Assembly (NCBI RefSeq): GCF_004028095.1
Contig: NZ_SBHM01000007.1
Span: forward strand, 992,001-1,056,000
Source of the DNA: Paenarthrobacter ureafaciens
GTDB lineage: Bacteria > Actinomycetota > Actinomycetes > Actinomycetales > Micrococcaceae
Direction of reading: 5' to 3'
DNA: 64,000 nt
Shown in pieces: positions 1 through 64,000 of the stretch. The notes below the pieces were generated by a model. The model was not told the origin of the DNA, ran no database searches, and saw nothing but the letters and a program-made list of their open reading frames with translations. Each line of letters starts with the position of its first letter. Position 1 is the stretch's first letter. The position numbers and the translations under genes are program-made.

Positions 1-1
1 A

Positions 2-496
2 GCGCAGAACCTGTTCAACCAGGGCAAGACCGCCATGACCCGCTTCTGGGCCCACGCCTACCGCCAGATCCCCGCGGATTCTCCCGTGGCAGGCAAGGTG
101 GGTGCAGCTGCGATGATCGGTGGCAGCGCCGGCGTCGCGGGTGTCCCGGGACCGTGGTACCTGTCGGTTCCCAAGGCCACCAAGAACGCCGAGGCAGCTA
201 AGAAGTTCGTCAAGTGCGCCTACGACTACAACAGCACGGGTATCGACTCCAAGCTGGGCCTGGCAGCACGAATCAGCGCCTTCGAGAAGTACCAGGACCA
301 GCCGGGCTATGAGAGCTTCAAGCCGCTGATCGAGACCCTCAACGCCCCCGCCACGGCAACCCGTCCGGCAACGGCAAAGTGGCAGCAGATCGTGGACACC
401 GTCCTGATTCCGTTGCTGCAGAAGGCCGTGGCCGGAGGCGACACCTCCGCCCTCCTGGCCGACGCCAAGAAGCAGGTCCAGGACCTCCTGAAGTAA
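2..496 (+). CDS. ABC transporter sugar-binding protein, C-terminal part
   Basis: The reading frame is open from the window edge and encodes about 164 C-terminal residues of an extracellular solute-binding lipoprotein of the carbohydrate (MalE/UgpB-like) class. Typical features are a GPWYLSVPK segment, where the ligand cleft is normally re-crossed, and a late helix ending in a charged tail. The N-terminus, with signal peptide and lipobox, lies outside the window. Two MalFG-type permeases follow directly, so this is the binding protein of that importer. From the cluster, the ligand is probably a fructo-oligosaccharide or difructose anhydride (inference). Confidence 0.85.
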   Translation, partial: AQNLFNQGKTAMTRFWAHAYRQIPADSPVAGKVGAAAMIGGSAGVAGVPGPWYLSVPKATKNAEAAKKFVKCAYDYNSTGIDSKLGLAARISAFEKYQDQPGYESFKPLIETLNAPATATRPATAKWQQIVDTVLIPLLQKAVAGGDTSALLADAKKQVQDLLK

Positions 497-524
497 AGAC
501 TCCGCGGCCGGCACCACAAAGACC

Positions 525-1463
525 GTGCCGGCCGCGGCTCCAACCAGCAGAAAACAACCAGCAGAAAAGAAAACCGTGCGTATCTCCGATCGCCGCTTTG
601 CCCTCTTCCTGATGACGCCCGCGGCCCTGTTCCTGGCCGTGTTCGTCGCCTACCCGCTGTTTCGCCTGGTGGCAGACAGCTTCTTCAAGATCTCGCCGAT
701 CGCCGGCGGTCCCCGCGAGTTCGTGGGTTTCCAGAACTACGTCACCGCCTTCGCGTCCGAGGCCTTCACCAGTGCAGGCTGGCGGACCCTCGCCTACACC
801 CTGGTGGTGGTGACCCTCGAGTTCGCGCTCGGGCTCGGCATGGCCTTGCTCTTCACAACGCTCGGCAAGAAGTCACAGATCTGGCGGACCGTCTTCCTTT
901 ACCCGTTGATGATCGCGCCGATCGTGGCCGGCCTTCTGTGGAAGTTCCTGATGATCGACAACTTCGGCCTGATCGGAACCCTCCTCCACCAAGCCGGACT
1001 CCTGGAAAATCCCAACCAGATCGGCTGGTTGTCCGACCCCAACATCGTCTTGTTTTCGGTAGCGATCCCGGACATCTGGCTCACCACATCGTTCATGTGC
1101 CTCGTGCTGTTTGCGGGCCTGCAGAACATACCCGGTGACCTGATCGAAGCCGCCCGCCTCGACGGCGCACGCGCCCCGGCCCTCCTGTTCCGGATCATCA
1201 TCCCGCTGCTGCGACCCGTGATCGCCGTGGCACTGGTGGTCCGTGGAATCGACGCCGCCCGCGCTTTCGACACCATCCTCATCCAAACCAACGGCGGCCC
1301 GCAGTCGGCCTCCGAAACCATGAGCCTCCTGATCTACCGGACCATGATCCGCTTCGGCGATCCGGGTCTTGCGAGCGCCATGGGCACCATCTACCTCATC
1401 GCGATGCTCGCCGTCGCCTTCTTCGCGGTGGCCACCATCTGGCGGCCGGGAAAGGACACCTGA
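525..1463 (+). CDS. Carbohydrate ABC transporter permease (MalF/UgpA type)
   Basis: A 312-residue inner-membrane permease with about six hydrophobic spans. The cytoplasmic EAA loop reads EAARLDGARAPALLFRIIIP, the surface that docks the ATPase. It pairs with the next gene to form the translocation channel. The start is uncertain: GTG at 525 has no clear ribosome site, while GTG at 576 follows a purine-rich AGAAAAG. The stop overlaps the next start by one base (TGATG), which suggests translational coupling. No ATPase gene is nearby, so a shared MsiK-like ATPase elsewhere probably powers the system (inference from actinobacterial sugar importers). Confidence 0.93.
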   Translation: MPAAAPTSRKQPAEKKTVRISDRRFALFLMTPAALFLAVFVAYPLFRLVADSFFKISPIAGGPREFVGFQNYVTAFASEAFTSAGWRTLAYTLVVVTLEFALGLGMALLFTTLGKKSQIWRTVFLYPLMIAPIVAGLLWKFLMIDNFGLIGTLLHQAGLLENPNQIGWLSDPNIVLFSVAIPDIWLTTSFMCLVLFAGLQNIPGDLIEAARLDGARAPALLFRIIIPLLRPVIAVALVVRGIDAARAFDTILIQTNGGPQSASETMSLLIYRTMIRFGDPGLASAMGTIYLIAMLAVAFFAVATIWRPGKDT

Positions 1464-2392
1464 TGACCATGGTGAGCGCACCAAGCAAAGCCAGCCCGCC
1501 GGCGTCGAACCTTCCGGCTTCCCAGCCTCCGCGCAGGCGCCGCGGGGTCAACCGTGAAGGCCTCGAAGCAGGCCGCCGCAGCACCAGGACCATCCTGTGG
1601 ATACTGCTTGCGGCAGCCATGGTGCTTTACGGGTTCCCGTTCCTCTACTTGTTGTTCACGTCATTCAAGACGCCGATCGACACTATTGCAGTTCCGCCCA
1701 CCATCCTCCCCAAGGAATGGACGCTGGAGAACTACGTCAACGCTTTGGGCCGTGGCGGTGTGGTGGCATCGTTCATCAACAGCATCCAGACCGCGGTAAT
1801 CAGCACCCTGCTTTCACTGGTGCTGGCCATTCCTGCGGCTTACGGCATCACGCGCTACAAAACCCCGAGCGGCCGGGTGTTCATCATGGCCGCCCTGGTG
1901 ACGCGCATGGTTCCGCCGGTGGCGATCGGCATCCCGTTGGCGTCGATGATGGCCGCGGTGGGACTGGCTGACACTCCCATTGCACTGTCCATTGCGCACA
2001 CCACCATTTCCCTGCCGCTCTCCATCTGGCTCATGTCCAGCTTCTTCGAAGCCGTACCGCGGGACCTGGAGGAAGCAGCAACGGTTGACGGCTGCAGCCG
2101 GCTGGGTGCGTTGTGGCGGGTGGTGATCCCGGTAGTATCAGGCGGCATTGCAGTGACCGCGATCTTCGCCTTCCTGGCCTCATGGAACGAGTTTCTGTTT
2201 GCACTCCTGATGACCGCCATCCGTTCACAAACCACACCGGTAGTGATCGCGAACTTCCAAACCCAGTTCGGACTCGACTGGGGATCCATGACTGCACTCG
2301 CGGCGGTGTACTCGATCCCGGTGATCCTGCTGACACTGTTGCTGCAACGGAAGATCGTCGCGGGCATGACGCTCGGCGCCGTCAAGGGCTGA
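1463..2392 (+). CDS. Carbohydrate ABC transporter permease (MalG type)
   Basis: A 309-residue second permease. A hydrophilic, Pro/Arg-rich N-terminus of about 45 residues precedes the first membrane span (ILLAAAMVLYGFPFLYLL). The EAA loop reads LEEAATVDGCSRLGALWRVV. It forms the heterodimeric channel with the preceding permease, whose stop codon it overlaps. It is followed after 58 bp by a LacI-type regulator on the same strand, so the importer and regulator are likely one transcript. Confidence 0.93.
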   Translation: MTMVSAPSKASPPASNLPASQPPRRRRGVNREGLEAGRRSTRTILWILLAAAMVLYGFPFLYLLFTSFKTPIDTIAVPPTILPKEWTLENYVNALGRGGVVASFINSIQTAVISTLLSLVLAIPAAYGITRYKTPSGRVFIMAALVTRMVPPVAIGIPLASMMAAVGLADTPIALSIAHTTISLPLSIWLMSSFFEAVPRDLEEAATVDGCSRLGALWRVVIPVVSGGIAVTAIFAFLASWNEFLFALLMTAIRSQTTPVVIANFQTQFGLDWGSMTALAAVYSIPVILLTLLLQRKIVAGMTLGAVKG

Positions 2393-2450
2393 CGCAGTAG
2401 CCTACTGATAGCCCCCCAGGGCAAACCGACCATAAGGACGTGGGAGACAG

Positions 2451-3491
2451 ATGAGCAACAAGAACGTGGGCATCAAGGATGTGGCCGTCGCCGCCGGCGT
2501 GTCCGTCACGACTGTTTCCCACGTCCTCAACGATGTTTCCTACGCCAGGGTCAGCCCCGAAACCAGGGACAAGGTGAGGAGCGTTGCCGAAGAGCTCGGC
2601 TACGGTCCCAACCGCCTGGCACAAGCGCTTCGCACGCAGCGGACCGGCATGCTTGGCCTGGTGAGTGAGGAAATCGCCACCACCCCGCACGCCGGCCGGA
2701 TCATCCTCGGTGCGGATGAAGCCGCGAAGGCCCGCGGGTACAACCTGATGATCATCAACACGCCGGGCTCAGCCAGCCTCGAATCGCGGCAAGCCGACGT
2801 CCAGGCGTTGTTGGAGCGACGGGTGGACGGCATCCTGTACGCCACCATGTACCACCGCAACGTGGAACTGCCGTCCAACCTCGGCAGCGTCCCGTCGGTC
2901 CTGGTTGACTCGGTGGCGACCGCCGGGAACATCGCGGCTGTGATCCCGGACGAAGACGGAGGCGCCCGTGCCGCCGTCGGCGCCCTGTTGGAAGCCGGCC
3001 ACACGCAGATCGGTTTCATCAACAACACCGATGATGTCCCCGCCACCCGCGAGCGCCTCCATGCCTTCCGTGCCACGCTCAACGAAGCAGGGCTCGACGG
3101 CGATGGGGCACCTGTTGAGTCCGAACTCTCCGAAGTGCAGGGCGGCTACGAAGCGACCCTCCGCATCTTGTCGGGCCAAGACAGGCCGACGGCCCTGTTC
3201 TGCTACAACGACCGCATGGCGATGGGCGCCTACCGTGCCGCCGCGGAGTTGGGCCTCACCATCCCTACCGACCTTTCCGTGGTGGGTTTCGACGACCAGG
3301 AACTCATCGCCGCCAACCTCTACCCGGGGCTCACAACTGTGGCCCTGCCGCATTACGAGATGGGTGCTTGGGCTGCCGAGCACCTGATTGACGCTATTGA
3401 AGGCAAGGCGGACCTCGATCCGCTGGCCCTCCACCCGACCATCCTGGGTTGCCCTCTGGTCCGCCGCGACTCGATCGCGGCTCCCCGGTAA
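2451..3491 (+). CDS. LacI-family transcriptional regulator of the fructan cluster
   Basis: A 346-residue repressor. The N-terminal helix-turn-helix (IKDVAVAAGVSVTTVSHVLN, residues about 8-27) and hinge are followed by a periplasmic-binding-protein-like effector domain with the usual SVVGFDDQELIAANLYPGLT segment. It sits between the transporter and the GH32/kinase/GH91 genes, on the same strand. It is therefore the probable local repressor, released by a fructose-containing sugar (inference). I did not find a convincing LacI palindrome in the window; the operon promoter is upstream of base 1. Confidence 0.92.
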   Translation: MSNKNVGIKDVAVAAGVSVTTVSHVLNDVSYARVSPETRDKVRSVAEELGYGPNRLAQALRTQRTGMLGLVSEEIATTPHAGRIILGADEAAKARGYNLMIINTPGSASLESRQADVQALLERRVDGILYATMYHRNVELPSNLGSVPSVLVDSVATAGNIAAVIPDEDGGARAAVGALLEAGHTQIGFINNTDDVPATRERLHAFRATLNEAGLDGDGAPVESELSEVQGGYEATLRILSGQDRPTALFCYNDRMAMGAYRAAAELGLTIPTDLSVVGFDDQELIAANLYPGLTTVALPHYEMGAWAAEHLIDAIEGKADLDPLALHPTILGCPLVRRDSIAAPR

Positions 3492-3529
3492 GCCGCCCTT
3501 TCCACGTACTTCCAAGAGGAACGCCACAC

Positions 3530-5077
3530 ATGTCCACTAGCCTTGATGCCGCACGCCCGGAGACAGCTCCGGACAAAGATTCCGGGTTCCGGCCTGCCAT
3601 CCATTTCACGGCAAAGGACACTTGGCTCAATGACCCCAACGGCCTGGTTTTCCACGACGGCCTGTACCACCTCTTCTTCCAAAACAATCCCTCCGGCAAC
3701 GTGTGGGGCAATATGTCCTGGGGGCACGCCACGTCCGAGGATCTCCTGCATTGGACGGAGCTTCCAGTGGCTATCGCCTGCGATGAGCGCGAGGACATCT
3801 TCTCCGGAAGCGTTGTGGTGGACCACGGCAACACGTCCGGTTTCGGCACGGCTGAGGCGCCCGCTTTGGTTGCGATCTATACAAGCGCTTTCAAGCCGGG
3901 AACCGAATACAGCGGCACTCAGGCGCAGTCCCTTGCGTACAGCACCGATTCGGGAATGACCTGGCAAAAGTACGGCGGAAATCCCGTGCTCACCCGCGGC
4001 TCGGCCCACTTCCGGGACCCCAAAGTCTTCCGCTACGAAGGCGGGGGTGACGCCTATTGGGTGATGGTCGCCGTCGAAGCCCAACAACAGAAAGTTGTCC
4101 TGTACCGCTCTGATGACCTGAAATCTTGGGATTTCCTCAGCGAGTTCGGCCCGGCCAATGCCGACGAGGGCGAGTGGGAATGTCCTGACCTTTTTCCGCT
4201 GGCACTGGACGGGAACCCGGCGGACACCATGTGGGTGCTGATCGTCAACGTGAACCCCGGCGCGGTGGCCGGAGGGTCGGGCGGCCAGTACTTTGTGGGA
4301 CAGTTCGACGGCGTCCGTTTCGTTCCGGACGAAGCTGCCCTCGCCGCCCCTGCCGGGCTGTCCGCCCTGCCCGACGCGGAGGCACGCACCGAGGCGCTGC
4401 AGCACTGCCTCTGGTTGGACTGGGGACGCGACTGCTACGCATCTGTCTCCTTCAGCAATGTTCCGGGAGGCCGGCGCATCATCATCGGATGGATGAGCAA
4501 CTGGGACTACGCCAACGAGTTGCCCACTTCTCCGTGGCGTTCGGCCATGACACTCCCCCGCGAGCTTCGGCTCGTCACGGTCGAAGGCTCGCCCCGTTTG
4601 GTCCAGGAACCAGTCCTGCCCGAACTGCCGGCTGGCAGCGACCTTGAACCCGGGGATCCTCCCTTTAGCCTGCCGGACGCAGAACCGGGAAGCGCGCAGG
4701 TGATCGACGCCGAAATGCGGCTCGAAGGCGAAGGCCTGGTGGAGTTTCTGCTGTTCGGCAGCCGAGACGGCGCGCAAGGCACGTACCTTCGGTACGATCC
4801 AACCACTGCCCGGCTCACGCTGGACCGCAGGAATTCCGGAAACACCGGCTTCCACCAGAAGTTCCCGTCCGTTGAATCAGCGCCCCTTGAACTGGAAGAC
4901 GGTCTGCTCAAGTTGCTCATCGTGGCCGATCACTGCTCAGTGGAAGTGTTCGCCCAAGATGGCCGCGTTGTCCTGACGGACCTCGTCTTCCCGGACGTTC
5001 GCAGCCTGGAGAACCGGCTCACCCTGACGGACAGCCGGGCAACCCTGCTCAAACTCGCCGTTTCGAAGCTCGCTTAA
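3530..5077 (+). CDS. GH32 beta-fructofuranosidase, cytoplasmic
   Basis: A 515-residue glycoside hydrolase family 32 enzyme that cleaves terminal beta-fructosyl residues. The three family signatures are present: WLNDPNG with nucleophile D35, FRDP (R162-P164) stabilising the transition state, and WECPD with acid/base E217. A five-bladed propeller is followed by a C-terminal beta-sandwich (about residues 365-515). The ATG at 3530 is preceded by AAGAGGA at good spacing; upstream in-frame codons overlap lacI and were not used. There is no signal peptide, unlike secreted levanases and inulinases, so the substrate must be imported. It lies in one operon with a sugar kinase and a GH91 enzyme. Confidence 0.94.
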   Translation: MSTSLDAARPETAPDKDSGFRPAIHFTAKDTWLNDPNGLVFHDGLYHLFFQNNPSGNVWGNMSWGHATSEDLLHWTELPVAIACDEREDIFSGSVVVDHGNTSGFGTAEAPALVAIYTSAFKPGTEYSGTQAQSLAYSTDSGMTWQKYGGNPVLTRGSAHFRDPKVFRYEGGGDAYWVMVAVEAQQQKVVLYRSDDLKSWDFLSEFGPANADEGEWECPDLFPLALDGNPADTMWVLIVNVNPGAVAGGSGGQYFVGQFDGVRFVPDEAALAAPAGLSALPDAEARTEALQHCLWLDWGRDCYASVSFSNVPGGRRIIIGWMSNWDYANELPTSPWRSAMTLPRELRLVTVEGSPRLVQEPVLPELPAGSDLEPGDPPFSLPDAEPGSAQVIDAEMRLEGEGLVEFLLFGSRDGAQGTYLRYDPTTARLTLDRRNSGNTGFHQKFPSVESAPLELEDGLLKLLIVADHCSVEVFAQDGRVVLTDLVFPDVRSLENRLTLTDSRATLLKLAVSKLA

Positions 5078-5089
5078 GGAGGACTCCCG

Positions 5090-6037
5090 ATGCAAAGTAC
5101 CCGGCCAACCTCTGACCCCAGGAACCCGCTGGAAGTCCTGGTGGTGGGCGAAGCGATCATGGACATCGTTGTTTCAGCCCAAGGGTCCGTGGAACATCCC
5201 GGAGGATCACCAACCAATGTTGCCTACGGCTTAGGCCGGTTGGGGGTTGAAACCGCGCTTTTGACGTCGATTGGCGACGACCCCCGGGCGGCTGCCATCG
5301 AACAGCACCTCAGCGGTGCCGGCGTGACCCTCCTGCCGGGCTCCCGGCGCCCGGGCCGGACCGCGACGGCAACGGCCACGCTCGCTGACGACGGCTCAGC
5401 ACACTACGACTTTGATATCCGCTGGACCCTTCCCGGAACGGCTCCGGCCACTTTGCCCAAGATCCTGCACACGGGATCGATTGCCACCTTCCTGGCCCCC
5501 GGAGCAGCGGCCGTGAAGGAGTTGCTGCTCCAATCCCATGAGCGCTGCCTGGTGACATATGACCCGAACATCCGCCCGGCCCTCTTGGGAAGCCACGCTG
5601 AGGCCAGGAGCATCTTCGAAGAGCTGGTCCCGCTCACCGACGTGGTCAAGCTCAGCGACGAGGATGCGCAGTGGTTGTACCCGGGGGTGCACCTGGACGA
5701 CGTCCCCGGGCACATCCTCGGACTCGGCGCACGGCTGGTGGCCATCACCGCCGGGTCCCGGGGTTCAGTGCTTGCTACCGCGCAGGCCCACGCTGTGGTT
5801 CCCGCTGTCGGGTCCAAAGTGGCAGATACCATCGGCGCGGGCGATTCCTATATGTCGGCTTTGATCCATGGCCTCTTGCATCGCGGAAGCGAAGGTCTCT
5901 CAGCGTCAGTGCTGGCTTCGTTGGGTCGGACTGCGGCCAAAGCTGCCGCCATCACAGTCCGCCGGGCGGGCGCCAACCCGCCGACATTGGCCGAGCTGCA
6001 CATGGACCTGCCGGAACAGGAAGCGTTGGTCCCGTGA
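5090..6037 (+). CDS. PfkB-family sugar kinase, probable fructokinase
   Basis: A 315-residue ribokinase/PfkB-fold kinase. The N-terminal region has the first PfkB signature (GGSPTNVAYGLGRLG). The C-terminal anion-hole and catalytic-base motif reads DTIGAGDSYMSALIHG, with the Asp of GAGD as base. It starts 12 bp after the GH32 stop behind AAGGAGG. Fructose released by the neighbouring hydrolases would be trapped as fructose 6-phosphate (inference from context; PfkB members also act on ribose, adenosine and tagatose phosphate). Confidence 0.9.
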   Translation: MQSTRPTSDPRNPLEVLVVGEAIMDIVVSAQGSVEHPGGSPTNVAYGLGRLGVETALLTSIGDDPRAAAIEQHLSGAGVTLLPGSRRPGRTATATATLADDGSAHYDFDIRWTLPGTAPATLPKILHTGSIATFLAPGAAAVKELLLQSHERCLVTYDPNIRPALLGSHAEARSIFEELVPLTDVVKLSDEDAQWLYPGVHLDDVPGHILGLGARLVAITAGSRGSVLATAQAHAVVPAVGSKVADTIGAGDSYMSALIHGLLHRGSEGLSASVLASLGRTAAKAAAITVRRAGANPPTLAELHMDLPEQEALVP

Positions 6038-6096
6038 TCCACAAAGGCCCAGGAATGACCACGCTCCCAACCCACCACCCCGAGGGGATTCACACC

Positions 6097-7455
6097 ATGT
6101 CCAGCAACAACTACTACGACGTCACCACGTGGCCTGTTGGCAACCCTTTCGAGGACGTCGGAGAAGTCATCAACAGCATCATCGCCGACATCAAGCAGCG
6201 GCAAACCGCCGCGGACGTGAACGACGGCGGTAAGCCGGGTGCGGTGATCTACCTTCCGCCCGGTGATTATCGCCTGCGCACACAGGTACTGATCGACATA
6301 AGCTTCCTCAGGATCCAAGGTTCAGGGCATGGCTTCACGTCATCGAGCATCCGGTTCAACGTGCCGCAGGAAGAATGGTCCGGTTTGCACGAACTGTGGC
6401 CCGGGGGCAGCCGGATCCTGGTGGACCTCGCTGCGGGCGACTCTGCGGACGAATCAGAGGGGGCCGCTTTCCTCGTCAAGCGTGAGGGCAGCCCCCGGAT
6501 CAGTTCCGTTGAGTTCACCGACTTCTGCATCGATGGCCTGCACTTCTCACCGGACGGCTCCGCGCTCCCTGCGGAGAACACGTACGTCAACGGTAAGACC
6601 GGCATTCACGTTGCCAGCGCCAATGACTCCTTCCGCGTCAATGGCATGGGGTTCATCTACCTGGAGCATGCCCTTGCCATCCACAAAGCTGATGCGCTCT
6701 CCATCCACGACAACTTCATTGCCGAATGCGGGAACTGCATCGAACTGCGGGGATGGGGACAGGCATCCAAGATCACCGACAACCTGATCGGCGCAGGCTT
6801 CAAAGGCCATTCAATCTACGCGGAGAACCATGGCGGCCTACTGATAACGGCCAACAATGTCTTCCCCCGTGGTGCCAGCAGCGTCCACCTTTCCGGGGTC
6901 ACACGCTCAAGCGTCACTAACAACCGCCTGCACTCGTTCTACCCCGGGATGGTGATCCTTGCAGAGGGCAGCTCGGAGAACCTCGTGGCCACCAACCACT
7001 TCCTCCGCGATCACGAACCCTGGACGCCCTTCTTCGGGATCGACAACGGCTTGGACGATGACTTTGGACTGCTCAACGTCCACGGCAACCACAACTCGAT
7101 CTTCGCGAACCATTTCTCCTTGATCGTGGATTCGGAGAGCATCCGGCCCTCCGGAACAGCCCCCGTGATCATCAAGCTCGCCGAGGGTGCGGGCAACATG
7201 GTCTCCACCAACCACGTGGTGGCCAAGGACGTCCAGGCCACATCGAGCGAATCCTGCTTTGAAGCGCAGGTGGACGCACTGCTGGCAAGCCGGGCTACGG
7301 AACGACTGCAAGTGACCACCGTCCTGGTCGAATCCGCCTCTGTCCACAACACCGTCCTGGACTCCGGCAGCGAAGCACAGGTGGTGGCCGACCGGACCAC
7401 CAACGCGGTGAGGGCCACGCCGGGCATCCAATTGACGGCTACACCCGGCATGTAA
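6097..7455 (+). CDS. GH91 enzyme: intracellular difructose-anhydride hydrolase or inulin fructotransferase
   Basis: A 452-residue right-handed beta-helix protein of glycoside hydrolase family 91. Family landmarks are WPVGNP near the N-terminus, KPGAVIYLPPGDYRLRTQV, NGKTGIHVAS and IAECGNCIEL. The Asp/Glu pair 11 residues apart matches the family catalytic pair (here D205 and E216). GH91 holds inulin fructotransferases (DFA I or DFA III forming) and the related DFA III hydrolases of Arthrobacter. No signal peptide is visible, which fits the cytoplasmic hydrolase, as does the partnership with an importer, a cytoplasmic GH32 and a kinase. ATG 6097 (after GAGGGG) is preferred; in-frame ATG 6055 would add 14 residues. 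Confidence 0.88.
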   Translation: MSSNNYYDVTTWPVGNPFEDVGEVINSIIADIKQRQTAADVNDGGKPGAVIYLPPGDYRLRTQVLIDISFLRIQGSGHGFTSSSIRFNVPQEEWSGLHELWPGGSRILVDLAAGDSADESEGAAFLVKREGSPRISSVEFTDFCIDGLHFSPDGSALPAENTYVNGKTGIHVASANDSFRVNGMGFIYLEHALAIHKADALSIHDNFIAECGNCIELRGWGQASKITDNLIGAGFKGHSIYAENHGGLLITANNVFPRGASSVHLSGVTRSSVTNNRLHSFYPGMVILAEGSSENLVATNHFLRDHEPWTPFFGIDNGLDDDFGLLNVHGNHNSIFANHFSLIVDSESIRPSGTAPVIIKLAEGAGNMVSTNHVVAKDVQATSSESCFEAQVDALLASRATERLQVTTVLVESASVHNTVLDSGSEAQVVADRTTNAVRATPGIQLTATPGM

Positions 7456-7456
7456 C

Positions 7457-7502
7457 TGGCAGTAGGGGTTGTTCCCAGCGCTGGGAACAACCCCTACTGC
7501 CA
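7457..7502. terminator. Perfect 46-bp palindrome, bidirectional terminator
   Basis: A perfect inverted repeat (23-bp arms, TGGCAGTAGGGGTTGTTCCC at the left) sits between the convergent GH91 gene and the next minus-strand gene. It can end transcription from both sides. It lacks a long T tract, so termination by hairpin alone is inferred from position. Confidence 0.8.
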
Positions 7503-7503
7503 C

Positions 7504-7971
7504 TCAGATGGAGTATTCGCCTTTGATCACAAAGAACGAGCCCCGGATCTCTCCTGCCAGTTTGGACTTCTGCCGTGCGAACTTGAAGGTGCCGGCCAGT
7601 TCCGCCGGGATCTCCATGCCTTGGGAGAGCTTGAAGCCAACAGCCCGTTTGGATCCCTCATCAAGGCCGTACAGGACATTGATGGACAGGCCGGATTCGT
7701 AGAACACGTACGTCCAGCGGGTGCCTTCCACCTCAAAGGACGTGACCTCGAGGGGCCGCGACTCGATGACGAGGTCCCGCTCCTTAAGGACCCGGTTCAC
7801 GTAGTCGACGATCTCCGGGGACTCCTCCGCCGGGACCGTGGCGAAGACGTGGTTGTACTTGTTCTTGAAGTACCGCGCTTCGTTGGCCCGCAGCCCTGCG
7901 AGCGCTTCCGCGACAGGGGAAGACTCAAGCCCCGCGGTGGAGACGTTCTGGAAGTCGACGGTGTAAGGCAT
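7504..7971 (-). CDS. Conserved hypothetical protein, 155 aa
   Basis: Soluble, mixed alpha/beta protein starting MPYTVDFQNVST and ending FFVIKGEYSI. I do not recognise the family and see no signal peptide or membrane segment. The start at 7971 is supported by GGAGGAGCC just upstream; the frame stays open further 5', but that stretch has no ribosome site. It converges on the fructan operon across a shared palindrome, so it is a separate transcription unit. Confidence 0.75.
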   Translation of the reverse strand: MPYTVDFQNVSTAGLESSPVAEALAGLRANEARYFKNKYNHVFATVPAEESPEIVDYVNRVLKERDLVIESRPLEVTSFEVEGTRWTYVFYESGLSINVLYGLDEGSKRAVGFKLSQGMEIPAELAGTFKFARQKSKLAGEIRGSFFVIKGEYSI

Positions 7972-8309
7972 GGCTCCTCCTTCGTGGGTTCCTGTTTGTT
8001 GGTTCACCTTATGCCGGTGGTGGCGGGCCTTGCTTCTCCGATCCTGCTCGGGTTGCAGGCACGCGGAGTCAGTTCGGCAGCGCTGTACGGCGACTACCGC
8101 CGTCGTTGTTGACAGAGCCGGATTCAGGGCCGGAGGTTGCCGGGCAGCGTCTCTGGGTAACGCCGCCCGGGCCCCCGGCGGGACCCGATGCATGCCGCGG
8201 CCCCATCCCACAAGGGGAACTGGAGAACCGGGCATCCGTGCGGTCCTGCCGTCATTAGTAAATATGCTTACCTTCCCTCGGCACACGAGTAGTTGGTACT
8301 CATATTTCC

Positions 8310-8340
8310 GGCGGGCGCGACCTTCAACTACGCGCCCGCC
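8310..8340 (-). terminator. GC-rich hairpin downstream of the kinase gene
   Basis: A perfect 10-bp stem (GGCGGGCGCG paired with CGCGCCCGCC) around an 11-base loop. It lies about 65 bp beyond the end of the minus-strand kinase gene, in a 430-bp stretch with no other convincing gene. No T tract follows, so the terminator role is tentative. Confidence 0.45.
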
Positions 8341-8404
8341 AACTGGCAATCCGCTCCTGAACTGCGCCGATACTTCGGCTTACCCAAGGAAGGAGAGGGG
8401 GCTG

Positions 8405-9874
8405 CTACTTCCCTTCCTTGCCCTTACCGGAATTGGTCTTGTTCTTGCCGCCGCTCTTGACCTCGGCGATGACCTGACCGTCCATGGTGGACTCGGGGGC
8501 CTTCTTGACCTCCGGGGCCTGCGCCGGGGCTGGTTCTTGCGGTACGTTCGCCGGCGCGGGCTGGACCTGCCCGGTGACAACCTGGGCCTCCTCAGCAACC
8601 GGGACCACAACAGCTGCCGGAACAGTGTTGTCCGGGGTGGTGTTGGCCGCTTCCACGGGCACGCTGGTTTGGCGTTCATTCGATGAAGTTCCCGGATCGG
8701 CGGGCCCCGAAGGATCAGCCGAGGTACCGGCAATGGAGCCGCCCTGCAGGAACAGGACCACGGCCAGAGGAATGGCCGCAACACCGGCCGCAACGCCACC
8801 AAGGAGCTTCCTTCCGGGCTTGCTGGTGGGCCTCAGGTTTTCCTGCCCACGTCGCGCCGCGGACACTCGCGCCGCGCGGCGTGCCGAAGGAACGCGCGGG
8901 GCGGAAGGAACGTGCGGGGTCCGCGCGGCTACCGGCGCACTGGATGCAACCGGCGCAGTCGTCGGAGCGACGGGCGGCAGGACAGCGGTCGCTGCCATGG
9001 CGGACAACCGTCGCGGGCTGGTTAGGGCCTGCTCGACGGCGTCTGCCGAGGGCCGCCGCTCCGGGTCCATGTCCGTCATGGCCTCAAGGAGGCTGATAAC
9101 GGGAGCGGGCAAGTCCTCGGGGACCTGGGGCCTGCGATGCAGCCGGGCCGCCGCGGTTTCCACCGGAGTGCCCGGATATTCGGCTTTACCCGTCAGGCAT
9201 TCCAGCAGCACCAGGCCCAGAGAGTAGATGTCGCTGGCCGGGGTCAGGTGCAGGCCTTGGGCCTGCTCGGGGCTGAGGTACTGCGCGGTGCCCACCGTGA
9301 AGCCGGTGGCGGTGAGCCGGTTGTCCGACATGACCAGGGCGACGCCGAAGTCCGCCAATTTCACCGACTTCGCGTCGCCTGATTCGTCCGAGACCAGGAT
9401 GTTCGCAGGTTTGATGTCGCGGTGGATCACTCCGTGCTCATGCACCTGTGCCAGGGCGCCGGCCAAGCGCGCACCAATGGCCGCCGTGTCTTCAACGCTG
9501 AGCGGAGCGTCGCTGAGCACTGCCCTCAGGTCGCGGCCTTCGGCGAGCTCCATGACGAGGTAGGCCCGTTCTTCATCATTGCGGGTGTCAACGCCGGCGT
9601 CGTAAGCCTGAACCAGTCCCGGGTGATCGAATGCGGCCAGGAGCCGCATCTCCGTCTGCTGACGGAGCTTGAACGACTCGTCGCCGGAGCCCGGGAGGAA
9701 CAGCTTAAGGGCAACTTCCCTGCCAAGCCGAAGATCCTTGGCCCGGTACACCGTGGACATGGCTCCCCTGCCGAGCACGGATCCCAACTCGTAACGGTCA
9801 TCAACGATGCCACCACTTGATTCGGCCGATTCGGTGCCGCGGGTATCCACGGTCTCGTCTCTCTTGCCCACCAA
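8405..9874 (-). CDS. Membrane-anchored Ser/Thr protein kinase (PknA/B type)
   Basis: A 489-residue Hanks-type kinase. The glycine loop is GRGAMSTVY, the ATP lysine K57, the catalytic loop HRDIKPAN (D153) and the DFG aspartate D175; SPEQ replaces APE. A Pro/Ala/Arg-rich linker (about 290-355) leads to one membrane span (about 356-378) and an extracytoplasmic tail rich in Pro, Ala, Val and Glu. The tail has no PASTA repeats, so the external ligand cannot be guessed. The start is TTG 9874 or GTG 9871, both downstream of GAAGGG. Confidence 0.92.
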   Translation of the reverse strand: MVGKRDETVDTRGTESAESSGGIVDDRYELGSVLGRGAMSTVYRAKDLRLGREVALKLFLPGSGDESFKLRQQTEMRLLAAFDHPGLVQAYDAGVDTRNDEERAYLVMELAEGRDLRAVLSDAPLSVEDTAAIGARLAGALAQVHEHGVIHRDIKPANILVSDESGDAKSVKLADFGVALVMSDNRLTATGFTVGTAQYLSPEQAQGLHLTPASDIYSLGLVLLECLTGKAEYPGTPVETAAARLHRRPQVPEDLPAPVISLLEAMTDMDPERRPSADAVEQALTSPRRLSAMAATAVLPPVAPTTAPVASSAPVAARTPHVPSAPRVPSARRAARVSAARRGQENLRPTSKPGRKLLGGVAAGVAAIPLAVVLFLQGGSIAGTSADPSGPADPGTSSNERQTSVPVEAANTTPDNTVPAAVVVPVAEEAQVVTGQVQPAPANVPQEPAPAQAPEVKKAPESTMDGQVIAEVKSGGKNKTNSGKGKEGK

Positions 9875-10151
9875 TTGTCACGCCCTTCAGGCGTTCCCGT
9901 GCGCGATGGACCCTCAATGTCCATCACCTACCAGGTAACGCCGTCGATCAAACTTTCACGGTAGCCGCGCGGTCCGCTGTGTGGAGCGAATTCCTTGCGG
10001 CTCGAGCAACCCTGCATCTGAACAGCATCATCCGGTTCACCAGATTAGTCATCAGGATACTTACTACCTCGGCGAAGGGGCAACCCGGCACATGAATCCG
10101 TGTGGCGTACTGAACTGCGGAGCGCCGGGACTTCAGGGCAGAATGGGACGC

Positions 10152-10736
10152 ATGACCCTCACGACTTTCGCCCTCGTACGCCATGGCCAAACCGACTGGA
10201 ATGCCGAGCGCAGGCTTCAGGGCGCCACGGATATTCCGCTGAATGACGTGGGGCGACAGCAGGCCCGGGACGCCGTCAATGTGCTGTCCGCTTATGAGTG
10301 GGACACCATCGTCTCTTCGCCGCTGAGCCGCGCCGCCGAAACCGCGGACTTGATCGCAGAGGGGCTTGGACTGAACATTGCGCGCCGCGTACCGAAACTC
10401 ATCGAACGCAGCTTTGGCCCCGCAGAGGGGCTTCAGGCCGGGCCGGAACTCGAAGCATTGCGGATCCCGGGAGGATTCCGCGGGGGCGAAAGCGATGACG
10501 ATGCAGCAGCCCGCGGAATTGACGCACTGAACGATCTCGCCGAGGAATTCGCCGGGCAGCGCGTGTTGGTGGTCAGCCATGGGACATTGATCCGGCTGAC
10601 CCTCAGCCGTGCCATCGGCCGGAAGCTGGACAGTGTCCACAACGCTGTCTTGAACCTGGCCCACCACCACGCCGTGGACGGCTGGCAGCTGGACTACTAC
10701 AACGGCGAGCGCCTCGTCGAAGTGGTGGAAAGCTGA
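10152..10736 (+). CDS. Histidine phosphatase family protein (phosphoglycerate-mutase-like)
   Basis: About 194 residues with the catalytic phospho-histidine motif LVRHGQTDWN at the N-terminus, the second histidine in VVSHGTLIRL near the C-terminus, and a SSPLSRAAETA segment. This is the cofactor-dependent phosphatase branch (CobC/GpmB-like) rather than a certain mutase. In-frame ATG 10143 would add MGR. It is divergent from the kinase gene and monocistronic as far as can be seen; the substrate is unknown. Confidence 0.88.
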   Translation: MTLTTFALVRHGQTDWNAERRLQGATDIPLNDVGRQQARDAVNVLSAYEWDTIVSSPLSRAAETADLIAEGLGLNIARRVPKLIERSFGPAEGLQAGPELEALRIPGGFRGGESDDDAAARGIDALNDLAEEFAGQRVLVVSHGTLIRLTLSRAIGRKLDSVHNAVLNLAHHHAVDGWQLDYYNGERLVEVVES

Positions 10737-10855
10737 TTTCCTCCGCGTTTAGACGAAATAGACCCCCAGGTTATTGACATAGGCCATGCAGGTTTTTATA
10801 TGCTCGTGCCAGTCGAGAAGTTGGCCGTCCAAAGTCCAGTGCGCTGGAGGTCTCC

Positions 10856-11137
10856 TTGGCACCCCTTCTGGCCGATTCCCGTGCAGATAAGCATGCCGCT
10901 TCCCACGGGAGCCAAACCCCGCCTCTTGATGAGGTGCGGCCCGGCAGCGCCATCCGGACACTCACGGCCATCGTGACGTTGGCCGCCGATGGATGGTTCG
11001 AACTCAGCGTCCTTCAGATACCCGGACTGGTGGTGCACGCGAGCAGGCTCGACCGGGCACCGGAGGCCGTCCGCAAGGCTGCATGCCAATCAACCGGCAG
11101 GGCAGCCTGGGAGTTCGACGTCCACGTCCAATGGTGA
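10856..11137 (+). CDS. Small HicB-like protein, 93 aa
   Basis: TTG start five bases after a strong GGAGG. The second half (DGWFELSVLQIPGLVVHA, then an alpha-helical EAVRKAA segment) follows the pattern of the HicB partial RNase-H-like fold, in which a D-G-x-F/Y strand and a P-G turn precede an EA helix. No HicA toxin gene is adjacent, so it is an orphan or does a different job. Homology is inferred from pattern only. Confidence 0.55.
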   Translation: MAPLLADSRADKHAASHGSQTPPLDEVRPGSAIRTLTAIVTLAADGWFELSVLQIPGLVVHASRLDRAPEAVRKAACQSTGRAAWEFDVHVQW

Positions 11138-11177
11138 TGGCCGCAGGAGCCAGCAACCTGGGTGGTCACTGTATTTA

Positions 11178-11711
11178 ATGGCAGGTATGCAGCTCTTCAC
11201 CGTAGGCCACGGCACCACACCCCAAGCCGACTTCGTCGAGCTTCTGCGGTGGGCGGGGGTGGAGTCGCTTGTTGATGTTCGGATCGGGCCGGGCAGCCGG
11301 AAGCATCCGCACTTTGGCAAGGATTCGATGGAGGCCTGGCTCCCGGAGGCAGGCATCGCGTACCGCTGGGAGAAGGAACTGGGCGGCTTCCGCAGACTCC
11401 TCCCGGACTCTCCGGACACCTCGCTCCGCAACGATTCCTTCCGCGCTTACGCCGGCTACATGCGGACGCCGGAATTCGAGGCAGCCCTGAAGCAACTCCT
11501 GGCAGAAGCCGACCGGCAGCGTACCGCCATCATGTGCAGCGAAACAGTGTGGTGGCGCTGCCACCGGCGCCTCATCTCAGATCACTGCACCCTGCTGCAC
11601 GGGGTTCACGTACGGCACCTCATGCCAGGGCCAAAGCTGGTGGATCACGCGGTCACGTCCGGCAGCCGGGTACTGGACGGACAGCTGAGGTACGACGCCC
11701 CCACTGGCTGA
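11178..11711 (+). CDS. DUF488 domain protein
   Basis: A 177-residue protein with DUF488 hallmarks: LFTVGHGTTPQADFVELL at the N-terminus, the LVDVRIGPGSRKHPHF strand-loop, and the C-terminal CSETVWWRCHRRLISDHC motif with paired Cys/His residues. The function of DUF488 is not established. The ATG at 11178 is used; ATG 11187 is an alternative. It lies about 40 bp after the small HicB-like gene and may be co-transcribed with it. Confidence 0.85.
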   Translation: MAGMQLFTVGHGTTPQADFVELLRWAGVESLVDVRIGPGSRKHPHFGKDSMEAWLPEAGIAYRWEKELGGFRRLLPDSPDTSLRNDSFRAYAGYMRTPEFEAALKQLLAEADRQRTAIMCSETVWWRCHRRLISDHCTLLHGVHVRHLMPGPKLVDHAVTSGSRVLDGQLRYDAPTG

Positions 11712-11720
11712 GAACGCGGG

Positions 11721-12005
11721 CTACTTGGCTGCGAGGCGGGTGCGCAGCTGTTCGGCGAAATCCTCGTATGCGGCGGCGATCTCTTCCAAGTCGACCGTGA
11801 GGGGGAAGTCAATGACTGGTTGCCGCTCGGCCAGCAGTTCGGCGGTCTCCTCAACTACGGCCTGCTGCTCGAAATCGCCCAGGCCCACCTCGGTGAGGAA
11901 GTCCGGATTTACCCGGACCACCGATTCGCCGGTCTGCCCCTCCGAGGCCCAGCGCACCAAGTACTCGTCCTCATTCACGCGTTCGAATTCGAATGTCTTC
12001 TCCAT
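11721..12005 (-). CDS. Small acidic hypothetical protein, 94 aa
   Basis: Starts MEKTFEFERV and is rich in Glu and Asp throughout, with a C-terminal helical stretch (EEIAAAYEDFAEQLRTRL). No known motif is recognised. It converges on the DUF488 gene with only a few bases between them. The ribosome site is weak, but codon usage is typical of the neighbourhood. Confidence 0.65.
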   Translation of the reverse strand: MEKTFEFERVNEDEYLVRWASEGQTGESVVRVNPDFLTEVGLGDFEQQAVVEETAELLAERQPVIDFPLTVDLEEIAAAYEDFAEQLRTRLAAK

Positions 12006-12025
12006 AAAGAGCAGCCTAACGGTCA

Positions 12026-12062
12026 CAGCGCACGACGGCGGGGCTGCCGCCGTCGTGCGCTG
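12026..12062 (-). terminator. 16-bp stem terminator after the DUF6458 gene
   Basis: A perfect 16-bp stem (CAGCGCACGACGGCGG with its complement) around a five-base loop lies just past the stop of the minus-strand DUF6458 gene and upstream of the next minus-strand gene. Confidence 0.7.
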
Positions 12063-12078
12063 TTGACCTTCGGCGAGG

Positions 12079-12309
12079 TCAGACTTCCGGGCGCCTCTCC
12101 ACAATGGTCTCCGGGGCCGTGCGCCGTTCCACCACCGTGTGGCGTGTCCGGTTGGACATGATGATGGAAATGATGAGGCCCAGCACGCCTACCACCATCA
12201 GGATGTAGCCGATCAGCACCTGGTCCATGAAGGGAATCAGCCCCGGTGCCAGGGCGAAGGCCAGGATGGCTCCTATGGCGATCAATGCAATGGAAGAACC
12301 TATTCTCAT
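12079..12309 (-). CDS. DUF6458-type small membrane protein, 76 aa
   Basis: Two hydrophobic spans (SIALIAIGAILAFALA and VLIGYILMVVGVLGLIISII) separated by a short GLIPFMDQ turn, then a basic tail RTRHTVVERR. This is the layout of the small actinobacterial DUF6458 family; its function is unknown. The ATG at 12309 follows a clear AAGGAG; longer in-frame starts lack this site. Confidence 0.8.
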   Translation of the reverse strand: MRIGSSIALIAIGAILAFALAPGLIPFMDQVLIGYILMVVGVLGLIISIIMSNRTRHTVVERRTAPETIVERRPEV

Positions 12310-12534
12310 GACGTGCTCCTTCCGCGTCCGGTCGGGCACAGGGGGTAATCCCGACCGTTGGATATAGTCAGAGTACTGATCAATTCCGCTGACGGCTAGG
12401 GTTTTGTGTCCTTCTTTGTCCCACGCAGAAACGCCGTGCCGGACCAGGCGAACGGTCCGCCGCACTCGCCCTGTTCCCGGCAAGCGGGTACGGTCAGGCT
12501 AAGTCCTGTCCCCGGGAAAGCAAGGAGCCGCCCT

Positions 12535-14403
12535 ATGCCGAAGATCGAGGATTACGCACTGATCGGAGACCTCCATACGGCCGCCTTGGTGGGCCGCAAC
12601 GGCTCCATCGATTGGATGTGCCTGCCCCGGTTCGACTCGCCGGCCTGCTTCGCCGCTCTGCTGGCGGATAGTGACGCCGGCCGGTGGCTCCTGGCCCCCG
12701 CCAACCCGGCCCCAGGCAGTGACGGCAACTGCACGCGCCGCCGGTACCGCGAAGACACGCTGATCCTGGAAACGGAATGGGATGTGGACGGCGGCAGCGT
12801 CCGGGTCACGGACTTCATGCCGGTGCGCGACGACGCCGTGGACCTGGTCCGGATTGTCGAGGGCCTCAGCGGCGAAGTGGCCATGACCATGGAACTCGTG
12901 CTCCGCTTCGACTACGGACGCGTGGTGCCGTGGGTGCGGAGGCATGGCCAGGGAATCAGCGCCGTAGCGGGTCCGGATTCGGCCTACCTCACCACGCATG
13001 CCCCGCTTCGAGGCCACGACAAGCGAACCGTCAGCGAGTTCACCGTCCGGGCCGGGGAACGGATTCCTTTTGTGCTGCGGTGGGCGCCAAGCCACGAACC
13101 CGAGCCCCGCCGGATCAATCCCTCCCGGGCCCTGGACACCACCTGTTCGTTCTGGCGCGACTGGATCGACCGGAGCGAGATCACGGGCAAATACAAGGAA
13201 CCAGTGGAGCGCTCGCTGATTACCTTGAAAGCACTCACTTATGCACCGACGGGCGGGATCGTGGCCGCTGCAACCACGTCCCTTCCCGAACAGCTGGGCG
13301 GCTCCCGGAACTGGGACTACCGCTACTGCTGGCTGCGCGACGCTTCCCTGACGTTGCAGTCACTGCTGGCCGCCGGGTACACGGAAGAAGCGGCAGCATG
13401 GCGGGACTGGCTGCTCCGCGCGGTGGCCGGGGACCCGGCCGACCTCCAGATTGTCTACGGGCTCGACGGCGCCAGGCGGCTTCCCGAATTCGACCTGCCT
13501 TGGCTGCCCGGTTACGAAGGTTCAGCCCCCGTTCGCATCGGCAATGCCGCGGCACCGCAGCTGCAGCTGGACGTCTGGGGCGAGGTCCTGGATGGCCTGG
13601 CCCTCACCAGGGCAGCCTCCCCGGCGGGATCGGGGGACAGCTCCTGGGATATCCAGATCGCTTTGATGGAATTCCTCGAAGGAGCCTGGGACCAGCCGGA
13701 TAACGGGTTATGGGAGATGCGGGGCCCGCGCCGCCACTTCACGCATTCGAAGGTCATGGCATGGGTGGCCGCCGACCGCATGGTCAAGGGCGTCAGGAAG
13801 TCCGGGCTGCCCGGACCCGCTGACCGCTGGGCTGCGCTCAGGTCCACCATCCACAAGGAAGTCATGACCGATGGCTTCAATCAGGAGCTGAACACGTTCG
13901 TGCAGTCTTACGGCAGCACGGAACTGGACGCGAGCCTGCTTCTCATTCCCCGCGTGGGGTTCCTGCCGCACAACCACCCCCGGGTTGCGGGCACTGTGAA
14001 GGCGATCCAGGAACGGCTCACCGAGGACGGCCTGGTGCTGCGCTACAGGACAGAATCCGGGCACGACGGCTTGGAGGGCCACGAAGGAGTATTCCTGGCG
14101 TGCTCGTTCTGGATGGTGGATGCCTTGCTGGGCATCGATCGGAAGGACGAGGCAACGCAGATGTTCGAACGGCTCCTGGATTTGCGGAACGACGTCGGAC
14201 TGCTGAGCGAAGAATGGGACCCGCGGAACCAGCGGCACTTGGGAAACACCCCGCAAGCGTTCAGCCACTTTCCACTCATCCACTCTGCGCTGCAACTACA
14301 CCATGGCCAGGCCCACGACAGCGACACTCCGTTCACGGAACGGAAGCACGGCAAGCAGGAGTCAATGCCCAAGAACCCCGAACCGTCCAAGGGAAAGAAA
14401 TAG
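12535..14403 (+). CDS. Glycoside hydrolase family 15 protein (glucoamylase/trehalase-like)
   Basis: A 622-residue cytoplasmic protein. An N-terminal beta-sandwich domain (IEDYALIGDLHTAALVGRNG, then SIDWMCLPRFDSPACF) precedes an (alpha/alpha)6 barrel with NWDYRYCWLRDASLTL, LPWLPGYEGSAPVRIGN and LEGHEGVFLACSFW. These are landmarks of the bacterial GH15-like group, which includes actinobacterial trehalases and glucan 1,4-alpha-glucosidases; the exact substrate cannot be read from sequence. The ATG at 12535 follows AAGGAG with a seven-base gap. The C-terminus is lysine-rich and unstructured. Confidence 0.9.
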   Translation: MPKIEDYALIGDLHTAALVGRNGSIDWMCLPRFDSPACFAALLADSDAGRWLLAPANPAPGSDGNCTRRRYREDTLILETEWDVDGGSVRVTDFMPVRDDAVDLVRIVEGLSGEVAMTMELVLRFDYGRVVPWVRRHGQGISAVAGPDSAYLTTHAPLRGHDKRTVSEFTVRAGERIPFVLRWAPSHEPEPRRINPSRALDTTCSFWRDWIDRSEITGKYKEPVERSLITLKALTYAPTGGIVAAATTSLPEQLGGSRNWDYRYCWLRDASLTLQSLLAAGYTEEAAAWRDWLLRAVAGDPADLQIVYGLDGARRLPEFDLPWLPGYEGSAPVRIGNAAAPQLQLDVWGEVLDGLALTRAASPAGSGDSSWDIQIALMEFLEGAWDQPDNGLWEMRGPRRHFTHSKVMAWVAADRMVKGVRKSGLPGPADRWAALRSTIHKEVMTDGFNQELNTFVQSYGSTELDASLLLIPRVGFLPHNHPRVAGTVKAIQERLTEDGLVLRYRTESGHDGLEGHEGVFLACSFWMVDALLGIDRKDEATQMFERLLDLRNDVGLLSEEWDPRNQRHLGNTPQAFSHFPLIHSALQLHHGQAHDSDTPFTERKHGKQESMPKNPEPSKGKK

Positions 14404-14424
14404 CTCCTCACTGATGGCGCAGCG

Positions 14425-14634
14425 TCAGCTCTCGGTCTTCTGCTCGTCAGGATCCGGGAGTTCGGCCTTGTGCCTGGCCTCCTCAAGGTGCTGATCCAGC
14501 TTCCGCTCCGCATCACGCCGGCGCTGGCCGACGGCCCGCATCTGCTGGGTGGTGGGCGAACCGACGTCGTCACCAGTACCGTAGCCGCGTTCCTCCGAAG
14601 GCGCGGCGGGGCGGGACTTCTCCTGGTCATCCAT
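14425..14634 (-). CDS. Small hydrophilic hypothetical protein, 69 aa
   Basis: A charged protein with no hydrophobic stretch. The N-terminus is Pro/Glu/Gly-rich and the C-terminal half is a predicted helix (RAVGQRRRDAERKLDQHLEE). No family is recognised. It converges on the GH15 gene with 21 bp between. Confidence 0.6.
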   Translation of the reverse strand: MDDQEKSRPAAPSEERGYGTGDDVGSPTTQQMRAVGQRRRDAERKLDQHLEEARHKAELPDPDEQKTES

Positions 14635-14684
14635 AGGGACATCGTCCCACTGTCAGCCCCGCAGCGACACCACGGGTACCGGGC

Positions 14685-15872
14685 CTAGCGGACTTCCGGC
14701 CACCCCGTGTAGGACTCGGCGAGGTATGCCTTTCCGTGTTCGGAGGAGACCACCGAGCGGAGTTCACCAAGCTGGCGGGCACGATCAAAGTCGTCGGCGC
14801 CAGGGACGGTGTGCAGCATCGAGGTCATCCAGTAGGAGAAGTGCTGGGCCTTCCAAACCCTGTCCAGCGCTCGGTCGCTGTAGGAATCCAGCAGGGCCGA
14901 AGAACCCTTCGAGTAGAAGGAATCGAGGCCTTCAAAGAGCACCTTGACGTCGTTGATGGCCAGGTTGAGGCCCTTGGCACCGGTCGGCGGAACGGTGTGC
15001 GCGGCATCGCCGGCCAGGAACAGGTTGCCGTAGCGCATGGGGGTGTGCACGAAGCTGCGGAAAGGCAGGACCATCTTGTCCAGGACAGGGCCTTCCTTGA
15101 GCTCAAAGCCGTTGCCGTTGACGCGCTTGCGGAATTCGGACCAGATGCGTTCGTCGTCCCAGTCGGCCACGTTTTCTTTGGGGTCGCACTGGAAGTACAT
15201 GCGCTGGACGGCTTCCGTGCGCTGCGAGATGAGCGCGAATCCGTGCTCCGAGTTGGCATAGATAAGCTCGTCCGAGCTGCGCGGGGCTTCGGCAAGAATT
15301 CCGAACCACGCAAAAGGGTACTCGTGGAAGAACCATTTGCGGTTGGCCTCCGGGATCTGGAAGCGGCAGTGGCTGCGCGAGCCGTCGGCACCCACCAGGA
15401 AGTCAGCCTGGATTTCGAACTCCTGGCCATCCGAATCGGTGAACCAGACTTTCGGTTTGCCCTCGAGGTCGGACACGGAGGTGTCCGTGACGCTGTACCG
15501 GACGTCGCCGCCGTCGGCCTCACGGCGGGCAGCGAGGTCCATGAAGACGTCGGTCTGCGGGTAGAGCCACACCGACTCCCCAACGAGCTCCTTGAAGTTG
15601 ATCCGGTGGCTTTCGCCGTTGAGGCGCAGCTCAATGCCGTCGTGGCGGTCACCCTCGCGCAGCACCCGATCCGACACTCCGGAGTCAACCAACAGGTTGA
15701 CGGTTCCGTGCTCCAGGATTCCGGCGCGTACCGTTTCCTCGATGTCCTTGCGGCTGCGGATCTCCACCACTACCGATTCGATGCCCTGCTTCGCCAGCAG
15801 GTGGGAGAGCATGAGCCCTGCGGGTCCGGCGCCCATGATGGCGACTTGGGTGGTGATGGTGGTGCGTGCCAT
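14685..15872 (-). CDS. pobA: 4-hydroxybenzoate 3-monooxygenase
   Basis: A 395-residue class A flavoprotein hydroxylase converting 4-hydroxybenzoate to protocatechuate with NAD(P)H and O2. The N-terminal FAD dinucleotide fold reads GAGPAGLMLSHLLAKQGI, the middle motif is VGADGSRSHCRF, and the FAD-ribityl motif is GDAAHTVPPTGAKGLNLA. Length matches characterised PobA. It starts behind GAGGAAATC. It lies downstream of an IclR regulator on the same strand, with a palindromic operator in the gap, and an aromatic-acid transporter is divergent beyond the regulator. The protocatechuate ring-cleavage genes are not in the window. Confidence 0.94.
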   Translation of the reverse strand: MARTTITTQVAIMGAGPAGLMLSHLLAKQGIESVVVEIRSRKDIEETVRAGILEHGTVNLLVDSGVSDRVLREGDRHDGIELRLNGESHRINFKELVGESVWLYPQTDVFMDLAARREADGGDVRYSVTDTSVSDLEGKPKVWFTDSDGQEFEIQADFLVGADGSRSHCRFQIPEANRKWFFHEYPFAWFGILAEAPRSSDELIYANSEHGFALISQRTEAVQRMYFQCDPKENVADWDDERIWSEFRKRVNGNGFELKEGPVLDKMVLPFRSFVHTPMRYGNLFLAGDAAHTVPPTGAKGLNLAINDVKVLFEGLDSFYSKGSSALLDSYSDRALDRVWKAQHFSYWMTSMLHTVPGADDFDRARQLGELRSVVSSEHGKAYLAESYTGWPEVR

Positions 15873-15956
15873 GATTTCCTCGCTCCGTTGCGGTCCCGGC
15901 GGTCCCGGGTGAGTCTCACCTCAGTGTGGACCGGCGCGCGTGACAGGCGTTACACG

Positions 15957-15975
15957 GATTCCGTTGAACGGAATC
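15957..15975. promoter_or_regulatory. Palindromic operator upstream of pobA
   Basis: A perfect 19-bp palindrome, GATTCCGTT-G-AACGGAATC, about 85 bp upstream of the pobA start and just past the IclR stop. IclR-family sites often have this TTCC...GGAA symmetry. A related site lies upstream of the regulator at 16757. Confidence 0.65.
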
Positions 15976-15978
15976 TAG

Positions 15979-16749
15979 TTACTCGTCGAGACGCCGGCTG
16001 ATGCCCCGCGCCGCCGTCTGGAGCGCCGGTACCAGCGCTTGGAGGCGCACCTCCGCAAGGGGCACCACAACGCCCAAAGCAGCGACGGCCCGGCGCTTGC
16101 CGTTCATCACGGGGACCGCGATGCCCCACGTGTCCGGATCAACGACGCCCGCGAGTTGGGCATAACCTTGCCTGGCGCTTTCCGCCAGAAGGTGACGCAC
16201 GACGTCGGAAGTCACCTTTCCGGAGGGGTCCTCGAAGTGGCGGAGGTACTCCGCCTGCAGTTCGCGGGGCTGGTGGGCCATCAAAGCGAGGCCCGCCGAG
16301 GAAATATGGACCGGCATGCGGCCGGCGACCTGCGCCCTGTTCGTTACCGAGCCACGCCTGGACAGGCGCTCAACAAAGAGTGCCTCCCACCCTTCCAGCA
16401 CAGCCAGGTTCACGTTCTGGTTCAGGACCTGCTGAATGTCCTCCATGAAAGGCATCGCCGCCTGACGCAGCGCGAGGGTCGGCGAATTGCGGTTCACCAG
16501 CTCCCACAGCCTCAACCCCAAGCGGACTGTTCCGCCGGGGCCCAGGTCCAACAGGCCATGATCGGACAGTTGCCGGACCAGCCGGTGCGCCGTTGACAGA
16601 GGCAAGGAAGCCCGCTCCGCCACCTCCGCCAGCTGGAGCGTCGTGACTCCTTCAGGGAAGGCAGCGATGACCCGGACCACGCGGTCCACCACCGAATCGC
16701 CCGACGCCGAGTTGGCCATTTTCCTCCCAAGGTCAGCGGCATCCGCCAT
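15979..16749 (-). CDS. IclR-family regulator (PobR/PcaR-like)
   Basis: About 256 residues. A winged helix-turn-helix (TTLQLAEVAERASLPLSTAH, then RLVRQLSDHGLLD) is followed by the IclR effector domain (AVLEGWEALFVERL, HISSAGLALMA, VDPDTWGIAVPV). It sits between pobA and a divergent aromatic-acid transporter, so it probably senses 4-hydroxybenzoate or protocatechuate (inference). The ATG at 16749 has GGAAGG upstream, but that overlaps a putative operator; ATG 16719 behind GGGAGGAAA is an alternative start, ten codons shorter. Confidence 0.9.
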   Translation of the reverse strand: MADAADLGRKMANSASGDSVVDRVVRVIAAFPEGVTTLQLAEVAERASLPLSTAHRLVRQLSDHGLLDLGPGGTVRLGLRLWELVNRNSPTLALRQAAMPFMEDIQQVLNQNVNLAVLEGWEALFVERLSRRGSVTNRAQVAGRMPVHISSAGLALMAHQPRELQAEYLRHFEDPSGKVTSDVVRHLLAESARQGYAQLAGVVDPDTWGIAVPVMNGKRRAVAALGVVVPLAEVRLQALVPALQTAARGISRRLDE

Positions 16750-16756
16750 GGCTGCC

Positions 16757-16772
16757 TTCCATTCAATGGTAA
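16757..16772. promoter_or_regulatory. Second IclR-type operator in the divergent promoter
   Basis: TTCCATTCAATGGTAA is an imperfect palindrome with the same spacing as the pobA-side TTCCGTTGAACGGAA. It lies directly upstream of the regulator, in the 119-bp gap shared with the divergent transporter, as expected for autoregulation plus transporter control. Confidence 0.5.
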
Positions 16773-16868
16773 AACGTGCGTCACGTAACAGCTCCCGGTG
16801 ATACAAATCTCATAACCAACCGATCATTCTGACGGTCGGGATCCGACCCATCATGTACCGAGGACGCT

Positions 16869-18137
16869 ATGCCGACGATGACATCTGCCCGCCGCTCACA
16901 ATGGCCTGTGTGGCTCTGTTGGCTCGCCATGGTCCTGGACGGATTCGACCTCGTGGTCCTGGGCACGGTCATTCCCACGCTCATCAAGACCGGCGAGCTT
17001 GGCTTCGACGCAGTTGGCGCCACGTTCGCAGCCACCATCTCCCTGGTCGGCGTGGGTTTGGGTGCGCTCTTCATTGCCCCGCTCTCGGACAAGTTCGGGC
17101 GCCGCAAACTACTGATCGCTTGCGTGGCAGGTTTCTCCCTCTTCACCTTGGCCGTCGCGTTCGCCCCCAACGTGGCCGTGTTCTCCGTCCTTCGCCTCCT
17201 GGCAGGGCTGGGCCTGGGAGCCTGCCTCCCCGCAGCCTTGGCCTACATGAACGACTACGCCCCGGCGGGGTCAGCGGGCAAGTCCACCACGCGCACCATG
17301 ACCGGCTACCACGTGGGCGCCGTGGCCACTGCCTTGCTGGCCATCCTCATCATTCCCAACTGGCGCCTCATGTTCATCATTGGCGGTGCGGCCGGCCTGG
17401 TACTGCTGCCGTTCCTGTGGGCCAAGCTGCCCGAATCCCTCCCCCAAGCAGCCCCCGCTCCGTCCGCTGACGCTGCCAAGGCCCCTGCCGCCGTCGGGCG
17501 TTCAACCGAAGAGCCCAAGACCGGCTTCCGCGACCTTCTGCGCAAGCCCTACCCCGTGGTCGCCGTGGGAATCGGGATCGCGTCGTTCATGGGACTGCTG
17601 CTGGTTTACGGCCTCAACACATGGCTGCCGCAGCTGATGGCCGCAGCCGGCTATCCGGTCAGCACCGGCCTGACGCTGCTGCTTGTGCTGAACCTTGGGG
17701 CCGTTGCCGGGCTGTTCCTGGCAGGTGTCCTGGCTGACAAGCATGGGACAAAGCGGATCGTGCTGCTGTGGTTCGGCTTGTCCGGTGTTCTGCTGGCCAT
17801 CCTGAGCGTCAAGATCCAGAACGAATTCCTGCTCAATGCAGCCGTGTTCGTTACCGGCGTGTTCGTCTTCAGTTCGCAGGTACTGGTCTATGCGTGGGTG
17901 AGCCAGCTGTTCCCGGCCCACCTCCGCGGCACAGGCCTCGGGTTTGCTGCGGGCGTTGGCCGCCTGGGCGCCATTGTTGGCCCGGCCGTGACCGGCACCT
18001 TGGTAGCCGCCAATATCGCCTATCCAGCCGGATTCTACGTGTTCGCCGCGGCGGGCCTCCTTGCCCTCGTAGCACTGCTTGTTGTCCCCACGCACATCCA
18101 CGTGGACAAGAAAGCCGTGCCGGCGGGAGAACGGTAG
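16869..18137 (+). CDS. MFS aromatic acid:H+ symporter (PcaK-like)
   Basis: A 422-residue, 12-span major facilitator. The first span carries the DGFDLVVLGTVIPTL signature of the aromatic-acid:H+ symporter family. The loop 2-3 motif is APLSDKFGRRKLLI, with an equivalent LADKHGTKRIVLL in the second half. A Pro/Ala-rich central loop lies near residues 195-220. It is divergent from the IclR regulator and probably imports 4-hydroxybenzoate for PobA. Confidence 0.92.
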   Translation: MPTMTSARRSQWPVWLCWLAMVLDGFDLVVLGTVIPTLIKTGELGFDAVGATFAATISLVGVGLGALFIAPLSDKFGRRKLLIACVAGFSLFTLAVAFAPNVAVFSVLRLLAGLGLGACLPAALAYMNDYAPAGSAGKSTTRTMTGYHVGAVATALLAILIIPNWRLMFIIGGAAGLVLLPFLWAKLPESLPQAAPAPSADAAKAPAAVGRSTEEPKTGFRDLLRKPYPVVAVGIGIASFMGLLLVYGLNTWLPQLMAAAGYPVSTGLTLLLVLNLGAVAGLFLAGVLADKHGTKRIVLLWFGLSGVLLAILSVKIQNEFLLNAAVFVTGVFVFSSQVLVYAWVSQLFPAHLRGTGLGFAAGVGRLGAIVGPAVTGTLVAANIAYPAGFYVFAAAGLLALVALLVVPTHIHVDKKAVPAGER

Positions 18138-18155
18138 CCGCCGGCACGGAGACTT

Positions 18156-18199
18156 ACAGGCCCCGCGAACCTGAATCCCAGAGGGTTCGCGGGGCCTGT
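18156..18199. terminator. 16-bp stem terminator between convergent genes
   Basis: A perfect 16-bp inverted repeat (ACAGGCCCCGCGAACC and its complement) with a 12-base loop lies between the transporter and the convergent HPt-like gene. A short CTTTAT follows on the + strand. Confidence 0.8.
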
Positions 18200-18202
18200 G
18201 CT

Positions 18203-18700
18203 TTATGGACCGCCGCGGCGGAGCAACGCTTCGGCAGCTCTGTCCAGCAGGTGCGGGCGTGCGGCATAGCACTGATCGGTCACCCGCCGGAGGGCTGGAA
18301 GGGCTTGGATGGCGTCGCTCAGGCGGTCTTTGCGGATCATCTTTTCCATGGCCGTGCAATGGCGTTCGGTGACGCGGGCGCCCACCATCGACGAGGAAAT
18401 CTTCAGACTCAGGACCGCTTCGAGGCTGGGCTCAGCCTCGGCTGCGGCCAGTCCCACGTCGATCCGTCCCATCCGCGTTGGCAGCATGGACAGGTAGGTG
18501 GAGAGGAAGCGCAGCACGTGAGCAGCGTCTCCCAGTTCTTCAGCCAGCGACCGCAGCGTGCCCATGTGAAGGTGCGCCGGGCCGGATTCAAGCGTTCCAG
18601 AGGGAAGTTGCAATGCCGCTGCGGGCTGCATCACAGCGGCATTCAGGGGCGGGTGGGAACCGTTGCCATCGGGGGCGGGTCCACTCATGCTGTTGCTCAT
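18203..18700 (-). CDS. HPt-like four-helix protein without the phospho-histidine
   Basis: 165 residues. After a Pro/Gly-rich N-terminus, residues about 48-115 follow the histidine phosphotransfer (HPt) pattern: LRSLAEELGDAAHVLRFLSTYL, a second helix with LPTRMGRIDVGLAAA, then LSLKISSSMVGA. In HPt domains this last motif is HSLKGSS with the phosphorylated His. Here that position is L97, so phosphotransfer is not expected. It may bind a partner as a pseudo-HPt. A strong AAGGAGG precedes the ATG. No kinase or response regulator is adjacent. Confidence 0.7.
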   Translation of the reverse strand: MSNSMSGPAPDGNGSHPPLNAAVMQPAAALQLPSGTLESGPAHLHMGTLRSLAEELGDAAHVLRFLSTYLSMLPTRMGRIDVGLAAAEAEPSLEAVLSLKISSSMVGARVTERHCTAMEKMIRKDRLSDAIQALPALRRVTDQCYAARPHLLDRAAEALLRRGGP

Positions 18701-18844
18701 GGTCCCGACCCTCCTTCCGTGGCTTCGACGACCGCCTCTTTATGAGTGTGGGACAGGCTGCTCAGGCTTTCCTGAGGAATTGCTCAAGTCTGGCTCAGGA
18801 AATCCCGTCCCTCCCCTCACCCACCCCCGCCCCGGCACCCAACC

Positions 18845-18896
18845 AGGTCGCATTTGTGCGCGTTTTCAGCACTGAAAACGCGCACAAATGCGACCT
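18845..18896. repeat. 52-bp near-perfect palindrome (25-bp arms)
   Basis: AGGTCGCATTTGTGCGCGTT begins a 25-bp arm that pairs perfectly with its complement across a two-base centre; three more outer pairs follow after one mismatch. It lies between the HPt-like gene and the molybdenum enzyme. It could be a terminator, a REP-type dispersed element or a cruciform. An in-frame ATG inside it (18888) was not taken as a gene start. Confidence 0.7.
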
Positions 18897-18956
18897 AGTT
18901 GGGCCGGCGGGCGGGGCATCTGGACGGAACATAAGCATGCTGATAATCCTGTAGGT

Positions 18957-21395
18957 ATGGAACAGCCAAACAGTGGGGATGCTGCGGCACCCATGACGGA
19001 CCGGATCAAGGACATCTGGGGTGCCAGGACTCCCTATGAGAGGGACGGGCAATGGCCCACCCGGGTGGACTACGCCCTGATGGAAGGCGTCGAAGGAGGG
19101 GACGTGGACCGTTGGGTCCAGTCCGCGTGCGTCCTGTGCAGCAACGGCTGCGGTTGCGATATTGCCGTCAAGGACGGCGTCATGGTGGGCATCCGCGGCC
19201 GGGAAGCGGACGTGATCAACAAGGGCAGGCTGGGGCCGAAGGGACTCTTCGCGAGCTGGCAGGGCGTGGCAAACAAGGACCGCCTGACCAAACCGCTGAT
19301 CCGCGAAAACGGCCGCCTGGTGGAAACGGACTGGGACACCGCCATGAACCGGATCGTCGAGCGCAGCACGCAACTGCTGAAGGACAAGGGACCGCTCAGC
19401 CATGGCTTTTATACCAGTGGCCAGCTCTTCCTCGAGGAGTACTACGCGCTGGGAGTGATCGGGAAGGCCGGTGTGGGCACCCCGCACATGGACGGCAACA
19501 CCCGGCTCTGCACCGCCACTGCAGCTTCGGCCCTCAAGGAGACCTTCGGCGCGGATGGCCAGCCCGGCGCGTACGAGGACATCGACAGCTGCGACGCGAT
19601 CTTCCTCTACGGCCACAACATGCCGGAAACCCAAACCGTCCTGTGGGCACGCATCCTGGACCGCCTCTCAGGGCCCAACCCGCCCAGACTGGTGTGTGTA
19701 GACCCCCGGAATACGGACGTCGCACGCCACGCAGAGGTACACCTCGCGGTCCGGCCGGGAACCAACCTCGCGTTGATGCACGCTCTCATCCGCGAAGTAC
19801 TCCATAACAATTGGCACGACCCTTCCTACATCGAAGAGCACACCATGGGCTTCGAGGACCTGAAGGCCACGGTGGAGGAATGGACCCCCGAGGCGGCCGC
19901 CGCAGTGTGCGGGGTCAGCGCCCACGACATCCGCAAGGCCGCCCGCATCTTCGGGACCTCTGAACGCGTTCTTTCCACGGTGTTGCAGGGGTTCTACCAG
20001 TCCAACCAGGCCACGGCGTCGTCCTGCCAGGTCAACAACCTCCATTTGCTGCGTGGCATGCTGGGCCGCCCGGGAGCCGGGCTGTTGCAGATGAACGGCC
20101 AGCCCACCGCGCAGAACAACAGGGAATGCGGGGCCGACGGCGACCTTCCGGGCTTCCGTAACTGGCACAACCCGGACCACATCAACGAACTCGCTGCCCT
20201 CTGGAACGTGGACCCGGCGATCATTCCCCACTGGGCGCCGCCGACCCACGCCATGCAGATCTTCCGCTACGCCGAACAGGGTTCCATCAACTTCCTGTGG
20301 GTCTCGGCCACGAACCCGGCGGTGTCGCTGCCCGAATTGCAGCGGATCCGTAAGATCCTGGCCAAGCCCGAACTGTTCGTGGTGGTCCAGGACCTGTACC
20401 TGACCGAGACGGCGGAAGTTGCCGACGTCGTACTTCCCGCAGCCGCCTGGGGCGAAAAGACCGGCACCTTCACCAACGCTTCCCGGGTGGTGCACCTTTC
20501 GGACAAAGCGGTGGACCCACCGGGCGAAGCGCGCAGCGATCTGGACATTTTCCTCGATTACTCACGTCGGATGGGCTTCACCAACCTCGACGGTCAGCCC
20601 CTCCTGACGTGGACCGGCCCCGAGGACGCTTTCGAGGCTTGGAAGGAATGCTCGCGGGGCCGCCCGTGCGACTACACGGGATTGAGCTATGACAAGCTGC
20701 GGGGCGGGAGCGGCATCCCTTGGCCCTGCACCGAAGAGCGTCCGGAGGGAACGCAGCGCCTTTACGCTGACGGGCAGTTCCCCTCCAATGCAGAGTATTG
20801 CGAGAACTTCGGGCACCATCTTCTGACCGGAGCCGAGGTGGAGCCCGAAGCGTACAAAGCAAAGCAGCCCGAGGGCCGCGCCTGGCTCAAGACCACCATG
20901 TTCCATCCCCCGCATGAAGAGCCGGACGATGACTATCCGCTGCTGTACTCGACCGGCCGCACCGCGTACCACTTCCACACGCGGACCAAGACGGCCCGGT
21001 CCAAGGCCCTGAATTCGGCGGCCCCGCGGATGTGGGTGGAGCTCTCCGTGGATGACGCTGCCAGGTTTGGCATTTCCGAGGGCGACGTCGTCCGGGTCAC
21101 CTCGCGCCGCGGCGTGGTGGAGGCACCCGCGCGTGTCAGCGGTATCCGGCCCGGGACTGTCTTTGCCCCGTTCCACTACGGCTACTGGGACGATCCCCGG
21201 GCCGACGGCAACCGGCCCGATGACGATACGTTCCGCTCGGCCGCCAACGAGCTAACCCTCACGGAGTGGGACCCGATCTCCAAGCAGCCGGTTTTCAAGA
21301 ACGCGGCGGTAAGAGTCGAGAAGATCCGCGACGGCGCCGGGATGGCCCCCGCGCCCACAACCACAGCGTCACGGCCGGCAGGAGGAGAACAGTGA
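18957..21395 (+). CDS. Molybdopterin oxidoreductase (nitrate reductase/formate dehydrogenase superfamily)
   Basis: 812 residues of the DMSO-reductase superfamily. The N-terminal Fe-S site has C58, C61 and C65, but the expected fourth Cys is G93 in KGRLGPKG. The metal-ligand position is probably C185 in NTRLCTATA, as in NapA-type enzymes. Further landmarks are VCVDPRNTDVARHAE, GFYQSNQATASSCQVNNLHL and a C-terminal molybdopterin-binding barrel (LYSTGRTAYHFHTRTKT). There is no Tat signal, so it is cytoplasmic. No electron-transfer subunit gene is adjacent. Substrate unknown; an assimilatory or formate-type role is possible. The start could also be ATG 18993. Confidence 0.88.
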   Translation: MEQPNSGDAAAPMTDRIKDIWGARTPYERDGQWPTRVDYALMEGVEGGDVDRWVQSACVLCSNGCGCDIAVKDGVMVGIRGREADVINKGRLGPKGLFASWQGVANKDRLTKPLIRENGRLVETDWDTAMNRIVERSTQLLKDKGPLSHGFYTSGQLFLEEYYALGVIGKAGVGTPHMDGNTRLCTATAASALKETFGADGQPGAYEDIDSCDAIFLYGHNMPETQTVLWARILDRLSGPNPPRLVCVDPRNTDVARHAEVHLAVRPGTNLALMHALIREVLHNNWHDPSYIEEHTMGFEDLKATVEEWTPEAAAAVCGVSAHDIRKAARIFGTSERVLSTVLQGFYQSNQATASSCQVNNLHLLRGMLGRPGAGLLQMNGQPTAQNNRECGADGDLPGFRNWHNPDHINELAALWNVDPAIIPHWAPPTHAMQIFRYAEQGSINFLWVSATNPAVSLPELQRIRKILAKPELFVVVQDLYLTETAEVADVVLPAAAWGEKTGTFTNASRVVHLSDKAVDPPGEARSDLDIFLDYSRRMGFTNLDGQPLLTWTGPEDAFEAWKECSRGRPCDYTGLSYDKLRGGSGIPWPCTEERPEGTQRLYADGQFPSNAEYCENFGHHLLTGAEVEPEAYKAKQPEGRAWLKTTMFHPPHEEPDDDYPLLYSTGRTAYHFHTRTKTARSKALNSAAPRMWVELSVDDAARFGISEGDVVRVTSRRGVVEAPARVSGIRPGTVFAPFHYGYWDDPRADGNRPDDDTFRSAANELTLTEWDPISKQPVFKNAAVRVEKIRDGAGMAPAPTTTASRPAGGEQ

Positions 21396-21853
21396 ACCTC
21401 AACATCTATCTGGGACTGCTGCACAAGGGTGAGCAAACGCTGGCGGATTCGTTCCGGCAGGTGGCCGAGGGCCACGGGGCCGAACCGGATGTCCATTTCC
21501 TCTGCCAGACCCTGGCAAAACAATGCGACCATCACGAGTAATTGCTGGCACCCTTGGCCGAACGGTACGGCGAGGACGGCTCGGACGACGAACCCGAACG
21601 CCTCCATGCTGACGGCTTGTCAGAGACCAGGGGCGGGCCGGTGGGGCTGCTCCGCGACCTGCAGGACCTGTATCTGTTGGCCACCTTGGTGGATGCAACG
21701 TGGACGGTGGTTGAGCAGGCGGGTTCTGCGCTCCGGGACAAGGAACTGCTGAGCGCGGTTGAAAAATGCCAAGCGGAGACGCAGCAACAGATCAGTTGGC
21801 TGAAGACGCGGATGAAACAGGCCGCGCCGCAGGCATTGCTGGTGGCTGAGTAA
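21392..21853 (+). pseudogene. Gene downstream of the molybdenum enzyme, interrupted by an in-frame TAA
   Basis: A GTG start overlaps the preceding stop by four bases. The frame reads VNLNIYLGLLHKGEQTLADS through QTLAKQCDHHE, meets TAA at 21539-21541, and continues in the same frame as LLAPLAERYGE through DLYLLATLVDATWTVVEQAG to a normal stop. Both halves look like one 153-codon alpha-helical protein, so a nonsense change is the simplest reading. Re-initiation at TTG 21542 could make the C-terminal half. The fixed position after the oxidoreductase suggests an accessory role (inference). Confidence 0.7.
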
Positions 21854-21875
21854 GGCCTTCCGCTCCTAAACACCG

Positions 21876-23102
21876 TCAGTGCGGCAGCAGCCCCAGAACC
21901 GGCAACGCAACCGCCGTCGATATTGCCATGGCGGCGGTGTTGGCAATGACGGGGTGGTAACCGGGAGGCAGTCGCGTGGTGATGCCGCGCGCAACGGGCG
22001 GCGCCACTAAGGCTCCCAGCAGCGCCCCGCCGATGATGGATGTCCATGATCCGTTGAAGGCCAGTACTGCCGCCGGGGCGACGGACACCACGGACGCGTA
22101 CGTAGCTGCCCAACCGCCGTCGCGGAACCACTCCCGCCACAGCACTACTCCGAACGCGGATGTCAGCGCCTGCGCAAAGAGGATCCCGGGAAGCAGGTTC
22201 GAGCCGTAGGAGGGCAGGCCCGGGTTCAAGGCGAACGCTGCGCCCACACCCAGGATCACGCCTGCACTGGCGAGTTCGTTGGCAAAGAAGTGCGTTTCCG
22301 TGAAGTCTTTCAGGACGCGCCGTGCGGCCCAGAAGGTGTCGCTCTTCCAGGAGGGGCCCGACGCCGGATTGCCGGTTTGCGTCGTCGTCTTGCGCCGCTC
22401 AACGGCTCGCGGAGCCAGCCACGGAAGCTTCCGCGCGACGGCGAACGACACCGCAGAACCCACAGCCATCGCCAGGACGTTGGCCACCAATGCCGGAAGC
22501 CCCAGCGGGGCCGAGACTGTGGGGATCAGCAAGAGGGCAAGCGGGGTTGTGGTGGCCGCCCCAAGCACCGCTCCGGTCAGGCACGACCGCCAGCCGCCCC
22601 CGTACACCAGGACCATGGCGGGTGCGACGCAAACGAAAGGAACAAACGTCGGCTGCCATCCGCCGTCGAGCATCCACCCGAAGGCTGCGTTGGACAAGGC
22701 GAGACTCAGCGCAGCAGATGCGAAGACCCAGGGCCATAGGCCCGTTCCGTAGCTCAACTCCCCTGCCCAGCGTTTCCGACGGCGGCCCGCCCACCATGCA
22801 ATGACGGCGCCGGTCAGAAGACCTGCTGCGGCCAGATCGGACTTGAAGAACAGTGGCTCGGTCATGTCCCCGAGGAACCAGCGCACGGCATCCAGAGGGG
22901 AACCGTCGACGCTGCCGCACCACCCTTCGAAAACCGGGCCGATGCGGGGCGAAACCTCCGATAGCACGTGAAGGAGGGCGGCAAAGACGCCTACCGCAGC
23001 GGCCATGCCGAGGGCTCCGAGAGCGGTGCCGGCCGCAGAAAGTTCGCTCCGCTGTTTCCGAATGGGAGGCGTAGCGGCGGTGGCTGCTGAAGAGAAGGTC
23101 AT
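21876..23102 (-). CDS. Polytopic membrane protein with an internal duplication, 408 aa
   Basis: Around ten hydrophobic spans. Two halves share a pattern: FFKSDLAAAGLLTG ... DGGWQPTFVPFVCVAPAMVL ... GAVLGAATTTPLALL ... PALVANVLAMAVG in the first, and FFANELASAGVILG ... DGGWAATYASVVSVAPAAVL ... GALLGALVAPPVARG ... PVIANTAAMAIS in the second. This indicates an ancestral gene duplication. I do not recognise the family; a transporter or channel is plausible. ATG 23102 follows AAGGG; the longer in-frame extension is not supported. Confidence 0.8.
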   Translation of the reverse strand: MTFSSAATAATPPIRKQRSELSAAGTALGALGMAAAVGVFAALLHVLSEVSPRIGPVFEGWCGSVDGSPLDAVRWFLGDMTEPLFFKSDLAAAGLLTGAVIAWWAGRRRKRWAGELSYGTGLWPWVFASAALSLALSNAAFGWMLDGGWQPTFVPFVCVAPAMVLVYGGGWRSCLTGAVLGAATTTPLALLLIPTVSAPLGLPALVANVLAMAVGSAVSFAVARKLPWLAPRAVERRKTTTQTGNPASGPSWKSDTFWAARRVLKDFTETHFFANELASAGVILGVGAAFALNPGLPSYGSNLLPGILFAQALTSAFGVVLWREWFRDGGWAATYASVVSVAPAAVLAFNGSWTSIIGGALLGALVAPPVARGITTRLPPGYHPVIANTAAMAISTAVALPVLGLLPH

Positions 23103-23225
23103 GGCTGCCCTTGGAGTCTTGAAGGTGCTTTTCAGAAGCAGCGTAAACCGGGTGGGCGGGGCGTGATCTTGCGCGCGGATTGTGACCGGTGACTGAGACC
23201 TTCCCGGAAGACCCCGGGCATGCAA

Positions 23226-23267
23226 AAGGCCCCGCCCCGTCTGCGAAAACAGACGGCGCGGGACCTT
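23226..23267 (-). terminator. Hairpin terminator after the GlsB-like gene
   Basis: An 18-bp imperfect stem (AAGGCCCCGCCCCGTCTG against CAGACGGCGCGGGACCTT) with a CGAAAA loop, 13 bp past the stop of the minus-strand gene at 23281. Confidence 0.7.
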
Positions 23268-23280
23268 CAGGCTCAGGACG

Positions 23281-23541
23281 CTAGGCCCGCTTGCGGGTGA
23301 GCAGTCCCCAGATGATGAGGACGATCAGTGCACCGCCGATAGCGAGCAACCACGTGGAAAGCGACCAGAACTCGTTGATGCCCACGTTGAACAGGACGCT
23401 GCCGATCCATCCACCGAGGACGGCACCAACGATTCCGAGCAGGAGAGTCGCAAGAATGCCGCCGCCCTGCTTGCCAGGCTTGATGGCCTTGGCGATGGCA
23501 CCGGCGATCAGGCCCAGAATGATCCATCCAAAGATTCCCAT
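23281..23541 (-). CDS. GlsB/YeaQ/YmgE-family small membrane protein
   Basis: 86 residues with three glycine-rich hydrophobic spans: MGIFGWIILGLIAGAIAKAI, then the typical PGKQGGGILATLLLGIVGAV loop-span, GGWIGSVLF, and a last span ending LLTRKRA. This is the transglycosylase-associated/stress-response membrane family; its molecular function is unclear. ATG 23541 follows a purine-rich GAGAAAGAAG. Confidence 0.88.
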   Translation of the reverse strand: MGIFGWIILGLIAGAIAKAIKPGKQGGGILATLLLGIVGAVLGGWIGSVLFNVGINEFWSLSTWLLAIGGALIVLIIWGLLTRKRA

Positions 23542-23607
23542 TTTTCTTCTTTCTCTAGTGCTTTGGTCCTTCCCGGCGTCCACGTGCGCGCCTGGGAGGA
23601 CCTTGGT

Positions 23608-24510
23608 TTAGCCCTGCCAGCGGAGCCGCCGGAACATGCCGGCGACTTGCTTTGCAGACGGCCTACCGGCCGGATCGGGGTCTGTCATGGCATGCAATGC
23701 CATGGACCAGCGCCGCCGCACCGTACCGGGAACTCGGGGTTCGCTCAGAGTCCTGGCAACCATGGACTCCAGCGGGGGGCCCGGGAATGCCTTGGTGCCC
23801 GTGAGGCACTCAAGGGTCACCAATCCCAGGGAATAGATGTCACTTGCAGCGGTGGGAACTTCTCCGCACACCGCTTCGGGACTCATGTAGTGGGGCGTCC
23901 CGGAGGACGAACTCCTTGCCGTGTGTGCCGGACTGATCGCGACACCGAAATCAGTCAGCATGGCGGGACCAGTTCCAGCGTGACCCGGGACCATGATGTT
24001 GCCGGGCTTGACGTCGTTGTGCACAATCCCGCGTCGGTGCAGGTATGCCAGGGCGTTTGCAATATCGGTCATCCAAGCAGCTGTCGTGCCGGAGCCTGCG
24101 GGTGCTTCCCGGAGGACGGCGCGCAGGTCCTGCCCGTTCACCAAGTCCATCACCACATAGTGGTGGGGCTCGCCGTCGGCTATGAGGCTGCCCGAGTCCC
24201 GGAGACGCACAATGTTCTTGTTCCGCAACCGCTTGTGGATTTCGAGTTCGCGTTCGAAAGCTCCACCACGGACCCGGCCCGTTTCGCGGAAGACCTTCAC
24301 GGCCACCACCGAACCTGCACGGGCGTCCAAAGCCTCGTAGACGTGGGCCTCGGAGCCACCTCCGAGCCATCGTCCCAGGCTGTACCGGCCACCCAGCAAG
24401 CTGTCATGACCGCTTGCCACCGGCACATTCGAGCCCATCGCTTCGTGATGCAGGCTCGACGGCAGGGTGCCCGATCCCAGAGGACCGGCTGCAGGAATGA
24501 TGGCTGTCAT
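23608..24510 (-). CDS. Soluble Ser/Thr protein kinase of the non-RD type
   Basis: A 300-residue Hanks-type kinase consisting of little more than the catalytic domain. The glycine loop is GGGSEAHVYE, the ATP lysine K72, the catalytic loop HNDVKPGNIM (D166, with Asn where RD kinases have Arg) and DFG D187; SPEAV replaces APE. There is no membrane span, so it is cytoplasmic. The ATG overlaps the stop of a 35-codon ORF (ATGA), implying translational coupling. A MarR gene lies upstream on the same strand. Confidence 0.9.
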   Translation of the reverse strand: MTAIIPAAGPLGSGTLPSSLHHEAMGSNVPVASGHDSLLGGRYSLGRWLGGGSEAHVYEALDARAGSVVAVKVFRETGRVRGGAFERELEIHKRLRNKNIVRLRDSGSLIADGEPHHYVVMDLVNGQDLRAVLREAPAGSGTTAAWMTDIANALAYLHRRGIVHNDVKPGNIMVPGHAGTGPAMLTDFGVAISPAHTARSSSSGTPHYMSPEAVCGEVPTAASDIYSLGLVTLECLTGTKAFPGPPLESMVARTLSEPRVPGTVRRRWSMALHAMTDPDPAGRPSAKQVAGMFRRLRWQG

Positions 24511-24614
24511 TTGGAGACACCGTTCACGGGATCCGTGGCCTCAATGTCCATCCGGAACCCGCTTTCGCAGGACATTTCGTTTGCGGGAGCTTCCTCCCTT
24601 GCAACGACTGTCAT
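24507..24614 (-). CDS. 35-residue ORF coupled to the kinase gene
   Basis: It begins MTVVAREEAPANEMSCESGF and ends DPVNGVSK. A GGGAG sits six bases before the ATG, and the stop overlaps the kinase ATG by four bases. The kinase itself has only a weak ribosome site, so this short ORF may act as a leader that couples kinase translation, or may encode a small peptide. It is soluble and acidic, with one Cys. Confidence 0.55.
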   Translation of the reverse strand: MTVVAREEAPANEMSCESGFRMDIEATDPVNGVSK

Positions 24615-24663
24615 GTCATCTCCCACAATCTCGAATAAGTATCTTGGATATCTAGTTATATGT

Positions 24664-24679
24664 GTACTTACTACTTAAG
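24664..24679. promoter_or_regulatory. Candidate MarR half-site cluster upstream of the small ORF and kinase
   Basis: GTACTTACTACTTAAG lies in an AT-rich 78-bp gap between the MarR gene and the coupled small ORF. Its complement (CTTAAGTAGTAAGTAC) resembles one arm of the palindrome upstream of marR at 25217. This suggests that the same regulator controls both. Confidence 0.35.
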
Positions 24680-24692
24680 TCCAGCCGGGTGG

Positions 24693-25181
24693 TCAATGTT
24701 GCTCAATCCCATCGATCGCTTCCCGCATTCGCTTCAGGAAGTCGACCACCACCACGGCCTCGCCACGACTGAGGGACGCCGCGACGTCCATCATTCGCCG
24801 GTGCATGCCGCTGAGAGTCTTGCGAACCTCCTCGTCAGAGTCCGACGTCGGCCTCAGTACCAAGGCGCGACGATCGGTAGGGTGCGGCTCGCGCACGACG
24901 TGACCCGACTTCACCATGCGGTCCACCAGGCTGGTCATGGAGGCAGAGGTGATCCCCAGCCGCGTGGCGAGTTCCTTGGGTCCGACCATCCTGCCCGCGC
25001 GCTCGTATTCCAGGAGGTAGCGCAAAGCCAGAAGATCCGTTTCACCCATGCCCATGGAGGAGCGGGTTCGCCGACGCATGGCGGCCTCGGCTGATCGATA
25101 ATCCCGCAGGGCATTCAGGACTTCGACGGCAACAGTTTGATTGCCGTACCAATATCCTTCCTTCACGACATCCGCAGTCAT
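24693..25181 (-). CDS. MarR-family transcriptional regulator
   Basis: A 162-residue winged-helix protein with a typical MarR core: MGMGETDLLALRYLLEY, VGPKELATRLGITSASMTSL, then VDRMVKSGHVVREPHPTDRR carrying the DxR wing. An N-terminal helix (VLNALRDYRSAEAAM) would form the dimer. It lies between a divergent-looking AT-rich promoter region and the kinase unit, on the same strand as the FUSC gene upstream. The ligand is unknown. Confidence 0.9.
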   Translation of the reverse strand: MTADVVKEGYWYGNQTVAVEVLNALRDYRSAEAAMRRRTRSSMGMGETDLLALRYLLEYERAGRMVGPKELATRLGITSASMTSLVDRMVKSGHVVREPHPTDRRALVLRPTSDSDEEVRKTLSGMHRRMMDVAASLSRGEAVVVVDFLKRMREAIDGIEQH

Positions 25182-25216
25182 GGACCATTCCTTCGTTAGA
25201 CGAGTAGCTTGGCTGT

Positions 25217-25239
25217 CTAAGTACTATGGTACTACTAAG
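25217..25239. promoter_or_regulatory. Palindromic operator candidate upstream of marR
   Basis: CTAAGTAC-TATG-GTACTACTAAG is a 23-bp imperfect palindrome 36 bp upstream of the marR start, in an AT-rich patch. It is well placed for autoregulation. Confidence 0.5.
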
Positions 25240-25318
25240 GAAACTTATGAAATGACGAGCATGCAGGTTCGGGTCGGTGCGCCCAGCAGACCTCAGGGGT
25301 GCTGCCGATCTGGTGGCG

Positions 25319-26350
25319 CTACGAGCGCAGCCGCCGCCAGGCTGCCGGGGCCACCACGACGGCTACGCCAATGACGGCGCCGATCACTGTCTCCACGATC
25401 CGGTCCCGTAGCAGCAGGCCCGGGTCCACCGGGGCAGCCAAGAGGGTGGCGATCAATGCCAACGGCGTAACGAAGACCTGCGCCACAAAATACTGCCGCG
25501 CGATGAAAAGTTCGGCGCCGAACTGGCATGCCGCGATCACCAGGACCATCCCCCACGGCGCCGGATTCAGCCAGAGGATGGCGGCCATCAGCAGCAGGCC
25601 GATCACTGTGCCGGCGACTCTTTGGAAACCCCGGCTGATCCTGTGGCGCGTCGAGTGCCCCACCAAAGGAACGACGGCCGCAACCATCGCCCAGTAACTG
25701 TGGCCAAAACCGAGCCTCTCCCCTACCAACGTGGCAATGGTTCCGGCGAGTCCCGCGGCCACCAGGTAGCCGCCGCCTTCGAGCCAGATCGCGCGGCGTT
25801 CCAGAGCGGTGTGACGGATGCGGGGCGGCCGCTTCCATGGAGTTCGATGGCTCTTGAGGATGCGGGATGACATGCCGATCAGCAGGCTAAGGAGCGTGGT
25901 AAGCATGGCCACAAGCATCGCTTCCCACAGCGGCGGCTGCGCGAGGATGGAGGCAATCGCGGCGAAGGCGAAGATGTGAAAGAGAGAGCCGCCGGGGCGA
26001 AGCCGCCAAGCTGCCACCACAACGGAGCAGAGGCCGGCAACCAAGGTGGTCGCAGCCGTCAGGAGCCACGAATACGCGGTTCCATCGACCCCCAGAGTCT
26101 GCGCGACCCGGGCCGTCAGGGTGGCGAAAAGGATGACCAAAAGCATGAAGCTTCCGGCCCGGAGTTGGCTACGGAAGCGCACGCTATGCGGCTCATTGCG
26201 CCCATAGATGCCCGTGAACGCACCGAACGACGCGAACACGGCCAAGTCCAGCCGCCCCAGCAGCGTCAACGTAATGAGGGGGACGAACACGCCTACAGCG
26301 CAACGGATGGCCGGGTGATGGTCCTTGTTCGACGGGCCCATCGTGAACAT
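25319..26350 (-). CDS. FUSC-family membrane protein (aromatic-acid exporter-like)
   Basis: About 343 residues in two sets of hydrophobic spans. The first includes CAVGVFVPLITLTLLGRLDL and FASFGAFTGIYG; the second has GFGHSYWAMVAAVVPLVG, then RGFQRVAGTVIGLLLMAAIL and DRIVETVIGAVIGVAVVV, which match the FUSC-like half-repeats. Members are thought to export aromatic acids, but the substrate here is unknown. The frame extends to TTG 26398, but only ATG 26350 (or 26341) looks like a start. Confidence 0.8.
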   Translation of the reverse strand: MFTMGPSNKDHHPAIRCAVGVFVPLITLTLLGRLDLAVFASFGAFTGIYGRNEPHSVRFRSQLRAGSFMLLVILFATLTARVAQTLGVDGTAYSWLLTAATTLVAGLCSVVVAAWRLRPGGSLFHIFAFAAIASILAQPPLWEAMLVAMLTTLLSLLIGMSSRILKSHRTPWKRPPRIRHTALERRAIWLEGGGYLVAAGLAGTIATLVGERLGFGHSYWAMVAAVVPLVGHSTRHRISRGFQRVAGTVIGLLLMAAILWLNPAPWGMVLVIAACQFGAELFIARQYFVAQVFVTPLALIATLLAAPVDPGLLLRDRIVETVIGAVIGVAVVVAPAAWRRLRS

Positions 26351-26512
26351 TTCCGCTACAGCCTTCAAAGAGCGGCTCGCCTTTCGTCGCAGGATCAAAC
26401 GTACGACGGCGGCACTGGCGTCCGCTTCCTAGGTTACGCCCGGGCGGTTGGTCACCTTGCGTTAGGCAGGCGGATAGTGGGCGTAGTCACGGACGTTGCG
26501 CTTGGACGAACC

Positions 26513-26906
26513 TCACCGGTCCCGGAAACCATAGAGGGTGCCGGGATTGAGAAACTGACGCCCCCACAGGAGACGCCTGTCGGCGCTGGTGAGCCTTCCG
26601 AAGTCCGCAGCCTCTGCCCAGTGCTCACGAATGGCGTCTTCGATTCGGGCAACGATACTGCTTGCTTGGTCCTTGGTCAGGTCATAGAGGCTGCGGGCGG
26701 CGATCAGGTCAGATAGGTTGTTCCGCTTTGTCCCATTCCTGTCATAGGGCTGGTGCCAGCGATACGGCGCTGGGTCGCTCCAAGTACCGCCGACCGTAGT
26801 CGAAGAAAAACTGGCCAGGCGCACCCTCTCGAAAACGGCCGGCGGGCACCGGCGTGTCCGCTTTGGGTAGCCATACCCACACGTAGATGTCAGAAGTCGA
26901 GGCCAT
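26513..26906 (-). pseudogene. hipA: hipA remnant: N- and C-terminal pieces only, in different frames
   Basis: The ATG at 26906 starts a HipA-like N-terminus (IYVWVWLPKADTPVPAGRF, then FFFDYGRRYLERPSAVSL) that stops at 26742. In another frame, the stretch from about 26790 to 26513 reads YRWHQPYDRNGTKRNNLSDL ... FGRLTSADRRLLWGRQFLNP, as at the C-terminus of HipA kinases. The kinase core of roughly 300 residues is missing, so an internal deletion plus frameshift has destroyed the toxin. It overlaps hipB by 17 bp, the usual antitoxin-toxin order. Confidence 0.8.
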
Positions 26907-27234
26907 CGTCGTTGTCCCTTCGCTTCTTGTCGACACGTGCGGGAAGCAACGCGAGCCGTTCTTCGCCTCGTCGGCGGAGCGCAATGAGTTGGCTTGGGTC
27001 GTCGACCCCGAAGAGTGGCACGCCAACGATCGATGCAACGTTGAATACGTTGCCGATGCTGCTCGCAGCGTTTCCGCGCTCGATGGCCGCTAGAGTTTTC
27101 CGCGTAATGCCTGCTGTGCCAGCGAGGTGTTCGGCCGTCATCCCTCGTGCAGCGCGTGCCATCCGAATTTGCTGCCCTAGCACGACAATAGCATCCTCGG
27201 CCGCGCGGGTAAGGCCTAGCTCTCGACGTCCCAT
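26890..27234 (-). CDS. hipB: HipB-like antitoxin, XRE helix-turn-helix
   Basis: 114 residues with an XRE-type helix-turn-helix (LGQQIRMARAARGMTAEHLA, then AGITRKTLAAIERGNAASSI) and a basic C-terminal tail. It overlaps the gutted hipA. ATG 27234 is used; ATG 27252 is also in frame, and both lie inside a long palindrome, so transcription may be leaderless or start further out. With the toxin broken it is an orphan that could still bind its operator. Confidence 0.82.
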   Translation of the reverse strand: MGRRELGLTRAAEDAIVVLGQQIRMARAARGMTAEHLAGTAGITRKTLAAIERGNAASSIGNVFNVASIVGVPLFGVDDPSQLIALRRRGEERLALLPARVDKKRRDNDDGLDF

Positions 27235-27283
27235 GGGTAATAGTTTACCCATAACGCCCGGTTATGCGTAAACTATTACCCAT
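27233..27283. promoter_or_regulatory. 51-bp palindromic operator of hipB
   Basis: Two 23-bp arms starting ATGGGTAATAGTTTAC pair with one mismatch around a five-base GCCCG centre. It covers the hipB start codon and upstream region, and is AT-rich against the GC-rich background. It is probably the HipB autoregulatory site. Confidence 0.7.
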
Positions 27284-27332
27284 TTACTGCTTCCGGCTAG
27301 GCGTGGGCGGGAGCCAAGCTTAGCAACACACC

Positions 27333-28562
27333 CTAGAAACGGGACGTCGCCCAAGTGGCTGAACCTGATACCAGTGGATTACCGGCCTCATCCGTCAGGC
27401 CCTGCGCTGGGGCAAAGTTCGCCACACCAGCCGTTTGGCTGCCATTCTTTGGACTTCCAGTGACCGTCGCCCCCAGAGTGACACTGAGCTTCTTCGTAGC
27501 CGGATTCCACTCCAGGCTCGAGCCGCTGTAACTGAGAGTGCCCGACTGGTAGTAGGTACCGCCCAGGGCCACCTTGCCGAAGCGTAGTGTGGGGCATGCG
27601 GCACCGGAGACCGTGAGTTCATTGTCGGGAGAGACATTGACCGTAAGACCGCTCAAGGTCTTTGAGTTTTCGCTCTCCGTCCACGAACCGCAGATGCTGG
27701 CTCCGCTCAACGGTTCCGAGAAGGTAATCACCACGGAATCGTTCGACTCAATCTTGCCGGTTCCGCTGGGACCCCCACCGTTGACCAGTTGAACGTCCTT
27801 CACTGTAGGAGCCACAACGTCCTTGAATGACGTGGCAGCAGCCGCCGGACCAGTGTTGCCTGCAGCATCCGTAGCTTGAGCGGAGAAGCTGAGGGTCCCG
27901 TCGGCGAAAGCACTCAGATCCAAGACCACAGTTGCAGGAGTGCCGGTAGCACCCGTTATGGTCCGGGTCATGGGTGATGCGCCTGTTCCGGTGACGGTCA
28001 GCGTCACCGAAGATCCCGGTTCTGCGGAAACATCCACAGGCACCTTGTTCGCTGTTTCTTTATTGACGTATGCAGGAACCGTCAACAACGGCGCATCAGG
28101 GGCAGTTGTATCCACGAGGTTCCCCGCGCTTCGCGCACTCTCCTGCCCCTGCCACAGGGCAAGCATGGGCGTGACGGTGTAGTACCAAGTCCCTGCGGGA
28201 ACATTGGCCTCCACGCATGCCAAGGACGTGACAGGCCCGGCGCACGCACCTGTGGCAGGCACACGGGTTCCGCCGCTCGCAGCGCCGTAGCGCGCAATGC
28301 TGTAGCCGGTCACGGACCTGCCTGCCGCCGTCGTACTGGCCGCCCAGGTGACCGACACGTTGGTGCCGGTCACGCTGGTGGACGGCTTTGAGCCCTGCGC
28401 CAGCGCGTCGGATTTGGCCGCAGCGCCGTTGCTGCTGACCGAGCTCCAGAATGCGCTTGCCGCAGGGCCGCTCCAGGAAACCAAAAGAATGCCCAACGCC
28501 ACCACGAAAAGGCGGTTCCAGCCGCCCATGCTGACTCGGTCGGAACGACGATGCCGGTTCAC
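27333..28562 (-). CDS. Exported Ig/fibronectin-like repeat protein, 409 aa
   Basis: An N-terminal signal segment (WNRLFVVALGILLVSWSGPA ending SAFWS) is followed by a fibronectin-III-like domain (TWAASTTAAGRSVTGYSIAR ... PAGTWYYTVTP) and at least two Ig-like domains (DTTAPDAPLLTVP ..., SAQATDAAGNTGPAA, APTVKDVQLVNGG). Cysteines are paired within domains. The GTG start overlaps the preceding stop by four bases. It is the last gene of a four-gene cluster of exported proteins, probably surface or fibre components (inference). Confidence 0.82.
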   Translation of the reverse strand: MNRHRRSDRVSMGGWNRLFVVALGILLVSWSGPAASAFWSSVSSNGAAAKSDALAQGSKPSTSVTGTNVSVTWAASTTAAGRSVTGYSIARYGAASGGTRVPATGACAGPVTSLACVEANVPAGTWYYTVTPMLALWQGQESARSAGNLVDTTAPDAPLLTVPAYVNKETANKVPVDVSAEPGSSVTLTVTGTGASPMTRTITGATGTPATVVLDLSAFADGTLSFSAQATDAAGNTGPAAAATSFKDVVAPTVKDVQLVNGGGPSGTGKIESNDSVVITFSEPLSGASICGSWTESENSKTLSGLTVNVSPDNELTVSGAACPTLRFGKVALGGTYYQSGTLSYSGSSLEWNPATKKLSVTLGATVTGSPKNGSQTAGVANFAPAQGLTDEAGNPLVSGSATWATSRF

Positions 28563-29077
28563 TTCCGCACCTCCAGCGTGACGGGGATGGTGAATTGCGC
28601 GCCTTGGCAGGCGGAGGGTGATGCCGTGCTCATGCTTGCAGCGCCGGGCAGGGTGAGAAGCACGGAAGTGTTCGCAGCGATTGCCGTGGACGTCATTTGG
28701 GCCGGCGTGAACGTCACACCTGTTGGGGCGCAGCCCGGGTGTGCGCCGTCGGCGGCTATGGGCCCGTTGGCGGTCACGCTGTGGATAGCGACGCCGTGCG
28801 GGTTCGGGTTGGTGATGCGGAGGACGACGTCGGCCGATCCGCCCGGCACGAGGCTGGTTTGCAGGGTATCGCCCGGGACGAGTGCGTCCACCGTGACGGT
28901 CTGCATGGTGCCGTTGGTCGCCGATCCACTGCCCAAACCGGCCGCGGTCCAGTAGGCGTACGCCGAGCCGACGCCGCCCAGGAGGCAGAGGGCCGTGGTG
29001 GCGGCTGCCGTGCGGGCGAGCCTGCCTGGACGGGCTGGTTTGCCCTGGCGAATCCGGTGTATGCGGGAGATGTTCAT
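28559..29077 (-). CDS. Exported SipW-type signal protein, 172 aa
   Basis: The signal region (TTALCLLGGVGSAYAYWTAA, residues about 28-47) resembles the AYAYWT cleavage region of SipW-processed TasA/camelysin-like proteins. The rest is predicted beta-rich, with ITNPNPHGVAIHSVT and a C-terminal Cys pair (HPGCAPTGVTF ... SACQGAQFTIPV) shared with both upstream genes. Its stop overlaps the GTG of the next gene. The role is unknown; a matrix or fibre protein is possible. Confidence 0.78.
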   Translation of the reverse strand: MNISRIHRIRQGKPARPGRLARTAAATTALCLLGGVGSAYAYWTAAGLGSGSATNGTMQTVTVDALVPGDTLQTSLVPGGSADVVLRITNPNPHGVAIHSVTANGPIAADGAHPGCAPTGVTFTPAQMTSTAIAANTSVLLTLPGAASMSTASPSACQGAQFTIPVTLEVRK

Positions 29078-29078
29078 G

Positions 29079-29924
29079 TCAGTTTCCCTGCCCCATCCCC
29101 GAGTACGTGAAGTGGAGGGTGGCGCCTTTGCAACCGTCCTGAAGCAGCTGGGTGTCCAGCATCCTGATGTGCGGCCACTTGCTTTGGGCTATGCCCAACC
29201 CGGACAGGCTGCTGGAGCCGGCCGGGGCCGTGAACGGATAGGTGCCGCTGAACTGGGTCAGCGCGTAATCCGCCGTGGTGCACGGCAGGTTCGCCGCCAC
29301 AGCCTGCGGGGTACGGACCACCTGGCTGATCGCGACCGACAAATTGGTCACAGCGATGCTCTTGCCGATGGGGTTGGAAATCTGCAGCTCTATTGGCTGG
29401 GAAGTCCCCGGAGCCAGGAAACCGTTGACGGTGCCTGTCACCCCGAAGTTCCGCTTGACCTCCTGAACGTTCAACTGCGCCGACGCCGTGGATTGCATAC
29501 CTCCGCCGGTCCCGGTGATGGTGAAGTCGGTCTTGCCTGCCGGAGTGCTGGGTGCGGTGGTTACGGTCAACGTCGCCTGGGCGGTGCTGCCGGACGTGAG
29601 GTTGACCGACGACGGCGACCACGCGGCTGTTGCTCCTGCCGGCAAGCCCACGACGCCGAACGTCACCGGACCAGCGAAGCCTCCCTTGGAGGCGGCGGAC
29701 GCCGTGTAGGTGACAGCCAGCCCTTGGTCCGTACTCCGGCTCGACGGCGACAAGGTCACCGCGATTCCCTTGGCTTCCTTGCCCGGGTTGCCTTGGCCGG
29801 TTTGCTGTCCGTTGGCCGCCAAAGCCGTGACAGGGACAAGTGCCACGAGCACGGCGAGGATCACGGCGCGGAGCGGCATTCCACCTCGGAGGAAAGGCCT
29901 GCGGCGCTCTTGCGTGGGGTCCAT
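29079..29924 (-). CDS. Exported beta-sandwich protein, 281 aa
   Basis: A signal peptide (LRAVILAVLVALVPVTALAA) is followed by an Ig-like domain (GIAVTLSPSSRSTDQGLAVT ... FGVVGLPAGATAAWSPSSVN ... TPAGKTDFTITGTGG) and a C-terminal domain with NPIGKSIAVTNLSVA and the Cys pair LPCTTADYAL ... DGCKGATLHF, as in its neighbours. It stops one base before the next gene, so the genes are co-translated. No enzyme motif is seen. Confidence 0.8.
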   Translation of the reverse strand: MDPTQERRRPFLRGGMPLRAVILAVLVALVPVTALAANGQQTGQGNPGKEAKGIAVTLSPSSRSTDQGLAVTYTASAASKGGFAGPVTFGVVGLPAGATAAWSPSSVNLTSGSTAQATLTVTTAPSTPAGKTDFTITGTGGGMQSTASAQLNVQEVKRNFGVTGTVNGFLAPGTSQPIELQISNPIGKSIAVTNLSVAISQVVRTPQAVAANLPCTTADYALTQFSGTYPFTAPAGSSSLSGLGIAQSKWPHIRMLDTQLLQDGCKGATLHFTYSGMGQGN

Positions 29925-30020
29925 GGAAGAAGCTCTTTTCGGACGGGCCGGGTGTTAGGAACTGGGGGCAGGCAGCCGGCCGGGGACCGCCGTCGTTGGT
30001 CAGTCCCCGACCTGAGGCCG

Positions 30021-30470
30021 CTACTTGCTGGTGACGCTGACCGTCACTACTGCGCCTTTGCAGGCGTCCTGGTTGTCCTCGCTGTCGTTGAAGGTCAGGG
30101 TGCCGGCGCCGACGGACGAGGTAGCACCCGCAGCTACAAGGGTGTTGGACGTTTCTGCGGTGGCCGTGAACCATCCGGGAAGGCAGCCAGCCTTGTCAGT
30201 GGAAACAGTAGGAGTCAGCTCACCGACCTTAGTGCTCGAGGTCATCGAGTTGGTCGCGGTGTAGGCGACGTCCACCTGGTTGCCCGGCGCGAGGCCGCCG
30301 TCGAACGTCGCGAAGAGTGTTATGGTGCCTCCGCCGGCTGAGTTTGTGGCGGTGCCGTTGCCGGAGCCCGTCGTGGTCCAGTAGGCGTATGCCGCACCGC
30401 CGCCGACGGCGACCAGGGCAACACCTGCAACGGCAGCGGTGATACGGCTCTTCTTGGAAAGCTTGCGCAT
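30021..30470 (-). CDS. Exported SipW-type signal protein, 149 aa
   Basis: First gene of the four-gene exported cluster. It has basic residues, then AAVAGVALVAVGGGAAYAYW as signal and TTTGSGNGTATNS at the mature start, close to the downstream 172-residue protein. The remainder is a single beta-rich domain with a Cys pair (AGCLPGWFTATAE ... QDACKGAVVTVSV). A strong AAGGAG sits eight bases before the ATG. No signal peptidase gene is in the window. Confidence 0.8.
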   Translation of the reverse strand: MRKLSKKSRITAAVAGVALVAVGGGAAYAYWTTTGSGNGTATNSAGGGTITLFATFDGGLAPGNQVDVAYTATNSMTSSTKVGELTPTVSTDKAGCLPGWFTATAETSNTLVAAGATSSVGAGTLTFNDSEDNQDACKGAVVTVSVTSK

Positions 30471-31005
30471 GATTTGGCTCCTTGGTTCATCTGCAGTCCG
30501 GGGAGCCGCGTCGCAACCCCCACCATCCGGTTCCTTTGCCCGGATGAAGCGATGTCCCCAATAGTTCAGGTTGCTTCCCATGCGGTGCCACACTCGGATG
30601 TACGCCTGTTTTTCGCCTGAACGATGGTTCAGGAATACGTTGGTTTGCGCGGCGAGTACTCGGTTTTTTGACTGACGACTACTTGGTTCGCGGGGTATTT
30701 TGGCCCTGCCGGACGCGTGGGCTTCTTGTTGATCATGGCCGGAATTCGTTGCCATCTTGGGAATTTTCGCGATTCATGGGACATGCGCGCGGGCAAAAGC
30801 CTGGGCGCCGGATGAGGGCGCGCTTTAGCGATGGCTATTTATCTGACCTGCGGCCTCGTTTCGGGCGACTGCTCACGCGACTGCGCCAACATTGTGCGAG
30901 CCTTGAGCCAAAACTGCGCTGGTGTTCGAGGAATGCAGGGCTGGGCTCAACGCAAGATTCGCTACATCAATATTCACGGGTGTATTTCAGGTGTAGATTG
31001 AGTGT
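30471..31005. other. 535-bp intergenic stretch, promoter region
   Basis: Divergent spacer between the exported-protein cluster and the MbcA-like gene. It is less GC-rich than its surroundings, with several T runs (GGTTTTTTGAC near 30661). No convincing gene, RNA or palindrome was seen. Both flanking promoters should lie here. Confidence 0.5.
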
Positions 31006-31386
31006 ATGGCGACACTCACTGAGACCCAGATTCACGGCGCGACAGCCCGCATGGACATCCACCAAGTCGTTAAGGCACTAAACGATGCCCTAGGCTCCAC
31101 GCTCGTCGCAGCGCTGACCGGATCAAAGGATCGCAAGCAGCCGATCCGGTGGGCAAAGCCAAACGGTCCGAAACCAAGCACCGATTTCACCCGACGTCTG
31201 CAGCTGGCACACCGCTTGTGGACATCGCTGGAGCAGGCCGAAGGAGAACACATTGCCCGAGGCTGGTTCATCGGCGGGAACCCGTTGCTCGACGAGGACA
31301 CTCCACTGACTGCGATTCGGGAGGACCGGGCGAAGGAAGTTACGGCGGCAGCCGCGTCCTTCATTGAGGGTGCGGGCGGAGCCTGA
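31006..31386 (+). CDS. Xre/MbcA/ParS (DUF2384)-type antitoxin-like protein
   Basis: 126 residues. The C-terminal half (FTRRLQLAHRLWTSLEQAEG, then ARGWFIGGNPLLDEDTPLTA and AIREDRAKEVTAAAASF) follows the MbcA/ParS toxin-binding pattern, in which a conserved W and an N-P-x-L turn precede a P-x-x-A-I helix. Such proteins usually pair with a RES-domain toxin; none follows here, so it appears orphaned. The assignment is by pattern. Confidence 0.65.
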   Translation: MATLTETQIHGATARMDIHQVVKALNDALGSTLVAALTGSKDRKQPIRWAKPNGPKPSTDFTRRLQLAHRLWTSLEQAEGEHIARGWFIGGNPLLDEDTPLTAIREDRAKEVTAAAASFIEGAGGA

Positions 31387-31731
31387 GGGGTATGGGGCGG
31401 AGTGGGGTCTGATATGCCTCGATACGGGACTCTGATCTCCCGGTGAGATGACTAGCCAGGCCGCAGAGGTGTTCCCCGGTATCCGAAGGTTCGGGTTCGC
31501 CTGCAGAGACTCCCGACGGACCGACACCAACGTCCCGCAAACGTTCACTTTCCGAGGCAAGTGACCGCATGCGTGCCTTCATCTCCGGTCGACGAGAGGT
31601 GTAGCGTTTACGGCCCCTTCATCGTGCATTTCATCGTGCGGGTCTTACGTACGTGGCCTCGACCCTAACCTTGCGGGACCAGTCGGCATGCTCAGCCGGC
31701 GCGGTTATCGACCGGCTTACGGGCGCCGCTT
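31387..31731. other. Intergenic stretch with resolvase-site-like and repeat remnants
   Basis: No gene seen. CCCGGTGAG at 31440 resembles a decayed boundary repeat. Around 31528 GTCCCGCAAACGTTCACTTT runs into CCGAGGC, an imperfect palindrome matched by a degenerate copy near 36585. GGTGTAGCGTTTACGGCC near 31603 resembles GGTGTAGCGTATAAGCC near 36156, next to a resolvase fragment. Together these suggest remnants of the same mobile element at both ends of the first immunity island. Confidence 0.4.
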
Positions 31732-32310
31732 CTACTGCTGAGCGAGCTTGAGTGCAGAGTCGATGGCGGACTCAACCGCCTCGCGGTGTGCGTCGGTTGA
31801 TTGATCAAGAAGCGACCGGATCGCTTGGACCAGCGCCACAAGCTCGGGCGTTCGGAGCGTTGTAAAGCGTCTCATCGAGGTGGCGAGCGATTCAGTGACG
31901 AGGACGCCTACCTGATCTCCGTAAGCACCGGAGTGAGACCCGTGAGGAGCCACGTAGCTTCCTCCGATAGAGATATCGCCCAAGAGCGCCAGCAAGGGTA
32001 CGCGGATCGAGTCTGGGACATCACCAGCGGCAACTGCTGCGATAAAGGGGATTGCATAGGCGGTTGCTTCATAGACCGTGCCCTGGTGGCAGACGTTGGA
32101 GTAGAGCCCATCACCGATTGCGAAGGAAGGGTCGACTCGAAGCGCAGCTAAAGATCGCGCTACGTCGCCGGCAATGCTGAGTGACGCGTTGGAGCCCTCC
32201 AGGGAAACGACGCCTTTTCCGTACGCGTGCTGCAGTCGGTTCCAGTCGACGTGGTCGAGTTCGTCCAAGGCATCGAGGCCTGTTGCATTCGGTTGATACA
32301 GAGCATCCAT
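31732..32310 (-). CDS. Immunity-type HEAT-repeat-like protein, 192 aa
   Basis: All-helical protein. The segment HVDWNRLQHAYGKG followed by YSNVCHQGTVYEATAYAIPF is typical of HEAT-like proteins found beside polymorphic toxins. No signal peptide or enzyme motif. It is the first single-gene unit of the island, and a GGATCC boundary element lies about 30 bp upstream of its ATG. The target toxin is not present, so it is probably an orphan immunity protein (inference). Confidence 0.65.
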   Translation of the reverse strand: MDALYQPNATGLDALDELDHVDWNRLQHAYGKGVVSLEGSNASLSIAGDVARSLAALRVDPSFAIGDGLYSNVCHQGTVYEATAYAIPFIAAVAAGDVPDSIRVPLLALLGDISIGGSYVAPHGSHSGAYGDQVGVLVTESLATSMRRFTTLRTPELVALVQAIRSLLDQSTDAHREAVESAIDSALKLAQQ

Positions 32311-32334
32311 ACAAGTGAGAGTAACCAGACGAAC

Positions 32335-32358
32335 GCAGAGGGATCCTCAACCGGGCTT
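32335..32358 (-). repeat. Boundary repeat copy 1 (GGATCC element)
   Basis: On the minus strand AGCCCGGTTGAGGATCCCTC, between two minus-strand immunity-type genes. One of ten good copies in the window. Confidence 0.6.
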
Positions 32359-32394
32359 GCCTGCCATTCTATGCACCGAACGCAGCGGTACGTG

Positions 32395-32826
32395 TCAGTC
32401 AACAAAGCCATTGAAAACGCCATTGGCGTCAGTGCACCCGGTAAAGTCCTCCCAGTCCATATTGGCAATGTTCAAGTTGTTTTCCACGCTGCCTAACTCG
32501 ATGGCAATGCAACGGAACGGAGCTCGGTCTTCCACAAGATCAACAACCAGGATGGGATAAGGAGGATCCAACGCTATATCGTCCACAACAAAGAGAACAG
32601 AGGCTTGGCTCGTGGTGGAAGCCACCGCTTCCCGCAAATCCTCCCAACCGACGCCGTCCCACCCCTTGTCATCAACAACTCGAACGTAGGCACGGAACCC
32701 GTCTTCATCCGGCGATGTGGCCGCCGACATTGCTCCAATCCAAGCTGCCTTATCCGCAAAGGCAGTACGTAATAGCAATGAATCATCGGTGTTCGGAAGA
32801 ATTGGCACACCGCAATACAAGCACAT
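32395..32826 (-). CDS. DUF6924-like immunity-type protein, 143 aa
   Basis: Follows the DUF6924 layout: VPILPNTDDSLLLRTAFADK at the N-terminus, DGFRAYVRVVDD, VLFVVDDIAL, PILVVDL, and ENNLNIANMDWEDF near the end. Small cytoplasmic proteins of this kind occur in immunity arrays of polymorphic-toxin systems. The start is ATG 32826 or GTG 32808, the latter removing a CLYCG extension. Boundary repeats flank it on both sides. Confidence 0.7.
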   Translation of the reverse strand: MCLYCGVPILPNTDDSLLLRTAFADKAAWIGAMSAATSPDEDGFRAYVRVVDDKGWDGVGWEDLREAVASTTSQASVLFVVDDIALDPPYPILVVDLVEDRAPFRCIAIELGSVENNLNIANMDWEDFTGCTDANGVFNGFVD

Positions 32827-32850
32827 GGGGCCGACGGCAACCCTGTATTT

Positions 32851-32873
32851 GTCCGGTGAGGGATCGCTTTACG
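32851..32873 (+). repeat. Boundary repeat copy 2
   Basis: GTCCGGTGAGGGATCGCTTT; the centre is GGATCG instead of GGATCC. It lies between divergent cassette genes. Confidence 0.55.
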
Positions 32874-32951
32874 TGTCCTCTGCCTTGCACCCAGCGCTAC
32901 AGTTGACCGGGCCACGCGATTCATCGGACATGGCGGGTAGGGAGGCCGAGG

Positions 32952-33368
32952 TTGGGAAAGTACTTTGAGCATGAAGTTCTTAGGGGCTTCTACCTGGAAG
33001 ACAGCTGGGTATTGGACATCAATGCAAGTCGAGGGCAGCTTGTCATCACCGCGGAGTTCGTACTGACCGACGAACACCCCTCTTATGCCCCGGCACGCCG
33101 CGGAGAGCACTACTGCTACCGCAAGGGGGTGCTGGTGTTCGATGGTGTAACAGATTTGACCTGGACGGGTCAGCTCAGTTCCCGGCCTTCGCGTGACCCT
33201 GTCGGGTCAGTTGACTACGGCAATATCGACTCACTCATCATCGAGGGAGACCACTACACCGTTGAAGGGGACCTCGGCATAATCGACCTCCAGGCTGCAT
33301 CCATCCGCGTTGCACTGGTCTCGGACGGCACGATCCTTACTTCGCACGGGGCCGCTGCTGATCTGTAG
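32952..33368 (+). CDS. Immunity-type hypothetical protein, 138 aa
   Basis: TTG start six bases after GGAGG. A beta-rich protein: YFEHEVLRGFYLEDSWVLDI, ITAEFVLTDEHPSY, GVLVFDGVTDLTW, GNIDSLIIEGDHYTVEGDLG. I do not know the family by name; its size, lack of signal and placement between two boundary repeats fit an orphan immunity cassette. Boundary copy 3 begins four bases after its stop. Confidence 0.65.
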   Translation: MGKYFEHEVLRGFYLEDSWVLDINASRGQLVITAEFVLTDEHPSYAPARRGEHYCYRKGVLVFDGVTDLTWTGQLSSRPSRDPVGSVDYGNIDSLIIEGDHYTVEGDLGIIDLQAASIRVALVSDGTILTSHGAAADL

Positions 33369-33371
33369 CAC

Positions 33372-33396
33372 GCGCCCGGTGAGGGATCCTTTAACG
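33372..33396 (+). repeat. Boundary repeat copy 3
   Basis: GCGCCCGGTGAGGGATCC, continuing into TTTAACGTG, directly after the preceding cassette gene. Confidence 0.65.
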
Positions 33397-33445
33397 TGTA
33401 GCTGGCCCGGGTCTGTGCGGCGGGCTGGTATGGCAGCAAGTGGTT

Positions 33446-33792
33446 ATGAGTGCCCAGCTGGAAGTTCCAAGGCTTGAAGACCTGAGTGATGTCGGGGTTG
33501 GTGTCGAGACGTCTGATCAGCCTTGGGTGGTCTCCCTAGTGGCGTGGGCGAACGACGGAAGCACCGTGACGCTTACTTGGGACGAGATCGCTGGGTCAGC
33601 GAGCATCCGCTGGCTCTCGGTGACGAGGTGCGCCTCGTTCTTGAACGAGAGACCCCCGTGAAGGTCCGTGTCCGGGACGAGCGCGGCGTCATTGAGTTCC
33701 ACGTCTGGTCCCGCTGGGAAGGAATGGCCGGCGAGTTGATCGTGAGGGTCGGCGAGCACGTTTCGGTCCACGACACACTTCTACGTACATAA
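33446..33792 (+). pseudogene. Frameshifted cassette gene
   Basis: The frame from ATG 33446 reads MSAQLEVPRLEDLSDVGV ... WANDGSTVTLTWDEIAGSAS, then degenerates. From about 33615 a different frame carries a coherent C-terminal part (ALGDEVRLVLERETPVKVRV, then EFHVWSRWEGMAGELIVRVG) to a stop at 33792. Joining the two near 33605-33625 would give a single protein of about 115 residues. Likely an inactivated immunity-type gene; a sequencing error is the alternative. Confidence 0.6.
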
Positions 33793-33805
33793 AAGTTGTC
33801 TAGCG

Positions 33806-33829
33806 TTCGGTCGGGCATCCGCTAGCGGA
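33806..33829 (+). repeat. Degenerate boundary repeat
   Basis: TTCGGTCGGGCATCCGCTAG keeps the CGGT, ATCC and CTAGCGG parts of the element at the expected junction. Weak match. Confidence 0.3.
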
Positions 33830-33837
33830 CGACTGGG

Positions 33838-34323
33838 CTACTCGAGGAGCGTCTTCACGCGTTCGACATACTGTTGGCTCAGGAATTCGTAGTTCCTCTC
33901 ATACTTGGCTAGATTTTCGGATTCGTCGGGCGGCAGCGTGAAGTACTTCCCGATTTCGAAAACTGATGTGCCGTCGTCCGCGCTGTGCAGGGTGTAACGC
34001 AGTCGGGCTGCTGGATCTTCGTCCCCTATGTTGCGGGTGATTGCCATTTCCCCAGGAATCTCCTCCATAACTTCCACAACAGACACGTGCTCAACGCCGG
34101 CAACCACCGAGATAAATACCTGGATCTCACCGAGGCCCTCCACGTCAGGAGCACGAAAGCCACACACAGTTTCCGGCGAAAGGAGTGGTGCTTTCTCCGC
34201 CGGTTTGATGAGGTCCCAGATCAACTCGCGTGAGGCTTTTATGGGGGTAGACGCCGACACGAAATACACGGGCGCTTCAGCTAGGGGCGACGCTGCTGTT
34301 GATTTCTTGAACCAGGGACTCAT
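33838..34323 (-). CDS. SRPBCC/START-like protein, 161 aa
   Basis: A predicted helix-grip fold: VYFVSASTPIKASRELIWDL, KAPLLSPETVCGFRAPDVEG, GVEHVSVVEVMEEIPGEMAI, RLRYTLHSADDGTSVFEI and a long C-terminal helix (LAKYERNYEFLSQQYVERVK). SRPBCC proteins bind hydrophobic ligands; the role here is unknown. ATG 34323 is used; the frame continues upstream through ATG 34365, overlapping a resolvase remnant read in another frame. It is in the same orientation as the first island genes. Confidence 0.7.
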   Translation of the reverse strand: MSPWFKKSTAASPLAEAPVYFVSASTPIKASRELIWDLIKPAEKAPLLSPETVCGFRAPDVEGLGEIQVFISVVAGVEHVSVVEVMEEIPGEMAITRNIGDEDPAARLRYTLHSADDGTSVFEIGKYFTLPPDESENLAKYERNYEFLSQQYVERVKTLLE

Positions 34324-34363
34324 GGCGTGAGTGTATATCTTCGCAGTGGGCTGGTGAGTGGTC

Positions 34364-34405
34364 ATCCTGCTTGGCGGTCGAGGCCCGGGCATACCCAATA
34401 TCCAC
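34364..34405 (-). pseudogene. Serine-resolvase 5' remnant, 14 codons
   Basis: GTG at 34405 starts VDIGYARASTAKQD, the N-terminus of small serine recombinases, including the catalytic-serine region (ARxST). After AKQD the homology ends. The upstream DNA resembles that of the second remnant at 36343, in inverted orientation. Confidence 0.6.
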
Positions 34406-34881
34406 GCATCGACTGTACCGAAGATTGCTTTGTACGGTTCTGGTGGGACGTTTTGGAGAGCATAGTTTTGGGATGAAATCCTGAGGCGTGTCGCATCCTT
34501 TCGGAATGTCCGGCAAGGGCGTCCCACTTCCAAGGATGTGGGACATCTGCCGCGGGGGAAACACAGCACGGGCAGGTGACTCGGGAGGACTCCCACTGGA
34601 ACGGCGGATGCTTTGGCCTCCAAATATGTCTCACCTTCGGCCTCCGACGTGGCTTTGTTCGCCGGTGGCCTACGGTCAGGGTCACTTTCATTCCCACACC
34701 CCGGCCGCCACGTCCGTGACGGTCTGTTCCTTCACAGACAGTCGGTGCTGACGTCGCCTTCGCGGTGTCGAGCAAGCTGGCAGTCCTTCGCTTAGGCTGG
34801 GAGCACGCAAAGGGCACCCGCCAATGACGGTCCCTCACGCTTCGACGGAAATGTGTCCCCGCGAGGAAGAAGAGTTTGAGC
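34406..34881. other. Intergenic stretch with hairpin, resolvase upstream remnant
   Basis: No gene seen. It contains a 7-bp inverted repeat GTCCCAC/GTGGGAC at 34521-34544 around TTCCAAGGAT. TTCCAAGGAGGTGGGACGTG at about 36130 is a close match. The part nearest 34405 (TTCGGTACAGTCGATGCGTG on the minus strand) matches TTCGGTACGGTGCACGCACG upstream of the other resolvase remnant. Confidence 0.4.
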
Positions 34882-36084
34882 ATGTCCTATGACTTGACCG
34901 TCTATTGCCCGGGGTCTCCCACTATCGAAGAGGTGGCTTTGCTTGTCGGAAACACCCGTGGCTTCCACGTGGATCCAGCCAATAGCAACGACACCGGTGT
35001 GGTGGTGCTTCGCGGTGTGAAGCGGGACTACAGCTTCACCGTTGACGGTCCGTTCACCGTGGAAGTTGAGGATGTGCCCGAGGAAGTCGCTGCGGTGCTA
35101 TCTGACGCAGCCACGATGTTCCAGATTCTGGTTGAAGGAACCCAAGAAACGGAGATCCCGCACGGTGTCCGCTTCGCGAAGAAACTCGCGAAAGCCTGCC
35201 ATGGGGTGGCCGTGGATGAGCAGACTGATGAAGTGTGGCCCAAGCCCCGTGTAGCGAGAACTCCGTCAGCAGCGAAGGAGAAACGCGCAGTCAACTCTGT
35301 TTGGGTGAGCTGGCTCCTCCCCGAGGACGAGCTGCCGGAAGACTTTCTCGCACGCTACCTTCAGATGGCCCAAGAGCTTCTGCCGCAAGCTGTGCCGGTG
35401 CGTTTTGGCAAATATGAACCCCTCCAAGGGCGGTTTGATACGGCCGGCGCCGAAGGATTCATCACTGAGTACTACAACAGCGAGATCAATGACTGGAGCC
35501 TTTACTACAAAAATCCTTCCCCGGTGACCTACGGGTCCATCAGCAGTCACGAACTTCAGTGGGGCAACCCCTTCACACGGATCATCCTGGCCGTGGACGA
35601 GCCGGCCTTAGCAGATGAAGCATTCAGGGCCGCCGTGCGAAGTTTCTTCCTCACCGTGGCCTCCGAACTCCGAGCGACGTACGCCTGGGCTGAGTTAGAT
35701 AACCGCCAAGACATGACCCGGGTGCCCCTCATCTACTTGCCTCCCACACAATGGGTTGGCTTTCAGCCCTACCCCGTGTGGTGGGTCTGGGCCGGTCCTC
35801 GGCTTGTGCCCGACATTGGGCGGTTCCTTGGCCCTGATGCCATCGAGCACTCCGGAGGACTGTTCCGTGCGTACAGCGACGAACCTCTAGACCGACACCA
35901 ACTCTCGGTGAAGCTCGGCCCCAAGAACCTGCCTTGGATACCCGCCAATTATTCCGCGACCTACTCGGACGAATACATGGCGTATCAACCTCTGGCAACC
36001 GCAGAGGTCGTTCCTGTTCCCCTCCGAAACCGTGAACCCCTAGAACTGCCCTATGCTTTCCGCAACCCACCTCGAAAGGCATAG
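34882..36084 (+). CDS. Hypothetical protein of the immunity island, 400 aa
   Basis: Starts MSYDLTVYCPGSPTIEEVAL and is soluble with mixed structure. Features include SFTVDGPFTVEVEDVPEEVA, FITEYYNSEINDWSLYYKNP and WVGFQPYPVWWVWAGPRLVP. The first part resembles the N-terminus of small proteins found near toxin loci (inference from pattern only). The start was chosen as ATG 34882 behind GAAGAAGAG; TTG 34876 is also in frame. Outward-facing resolvase remnants flank it, suggesting the segment was inserted or rearranged as a unit. Confidence 0.65.
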   Translation: MSYDLTVYCPGSPTIEEVALLVGNTRGFHVDPANSNDTGVVVLRGVKRDYSFTVDGPFTVEVEDVPEEVAAVLSDAATMFQILVEGTQETEIPHGVRFAKKLAKACHGVAVDEQTDEVWPKPRVARTPSAAKEKRAVNSVWVSWLLPEDELPEDFLARYLQMAQELLPQAVPVRFGKYEPLQGRFDTAGAEGFITEYYNSEINDWSLYYKNPSPVTYGSISSHELQWGNPFTRIILAVDEPALADEAFRAAVRSFFLTVASELRATYAWAELDNRQDMTRVPLIYLPPTQWVGFQPYPVWWVWAGPRLVPDIGRFLGPDAIEHSGGLFRAYSDEPLDRHQLSVKLGPKNLPWIPANYSATYSDEYMAYQPLATAEVVPVPLRNREPLELPYAFRNPPRKA

Positions 36085-36342
36085 GGCACCGACAGATCGG
36101 ATTTTCGGGGTGTGTCCCGCTGTGTTCGGGTTCCAAGGAGGTGGGACGTGAAAACGGTGTAGCGTATAAGCCTTTTTTCCGGACACCCTGGGCAGGCGAC
36201 TTTGGACATCCGTGCAGCCGACTTCGAAAACGGACATCCCAAATCAGCACCACACCCGAAATCGTTCTGTACCTGAAGTTATGCCAAAACGCGCGACAAA
36301 GAGGACCGTCACAGGAGCGACTTTCGGTACGGTGCACGCACG

Positions 36343-36423
36343 GAGGTCGGATACGCGGCTCTCGACGGCCAAGCAGGACCTGAGCCGGCAGCTGGACGCC
36401 TTGGCCGCGACCGGCATCACCTA
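36343..36423 (+). pseudogene. Second serine-resolvase 5' remnant, frameshifted
   Basis: The sequence encodes LSTAKQDLSRQLDALAATGI then a stop, matching residues about 8-27 of small serine recombinases. The preceding GTCGGATACGCG (VGYA) is in another frame, so the gene start is broken. It points rightward, while the copy at 34364 points leftward. Confidence 0.65.
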
Positions 36424-36541
36424 GGGTGTTTGCTGATAAGAGGTCCGGAGCCACTAAGGACCGACCAGGGCTCCAAGCAGTCTCCTAGGCCAATGATCGG
36501 TTATTGAAAGACGTCGTAGCTTTGCAGAGGCCCGTGATTCC

Positions 36542-36565
36542 TGTCCGGTAAAGGATCCCCTTACT
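36542..36565 (+). repeat. Boundary repeat copy 4
   Basis: TGTCCGGTAAAGGATCCCCT, ending in TTAC, near the right end of the first island. The surrounding 36424-36740 stretch has no gene; GTCTCGCAAACCTTCAGCGA near 36585 resembles the site at 31528. Confidence 0.6.
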
Positions 36566-36740
36566 GCACCTTGAAGCGTCGATTAACGTCTCGCAAACCT
36601 TCAGCGAGATAAGCATGCGCCGATCCCCGCGGCGTCCCCCCACGGGGGCGCTCCCCATCTACGAATCAGCAAGCCGCGACCTCGCGCCGGCTGACCCACG
36701 TGCCAATCACTTCAGGCATTGCGCCGGCTTCGAGCGCGCC

Positions 36741-37502
36741 CTATTGCGGCAGCGCCTCGAGCGAATTGAACGTGTACAACTGGATGCCTTCAACACCCGG
36801 CCGGGCAGCCAGCTCCTGAATCAGGGCGTCGGGTGCGTATCTTTCGCCCAGGATGAGCTTGCGGGCAAGAGGTCCCTTGCGGCTGAGGAACTTGAGCGAG
36901 GCGCCCACTCCAATCCTGCTTGCCAGGGAGATGAGCTTCGCTTTCGGAACTGCACCAGCAACTCCGGCGTGGACGGGAAGGGTCACGCCCTCCTTGCGGA
37001 GCAGGGCGACGTAATTGTGGATGGTCTCCGCCGAGAAACACATCTGGGTGACGATCTTGCCGGCAAACTCCTGTTTCTCCAGCAACGCATCCATCAGCTG
37101 CAGGCCATTGATGGTCGGGTGGCCTTCCGGGTAGCCCGCGACGCCCACCGACATCGACCCGCCGCTCAGTTCCGCAATGTCACGCACAAGTTCGACGCCG
37201 GTGGAGTAGGCGCCCGCTGCTCGCGGGGCGTCACCTCCGATCGCAAACATTTCCGTGATCCCTGCCGCCGCACAATCATCGAGGATCCCGGACAAGTGCT
37301 CCCGGCTTTCCACGCACTTGGCGGCGATATGCGGAACGGCCACGAAGCCCAGCTCGCTCAGCTTGATCGCCGTCCTCACGGTGGATTCGACTCCGTGGTG
37401 GGGCAGGCAAGTGATGCTGACCGTCGAACCGGCCGGCAGCGCACTGTTGACCACGTCAACGATGCCATCGGTAGGGATGATTTCAACGCGGGTGGCAAGC
37501 AT
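36741..37502 (-). CDS. Methylenetetrahydrofolate reductase-like protein
   Basis: A 253-residue TIM barrel of the MetF superfamily. Landmarks are TVSITCLPHHGVESTVRTA, VPHIAAKCVESREHL, EMFAIGGDAPRAAGAY, VGVAGYPEGHP, and QMCFSAETIHNYV with LPVHAGVAG. It is shorter than Escherichia coli MetF. As the last gene of the glycine-cleavage/serine operon it would act on the methylene-tetrahydrofolate that gcvPTH and glyA make. It starts 30 bp after lipA. The electron donor is not clear. Confidence 0.82.
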   Translation of the reverse strand: MLATRVEIIPTDGIVDVVNSALPAGSTVSITCLPHHGVESTVRTAIKLSELGFVAVPHIAAKCVESREHLSGILDDCAAAGITEMFAIGGDAPRAAGAYSTGVELVRDIAELSGGSMSVGVAGYPEGHPTINGLQLMDALLEKQEFAGKIVTQMCFSAETIHNYVALLRKEGVTLPVHAGVAGAVPKAKLISLASRIGVGASLKFLSRKGPLARKLILGERYAPDALIQELAARPGVEGIQLYTFNSLEALPQ

Positions 37503-37532
37503 GGTGAGTCCTTTGTGCTGGCTGATAATCAG

Positions 37533-38540
37533 TTAGCCGTGGGCGGCGAGGATGGTGGAGGCTTCCTGGCGGGTGGTGCCGGAGGATTCGATGTGGGCCA
37601 GGCCTTCGGGGATGGCCCATCCTTTCTTCCGCATCGCGGTGGCCCAGAGGCGCCCGGCGCGGTAGGAGGAGCGGACCAGGGGCCCGGACATGACGCCGAG
37701 GAAGCCGATCTCTTCGGCCTCGTGCTGGAGGTCCACGAATTCCTGGGGCTTGACCCACCGGTCCACGGGCAGGTGCCGCTCGGAGGGGCGCAGGTACTGG
37801 GTGATGGTGATCAGGTCACACCCGGCATCGTGGAGGTCCCGGAGGGCTTCGGAGATTTCCTCGCGGGTCTCGCCCATGCCCAGGATCAGGTTGGACTTGG
37901 TCACCATGCCCAGATCCCGGCCTTGGGTGATCACGTCCAGGGAACGCTCGTACCGGAACGCCGGACGGATCCGCTTGAAAATCCGGGGCACGGTCTCGAC
38001 GTTGTGCGCGAACACCTCGGGCTTGGACTCACAGATCGCGGCGATGTGTTCGGGTTTGCCGGAGAAGTCCGGGATCAGCAGTTCCACCCCGGTGCCGGGG
38101 TTCAGTTCGTGGATCTTCCGGACCGTTTCGGCGTACAGCCACACGCCCTCGTCCTCGAGGTCATCACGGGCCACGCCGGTCACGGTCGCGTAGCGCAGCT
38201 GCATCGCCTGCACACTCCTGGCCACTTTGGTGGGTTCGAAGCGGTCCAGCGGGGAGGGTTTGCCGGTATCGATCTGGCAGAAATCACAGCGCCGCGTGCA
38301 TTCGGACCCGCCGATCAGGAACGTCGCTTCCTTGTCTTCCCAGCACTCGAAAATGTTCGGGCACCCGGCCTCCTCACACACCGTGTGCAGGCCTTCCTTC
38401 TTCACCAGGTTCTTCAACCCAACAAACTCAGGGCCCATCTGGACCTTCGCTTTGATCCACTCAGGCTTACGCTCAACCGGGACCGCCGCGTTACGCTGCT
38501 CAACGCGCAGCAACTTACGGCCTTCAGGTGCCAGGGTCAT
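37533..38540 (-). CDS. lipA: Lipoyl synthase
   Basis: A 335-residue radical-SAM enzyme that inserts two sulfurs into octanoyl groups on lipoyl domains. The auxiliary cluster motif is [12 protein letters not shown] (C-x4-C-x5-C) and the SAM cluster motif CTRRCDFC (C-x3-C-x2-C). Further landmarks are [20 protein letters not shown] and [16 protein letters not shown] 38540 follows AAAGGAA. In this operon it would lipoylate GcvH. No lipB gene is adjacent. Confidence 0.95.
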
Positions 38541-38563
38541 GGAATTTCCTTTGTGATCGATTT

Positions 38564-39976
38564 TCAGCATTCGACGACGTTGACGGCGAGGCCGCCCATC
38601 GCGGTTTCTTTGTATTTGTGGGACATGTCCTTACCCGTCTCACGCATGGTCACGATGACTTCATCAAGGGAAACCCGGTGCGTGCCATCACCCCACAACG
38701 CCATCTTCGCGGCGTTGATCGCCTTCGCCGCAGCGATCGCGTTCCGCTCAATACACGGGATCTGCACCAACCCCCCGATCGGATCACACGTCAACCCCAG
38801 ATTATGCTCCATCGCGATCTCCGCAGCGTTCTCCACCTGAGCCGGGGAACCACCCATCACCTCAGCCAACCCCGCAGCAGCCATCGACGACGCCGAACCC
38901 ACCTCACCCTGACACCCAACCTCCGCACCGGAAATCGAGGCCTGCTCCTTATACAACACACCCACCGCACCGGCAGCGAGCAAGAACCGCACCACCACAT
39001 CATCCCGGTCCGCCTGCGTGGCCTGATCCATCCCCGGGGCATAATGCAACGCGTAATACAACACCGCAGGAATGATCCCGGCAGCACCATTGGTCGGAGC
39101 AGTGACCACCCGCCCACCGGAAGCGTTCTCCTCATTGACCGCCAACGCGATCAGGTTCACCCACTCCTGCCAATACTTCGGATCGTTCCGGTCCTTGTCC
39201 TCCTTCAACAACCGCTCCAACCAATCAGGAGCACGACGGCGGACCCTCAGTCCCCCGGGCAGCACACCCTCGCGCTTGAGCGACGTTTCAACACAGGCCT
39301 CCATCACCGACCAGATATGCAGCAAACCCTCCCGGATCTCCTCCTCGGACCGGGACGCCCGCTCATTGACCAGCATGATGTCGCTGATCCCCAGCCCCTT
39401 GGACGAGCACCGGCCCAGCAACTCCGCAGCGGTCCGGAACGGCAACGGCAACTCCGCCTTGGACTCCTCCAACTCAGCCCGCGCCGCGTCCTCCTCGCCC
39501 TCACGAACAATGAACCCGCCACCGACCGAGAAAAACGTCGCCTCCCTCAGCACGTTCCCCCCGGCATCGGTAACAGCGAACTTCATCCCGTTCGTATGCC
39601 GAGGCAACACCGTCAACGGATGCAACACCATATCCCCCACGGCATACGGCAACAGCACACCCTCACCCGAAGCCCCGGCCAGGTTCAGCATGCCCGTCTC
39701 CGCGATCGCAGCAAGACGCTCCTCCACCTCACCGGGCAGGATCAACTCCGGCTCAAACCCCTCCAAACCCAGCAACGTAGCCGTAAAGGTGCCATGACCC
39801 TTACCCGTCGCAGCCAAAGAACCATACAAATCCACCCGCAACCCCGCCACAGAAGACAGAACACCGGAATCACGAAGCTCCCGCGCAAACACCGCCCCAG
39901 CCCGCATCGGACCCACCGTATGCGAACTCGACGGACCAATACCCACGGAGAACAAATCGAAAACACCAACAGCCAT
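38564..39976 (-). CDS. sdaA: L-serine ammonia-lyase, iron-sulfur type
   Basis: A 470-residue single-chain enzyme (beta plus alpha domains) converting L-serine to pyruvate and ammonia. The N-terminus is [20 protein letters not shown]. The 4Fe-4S cysteines lie in [18 protein letters not shown] and [22 protein letters not shown] 39976 follows AAAGG; the frame is open further upstream but without a ribosome site. It drains serine made by glyA from glycine. The codons are strongly C-ending, suggesting high expression. Confidence 0.95.
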
Positions 39977-40157
39977 GGCTGGGACCTTTCGGGGTCGAAG
40001 AAAAAACAACGGGAAGCAAAACAAAAGGTGGGAGCTGGGCCAAGTCCGAGCCAAGGCCGGCCCAGCCCCCGTGGAGGTCCAGTACAAACCTCCAACCCGG
40101 TGTAAATGTGCAGCATCCGTTCCCAGCAAATGCCACACCCGGGAGATCAATGCCAGA

Positions 40158-40225
40158 CCGATTCGGGGGTTCGCTGCGCAGTGTGCCGTGCGCACGGCAC
40201 ACTCCGCAGCTAGCCCACGAATCGG
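40158..40225. terminator. Large imperfect hairpin between glyA and sdaA
   Basis: Two 34-base arms beginning CCGATTCG pair with about five mismatches; the inner 24 bp (AGTGTGCCGTGC and complement) are perfect. It lies in a 276-bp gap within an otherwise tight operon. It may partly terminate the gcv transcript, so sdaA-lipA-metF may also have their own promoter. Confidence 0.6.
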
Positions 40226-40252
40226 ATGTGAGGTCCGCCGGACGATCAGCCC

Positions 40253-41568
<1,316 letters not shown>

Positions 41569-41572
<4 letters not shown>

Positions 41573-41952
41573 AGTTCGCCTCCGTTGGCTGCTGCGTACT
41601 CTTCGCCCGTCATGAGCGGCCCTTCGTCCGTGGCGGCAACCTTGAACAGCCAGCCGGCACCGTAGGGATCGTTATTGATGAGTGCGTGATCATCGACCAC
41701 AGCGTCGTTGATCTCGGTCACCTCACCGGTAACGGGCGAGTACAGGTCGGAAACGGACTTGGTCGATTCCACCTCGCCGCAGGTCTCGCCTGCGGTCACC
41801 GTAGAGCCAACCTCGGGCAGGTCCACGTAAACAATGTCGCCCAGGGCGTCGGCGGCCACGGCGGAGATGCCGATGCCTACCGGTCCGCCGCCATCTGCAG
41901 CAACCCATTCATGTTCAGCCGAGTACTTCAGCCCGGCAACAACTTTGCTCAT
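41569..41952 (-). CDS. gcvH: Glycine cleavage system H protein
   Basis: A 127-residue lipoyl carrier. The lipoyl-lysine region is [20 protein letters not shown], with K in ESTKSVSD. The N-terminus [12 protein letters not shown] is typical. It shuttles the aminomethyl group between GcvP and GcvT. ATG 41952 follows GAAGGA. It is coupled to glyA downstream and 21 bp after gcvT. Confidence 0.96.
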
Positions 41953-41973
41953 CTCAAAATCCTTCTCTCGTGA

Positions 41974-43110
41974 CTACTTGGAACGCTTGTAGAACGGCAG
42001 CGCCACAACTTCGAATGGCTCGGCCTTGCCGCGCAGGTCCACCTCAACTGTGGTACCCGGAGCGGAATGCTCGACGTCGACATACGCCAACGCCACCGGG
42101 TAACCGAGTGTTGGGCTCGGCTGGCCGGAGGTCACCTCACCGATGAGGGTGCCGTCCTTCAGAACCGAATAATGCGCGCGGGCTGCACGACGGCCGGTGC
42201 CCTTGAGGCCGACCAGCTTCTGACCGATCGTGGATCCAACACCCGCAGCCTTGATGGCGGCCAGTGCTTCTTTCCCCACAAAATCGCTTTCCTTGGACAA
42301 CGCCACAACCGGGCCGAGTCCGGCTGCGTAGGCATTGACGTGGCGGGAGAGCTCGTTGCCGTAGAGGGGCATGCCCGCTTCAAGGCGGAGCGAGTCGCGG
42401 GCTGCGAGGCCTGCCGGGATGAGGCCCTGGCCTTCCCCGGCTTCAAGCAGCGCCTCCCACAGCTCAGCGGCGTCCTGGTTGGGCACGTAGATCTCGAACC
42501 CGTCCTCGCCCGTGTATCCAGTGCGGGCCAACAGCAGCTCGTCACCGGCAATCGAAACCTCGACGGCGGCGTAGTACTTCAGTTCCGTGACCAGCAAGTG
42601 CTGCTCTGCGGGAACGAGCTTGAGCAGGATTGCCTCGGCGTTTGGTCCCTGTACAGCGACCAGTGAGGTCTCCGCGGAGGCGTCCTCCACAACGACGTCG
42701 AAACCGGCGGCGCGCTCCAGCAGGGCAGCGGCCACCACGGCAGCGTTGCCCGCGTTCGGAACCACGAGGAACTTGTCCACGCCTTCCTCCGACGAGGGGC
42801 GACGGTACGTGATGAGGTCATCGATGATTCCGCCGTCGGCATCGCAGATCAGCGAGTACTTCGCTTTGCCTTCTGCCACCGCGGACAACTTGCCAACCAG
42901 CGCGTAGTCCAGGAACGCGGCGGCCTGCGGCCCGGTGACCCAGACTTCACCCATGTGGGAGAGGTCGAACAGGCCCGCGGCGTTGCGGACGGCGTGGTGC
43001 TCGGCCAGCTCGGATTCGTACTTCAAGGGCATCTGCCAACCGCCAAAATCCGTGAAGGAGGCGCCGGCCTTTTTGTGCTGCTCGTAGAGAGCGGTGTAAT
43101 TGTCAGACAT
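41974..43110 (-). CDS. gcvT: Glycine cleavage system aminomethyltransferase (T protein)
   Basis: A 378-residue folate-binding enzyme that moves the aminomethyl carbon from lipoyl-GcvH to tetrahydrofolate. It has ASFTDFGGWQMPLKY, GLFDLSHMGEVWVTGPQA, TGYTGEDGFEIYVPN and a C-terminal barrel with GEVTSGQPSPTLGYPVALAY. ATG 43110 follows AAAGGA. It begins 11 bp after the gcvP stop. Confidence 0.96.
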   Translation of the reverse strand: MSDNYTALYEQHKKAGASFTDFGGWQMPLKYESELAEHHAVRNAAGLFDLSHMGEVWVTGPQAAAFLDYALVGKLSAVAEGKAKYSLICDADGGIIDDLITYRRPSSEEGVDKFLVVPNAGNAAVVAAALLERAAGFDVVVEDASAETSLVAVQGPNAEAILLKLVPAEQHLLVTELKYYAAVEVSIAGDELLLARTGYTGEDGFEIYVPNQDAAELWEALLEAGEGQGLIPAGLAARDSLRLEAGMPLYGNELSRHVNAYAAGLGPVVALSKESDFVGKEALAAIKAAGVGSTIGQKLVGLKGTGRRAARAHYSVLKDGTLIGEVTSGQPSPTLGYPVALAYVDVEHSAPGTTVEVDLRGKAEPFEVVALPFYKRSK

Positions 43111-43121
43111 GTCGGGGTCCT

Positions 43122-45974
<2,853 letters not shown>

Positions 45975-46019
45975 GAGGAACTCCAGGATTCAGGCGCCCG
46001 CTGAGCGCCATGGTGAATA

Positions 46020-46216
46020 TGGGTTCCTCCCCGCTCTGTATTGGACCTGAGAGATTCCGTGGACTTGGTTGCCCACTTGCACCGTCGGTGAGCCCGGTTG
46101 CCCGGACTGCTTTCCAGAGTTGCCTCGCCGCGGCGGTACATGGGCCTGAGAGATTCCTGGGGAGGATTTGCTCCTACGGCGCCTGACTGGATGTACCCGG
46201 CAGGACTCTCCCGCCG
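46020..46216 (-). promoter_or_regulatory. Tandem glycine riboswitch
   Basis: On the minus strand the region runs from GCGGGAGAGTCCTGCCGGG through two glycine-aptamer cores. Each core has a P3b-type GGAATCTCTCAGG segment, near 46160 (followed by CCCATGTACC) and near 46050 (followed by TCCAATACAG), and it ends with GCGGGGAGGAACCC. Two aptamers in series are the classic layout upstream of gcv genes. It ends about 45 bp before the gcvP TTG. Confidence 0.93.
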
Positions 46217-46308
46217 CAGATCAAAAGCGTGTGCGCCACCTCGGTGACACGCTTCACACCATAGCGGGTGATCGCGAAGAAAGGCAAGACGCGCAGGTCA
46301 GGGCGGTT

Positions 46309-46385
46309 GGGAAGTGCTAGAGCGTCCCCCGCAGGGCGGCGGGAAGTGATAGAGCGTCCGAAGGTCCGTTGCTCTATCACTTCCC
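46309..46385. repeat. Direct-plus-inverted repeat near the riboswitch
   Basis: GGGAAGTGNTAGAGCGTCC occurs twice in direct orientation (46309 and 46341). The second copy also begins a 15-bp inverted repeat, GGGAAGTGATAGAGC ... GCTCTATCACTTCCC, ending at 46385. It could be a dispersed intergenic repeat family or a terminator; it separates divergent units. Confidence 0.65.
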
Positions 46386-46447
46386 CTCCCCTTTTCCGGG
46401 TTGCTCCAAGGCTTCACATTTCGGAACCGCGCGCAAATCCATTTGAG

Positions 46448-46466
46448 TTAGGTTAGGCATACCTTC
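46448..46466 (+). promoter_or_regulatory. IdeR/DtxR-type iron box
   Basis: TTAGGTTAGGCATACCTTC matches 14 of 19 positions of the DtxR/IdeR consensus, including the first nine. It lies 10 bp before the start of the adenylation-fusion gene, overlapping the likely promoter. It predicts repression when iron is available. Confidence 0.7.
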
Positions 46467-46475
46467 TATCTTGCC

Positions 46476-49067
46476 TTGGTGAGTATTCAGCCGGATTTGG
46501 CCGGAGTCTCCTTTGCCGCCCATTTGGCATCGTTTGGAGACCGGCCCGCAGTACACCTCGGAACAGACACAGTGAGCTACGCCCAACTGGCCTGCCGAGT
46601 CCAGGAGATGGCGGCGTCGTTTGGCAGCGCCCGCCGCCTGGTCGCCCTCGAGGCCGACAACACTTTGTCGTCGTTGACGGTGTACCTGGCAGCCCTCTCG
46701 TCGGGCCATCCGCTGCTCATCCTTCCCTCCGGCGGAGGCCCTGCCGTTGAGTCGCTGCTGGCGGCTTACGAGCCGGATCTCATTGCGCGCTCCGTCGACG
46801 GTGGAACAACCCTTGAAGAACGCCGCTCCGGGAGCAAGCACGATCTCCATCCCGAACTCGCCCTGCTGCTGAGCACGTCGGGCTCAACCGGATCACCCAA
46901 ACTGGTCCGCATCTCCGCAGCATCGGTGCAGGCGAATGCGCAGGCCATTGCGCAGTACCTGCATCTCCGTCCGGCGGACACGGCGGCCACCACGCTTCCC
47001 CTGTCCTACTGCTACGGCATGAGCGTCGTGAACAGCCACCTCCTGGTGGGTGCCTCAATTGCCCTCACGGATCTGTCCGTGGTTGACCCGTGCTTCTGGG
47101 AGCTGATGCGGTCGCGGTCTGTCACGTCTTTCGCCGCGGTTCCCTACACCTTTGACCTGCTCGAACGCGTGGGCTTCGAAACCATGGAGCTGCCCAGCCT
47201 CCGGTACATCACCCAGGCGGGCGGACGCCTGGACCCTGCCCGCGTGCGCCGTTATGCGCAGCTCGGCCAGGAGCGTGGCTGGGACCTCTTTGTGATGTAC
47301 GGCCAGACCGAAGCGACAGCACGGATGGCGTACCTTCCCCCGGATGAGGCCGCTGATAACCCCAACGCCATAGGGGTCCCCATTCCCGGAGGATCCTTCC
47401 GGCTGGAGCCCGTGCCCGGCCTGGATGAGAGCGAGCTCGTCTACTCCGGGCCGAACGTCATGCTGGGTTACGCCGAGCAGCCATCGGACCTCGCCCGGGG
47501 ACGGGACATCACCGAGCTCCGCACGGGCGACCTCGCACGCAGGGGGCCGGGAGGCTTGTACCAGATCGTCGGGCGGCGGAGTCGCTTCGTGAAGATCGTG
47601 GGGCTGCGCGTTGACCTGGGACGGGTCGAAAAGATCCTGGCCGACTACGGCGTCACGGCAGCAGTTGCCGGGTCCGACAGTGGCCTCGTGGCCGCGGTCG
47701 AAGGCAAGCATGAACTCTCCATTCTCGCGAAGACCGTGGCGCAGGACCTTGGCATACCCCGGGCGGCGTTGACCCTCTGCTCAGTCGACTCGATTCCACG
47801 GCTGGTCAACGGAAAGACGGATTACCCTGCCGTCCTCGCCTTGGCATCGCAGGAGCCGCAAAGGAACCCGGAGCTTCCATCCGCAAAAGCCTGCGATGAC
47901 CCCAAGACCATTTTTGCCGATGTTCTTGAGCGGACCGACGTCAAGGAAACGGACACGTTCGTCTCATTGGGCGGCGATTCGCTCTCCTACGTAGCCGCGT
48001 CGGTCCGGCTGGAAAGTGCCTTGGGCTACCTTCCCGACGGGTGGCACCTGATGCCGGTGTGCGAACTGACTCCCAAAGAACCGGAAGCGAAGCCAGCAGG
48101 GCCCAACAAGGCGGGACCCAACCCACAGCCGGGGACGGCGCCGCAGCGTCGCAGGTTGATTGCGCGCATGGAGACCGGGATCGTCCTGCGGGCAGTGGCC
48201 ATCATCTTCATCGTTTCCACCCATGTGGGCCTCTTCGACTGGGAAGGGACGGCCCACGTCCTGATAGCGGTGGCTGGATACAACTTTGCCCGGTTCCAAC
48301 TGTCGGGCCCACGCCGGGAACGGCTCAAACGGCAACTGAAGGCGGTGGCACGGATCGCCCTGCCCAGCATGGCGGTGATCGGCGTGGCCTTCGCCACCAC
48401 GGACGACTACGGTTGGCACAACATTTTCCTGCTCAACACGTTGGTGGGGCCCCAAGGCTGGACCGACATGTCGCGCTTCTGGTTCATTGAGATCCTGGTG
48501 CATATCCTGGTGGGCCTGGCGGCGCTGCTGGCCATCCCCGCCCTGGACAGGGCACAGCGCAGGTGGCCGTGGCTGCTTCCGCTCAGCCTCGCGGCGATTG
48601 ACCTGCTCCAACGGTTCGACGTGATCGAACTCCCCTACCCCGGGCAGGGGCCCGTCCTGTGGCTTTTCGCCTTCGGCTGGGCCGCCGCTTTGTCCAAGAC
48701 GTGGTGGCAACGCTCGGCCATGACCCTCGTGGCGCTGCTGACCATTCCGGGATCGTTCTCCAGCGAACCCCGCAGCGCCACGGTCCTGGTGGGGTTCCTC
48801 ATCCTGCTCTGGATAACCACCCTGCCTGTGCCGCGGGGCCTTCACCGGATCACTGCGTTGCTGGCCACGTCTTCCATGTACATCTACGTGACGCATTGGC
48901 TCGTTTATCCACTGTTCGCCGAGGCCAGCCTCGGCCTGGCAGTTGCGGCGTCGCTGGCCGGTGGCATCGCCTACTGGGCGTTTGCCACGAGGGCCATGGG
49001 TGCCGCCGAAAGGTGGCTTGGCCGCCGTCGACCTTCACGTGCCTCCACCGCGGAGGCCGTCGCGTGA
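46476..49067 (+). CDS. Iron-regulated adenylation-carrier-membrane acyltransferase fusion
   Basis: 863 residues in three parts. Residues 1 to about 440 are an AMP-forming adenylation domain: LLLSTSGSTGSPKLVRIS (P-loop), MYGQTEATARMAYL, TGDLARRG, GRRSRFVKIVGLRVDLGRVE and the catalytic NGKTDYPA lysine. Around S502 is a carrier site (SLGGDSLS). From about 563 on there are many hydrophobic spans resembling OafA-type membrane acyltransferases (FIVSTHVGLF, FWFIEILVHILVGL, SSMYIYVTHWLVYPLF). The start is TTG 46476 or GTG 46479. The iron box suggests siderophore or iron-starvation metabolism (inference). No condensation domain is present. Confidence 0.82.
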   Translation: MVSIQPDLAGVSFAAHLASFGDRPAVHLGTDTVSYAQLACRVQEMAASFGSARRLVALEADNTLSSLTVYLAALSSGHPLLILPSGGGPAVESLLAAYEPDLIARSVDGGTTLEERRSGSKHDLHPELALLLSTSGSTGSPKLVRISAASVQANAQAIAQYLHLRPADTAATTLPLSYCYGMSVVNSHLLVGASIALTDLSVVDPCFWELMRSRSVTSFAAVPYTFDLLERVGFETMELPSLRYITQAGGRLDPARVRRYAQLGQERGWDLFVMYGQTEATARMAYLPPDEAADNPNAIGVPIPGGSFRLEPVPGLDESELVYSGPNVMLGYAEQPSDLARGRDITELRTGDLARRGPGGLYQIVGRRSRFVKIVGLRVDLGRVEKILADYGVTAAVAGSDSGLVAAVEGKHELSILAKTVAQDLGIPRAALTLCSVDSIPRLVNGKTDYPAVLALASQEPQRNPELPSAKACDDPKTIFADVLERTDVKETDTFVSLGGDSLSYVAASVRLESALGYLPDGWHLMPVCELTPKEPEAKPAGPNKAGPNPQPGTAPQRRRLIARMETGIVLRAVAIIFIVSTHVGLFDWEGTAHVLIAVAGYNFARFQLSGPRRERLKRQLKAVARIALPSMAVIGVAFATTDDYGWHNIFLLNTLVGPQGWTDMSRFWFIEILVHILVGLAALLAIPALDRAQRRWPWLLPLSLAAIDLLQRFDVIELPYPGQGPVLWLFAFGWAAALSKTWWQRSAMTLVALLTIPGSFSSEPRSATVLVGFLILLWITTLPVPRGLHRITALLATSSMYIYVTHWLVYPLFAEASLGLAVAASLAGGIAYWAFATRAMGAAERWLGRRRPSRASTAEAVA

Positions 49068-49143
49068 CATCGCCCTGATACTTGCGGGTGGTAGTTTGTT
49101 CTCTGCTTTGAGCGATGAGCACCGACTGATCAGAGGACATGAC

Positions 49144-49584
49144 ATGTTTAAGGGTTTCAAGGACTTCATTCTCCGCGGCAACGTGATCGAGCTGGCGATC
49201 GCCGTCGTCATTGGCAGCGCCTTCACCGCACTGGTGGGCGCGTTCACCAACAACATCATCAACCCGGTGATCGCAGCGGCCGGCGGCGTCAACGCCGATG
49301 GCCTGGGCTTCCGGATTTGGCCTGACAACGAGGCCACCTTCGTGAACCTGGGGGCCGTCCTGACCGCTCTGGTGACGTTCCTGATCACCGCTGCCGTGGT
49401 CTATTTCATCTTTGTGGCGCCCATGAACAAGATCAACTCCATGGTCAAGGACCGCCTGTCCACCGAGGAGCCCGAGGAAGAGCCGCTGCCTGCCGACACT
49501 GCCCTGCTGGCCGAGATCCGCGACCTGCTCAAGGAAACAAACGGCCGCGGGAACCGCGACCTGGACAACGACCCCATCCGCTAA
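49144..49584 (+). CDS. mscL: Large-conductance mechanosensitive channel
   Basis: 146 residues. The N-terminal amphipathic helix (MFKGFKDFILRGNVIELAIA) leads into span 1 (VVIGSAFTALVGAFTNNIIN), an external loop, span 2 (LTALVTFLITAAVVYFIFV) and a cytoplasmic helix. AGAGGA precedes the ATG. It releases solutes on hypo-osmotic shock. It stands alone. Confidence 0.96.
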   Translation: MFKGFKDFILRGNVIELAIAVVIGSAFTALVGAFTNNIINPVIAAAGGVNADGLGFRIWPDNEATFVNLGAVLTALVTFLITAAVVYFIFVAPMNKINSMVKDRLSTEEPEEEPLPADTALLAEIRDLLKETNGRGNRDLDNDPIR

Positions 49585-49724
49585 AGAGCAAAGCACGACG
49601 GCGGCCCGGCAGCTGGCATACCCAGGCCGGGTTAAGCCCAACTCACCAGAAGGGCCGGTATCCCAAGCGGCCCAGAACCGCTGGCCCAGCTCCACCAAGA
49701 TCCTGCCCAGTACCTCAACGAAAG

Positions 49725-49752
49725 CCCGGTGAACCTACCAAGGTTCGCCGGG
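49725..49752 (+). terminator. Rho-independent terminator in the mscL-MFS gap
   Basis: A 12-bp stem CCCGGTGAACCT / AGGTTCGCCGGG (one G-U pair) with an ACCA loop and a TTTTC tail. It lies about 140 bp after mscL. The rest of the 480-bp gap holds no gene, but contains the GntR operators at 49890. Confidence 0.75.
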
Positions 49753-49889
49753 TTTTCGCATGTCGGAAGCGGAGCCGCAGCAATCGATAAGCACTGAACC
49801 ATCCACCGCAGAAACCGTCGGTCACAATTTGCCGGAAGGCTGGGTATACCAAACCCCTTGACAGTGGCCCCCGCCACACCTAACTTTGA

Positions 49890-49918
49890 TTTTGGGATCC
49901 CAAAACGGGATCCCAAAA
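49890..49918. promoter_or_regulatory. Tandem GntR-type operators
   Basis: TTTTGGGATCCCAAAA is a perfect 16-bp palindrome; a second GGGATCCC core followed by AAAA starts 14 bp later. They sit about 150 bp upstream of the MFS gene, in an AT-rich patch. FCD-type GntR regulators bind short palindromes of this kind, and one is encoded in the operon. Confidence 0.7.
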
Positions 49919-50064
49919 GATCCACCACCGGCTGCGGGCACGTTCCACCGAAGAGCAGGCACCGCAACAGTTGCCGCCGGTAAGGGTCACGCCGCAGCGA
50001 TATCCCGCACCGGCTCACCCCAAAGACATTCCCCATCCCGTCGACTCCTACTGAAGGAGAAGCT

Positions 50065-51405
50065 GTGTCTACCGAAAACGCCCAACTGGCAACCCAGGAC
50101 ACCGACCAAAAGCCCGGCAAGGACGGCGTGCAGCGACGCACGAACGTCCGCTGGAAGCTCTTTATCCTCTTGTTGGTCCTGGTTGCGGTCAATTACATCG
50201 ACCGTGGTTCCATCTCCGTAGCCCTCCCCATCATCCAAAAAGAATTCAACCTCGCCCCTGAACTCGTGGGCCTGCTGCTATCGGCGTTCTTCTGGACGTA
50301 CGCCCTTATGCAAATCCCCGTGGGCTGGCTGATTGACAGGTTCGGCCCCCGCAAAGTTGTCACCGCATCGTGCGTCGGCTGGGGTGCTGCCACGGCCGCA
50401 TCCGGCCTTGCCGGCGGATTCCTCAGCATGTTCATCGCCCGTTTGGGCATCGGCGTCACCGAGGCCGGCGTCATGCCGGCCGGCGGCAAGCTCAATGCCA
50501 TCTGGATGCACAGGAAGGAACGTGGCCGCGGCGCCACCATCCTCGACGCCGGAGCTCCCCTGGGTGCCGGTCTGGGCGGCATCCTCATCACCTGGCTGAT
50601 CGCCTCCACCGGCAGCTGGCGGATGTCCTTCATCATCGCCGGCGGAGCCACCGTCCTCATGGGCCTGGCCGTCTGGTGGTACATCCGTGACAACCCCCGC
50701 CAGCACAAGGGCGTGAACGATGCCGAAGCCAGCTACATCGAAGAATCCCACGCCGAGGAAGACGCCGAGGCCGCCCGTGAAGGGGCACAGGGCAAGCGCG
50801 CCCTCCTGCCTTACCTGAAGTTCCGCTCCTTCTGGGCCATGTGCTTCGGCTGGCTCGGCTTCAACGGAGTGTTCTACGGCCTGCTGACGTGGGGTCCGCT
50901 GTACCTGGCACAGGCAAAGGGCTTTGACCTGAAGACCATCGGCTGGTCCACGTTCGTGATCTTCGGCGCGGGCTTCGTCGGCGAGATCCTCGGCGGCGCC
51001 ATTGCGGACAAGTGGCGGGCCTCCGGCGCTTCGGCCAACAAAGTCATGCGCACCCTGCTGGGTATCTCCAGCCTCGTCGTAGTCGGCGGCCTGGTTGGCG
51101 TGACGATCGTCCCGGACCCGATCACCGCCGTCGTCCTCCTCTCCGCAGTCCTGTTCTTCCTCCGCTGGGTGGGCCTCTTCTGGTCCATCCCGTCCATCCT
51201 TGGCGGCCGTACCAATGCCGGCGTGCTGGGTGGAGCGATGAACTTCAGCGGCAACATTGCCGGGTTCGTCACCCCGATTGTGGTAGGCCTGATTGTCGGG
51301 GCCACCGGCTCCTACACCTGGGCACTGCTGTACTTTGTTGGATCCGCTGTGGTCATGGGCATCTCCGTCCTGGCCCTCGATTACAACAAGCGGCTCCCGG
51401 TCTGA
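50065..51405 (+). CDS. MFS transporter (anion:cation symporter type)
   Basis: A 446-residue, 12-span transporter. It has NYIDRGSISVALPIIQKEF in span 1, WLIDRFGPRKVVTASCVGWG at loop 2-3, and IARLGIGVTEAGVMPAGGKL, typical of the ACS family that imports sugar acids and other organic anions. A GTG start follows GAAGGAGAAGC. It is first in a cluster with GntR, racemase-like, hydantoinase-like and decarboxylase-like genes, so it likely imports their substrate. Confidence 0.92.
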   Translation: MSTENAQLATQDTDQKPGKDGVQRRTNVRWKLFILLLVLVAVNYIDRGSISVALPIIQKEFNLAPELVGLLLSAFFWTYALMQIPVGWLIDRFGPRKVVTASCVGWGAATAASGLAGGFLSMFIARLGIGVTEAGVMPAGGKLNAIWMHRKERGRGATILDAGAPLGAGLGGILITWLIASTGSWRMSFIIAGGATVLMGLAVWWYIRDNPRQHKGVNDAEASYIEESHAEEDAEAAREGAQGKRALLPYLKFRSFWAMCFGWLGFNGVFYGLLTWGPLYLAQAKGFDLKTIGWSTFVIFGAGFVGEILGGAIADKWRASGASANKVMRTLLGISSLVVVGGLVGVTIVPDPITAVVLLSAVLFFLRWVGLFWSIPSILGGRTNAGVLGGAMNFSGNIAGFVTPIVVGLIVGATGSYTWALLYFVGSAVVMGISVLALDYNKRLPV

Positions 51406-51505
51406 CTCGCACTCACCGGGCCGGCCGGAGGGTCCTGAACCACCCAATGGCCGGGCACCGCCGGGACCGGGCGCATTGCCTCACACATCACGAAATGGAG
51501 CTCAC

Positions 51506-52195
51506 ATGCTGACCGCAGAAGACACGAACAACACGGACCGCCCCCTCCGGGAATCCGTGCGTGACACGCTCCGTTCCAGGATTTTCGAAGGGCATTATGC
51601 GCCCGGTACCCGGCTGGTGGAGCGGGACCTTGCTGCCGAATTCAACGTTTCCCGGCTCCCCATCCGCGAGGCGCTCCGGATGCTCCGTCAAGAAGGCCTG
51701 ATCCGCGACCGTGCAGGGCGCGGCAGCGAGGTCAGCGGACTCAGCGCGAAGGACGTGGAAGACCTCTTCGACGTCCGGCAATCCCTCGAAGTCCTCGCCT
51801 GCCGACTGGCTGCCAAGCGCGCCACCGCAGAAGACCTCCGTCAGCTCGAAGGCCTGCTCGACCAAGCCGAAAAGTTCCTCGCGAAAGGCTCCATCCTGGA
51901 AGCCCACCGCGCCAACAGCGAATTCCACGATGCCATCACCCGCATCGCCAACAACGACTTTCTCCGCTCCGCGCTGGAACCCCTCCAAGGCCGCATGCAC
52001 TGGCTGTTCCGTCACGTCAGCGACCTGCCCGAACTCATCCGCGAGCACCGCGAACTCTACGCAGCCATCGCCAGCGGCGACCCTGACCGCGCGGCCCACC
52101 AGTCGGCGTCGCACGTCAGCAAGTACCGCGACCAGTTCCCGGAGGAAACCGGCGCGGGCGTGCCCGAACCCAGAAAACTACGGAAGAAGCCATGA
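51506..52195 (+). CDS. GntR-family regulator, FCD subclass
   Basis: 229 residues. An N-terminal winged helix (LRSRIFEGHYAPGTRLVERD, LAAEFNVSRLPIREALRMLR) is followed by an all-helical FCD domain (DLFDVRQSLEVLACRLAA, ANSEFHDAITRIANNDFL, FRHVSDLPELIREHRELYAA) with the metal/ligand-binding Asp-His residues. The start is ATG 51506 behind GGAG. It probably binds the two palindromes upstream of the transporter. Its stop overlaps the next ATG (ATGA). Confidence 0.93.
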   Translation: MLTAEDTNNTDRPLRESVRDTLRSRIFEGHYAPGTRLVERDLAAEFNVSRLPIREALRMLRQEGLIRDRAGRGSEVSGLSAKDVEDLFDVRQSLEVLACRLAAKRATAEDLRQLEGLLDQAEKFLAKGSILEAHRANSEFHDAITRIANNDFLRSALEPLQGRMHWLFRHVSDLPELIREHRELYAAIASGDPDRAAHQSASHVSKYRDQFPEETGAGVPEPRKLRKKP

Positions 52196-53001
52196 AACTC
52201 CTGGTCATCAACCCCAACATCAGCGACGACGTCACGGCGCTCATTGAGGCAGAAGCCCTGCGTTCAGCCAGCGAGGGCACCGAGCTGGTGGTCCGGACCG
52301 CCGGGCACGGCGTCGAGTACATCGAGACGCGCTTTGAATCCCTGATTGCCGCCGGCGCGGTCGCAGAGCTGATTGCCGAATACACGCACGACGACGGCAG
52401 TCCAGCTTCGGACGCAAGCTCAGGTTCCGCCATTGACGGCGTCGTCGTGGCCGCCTTTGGCGATCCCGGCATGCCGGCCCTGAAGGAACTGGTGGACATC
52501 CCCGTCATCGGGATCACGGAAGCGGCCCTGTGCGCCGCGGCCCTGCAAGGCCAGCGCTTCTCCATCATCGCTATCTCCGACCGCATCCAGGCCTGGTACC
52601 GCGATTGCGTGGAACGCTTCGGTTTCGGCGGCCGCCTCGCGTCCATCCGTTCCATCAACCAATCCCTCAATTCCATCGGTTCGGTCCAGGCAGACTTCAA
52701 AGAAACCCTGCTGGCACTAAGCCGGCAGGCCGTCGCTGAGGACGGAGCCGACGTCGTGATCCTCGCCGGCGCCCCGCTTGCCGGGCTGGCCCGCGACCTG
52801 GAAGGCCAAATCCCCGTCCCGGTGGTAGACGGCATCTCGGCAGGCATCCGCATGGCCGAGGCCGTGGTCTCCCTCAAGTCCGGCACCCACCGGGGTGGCT
52901 CCTTCGCGGCCCCGCCGGTCAAAGCGCGCCGCGGCCTCTCCCCTAACCTCGACGCCGCCATGACCGCCGCGCAAGCAGCGCACCTCTCGGCCACGTCCTA
53001 A
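52192..53001 (+). CDS. Hydantoin-racemase-like protein lacking both catalytic cysteines
   Basis: A 269-residue Asp/Glu racemase-superfamily protein of the HyuE type: KLLVINPNISDDVTALIEAE, VVVAAFGDPGMPALKELVDI, PVIGITEAAL, VILAGAPLAGLARDL and VPVVDGISAGIRMAEAVV. Racemases of this group use two cysteines, one just before FGDPG and one in an LGCAG-like turn. Here these positions are A88 and G193, so cysteine-based racemisation is not expected. It may be a lyase, decarboxylase or binding protein. It is coupled to the regulator by a four-base overlap. Confidence 0.82.
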   Translation: MKLLVINPNISDDVTALIEAEALRSASEGTELVVRTAGHGVEYIETRFESLIAAGAVAELIAEYTHDDGSPASDASSGSAIDGVVVAAFGDPGMPALKELVDIPVIGITEAALCAAALQGQRFSIIAISDRIQAWYRDCVERFGFGGRLASIRSINQSLNSIGSVQADFKETLLALSRQAVAEDGADVVILAGAPLAGLARDLEGQIPVPVVDGISAGIRMAEAVVSLKSGTHRGGSFAAPPVKARRGLSPNLDAAMTAAQAAHLSATS

Positions 53002-53027
53002 GAACCCTTCAGAACAGGAGGACGAAG

Positions 53028-54449
53028 ATGTCCCAACTCCCAGACCTCGTGATCGCCAACGGCACGGTGGTGAACAGTTTCGGGCGGCAGTCCGCCCACG
53101 TCATCGTCGACGGCGGAAAAGTCACCGCGCTGCTCGACGCCACCGAACCCGTACCCGCAGCGGCCCGCACCGTGGATGCTGCAGGCATGCTGGTGATTCC
53201 CGGCGGCGTGGACGGGCACTGCCACGTCGCACAGGTCACCGGCCGCTTCCGGACGCTGGACGACTACGCCACCACCTCCACCGCAGCACTGTGGGGCGGA
53301 ACCACCACCATCATCGATTTCGGCATCCCCCGCGACGCCCAGGAAACACCACTCGAGGCAGTGCTCAACAAGAAACGCCTCGCCCAGGAGTCCCGCTGCG
53401 ACGTTGCCCTGCACGGCTCAGTGATCGCCTGGGATGAGACCGTACCGTGGCAGCTCGAACAACTCGCCGCCGAGGGCGTCCGGTCAGTGAAGATGTACAC
53501 CACCAACCGCGGCACCACCATGGCGGACAACGACACCATCCTGAAGATCATGCGCGAAATGGTGCGCTTGGACGGTCTCACGTACATCCATGCCGAACAC
53601 GACGCCATCATTGCCGATTGCACCGAGCAGCACGCCTCCGATGGCCTGATCGGAATCGAACACCTGCACCGCACGCGGCCCGAACTCGCCGAGGAAGTCT
53701 CCGTCAAGGAAACATTGGCCATGGCCGAGTACACCGGAGCCCCCGTCTACTTCGTCCACCAGTCCACGCCCGGCGCCGTGGACCTGGTGACCGCCGCCCG
53801 CGAGCGCGGCCAGGAGGCCTACTCCGAGACGTGCCCGCACTACGTCACCCTGGATGAGAGCGTGTACGGATCCACGTTCCCCGAGTGGTACGCCTGCTGC
53901 CCGCCGATGCGCAACGCAGAAACCGTTGCTGCCCTGAAGGAACGCCTCGCCTCCGGCGCCATCCATACCGTCTCCTCGGACCACTCCTGCTACGACCTCT
54001 CCCAAAAACGCGAGCGCACGGACGATATCCGCTTCATGCCTCACGGCCTGCCCGGCGTCGAAACCCGGATGCCCGTTGCCTTCACGGCTTTGGTCACCGA
54101 GTCAGGCGGCTCCGTGGAGGACTTCGTGGAGGTCTTTTCCGCCGGCCCCGCGCGCATCAACGCGCTCCCTGGAAAAGGCGCCATCGTTGAAGGCTTCGAC
54201 GCCGACCTCGTGATCTTCGATCCCGCCGCACAGCGAACCGTCGACGGCGGTGCGCTGCACATGGGGACGGACTTCTCGCCTTTCGAGGGGAAGACGCTGA
54301 ACGGCTGGCCCGCCGTCGTGGTTTCTGCCGGTCGCGTGGTCCTGGACACCGCCGGCTTCCACGATCCCGGAGCCGCGGGCCGCTTCATCGCCCGCAACGG
54401 CTTCACCGAACACCGTTCCCTTTCTGCACCTGTTTCCGCTTCCGCCTAG
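53028..54449 (+). CDS. Dihydropyrimidinase/hydantoinase-type cyclic amidase
   Basis: A 473-residue amidohydrolase. Metal-site motifs are DGHCHV (His-x-His), the carboxylated-lysine segment SVKMYTT, HAEHD, VHQST and SSDHSCYDL. The fold signature WGGTTTIIDFGIPRD matches hydantoinases. It should open a cyclic ureide or imide ring. GGAGGACGAAG precedes the ATG. No carbamoylase gene is adjacent, so the ring-opened product is handled differently from the classic hyu pathway, perhaps by the next gene (inference). Confidence 0.9.
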   Translation: MSQLPDLVIANGTVVNSFGRQSAHVIVDGGKVTALLDATEPVPAAARTVDAAGMLVIPGGVDGHCHVAQVTGRFRTLDDYATTSTAALWGGTTTIIDFGIPRDAQETPLEAVLNKKRLAQESRCDVALHGSVIAWDETVPWQLEQLAAEGVRSVKMYTTNRGTTMADNDTILKIMREMVRLDGLTYIHAEHDAIIADCTEQHASDGLIGIEHLHRTRPELAEEVSVKETLAMAEYTGAPVYFVHQSTPGAVDLVTAARERGQEAYSETCPHYVTLDESVYGSTFPEWYACCPPMRNAETVAALKERLASGAIHTVSSDHSCYDLSQKRERTDDIRFMPHGLPGVETRMPVAFTALVTESGGSVEDFVEVFSAGPARINALPGKGAIVEGFDADLVIFDPAAQRTVDGGALHMGTDFSPFEGKTLNGWPAVVVSAGRVVLDTAGFHDPGAAGRFIARNGFTEHRSLSAPVSASA

Positions 54450-54458
54450 GAGACCCCC

Positions 54459-55187
54459 ATGCCTTCATTTGACCGCCCTACCCGCATCGGCATGATCGTG
54501 CCGTCCTCCAACACGTGCCTGGAACCCCAGACCTACCGGATCCTCGGCGACCGCCGGGACGTGACCATCCATTCCACCCGAATCCCGGTGACCCGTATTG
54601 CGCTGGATGATTCCTCGGACAAGCAGTTCGATTCGTCCGTGATGAGGGCTGCCGCCGAACTGCTGGCCACGGCGAACGTTGATGTCATCGCCTGGAACGG
54701 GACGTCGGGATCGTGGCTCGGCTCCGCGCATGACCACGCCATGGTACGGGAGATCACCGAAGCCACCGGCATCGCGGCCACGACCTCGACGCTGGCCTAC
54801 CTTTCCGCGTTTTCCGAGTTCGAGACCGAGCGGATCGGGCTGTTCACGCCCTACACCCCGGATGTGAATGACGCCGTGATCGCTTCCTACGCCCGCGAGG
54901 GGATCAAGACCATCGACCACCGCCATCTGGACCTGAGCGACAACGAGTCGTTCGCACGGGTGACGGACGACGAGATGCTGCCGGGTTCACTGGAGCTCGC
55001 AGCATCCCATCCTGATGCGTTGGTGTATCTCTGCACCAACCTGTACGGCGCCAACATCACGGCGGAGGTGGAGGCCCGCACCGGAGTACCCGTTCTCGAT
55101 TCCGTGGCGGTTACCCTTTGGCACGCCCTGAAGCTGGCGGGGGCGCCGCTATTGGACCCCAAATGGGGGAAGTTGCTGGCGGGCTGA
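54459..55187 (+). CDS. Arylmalonate-decarboxylase/maleate-isomerase-like protein
   Basis: A 242-residue Asp/Glu racemase-superfamily protein: IGMIVPSSNTCLEPQTYRIL, WNGTSGSWLG, TTSTLAYLSAF, VYLCTNLYGA. Maleate isomerase and racemases carry a Cys in the first loop as well as a second Cys. Here the first loop has G81-T-S and only C192 remains. That G/Cys arrangement is the one found in arylmalonate decarboxylase. A decarboxylase acting on a malonate-type product of the cyclic amidase is a reasonable guess, not proven. It is the last gene before the terminator-like element at 55236. Confidence 0.78.
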   Translation: MPSFDRPTRIGMIVPSSNTCLEPQTYRILGDRRDVTIHSTRIPVTRIALDDSSDKQFDSSVMRAAAELLATANVDVIAWNGTSGSWLGSAHDHAMVREITEATGIAATTSTLAYLSAFSEFETERIGLFTPYTPDVNDAVIASYAREGIKTIDHRHLDLSDNESFARVTDDEMLPGSLELAASHPDALVYLCTNLYGANITAEVEARTGVPVLDSVAVTLWHALKLAGAPLLDPKWGKLLAG

Positions 55188-55235
55188 CGCCCTCGGGGCG
55201 GCGTTCCGCAGGCTCATCGAGAGCACTGGCCGTTT

Positions 55236-55273
55236 CAGCCTGCCCGGTGAAGGATCCCTCACCGGGCAGGCTG
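55236..55273. repeat. Boundary repeat copy 5, best palindrome; also a terminator
   Basis: Arms CAGCCTGCCCGGTGA / TCACCGGGCAGGCTG (15 bp, perfect) flank AGGATCCC. It ends the hydantoin-like operon and marks the left edge of the second immunity island. Its core is the most symmetric copy of the GGATCC element. Confidence 0.8.
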
Positions 55274-55294
55274 TCTTCTATGAGGGCCTGGGTG

Positions 55295-55639
55295 TTAGGT
55301 CAGCCGCACCCTGAGGGCAAGGGCCACCTCATCAGCGGGACCACATATCTCGGGCGTAGACAGTTGGAATAGTGCATCCGCCAAGAAATCGCGATCCTCG
55401 GGATTCAGTGCAATATCTTCTCGGCCCTGCAGTTCCTCAGCCCACACACAAAGATCATCTGCGCTAATCTTCCCGGCCCAAAATTCATCAAGTGCATGGC
55501 CGATATCCCGAGCAAAGGCAGTGGCGAGCTCTTCCTGCGATGGCCATTCAAAAGTCGACAATCGAGCCAAGGCCTCCTGCAACGGGCACCGCAACTGGAT
55601 GAGGTCATATACTGCCTCTCGTCTTTGTACCTGCGACAC
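55295..55639 (-). CDS. Immunity-type small acidic protein, 114 aa
   Basis: GTG start behind GGAGGA. All-helical and acidic; it has the segment KISADDLCVWAEELQGREDI followed by LNPEDRDFLADALFQLSTPE, a layout (WAE-x-L-x-GR-x-DI) common in small immunity proteins beside Rhs and CDI toxins. No cognate toxin is nearby. Boundary repeats lie on both sides. Confidence 0.7.
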   Translation of the reverse strand: MSQVQRREAVYDLIQLRCPLQEALARLSTFEWPSQEELATAFARDIGHALDEFWAGKISADDLCVWAEELQGREDIALNPEDRDFLADALFQLSTPEICGPADEVALALRVRLT

Positions 55640-55715
55640 TAAGTAAGTTCCTCCTTCAGTCGAGCAATCGCGGAAACTAATCCGAACTGGCTAGAAGTCT
55701 GTCACGCTATCCGAC

Positions 55716-55744
55716 GTCCGTTTGAGGATCCCTTACCGAACGAG
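55716..55744 (+). repeat. Boundary repeat copy 6
   Basis: CCGTTTGAGGATCCCTTACC, then GAACGAG. On the other strand it reads TTCGGTAAGGGATCC. It lies between divergent cassette genes. Confidence 0.6.
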
Positions 55745-56906
55745 TTGACCGTGAGTGAACGGCGCCTTAGAAGTAGCCTTGGCTGGAGCCGTTACCGCAT
55801 GTTGAAGCCACTGCAGCGACCGGAGGGCACCAGGGTACAGACCATGGTGATTCGACGGGAGTTGGTGGAAATGTGGTCGCCACTTCCGTGGGAACGGCTC
55901 TGTTTCAGGATGACAGGGGATGGATGCATGAAGGCTGTAGATGAATCCGCACGATGGCGCGTGCTCCTCTTGGCGGGCAGTGGAACTGAGCTTCTGCCCG
56001 GCCATCGCTTTGCGCTTAAGGGACTGCCTTCCGAACCGGCGCCTGTGGATGTCGAACTCTGGACGCGCTTCGAGGACCAGAAGGCTCGATAAAGGGCTTC
56101 TCGGCCAGTTGCTCCAATCCTTCCTAGCCTCCCCAGAGTCGGCCCGTCTCAGCCGAGCGATCGGACAGTACCACGCTGCGCTCCAATACTGGAACACCAG
56201 GGGCCAAGCTTTCGCACTAGCCCACGCCTACATGGCTCTCGAGGCTCTTGCGCCTGCCGCCGAGCGGGCCCAACAGGAGGCTCTCGGCTTCGAGTCTCGC
56301 GAGGACCATGCGCAGCACAGAGGGATCGATGTGACGCGTTCGAACTGGATCGAGATGCTCCTAGCGAGAGTGCGACGAGACGTCATCTGCCAAGGAGATA
56401 TAGACACTTACGACGCGGCACGAAGGGCAAGCGACGGACTAGAGCACGGGAGCATAGCAGTGTCAGAGTACCGAGCGAGTGCCAATCTCCACGCCCGAAA
56501 GCTCCTTGATTATGTTCGAGCAGGGGTACTGAACCTTCTCGTTCTTGAAGCAGAAACGCACTCTGGGCTGTTGACCAAGAAACTGGTCGACACAAGCCCG
56601 CTTTGGATTGAGATGAGGGGACATCTCATAGGCCAAGTGATGGACCCAGAGGGGATGGGAGAACCACCGAATTCGTTCCCCGTTATGGAATGGCGAGTGT
56701 CTCTCGATGACGTCAAACGCGTCGAAGACGACCGTTTAGAGGTAAGTCCGCGGATCGAACTGACGATGCATTTTGCGGAAGGTGTTCAGTTTGTGCCAGC
56801 CGAGCATAGGCTCGGTTTCGGGCTGAATAGTGCTGACGCCTTCAATGTTCGCTGGGGGATGCAGGACACGGCCGAGGAGAGCGAAGACCCGTCGGGACGG
56901 GACTGA
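55745..56906 (+). pseudogene. Frameshifted cassette gene, about 385 codons
   Basis: The first frame (TTG 55745 or GTG 55751) reads ERRLRSSLGWSRYRMLKPLQ ... RVLLLAGSGTELLPGHRF ... VELWTRFEDQKAR and stops at 56092. The second frame takes over at LDKGLLGQLLQSFLASPESA, runs through QYHAALQYWNTRGQAFALAH and ends at 56906. One extra base near 56075-56090 explains the split. No slippery heptamer is visible, so it looks like decay (or a sequence error) rather than programmed frameshifting. Function unknown; the second half is helical and cytoplasmic. Confidence 0.65.
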
Positions 56907-56969
56907 CACACGAAACGTGGCGTCCTGCCATCGGTTTTTGCACGGCCAGAAGCCTCGAGGCATTTTCGT

Positions 56970-56995
56970 CCAGTTTGAGGATCCTCTACCGGGCG
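56970..56995 (-). repeat. Boundary repeat copy 7
   Basis: On the minus strand CGCCCGGTAGAGGATCCTCA, ending AACTGG, after the frameshifted gene. Confidence 0.65.
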
Positions 56996-57017
56996 TTGTT
57001 ACAACCCAGCTAGAAGG

Positions 57018-57317
57018 TTAGGTGAAGGACTCGGGGACTGGACCCAACAGAGGTTGCGCATCCGCAGCATTGCGGTAGGACGGCTCCCAGGGCAACCGTC
57101 CGGTGGAGTCACTCCAGATTGCTTGTAGAGCCTCTACTTTGCCGTACACTTCTGCCACCGCCGTCAGCCCTGTGACGTTTTCTGCCGAGATGAAAGCGAT
57201 GGGAGCTGGCGGTTCGGTGAGGTCGGTGGTGATGCTTCCCGGGCTGAAGCGCCGACATGACGTACCGCCCACCCGTGTTCTTCGATCAACGACAGCAGTT
57301 GATTGAAGACAGGTCAT
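57018..57317 (-). pseudogene. DUF4262-like gene fragment, frameshifted
   Basis: The C-terminal part (VAEVYGKVEALQAIWSDSTG, then RLPWEPSYRNAADAQPLLGP) matches the DUF4262 tail. The N-terminal DUF4262 signature (LLSLIEEHGWAVRHVG) is present but in another frame, directly after a stop and without its own start codon. The gene is therefore broken near 57240-57310. DUF4262 genes are common passengers in immunity arrays. Confidence 0.6.
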
Positions 57318-57408
57318 TGCTGTCCTTAAGTTTCACGGACTCAATCTAGCAACGCCGTGGAAGCTGTGTCGTCAATCGGCAGCGGTGTCGATTGACGACA
57401 CCGCTGCA

Positions 57409-57438
57409 CGCCCGGATGGGGATCCCTTAGCGGGGCAG
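57409..57438 (+). repeat. Boundary repeat copy 8
   Basis: GCCCGGATGGGGATCCCTTA, then GCGGGGC, between two minus-strand cassette genes. Confidence 0.6.
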
Positions 57439-57440
57439 GG

Positions 57441-57902
57441 TTAGGGGTCAAGGATCGGCGCCCAGTACGCGACGTAGTCACCGCCGGGCGAGCACACAAT
57501 CAGTAAGTCTCGGGGTCCTCTGAATTGCCATGCCTCGTAAAGAGGGTGCGGCGAAACCGTCAGCGTCGCCTGGCCAAGGGCGAGACGTAACGTACCATCG
57601 TTGCCGATCGTGGCTTCCGATACCGTCGTCGAGGTCAGAGGTAAGAGGACTTTACCTGCCTCTGTCGTCAGTGGCTCGCCGGTCCACCGTATTTCGCCAG
57701 CTTCGAGGGTGAATTCCGTCTCGATAGTGATCTCGAAGTCGTTTCCTAATTCCAGGTGGACTCCGTAGTCTAGGCGGAATTTTGCAAGTTGGTACCCGAG
57801 GACAGCCTGGATGAGATCATTGGCGATTGTGATTTCCTGCTCGTCCCTTCTTCCGTGGATGCCTCCGGCTTCGGCTCGGATGAACGGCCCGTCGTCGGTC
57901 AT
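57441..57902 (-). CDS. DUF6188-like immunity-type protein, 153 aa
   Basis: A beta-rich protein: FRLDYGVHLELGNDFEITIE, GEIRWTGEPLTTEAGKVL, IGNDGTLRLALGQATLTVSP, YEAWQFRGPRDLLIVCSPGG. The end (bulky aromatic, then CSPGGDYVAYW) is the typical close of DUF6188. ATG 57902 follows GAGG with five bases between; the longer frame upstream runs through a boundary repeat and was rejected. Target unknown. Confidence 0.7.
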   Translation of the reverse strand: MTDDGPFIRAEAGGIHGRRDEQEITIANDLIQAVLGYQLAKFRLDYGVHLELGNDFEITIETEFTLEAGEIRWTGEPLTTEAGKVLLPLTSTTVSEATIGNDGTLRLALGQATLTVSPHPLYEAWQFRGPRDLLIVCSPGGDYVAYWAPILDP

Positions 57903-58044
57903 TTTGCCTCGCGTGATTGATCGTTTGCGGAACGCCCTTTGCTTGCTGGACAAGGGGCCTTTATGGAGCCTCGGGGGCAGGACAGCTAGCACGGTAGCAG
58001 GAATATGCCTCCCGGTACCCGCCGTAGTCCAAGCGACATATTTG

Positions 58045-58070
58045 TCCGGGTAAGGATCCCCAACCGTGCA
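58045..58070 (+). repeat. Boundary repeat copy 9
   Basis: TTGTCCGGGTAAGGATCCCC, then AACCG, between the DUF6188-like and SUKH genes. Confidence 0.6.
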
Positions 58071-58113
58071 GGGACAGGCACTAGGCGAGTTCATACCCGG
58101 AAGAATTATCCCA

Positions 58114-58683
58114 TTAGTGACTCCAATAATCCGCTCTTGGATTAAGGGATCGCGCAAGCTCCCACCATGCCTCATCGTCCGTTTCAAGCCAACGTTCCTC
58201 CAGGAAGAAGACTTCCTGGTCATAAGCCTCAGCAATCGTTCCAAGCATGTCGCTTACGGACAGGAACTGCATTCTATGGACGTCTTGTTCGAAACGGAAG
58301 TTGAATATGGGCTGGACATCTTCCGTCGAGCAATCAATAAACGAGAAATCTCCTCCACCATTAGTCAAGATAGGCAGCCACGAGGGGCTGACATTGAGTT
58401 CATCCATCTTCTCGAAAGTTCTGAATGCCTCGTCGATACTCATGAGATAGAAGCCCGGAAGGAGATGGGCGTCATCCAAGACAACGCCTGGAGCAACGTT
58501 TGTTCCGTTATGCCAGCCATACAGTGCAGCGAGCTCCCTGCCGAGTCGCAGACCATGTGCCCCGAAACGGCGACGAGCCTCTTCAGCGTCCGCTCCAGGA
58601 TTTAGCAGCTGAACTGTCGGGCGCTGAAGCCGCACCAAGTGTTCGTCAATGGTGCTCATGGCTTCCGTCATTGGTTTCATCAT
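58114..58683 (-). CDS. SMI1/KNR4 (SUKH) family immunity-type protein
   Basis: 189 residues with the SUKH pattern: GRELAALYGWHNGTNVAPGV, LLPGFYLMSIDEAFRTFE, SWLPILTNGGGDFSFIDC and a long C-terminal tail (VFFLEERWLETDDEAWWELA). SUKH proteins are widespread immunity proteins of polymorphic toxin systems, each binding a particular nuclease or other tip. ATG 58683 is used, with in-frame ATGs at 58680 and 58668. The cognate toxin is absent, so it is an orphan. Confidence 0.82.
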   Translation of the reverse strand: MMKPMTEAMSTIDEHLVRLQRPTVQLLNPGADAEEARRRFGAHGLRLGRELAALYGWHNGTNVAPGVVLDDAHLLPGFYLMSIDEAFRTFEKMDELNVSPSWLPILTNGGGDFSFIDCSTEDVQPIFNFRFEQDVHRMQFLSVSDMLGTIAEAYDQEVFFLEERWLETDDEAWWELARSLNPRADYWSH

Positions 58684-58855
58684 AGAATGAACCTAACTCG
58701 ATCCCTGAGCGCACAGTCGCTCGGATGCCCCTCCCGCCGGAGGAAGTCCGATAGCATTGCTCGAAAAGTTGGACTTGTCACCAAGAATCTTCGGAAAGCA
58801 GTGCTCCATGATGGTTGGAAAACCTTCCCGCCCTGGGTAGTGGCGGCGGGGTGAG

Positions 58856-59284
58856 TTGAAACCCAGATTACTTTTGCTGGGAGCAATCCTTGGGGTAGCT
58901 GGATCGGCCGTCTATTTCCTCAGTTTGGGGTGGGGAAAACCAATCAAATTGGGTGAGCCCCTATGGGCTCTGTTCGCCTTTTTCTTTATCAGCTTGGCGA
59001 CAGCGGCGCTCGGGCTTCTCGTTGCCGGGGTCGTGGATGTCTTTGAGAGCGTAGTGCCGGAATCGTCATCGCGATCGAGGCGTGCGCTGTCTACTGGTGC
59101 CGTTGCAATGATGGCTTCATCTATCGCGACCTTTGCCTTCTTCGCTGTTCTTCCCCTAGTACTGCATGCTGATCGCTGGGCGACGGCTGCTGTCACAGGG
59201 ATTCTCGGAGGTGCCGCATTCGGCGCGCTGTTCTTCTGGCGCTCCGACCCACGAGGCCTGACCGCTGAAACAGCGCCCGAATAG
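58856..59284 (+). CDS. Small four-span membrane protein, 142 aa
   Basis: TTG start behind GGCGGGGTGAG. Hydrophobic spans: LLLLGAILGVAGSAVYFLSL, LWALFAFFFISLATAALGLL, MMASSIATFAFFAVLPLVL and ATAAVTGILGGAAFGALFF. The loop between spans 2 and 3 is Ser/Arg-rich. Membrane immunity proteins of this size protect against pore-forming or peptidoglycan-directed tips, but this is only suggested by position. The stop abuts a degenerate boundary repeat. Confidence 0.65.
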   Translation: MKPRLLLLGAILGVAGSAVYFLSLGWGKPIKLGEPLWALFAFFFISLATAALGLLVAGVVDVFESVVPESSSRSRRALSTGAVAMMASSIATFAFFAVLPLVLHADRWATAAVTGILGGAAFGALFFWRSDPRGLTAETAPE

Positions 59285-59474
59285 GGGACCCTAAGCGGTC
59301 ACGGAAACGAATTTGTCTAAGAGCGGTCCGATGCCAGGGTCAGCACCCTTCGAAAACAGCTCAACCCTGCAACTTCTCGCACGGAGGCAGCTGGAATCCC
59401 TGCCGGCTGCCGGTGACCGCTTAATCATTTGGGGCCCATGGGTACGTCTCGTTGACTAGGCGGTCGCGAGGTAG
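59285..59474. repeat. Degenerate boundary repeat and 11-bp inverted pair before the Rhs fragment
   Basis: GGGGACCCTAAGCGGTCACG at 59285 resembles copy 8 (GGGGATCCCTTAGCGG). Its TAAGCGGTCAC is repeated in inverted orientation as GTGACCGCTTA at 59413. No gene lies between. An in-frame stop at 59472 precedes the Rhs frame. Confidence 0.45.
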
Positions 59475-61781
59475 ACCATACCTGCAAAGCCCACGACGGC
59501 TGCGGCGACTTTTGACCGCATTAGTTACACCTTCACGAACACCACCACCTACACCGGCAAAACCGACGTTGCCGGAACCCCGGCCATTGCCGGGCTACCG
59601 GCCGAATCCGTCGGGTACGGCTGGGACGGGTTCGACAACCCGACAGAGATTGTCGGCAGCGGCAACAAATACGCCGGCAACGGCATGTACAACCACCTGG
59701 GGCAGCTGACCAAATACACCCAAGCCGACAGCAACTACTCCTCCGGAGCCAACACGACCGGCAGCATCGACGTGACCCTCACCTGGGACGCAACAACCGG
59801 ACGGCTGAACAAAACCCAGGCCACCAACCACCTCGGCGTCAACTCCCCGGACCTAGGCACCACCAGCTACAAATACGACCCGGCCGGGCGGATCACCTCA
59901 CGCCAACAGGCCTACACCTCACGCCCGTCCTCACCGACCGACAACCAGTGCTACACCTACGACCACGCCGACCGGATCAAAGCCGTCTGGACCCCGGCAA
60001 CCACAACCTGCGGCACCGCCCCAACCCCCGTGGCCGCAAGCGTGACAGGGCTCGGCGGCCCTGCACCCTACGCCCAGACCTACACCTACACCGCAGCCGG
60101 TGACCGGTCCCAGGTCAAACGCTTCGGATCCAACGGCACCCTCGCCGTCACCGAAACCTACGCCTACCCCACACCCGGAACCGTTGGACCCCACCGGGTC
60201 CAGTCCGTCACCGGGTCCACCCCCACACCGCAGACCTTCACATGGGACGCGGCAGGGCGGATGACGGGCCGTTCCGGGCAAACCATCACCTACACCCTCG
60301 ACGGTAAAATCGACACCACCACCGGAACCAGCACTGTCCCGGCCAACCCGAACCCCAATGCCACAGCCGGCACACCCCCAGCACCAACAACCGGTGCCGG
60401 GAGCACCGGGGCACGGTACTACGACGCCGCCGGGAATCTCGTCGGGATCATCGACGGAACCGGGACCACCATCACCCTGGGCAGCATCACCGCCCACCAC
60501 AACGCAGCAACAGGTGCCAAGACAGCGACCAAGACCTACACCTTTTCCGGTAAAGTCGTCGCCCAACGCACCGCCACCAGTGCCGGCACCAAAGTCGCGT
60601 TCATCATCGGCGACAACATCAACACCGCCCAAACCATGGCACTGCCCAACACCACCGTCGGAACCGGGGCCGTCACCCTTGTCCGCCGCACCGACCCGCT
60701 CGGCCTCGCCCGCGGCGCCAACAGCACCGGAACCGGCACCGCAGCCTTCACCAACGCAGCAGCCGCCACTTCCGGGACAGGAACCAACGCCGCCAGTGCC
60801 ACAGGGTTCAGCGCCGTCAACGGCTACATCGCCGGACTCGACGACAGCATCAGCTCCCTCACCCACGTCGGAGCCAGGGACATGGACCCCGTCCTCGGCG
60901 TATTTACCGCGCCAGACCCCATCCTCACGACAGAAGACCAACGGGGGTTCACCCCGTACACGTATGCCTTCGGCATGGTCATTAACACCTCAGATCCAAG
61001 CGGGTTGAGGCCAAGTTGTGGATGCACTGAGGAAACAGGAATCTCCTACCCGTCTTCATCTAATACACCACTACTCGGAAACGCACCTGTCTCCTCCTCA
61101 CCTTCGGTGCCATCGTGGCTCAAGGTAACCAGCCCGGCTCCCTCGTCTTCTCCGGGAAACATTGACGACTGGGCCTTCAAGACCGACTTTGGTGCTGGAT
61201 ATGGCGGACCGACAAAGTCAGATTTCCGGAAGCTCGGCATAGGAACATGGGAAGGATTCGCGATCATAGCTGGAGGCCCCCTAGGCGTTCTGGCTTGCAT
61301 ACCAGGGTTTGGAGCGTGCCTAACAGGAGGACTTGTCGGCACGGGACTGCAGGCGGCCGGAAACGCGGCCGATAACGGTGGGGAACTCGACGAGGACGCC
61401 CAGCTGCAAGCAGAAATCGGGGCCGCAGCTTCGCTCATACCCGGTGGAGGGGCTGCGAAAGGAGCAGCTAGAGGTGCCCTAAAGGGAGGATCCTCCAATT
61501 CCCTGAAAGCGGCTATGGAGGCACTTTCCCCTGAAATTCGTGCCAATGTTGATGACGCGATTTCTCGAGCAGCCACCGGAAAAGTCCGCTTTCCTGGTCA
61601 CGACGGCAAACCTTACGAAAATAGACTGGGCCAGCTGCCCGAAGGGACGTATACAGAATGGACTGCAGCTCCCGCTGGAGCAAGGCGCGGACCGGATCGA
61701 ATAATCATCGAAGGATCCGAGAAGAACCCCAACGCCATCTATTATTGGGACCATGTGAATGCACCCATTCAGATCAGGTAG
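59475..61781 (+). CDS. 5'-truncated Rhs/YD-repeat protein with a barnase-type C-terminal toxin
   Basis: The frame opens right after a stop at 59472 and already reads YD-repeat sequence (YTFTNTTTYTGKTDVAG), with the first ATG only at 59685; the N-terminus, export region and most repeats are missing. YD repeats (YKYDPAGRITSRQQ, FTWDAAGRMTGRSG) lead to the core end HVGARDMDPVLGVFTAPDP and NTSDPSGL. A glycine-rich linker follows, then a tip (VRFPGHDGKPYENRLGQL, YTEWTAAPAGARRGPDRI, YYWDHVNAP). Glu (61656), Arg (61698) and His (61752) are 14 and 32 codons from the Glu; barnase E73, R87 and H102 are 14 and 29 apart. Hence a guanyl-type RNase tip. Confidence 0.8.
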   Translation, partial: TIPAKPTTAAATFDRISYTFTNTTTYTGKTDVAGTPAIAGLPAESVGYGWDGFDNPTEIVGSGNKYAGNGMYNHLGQLTKYTQADSNYSSGANTTGSIDVTLTWDATTGRLNKTQATNHLGVNSPDLGTTSYKYDPAGRITSRQQAYTSRPSSPTDNQCYTYDHADRIKAVWTPATTTCGTAPTPVAASVTGLGGPAPYAQTYTYTAAGDRSQVKRFGSNGTLAVTETYAYPTPGTVGPHRVQSVTGSTPTPQTFTWDAAGRMTGRSGQTITYTLDGKIDTTTGTSTVPANPNPNATAGTPPAPTTGAGSTGARYYDAAGNLVGIIDGTGTTITLGSITAHHNAATGAKTATKTYTFSGKVVAQRTATSAGTKVAFIIGDNINTAQTMALPNTTVGTGAVTLVRRTDPLGLARGANSTGTGTAAFTNAAAATSGTGTNAASATGFSAVNGYIAGLDDSISSLTHVGARDMDPVLGVFTAPDPILTTEDQRGFTPYTYAFGMVINTSDPSGLRPSCGCTEETGISYPSSSNTPLLGNAPVSSSPSVPSWLKVTSPAPSSSPGNIDDWAFKTDFGAGYGGPTKSDFRKLGIGTWEGFAIIAGGPLGVLACIPGFGACLTGGLVGTGLQAAGNAADNGGELDEDAQLQAEIGAAASLIPGGGAAKGAARGALKGGSSNSLKAAMEALSPEIRANVDDAISRAATGKVRFPGHDGKPYENRLGQLPEGTYTEWTAAPAGARRGPDRIIIEGSEKNPNAIYYWDHVNAPIQIR

Positions 61782-61785
61782 GACC

Positions 61786-62280
61786 ATGAAGATTGATGAC
61801 ATCAGCAAAAAGTATGCCGTTCACCTGGGCGTCACCGGTTCCCTACGCGACCGTCTCAAAGCCGATGCCCATCTACACGGGATGATGGTCTTTGAACTGG
61901 ATTTGTCGGGGCTCTCTGATGAGACGGCCCTATGTGCCTACCTCGAAGCAAAGTTTAGGTATCCATATAGGACCGTGGGACTCGATGCCGCCATTGACTT
62001 AATCTCAGACCTTGAGTGGTTCGGGAACAGGAAGGGTTACTTAGTGATTGTTCGTGGGGCCACCGAAACATCGCCCATCGCTGGCGACTTTATATCCATG
62101 TTTCCAAATATCCTTGATCGGTGGCGAACTCAAGACGTCCCCTTCGTCATTGTGGTAGAGGAAAAGGGCGAGCGTCTACTGGCAGCTTTGGCAGGTGCCA
62201 ATGAGTTTATGGAGAGGGCTGGCCGCCTCCCTTGGGCTCAACCTGGAATTGGTCCCGTTGATGTTGTCGTGCATCCTTGA
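61786..62280 (+). CDS. Barstar-family immunity protein
   Basis: 164 residues starting five bases after the toxin stop, behind AGGTAGGA. The barstar pattern is clear: MMVFELDLSGLSDETALCAY, then LEAKFRYPYRTVGLDAAIDL with the D-x-L-S-D-L-E-W helix, and GYLVIVRGATE. Barstar blocks barnase-type RNases by covering the active site with an acidic helix, which fits the RNase tip encoded just upstream. A C-terminal extension of about 50 residues goes beyond classical 90-residue barstar. Confidence 0.85.
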   Translation: MKIDDISKKYAVHLGVTGSLRDRLKADAHLHGMMVFELDLSGLSDETALCAYLEAKFRYPYRTVGLDAAIDLISDLEWFGNRKGYLVIVRGATETSPIAGDFISMFPNILDRWRTQDVPFVIVVEEKGERLLAALAGANEFMERAGRLPWAQPGIGPVDVVVHP

Positions 62281-62943
62281 TGTCACTACCTGAGCGTCAG
62301 GTTTGGATCTCTCAGCCCCGATTCCTCTCCCGGGATAATGATTTTGGCGTCTCTAACGGCTTCAGTGGTGAGATTTCCTAAGCGGTAATGAAGGCATTCA
62401 CTCTCGGAGCAGCCTGTTCTCGCGCCAGCTGTTACGCCAGGCGAGGCCCGTTGGCTGCATTGCCCGCTCGGGGATCCTCTACCTGTCGCGAATCCCGAAC
62501 GAGAGATCCAGACGTCCGGGTCAGCTTTCCTCAACATTCAACAACGACTCGTCAAACCAGACATCTTCGTGCCCAGGCGTCAAGAGGAATCGCCACCCTG
62601 CGGGCAAGGCAAGAGAGGGAACGACTTCAGAACACCGTGTCGTCAGATGCTCGACGTACAACGGAACGAAGAAGTCATCCGCCGTTCCTAGGTCTTCACC
62701 GCGCCAGATGAACCAGCCACTCTACCCAGCCGCGGCTGCATGCCGCAGACCGTTAAGTGGATAAACATGAGGCGACCACACGTTTTTGGACACTCCCCTT
62801 TCACGCCCTGCAACGGTGGTGTAGGGACAGCCCCGAATCTGGCGGTCAGCCGCATCTGGGCGGAGAGGATCGAATCGTGCATATGTAACATTGGTTGGGT
62901 CCCCGGAGAGTAGTCCAGTGTTTGTGTGAGTTTCGTGTCCGAG
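62281..62943. other. 660-bp stretch with boundary repeat and a possible gene remnant
   Basis: No complete gene. On the minus strand, 62286-62400 encodes SECLHYRLGNLTTEAVRDAK ... GEESGLRDPNLTLR before a stop, which looks like the C-terminal end of a lost cassette gene lying between barstar and the boundary repeat at 62462. GTGTCCAAAAACGTGTGG on the minus strand near 62780 may be part of an insertion-sequence end. Confidence 0.4.
62462..62488 (-). repeat. Boundary repeat copy 10
   Basis: On the minus strand ACAGGTAGAGGATCCCCGAG, then CGGGC. It marks the right edge of the second island. Confidence 0.5.
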
Positions 62944-62971
62944 AATGGACACAGGAGGTAATTCACGAATC

Positions 62972-63250
62972 ATGGCACGCAGACACGCCCCGGAGCAGGT
63001 CATCGCTAAGGTCCGGCAGGGCCAAAAGATGCTCAACGATGGCCGTCCGATGGTCGAGGTCGTCAAGGAGCTCCAGGTCACCGAGGCGACTTGGTACCGC
63101 TGGCTGAACCAGTACGGGTCTGAGAAGAACGCCGAAGCGTCCAAGCGGACCAAGGAGCTGGAGAAGGAGAACGCCCGGCTCAAGCGGTTGCTGGCGGAGA
63201 AGGAACTGGCGATCGACATCCTGAACGAGGTGGCGAAGGGAAAATTCTGA
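62972..63250 (+). CDS. IS3-family transposase OrfA
   Basis: 92 residues. A helix-turn-helix (APEQVIAKVRQGQKMLNDGR, then VVKELQVTEATWYRWLNQYG) is followed by a leucine-zipper helix (TKELEKENARLKRLLAEKEL), the usual OrfA build for DNA binding and multimerisation. GGAGG precedes the ATG. It ends in AAG GGA AAA TTC TGA, where a -1 shift would join it to orfB. Confidence 0.92.
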   Translation: MARRHAPEQVIAKVRQGQKMLNDGRPMVEVVKELQVTEATWYRWLNQYGSEKNAEASKRTKELEKENARLKRLLAEKELAIDILNEVAKGKF

Positions 63251-64000
63251 GCCCCGAACCACGTCGCCGTGCCGTGCGCATGGCGGTGGAGAAGTTCGGG
63301 GCATCCGAACGCTTCGCCTGCAAGGTCTTGGGGCAGAACCGGTCCGCGTTCCGCAAAAAGAAACCCGACATGGGCTTCGAAGAGGCGCAGCTCCGCTCGG
63401 AGCTGCGTGCCATCGCAATGAAGCACCCGGCGTGGGGCTGGCGGAAGGCCCGCTGGCACCTGCTGGCCCAGCCGGCGTGGGACGGGGTAGCGCTGAACAG
63501 GAAGCGCATCCGCAGGCTCTGGCGCGACGAAGGCCTGACCTGCAAACCCAGAGCCCGGAAGAAGCGCCGCACCGGGCCCGGCGCCGGGGAACAGAAACGC
63601 CTCACAGCCCAGTATCCGATGCACGTGGTCAGCTTCGACTTCCAATCCGACGTGACCTCCTGCGGCCGGCACATCCGGTTCCTCAACGTCATCGATGAAT
63701 ACACCCGCACGGCGCTGGCCGTCATCCCGCGAAGGTCGTTCAAAGCCACTGACGTGGTCGCGGTGCTGGAGAACATCATCGCCGAAACCGGCACCGCACC
63801 GACATACCTCAGGTGTGACAACGGCCCCGAATTCACCGCCGCCGCACTGCTCGACTGGTGCGATACCGCCGGAGTCGACACCGCCTTCATCGACCCGGGC
63901 TCACCTTGGCAGAACGGCTTCATCGAATCCTTCAACGCCCAATTCAGAAGGGAACAACTCTCCGGAGAGATCATGGACACCATGGCCGAAGCGAAGTATT
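63247..64000 (+). CDS. IS3-family transposase OrfB (DDE integrase), partial
   Basis: The frame is -1 relative to orfA and runs past the window. It begins LSPEPRRRAVRMAVEKFGAS with an HTH_21-type segment (HPAWGWRKARWHLL), then the rve integrase core: first Asp in VVSFDFQSDVTS, second in LRCDNGPEFTAAA, and Glu in WQNGFIESFNAQFRREQ, giving the D-D-35-E layout. Expression probably needs -1 frameshifting at GGGAAAATTC. No internal stop is seen in the visible part, so the element may be active. Confidence 0.92.
   Translation, partial: MSPEPRRRAVRMAVEKFGASERFACKVLGQNRSAFRKKKPDMGFEEAQLRSELRAIAMKHPAWGWRKARWHLLAQPAWDGVALNRKRIRRLWRDEGLTCKPRARKKRRTGPGAGEQKRLTAQYPMHVVSFDFQSDVTSCGRHIRFLNVIDEYTRTALAVIPRRSFKATDVVAVLENIIAETGTAPTYLRCDNGPEFTAAALLDWCDTAGVDTAFIDPGSPWQNGFIESFNAQFRREQLSGEIMDTMAEAKY

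Follow-up and report, generated by a model that had tools for sequence, protein, structure and literature searches.

The 26-nt palindromic motif that recurs in two islands of a 64,000-nt stretch of Paenarthrobacter ureafaciens DNA (the window) is very probably a site I-type crossover site for a small resolvase/invertase-type serine recombinase, separating mobile, mostly single-gene cassettes in integron-like arrays of soil Arthrobacter and close relatives. It consists of two 12-nt half-sites flanking a 2-nt centre. On the sequence comparisons presented here, it marks a boundary of site-specific recombination and is not a terminator, because a site lies upstream of the recombinase gene in relatives, array sites are linked to that recombinase, homologous cassettes share their inner half-sites, and the breakpoints between sibling species fall at sites. 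A recombination boundary was one of three options in a preliminary description of this DNA, and it is strongly supported by the break of cassette homology at the site centre.

How specific is the motif to the two islands? All ten copies previously called good were recovered within at most a few nucleotides of the positions given, including the copy placed at 55236 (site 55242..55267), confirmed as a near-perfect palindrome that matches all 20 letters of the consensus. Two of the three weak copies, at 33805 and 59275, are real, and the third, at 31440, has no profile score of at least 9, which leaves 12 of the 13 listed copies. A further site at 31699-31724 (centre 31712, central AC), absent from the covariance-model matches, scores 16.0 bits with the refined profile. 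A symmetric 20-letter consensus has at least 16 matches at eight places in the window, against a mean of 0.17 in 60 first-order Markov random sequences. A covariance model of the 12 copies returned those 12 sites from the organism's own 4.4-Mb genome, all inside the two islands; their recovery is by construction, and the informative part is the absence of other matches, no 13th match falling below E=3 in the 4.4-Mb genome (next best E=3.17). With stricter filters in all three samples, matches at E<=0.02 occurred in 22 of 61 genomes of the genus, 5 of 198 of the order (including the own genome and one other of the same genus) and 2 of 197 of the class (including the own genome). A general intergenic repeat is ruled out by the own genome, by the absence of a site from 20 random regions and by the few matches outside the genus. 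The copies do lie between genes, as first described, and their neighbours are convergent, divergent or tandem. Neither an even intergenic spread nor breakpoints unrelated to the motif, named at the outset as counter-evidence, was found, with the exception of one plasmid pair.

The features in and beside island 1 (31699-36568) are as follows, with strands where assigned.

31600..31627, minus strand: conserved block of the GCCCGGTGAAGGTGCCCTAAACGCTACA type, 24 of 28 identical; adjoins the recombinase start in relatives and is seen again at the ends of other arrays
31699..31724: res site-I-like crossover site, left end of island 1; 16.0 bits; centre AC read into the array, as in other hand-picked recombinase-end sites
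31712..32344, minus strand: cassette 1, 192-aa ORF 31732-32310; 95.3% to a plasmid pAO1 cassette (L155, NZ_CP089294.1, 3149-3781), each end at a site in the two sequences
32331..32356: array site, centre AT; consensus, covariance model, profile
32344..32864, minus strand: cassette 2, DUF6924 (Pfam 9.5e-38), ORF 32395-32826
32851..32876: array site, centre AT; consensus, covariance model, profile
32864..33387, plus strand: cassette 3, 138-aa ORF 32952-33368; 93.6% to L077 9166-9709, each end at a site in the two sequences
33374..33399: array site, centre AT; consensus, covariance model, profile
33387..33818, plus strand: cassette 4; 89.0% to L078 9336-9781, each end at a site in the two sequences
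33805..33830: weak array site, centre AT; 18.8 bits
33818..36556: interval with ORFs 33838-34323 (minus; a shorter start of the listed frame) and 34876-36084 (plus)
about 36188-36478: degenerate recombinase-gene fragment inside this interval, 75-80% to genes on plasmids that bear the name recombinase or DNA invertase
36543..36568: right end of island 1, an array site with centre AT; 22.1 bits

The block at 31600..31627, which stands here without a recombinase, is read as a remnant of a res-like end. The ORF of cassette 4 appears to be interrupted (three stops in the first frame tried). Island 2 (55242-62487) is built in the same notation.

55242..55267: left end of island 2, an array site with centre AT that is a near-perfect palindrome; 20/20 consensus letters, 32.0 bits
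55255..55729, minus strand: cassette, 114-aa ORF 55295-55639; 90.9% to L080 5932-6391, both ends at most 23 nt from sites in both
55716..55741: array site, centre AT; consensus, covariance model, profile
55729..56982, plus strand: cassette, 321-aa ORF 55941-56906 from the ORF list, without a Pfam family
56969..56994: array site, centre AT; consensus, covariance model, profile
56982..57423, minus strand: cassette, 99-aa ORF 57018-57317 from the ORF list
57410..57435: array site, centre AT; consensus, covariance model, profile
57423..58057, minus strand: cassette, DUF6188 (Pfam 1.5e-23), ORF 57441-57902; 85.6% to L089 8760-9406, one end of which is at a site
58044..58069: array site, centre AT; consensus, covariance model, profile
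58057..59288: interval with a SUKH-1 gene 58114-58683 (minus; Pfam 3.8e-07) and a 142-aa ORF 58856-59284 (plus)
59275..59300: weak, degenerate site; 15.4 bits
59288..62475, plus strand: interval with an Rhs-ribonuclease fragment 59685-61781 (Pfam Ribonuclease 1.1e-06, RHS_repeat 5.6e-05) and barstar 61786-62280 (Barstar 1.8e-07)
62462..62487: right end of island 2, an array site with centre AT; 20.2 bits

What links the motif to a serine recombinase? Scanned between positions -170 and -95 with a profile built only from the 12 window copies, 35 of 80 named relatives of the recombinase score at least 8; among control windows, 5 of 446 do. With the refined profile, a site is centred 115-155 bp upstream in 37 of the 80 (in 25 of these at 128-133), and 21 of the 37 carry names other than Arthrobacter, Pseudarthrobacter or Paenarthrobacter. 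Of the 30 loci of this recombinase's clade, 19 contain an array-type site of at least 18 bits; the same holds for 3 of 10 loci of other serine recombinases and for none of 20 random same-genus regions. The recombinase has Resolvase and HTH_7 domains (PF00239 4.2e-41 and PF02796 4.2e-08 at locus L153), N-terminal Resolvase and C-terminal HTH being found in all three members scanned. Ser9, in GYAR.S, is invariant across ten members of the clade and is presumably the catalytic serine, and the best solved relative is a DNA invertase (4m6f).

The likeness to integrons pointed out in the preliminary description is real. The window holds no intact clade recombinase, yet a serine recombinase sits at the array end in some relatives. 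The window's whole genome likewise has no intact clade member, only the degenerate fragment. A clade relative (at least 52%) lies in or beside only 4 of 20 motif-fetched regions, and most arrays found through the motif have none nearby. Several recombinase genes are broken and intact ones exist, for example in Pseudarthrobacter chlorophenolicus Mor30.16 (L189), and some relatives have the upstream site and no array. Co-occurrence of recombinase and sites at the genome level is weak (12/20 versus 19/41 genomes with at least three matches, Fisher P=0.42; rank test P=0.03).

Comparisons between genomes place the break in cassette homology at the site centre. In 24 pairs of homologous cassette ends from different genomes, all away from recombinase genes, the inner half-site is 0.899 identical and the outer 0.597 (P=3.3e-5), inner identity being larger in 20 pairs, equal in 3 and smaller in 1; the 22 pairs at recombinase genes were left out, and a comparison including such pairs (33 pairs) gave 0.876 and 0.596. 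Unrelated sites have a baseline half-site identity of 0.57. Of 83 homology blocks of 250-2500 nt shared between genomes, not one spans a site. When the 50 blocks that lack a recombinase gene are sorted by how many of their ends fall at a site in both genomes, 31 have none, 12 have one and 7 have both; the well-matched cassettes have sites at both ends. Cassettes 95-98% identical across genomes have unrelated flanks, and duplicated cassettes span site to site at 98.0% and 99.9% identity, the latter pair in tandem. Two sibling species have flanks 94.6-94.7% identical around unrelated arrays, with both breakpoints at sites; no shared piece of at least 120 bp between two res-like sites was found in them. 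A 9.3-kb block shared by L152 and L153, beyond the length limit, extends, downstream of the recombinase, over a 14-16-bit site. Plasmids pAO1 and pNtRootA4 differ by 3.98 kb, starting 8 bp off a site centre and ending at no site; the ends of this difference rule it out as a site-to-site deletion.

The centre dinucleotide is AT in 117 of 132 array sites and AC in all 26 hand-picked sites of the recombinase's own type (res site I), that at 31699..31724 included. Homology ends at site I beside the recombinase gene, but these centres differ. AA centres share one orientation within arrays (31/32, P=5e-5); co-orientation of AC/GT centres within arrays was not significant (30/38, P=0.27). Matching centres are generally regarded as a requirement of serine recombinases, so a simple insertion between res and array sites is not accounted for.

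We suggest that a recombinase dimer would bind each site, cut at the centre and rejoin the ends, and that whole cassettes would in this way be excised, inserted, duplicated or inverted. As AT is a palindrome, both cassette orientations could arise. Some arrays have a recombinase gene and a res-like region at one end, and many, both window arrays included, do not; these may be relics or may be served in trans. A broader reading, which we favour slightly, is a gene-capture platform with an origin independent of integrons, in which site I of a serine resolvase became dispersed as the boundary between cassettes. Such a platform would have one res-linked end, would accept cassettes in either orientation through the palindromic AT, and would use AT, AA and AC subclasses as cassette compatibility groups.

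It is unlikely that the sites are relics of resolvase-bearing elements, shuffled by cointegrate resolution or long ago and without present insertion activity. Such a history would fit the degenerate fragment in the window genome, the broken recombinase genes, the relatives with an upstream site and no array, the difference between res and array centres and the 4 of 20 motif-found regions with a clade relative; however, the 95-98% identical cassettes with unrelated flanks and the 99.9% tandem duplication point to recent events, and some relatives keep intact recombinase genes. The preliminary description had also offered a homology anchor, with RecA-dependent exchange through repeated intergenic sequence as short homology. 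We regard this as very unlikely: array sites are mutually similar and recur at most junctions, but the conserved core is just 26 nt, exchange falls at its centre with the inner half-site moving with the cassette, AA centres are co-oriented, and the profile also hits the crossover position ahead of the recombinase gene.

Its third option, a shared terminator, is rejected, and a bidirectional terminator or other RNA hairpin on each cassette is extremely improbable. The copy at 55242 is nearly a perfect palindrome, but the arms do not co-vary (halves of the same site are alike at 6.79 of 12 positions, versus 6.90 for halves of different sites), 15 of 54 sites have divergent ORFs on either side and no random region of 20 has a site. 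Equally implausible is that the sites are targets of transposons of the res-hunter type. Res-hunting transposons are known, to judge from the excerpted texts of two reports (PMC12217951, PMC7765201), but well-matched cassettes end at sites and not at transposon ends, and no transposase occurs among the 25 of 72 families listed for 149 cassette ORFs of relatives.

How do crossover-site arrays compare with known systems? Integrons are arrays of mostly single-gene cassettes with recombination sites, a tyrosine recombinase (IntI) and folded attC. The Arthrobacter arrays resemble integrons and CALINs (cassette arrays of integrons) in having mostly one-gene cassettes between sites, a recombinase gene with its own site at one end (in some arrays only), a diverse content of small enzymes, and cassettes bounded by sites and exchanged as units, the exceptions being the 31 of 50 blocks without site ends in both genomes and the plasmid pair. 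They differ in their serine recombinase, in a site that is short and symmetric and shows no covariation between its arms, and in ORFs that run both ways (53 away, 29 toward). The IntI model TIGR02249 at E<=1e-60 matched none of 61 genus genomes, but it also matched none of the control genomes. The res sites of Tn3/gamma-delta and the Hin/Gin sites have two 12-bp halves and a 2-bp centre; the former resolvases resolve cointegrates, and Hin/Gin types invert one or a few segments. Recombinase family and site format are the same here, whereas as many as 26 profile sites within 20 kb (L077) part independent genes.

To our knowledge, the known cassette-capture systems (integrons, pdif modules) all rest on tyrosine recombinases, as does rAID, and pdif/dif modules have no dedicated recombinase at the array end. 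The literature searched, with most subscription journals outside its coverage, held no serine-recombinase cassette system among the matches listed. If correct, a serine-recombinase system of this kind, acting on short double-stranded sites, would point to more than one origin of cassette capture. Actinobacteria would then have an identifiable way of exchanging genes for immunity, defence and small enzymes, among them aminoglycoside-phosphotransferase-like genes. With a 26-nt site and a 190-aa recombinase, the idea is directly testable in the laboratory. As far as the excerpt of the source goes, the pdif/dif modules of Acinetobacter are gene modules bounded by short recombination sites and grouped in islands on plasmid and chromosome (PMC12907356); the grouping is similar, with XerCD and dif-like sites there and a serine recombinase here. 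In the portion of the rAID report at hand, a recombinase of Bacteroidales lies beside an array of short genes with conserved intergenic motifs, including orphan immunity genes such as SUKH (PMC12247911), as in our arrays. In rAID, unlike these, the recombinase is predicted to be a tyrosine one and the genes are co-oriented, and the same portion describes its biogenesis mechanism as under active research (PMC12247911).

Cassette content is broader than the preliminary description held. Its label of immunity-type genes is borne out only in part: Pfam recognises SUKH-1 and barstar, DUF6924 and DUF6188, and the Rhs fragment with a ribonuclease tip, the other scanned island genes have no family, and NCBIfam named none of 10 window genes. 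SUKH-1 and barstar we take to be immunity families. Immunity is one of many functions, and the term immunity cassettes is too narrow: in the 149 cassette ORFs of relatives the commonest Pfam families among the matches listed are GNAT (4), SUFU (3) and NUDIX (3). PADLOC matches in the same ORFs are rare, with at most two members per family.

What might the 26-nt palindrome that bounds the mostly one-gene cassettes of island 1 (31699-36568) and island 2 (55242-62487) be? The best reading is that it would be a site for site-specific exchange at its central dinucleotide by a serine recombinase, and at the level of sequence comparison the identity of the site, its linkage to the recombinase and its coincidence with breakpoints are established. 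The preliminary description placed the motif at 13 positions; it is present at 12 of them, the exception being 31440, and an additional, unlisted site lies at 31699-31724. At least 16 of 20 matches to the symmetric consensus occur at 8 places in the window versus 0.17 in random sequence. The motif itself is confirmed, and in a genome scan of the kind proposed in that description a covariance model of the 12 copies returned only those 12 sites in 4.4 Mb, the best further match having E=3.17. Pfam families among the motif neighbours in the window include DUF6924, DUF6188 and SUKH-1.

The covariance model was run on 61 genomes of the genus, the own genome among them. At E<=1, where each genome should give about one match by chance, 51 had matches; at E<=0.02 matches remained in 22 of the 61, and they were clustered. 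Twenty such regions were retrieved, and a symmetric profile refined on these and the window located 240 sites over 374 kb, where random sequence would yield about 11. A larger region set yielded 302 unique sites of at least 14 bits with a median spacing of 789 nt. The site consensus is a 2-nt centre between two 12-nt half-sites, and the centres of the 302 are AT (226), AC/GT (48), AA/TT (23) and others (5). Selection for a hairpin is disfavoured, because the halves within one site are no more alike (6.79/12) than halves of different sites (6.90/12). At E<=0.02 the order sample (198 genomes) has 5 genomes with matches and the class sample (197 genomes) has 2, each count including the own genome; remoter sites may lie beyond the reach of the model through drift. 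Named loci with at least three sites near a recombinase are mostly from Arthrobacter, Pseudarthrobacter and Paenarthrobacter, with some from Sinomonas, Frigoribacterium, Cryobacterium and Agromyces and a few others.

A conserved stretch at the end of several arrays adjoins the start, or the remnant of a start, of a small serine recombinase gene. Three intact members possess Resolvase and HTH_7 domains, the best relative of solved structure is a DNA invertase, followed by the gamma-delta and Tn3 resolvases, and mean column identity in an alignment of ten members is 82%. A site of at least 14 bits is centred 115-155 bp upstream of the gene, which is the place of res site I, in 37 of 80 named relatives, 25 of them at 128-133 bp; 21 of the 37 carry a name outside Arthrobacter, Pseudarthrobacter and Paenarthrobacter, and several lack an array. 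The cleanest test of the motif against this upstream site is a profile built on the window's 12 copies alone, which scored at least 8 in the -170..-95 interval of 35 of 80 relatives versus 5 of 446 control windows. Since this window-only profile finds the upstream site, the array motif is read as the putative crossover site of the linked recombinase family. A contig labelled Vibrio cholerae 35D (L242), possibly contamination, contains a recombinase gene whose product shares 74% identity with the Arthrobacter query.

Sites of at least 18 bits were present at 19 of 30 recombinase-clade loci (including broken gene copies and short contigs), 3 of 10 loci whose serine recombinase falls outside the clade (about 40% identity) and 0 of 20 random same-genus regions. 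The link is looser from motif to recombinase than from recombinase to motif: a clade relative (at least 52% identity) lies inside or in the neighbouring stretch for 4 of the 20 motif-retrieved regions (L080, L082/L100, L089 and L090/L110). Across whole genomes, recombinase and sites are weakly associated (Fisher P=0.42; rank test P=0.03). Searching the own genome for the clade gave no match, though the right end of island 1 (about 36188-36478) contains a degenerate fragment that resembles, at 75-80%, plasmid genes bearing the name recombinase or DNA invertase.

Homology blocks between genomes (at least 88% identity, 250-2500 nt, near sites) never crossed a site in either genome (0 of 83), and a 9.3-kb block between L152 and L153, downstream of the recombinase and excluded as longer than 2.5 kb, spans a 14-16-bit site. 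Among 50 blocks without a recombinase gene, 7 have site ends in both genomes at both block ends, 12 at one and 31 at none, the chance of a random position falling within 30 nt of a site being 3.3%. In 24 homologous cassette-end pairs away from recombinase genes, which draw on 42 different sites and include some pairs that depend on others, identity is 89.9% in the inner versus 59.7% in the outer half-site (the inner value was higher in 20 pairs, the same in 3 and lower in 1; P=3.3e-5); unrelated sites share 57%, and the centre is identical in 20 of 24. Odd, non-consensus inner halves move with the cassette, as at window 32864 and L077 9696, the L077 cassette being 93.6% identical to window 32850-33393. 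Another, on plasmid pAO1 (L155, NZ_CP089294.1), is 95.3% identical to window 31714-32346.

The preliminary description proposed testing whether gene gain or loss between strains breaks at the motif. In sibling species G029 and G006, whose flanks, including the recombinase region, are 94.6-94.7% identical, homology ends 12 nt beyond the res site I centre. It restarts 14 nt ahead of the centre of another res-like site, which faces inward, scores 12.3-12.4 bits and is followed by the conserved end block; the interiors, 5.2 and 3.3 kb, have no common piece of at least 120 bp. G026 has the same flanks and one cassette in common with G029, 86.7% identical and reversed. At one locus in three further species (L080, L152 and L153), homology of 90.6-92.4% extends as far as the outer border of site I and stops there; in L152 that site scored under the cut-off. 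Duplications within arrays run from site to site (a cassette pair, 98.0%; a tandem two-cassette block, 99.9%). Plasmid pAO1 carries an array, and the related plasmid pNtRootA4 has a 3.98-kb deletion relative to it that does not have both ends at sites.

ORF pairs flanking 54 sites are convergent (18), divergent (15) or tandem (21). With the recombinase end as reference, 53 ORFs are directed away from it and 29 towards it. The AA centres, which are not palindromic, share one orientation within an array (31/32, P=5e-5); for AC/GT centres co-orientation was not significant (30/38). Four arrays (L091, L094, L151 and L239) each contain an AA-centre sub-family co-oriented throughout. Of 169 cassette ORFs picked by a mechanical rule, 149 were scanned, with window, recombinase and some other ORFs omitted; among the 25 of 72 families shown, the commonest are GNAT (4), SUFU (3) and NUDIX (3), with two members each of APH, DUF4265, tautomerase, barstar, ankyrin and AAA. 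Two cassette ORFs (alignment A4) match APH(3') aminoglycoside phosphotransferases, up to 1.7e-90.

How would exchange proceed? The recombinase would bind and cut at the sites, and circular intermediates may form, with particular sites presumably recombining with one another. The main puzzle is the centre, which is AC in 26 of 26 hand-picked res site I ends versus AT in 117 of 132 array sites of the same loci. Array sites might recombine mutually and with res only rarely, or mismatched centres might be tolerated and then repaired.

To our knowledge, neither integrons, rAID nor Acinetobacter dif modules employ a serine recombinase, and in open papers we found no serine-recombinase cassette system. 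Integrons are nearest in behaviour. In ecology the nearest is rAID of Bacteroidales, whose recombinase is predicted to be of the tyrosine type and whose orphan immunity genes share one orientation (PMC12247911), and in layout the dif module islands of Acinetobacter (PMC12907356).

Contigs labelled Propioniciclava, Microbacterium and Rothia (L206, L225 and L232) have in common a 1.1-kb piece, more than 99% identical, and one break coincides with a site centre. Between two sites at window 59685-62280, Pfam identifies an Rhs C-terminal fragment with a ribonuclease tip, then a barstar immunity gene. Just beyond the res-like end, a 126-aa ORF (31006-31386) has no Pfam family and by eye resembles Xre/MbcA/ParS antitoxins. 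The 18 kb separating the islands (36556-55255), with a site on either flank, runs from an MTHFR-like gene to amidohydrolase and Amdase genes, and parts are similar to DNA in array neighbourhoods of two other genomes (G042 and G022). A glycine riboswitch lies on the minus strand at 46124-46223.
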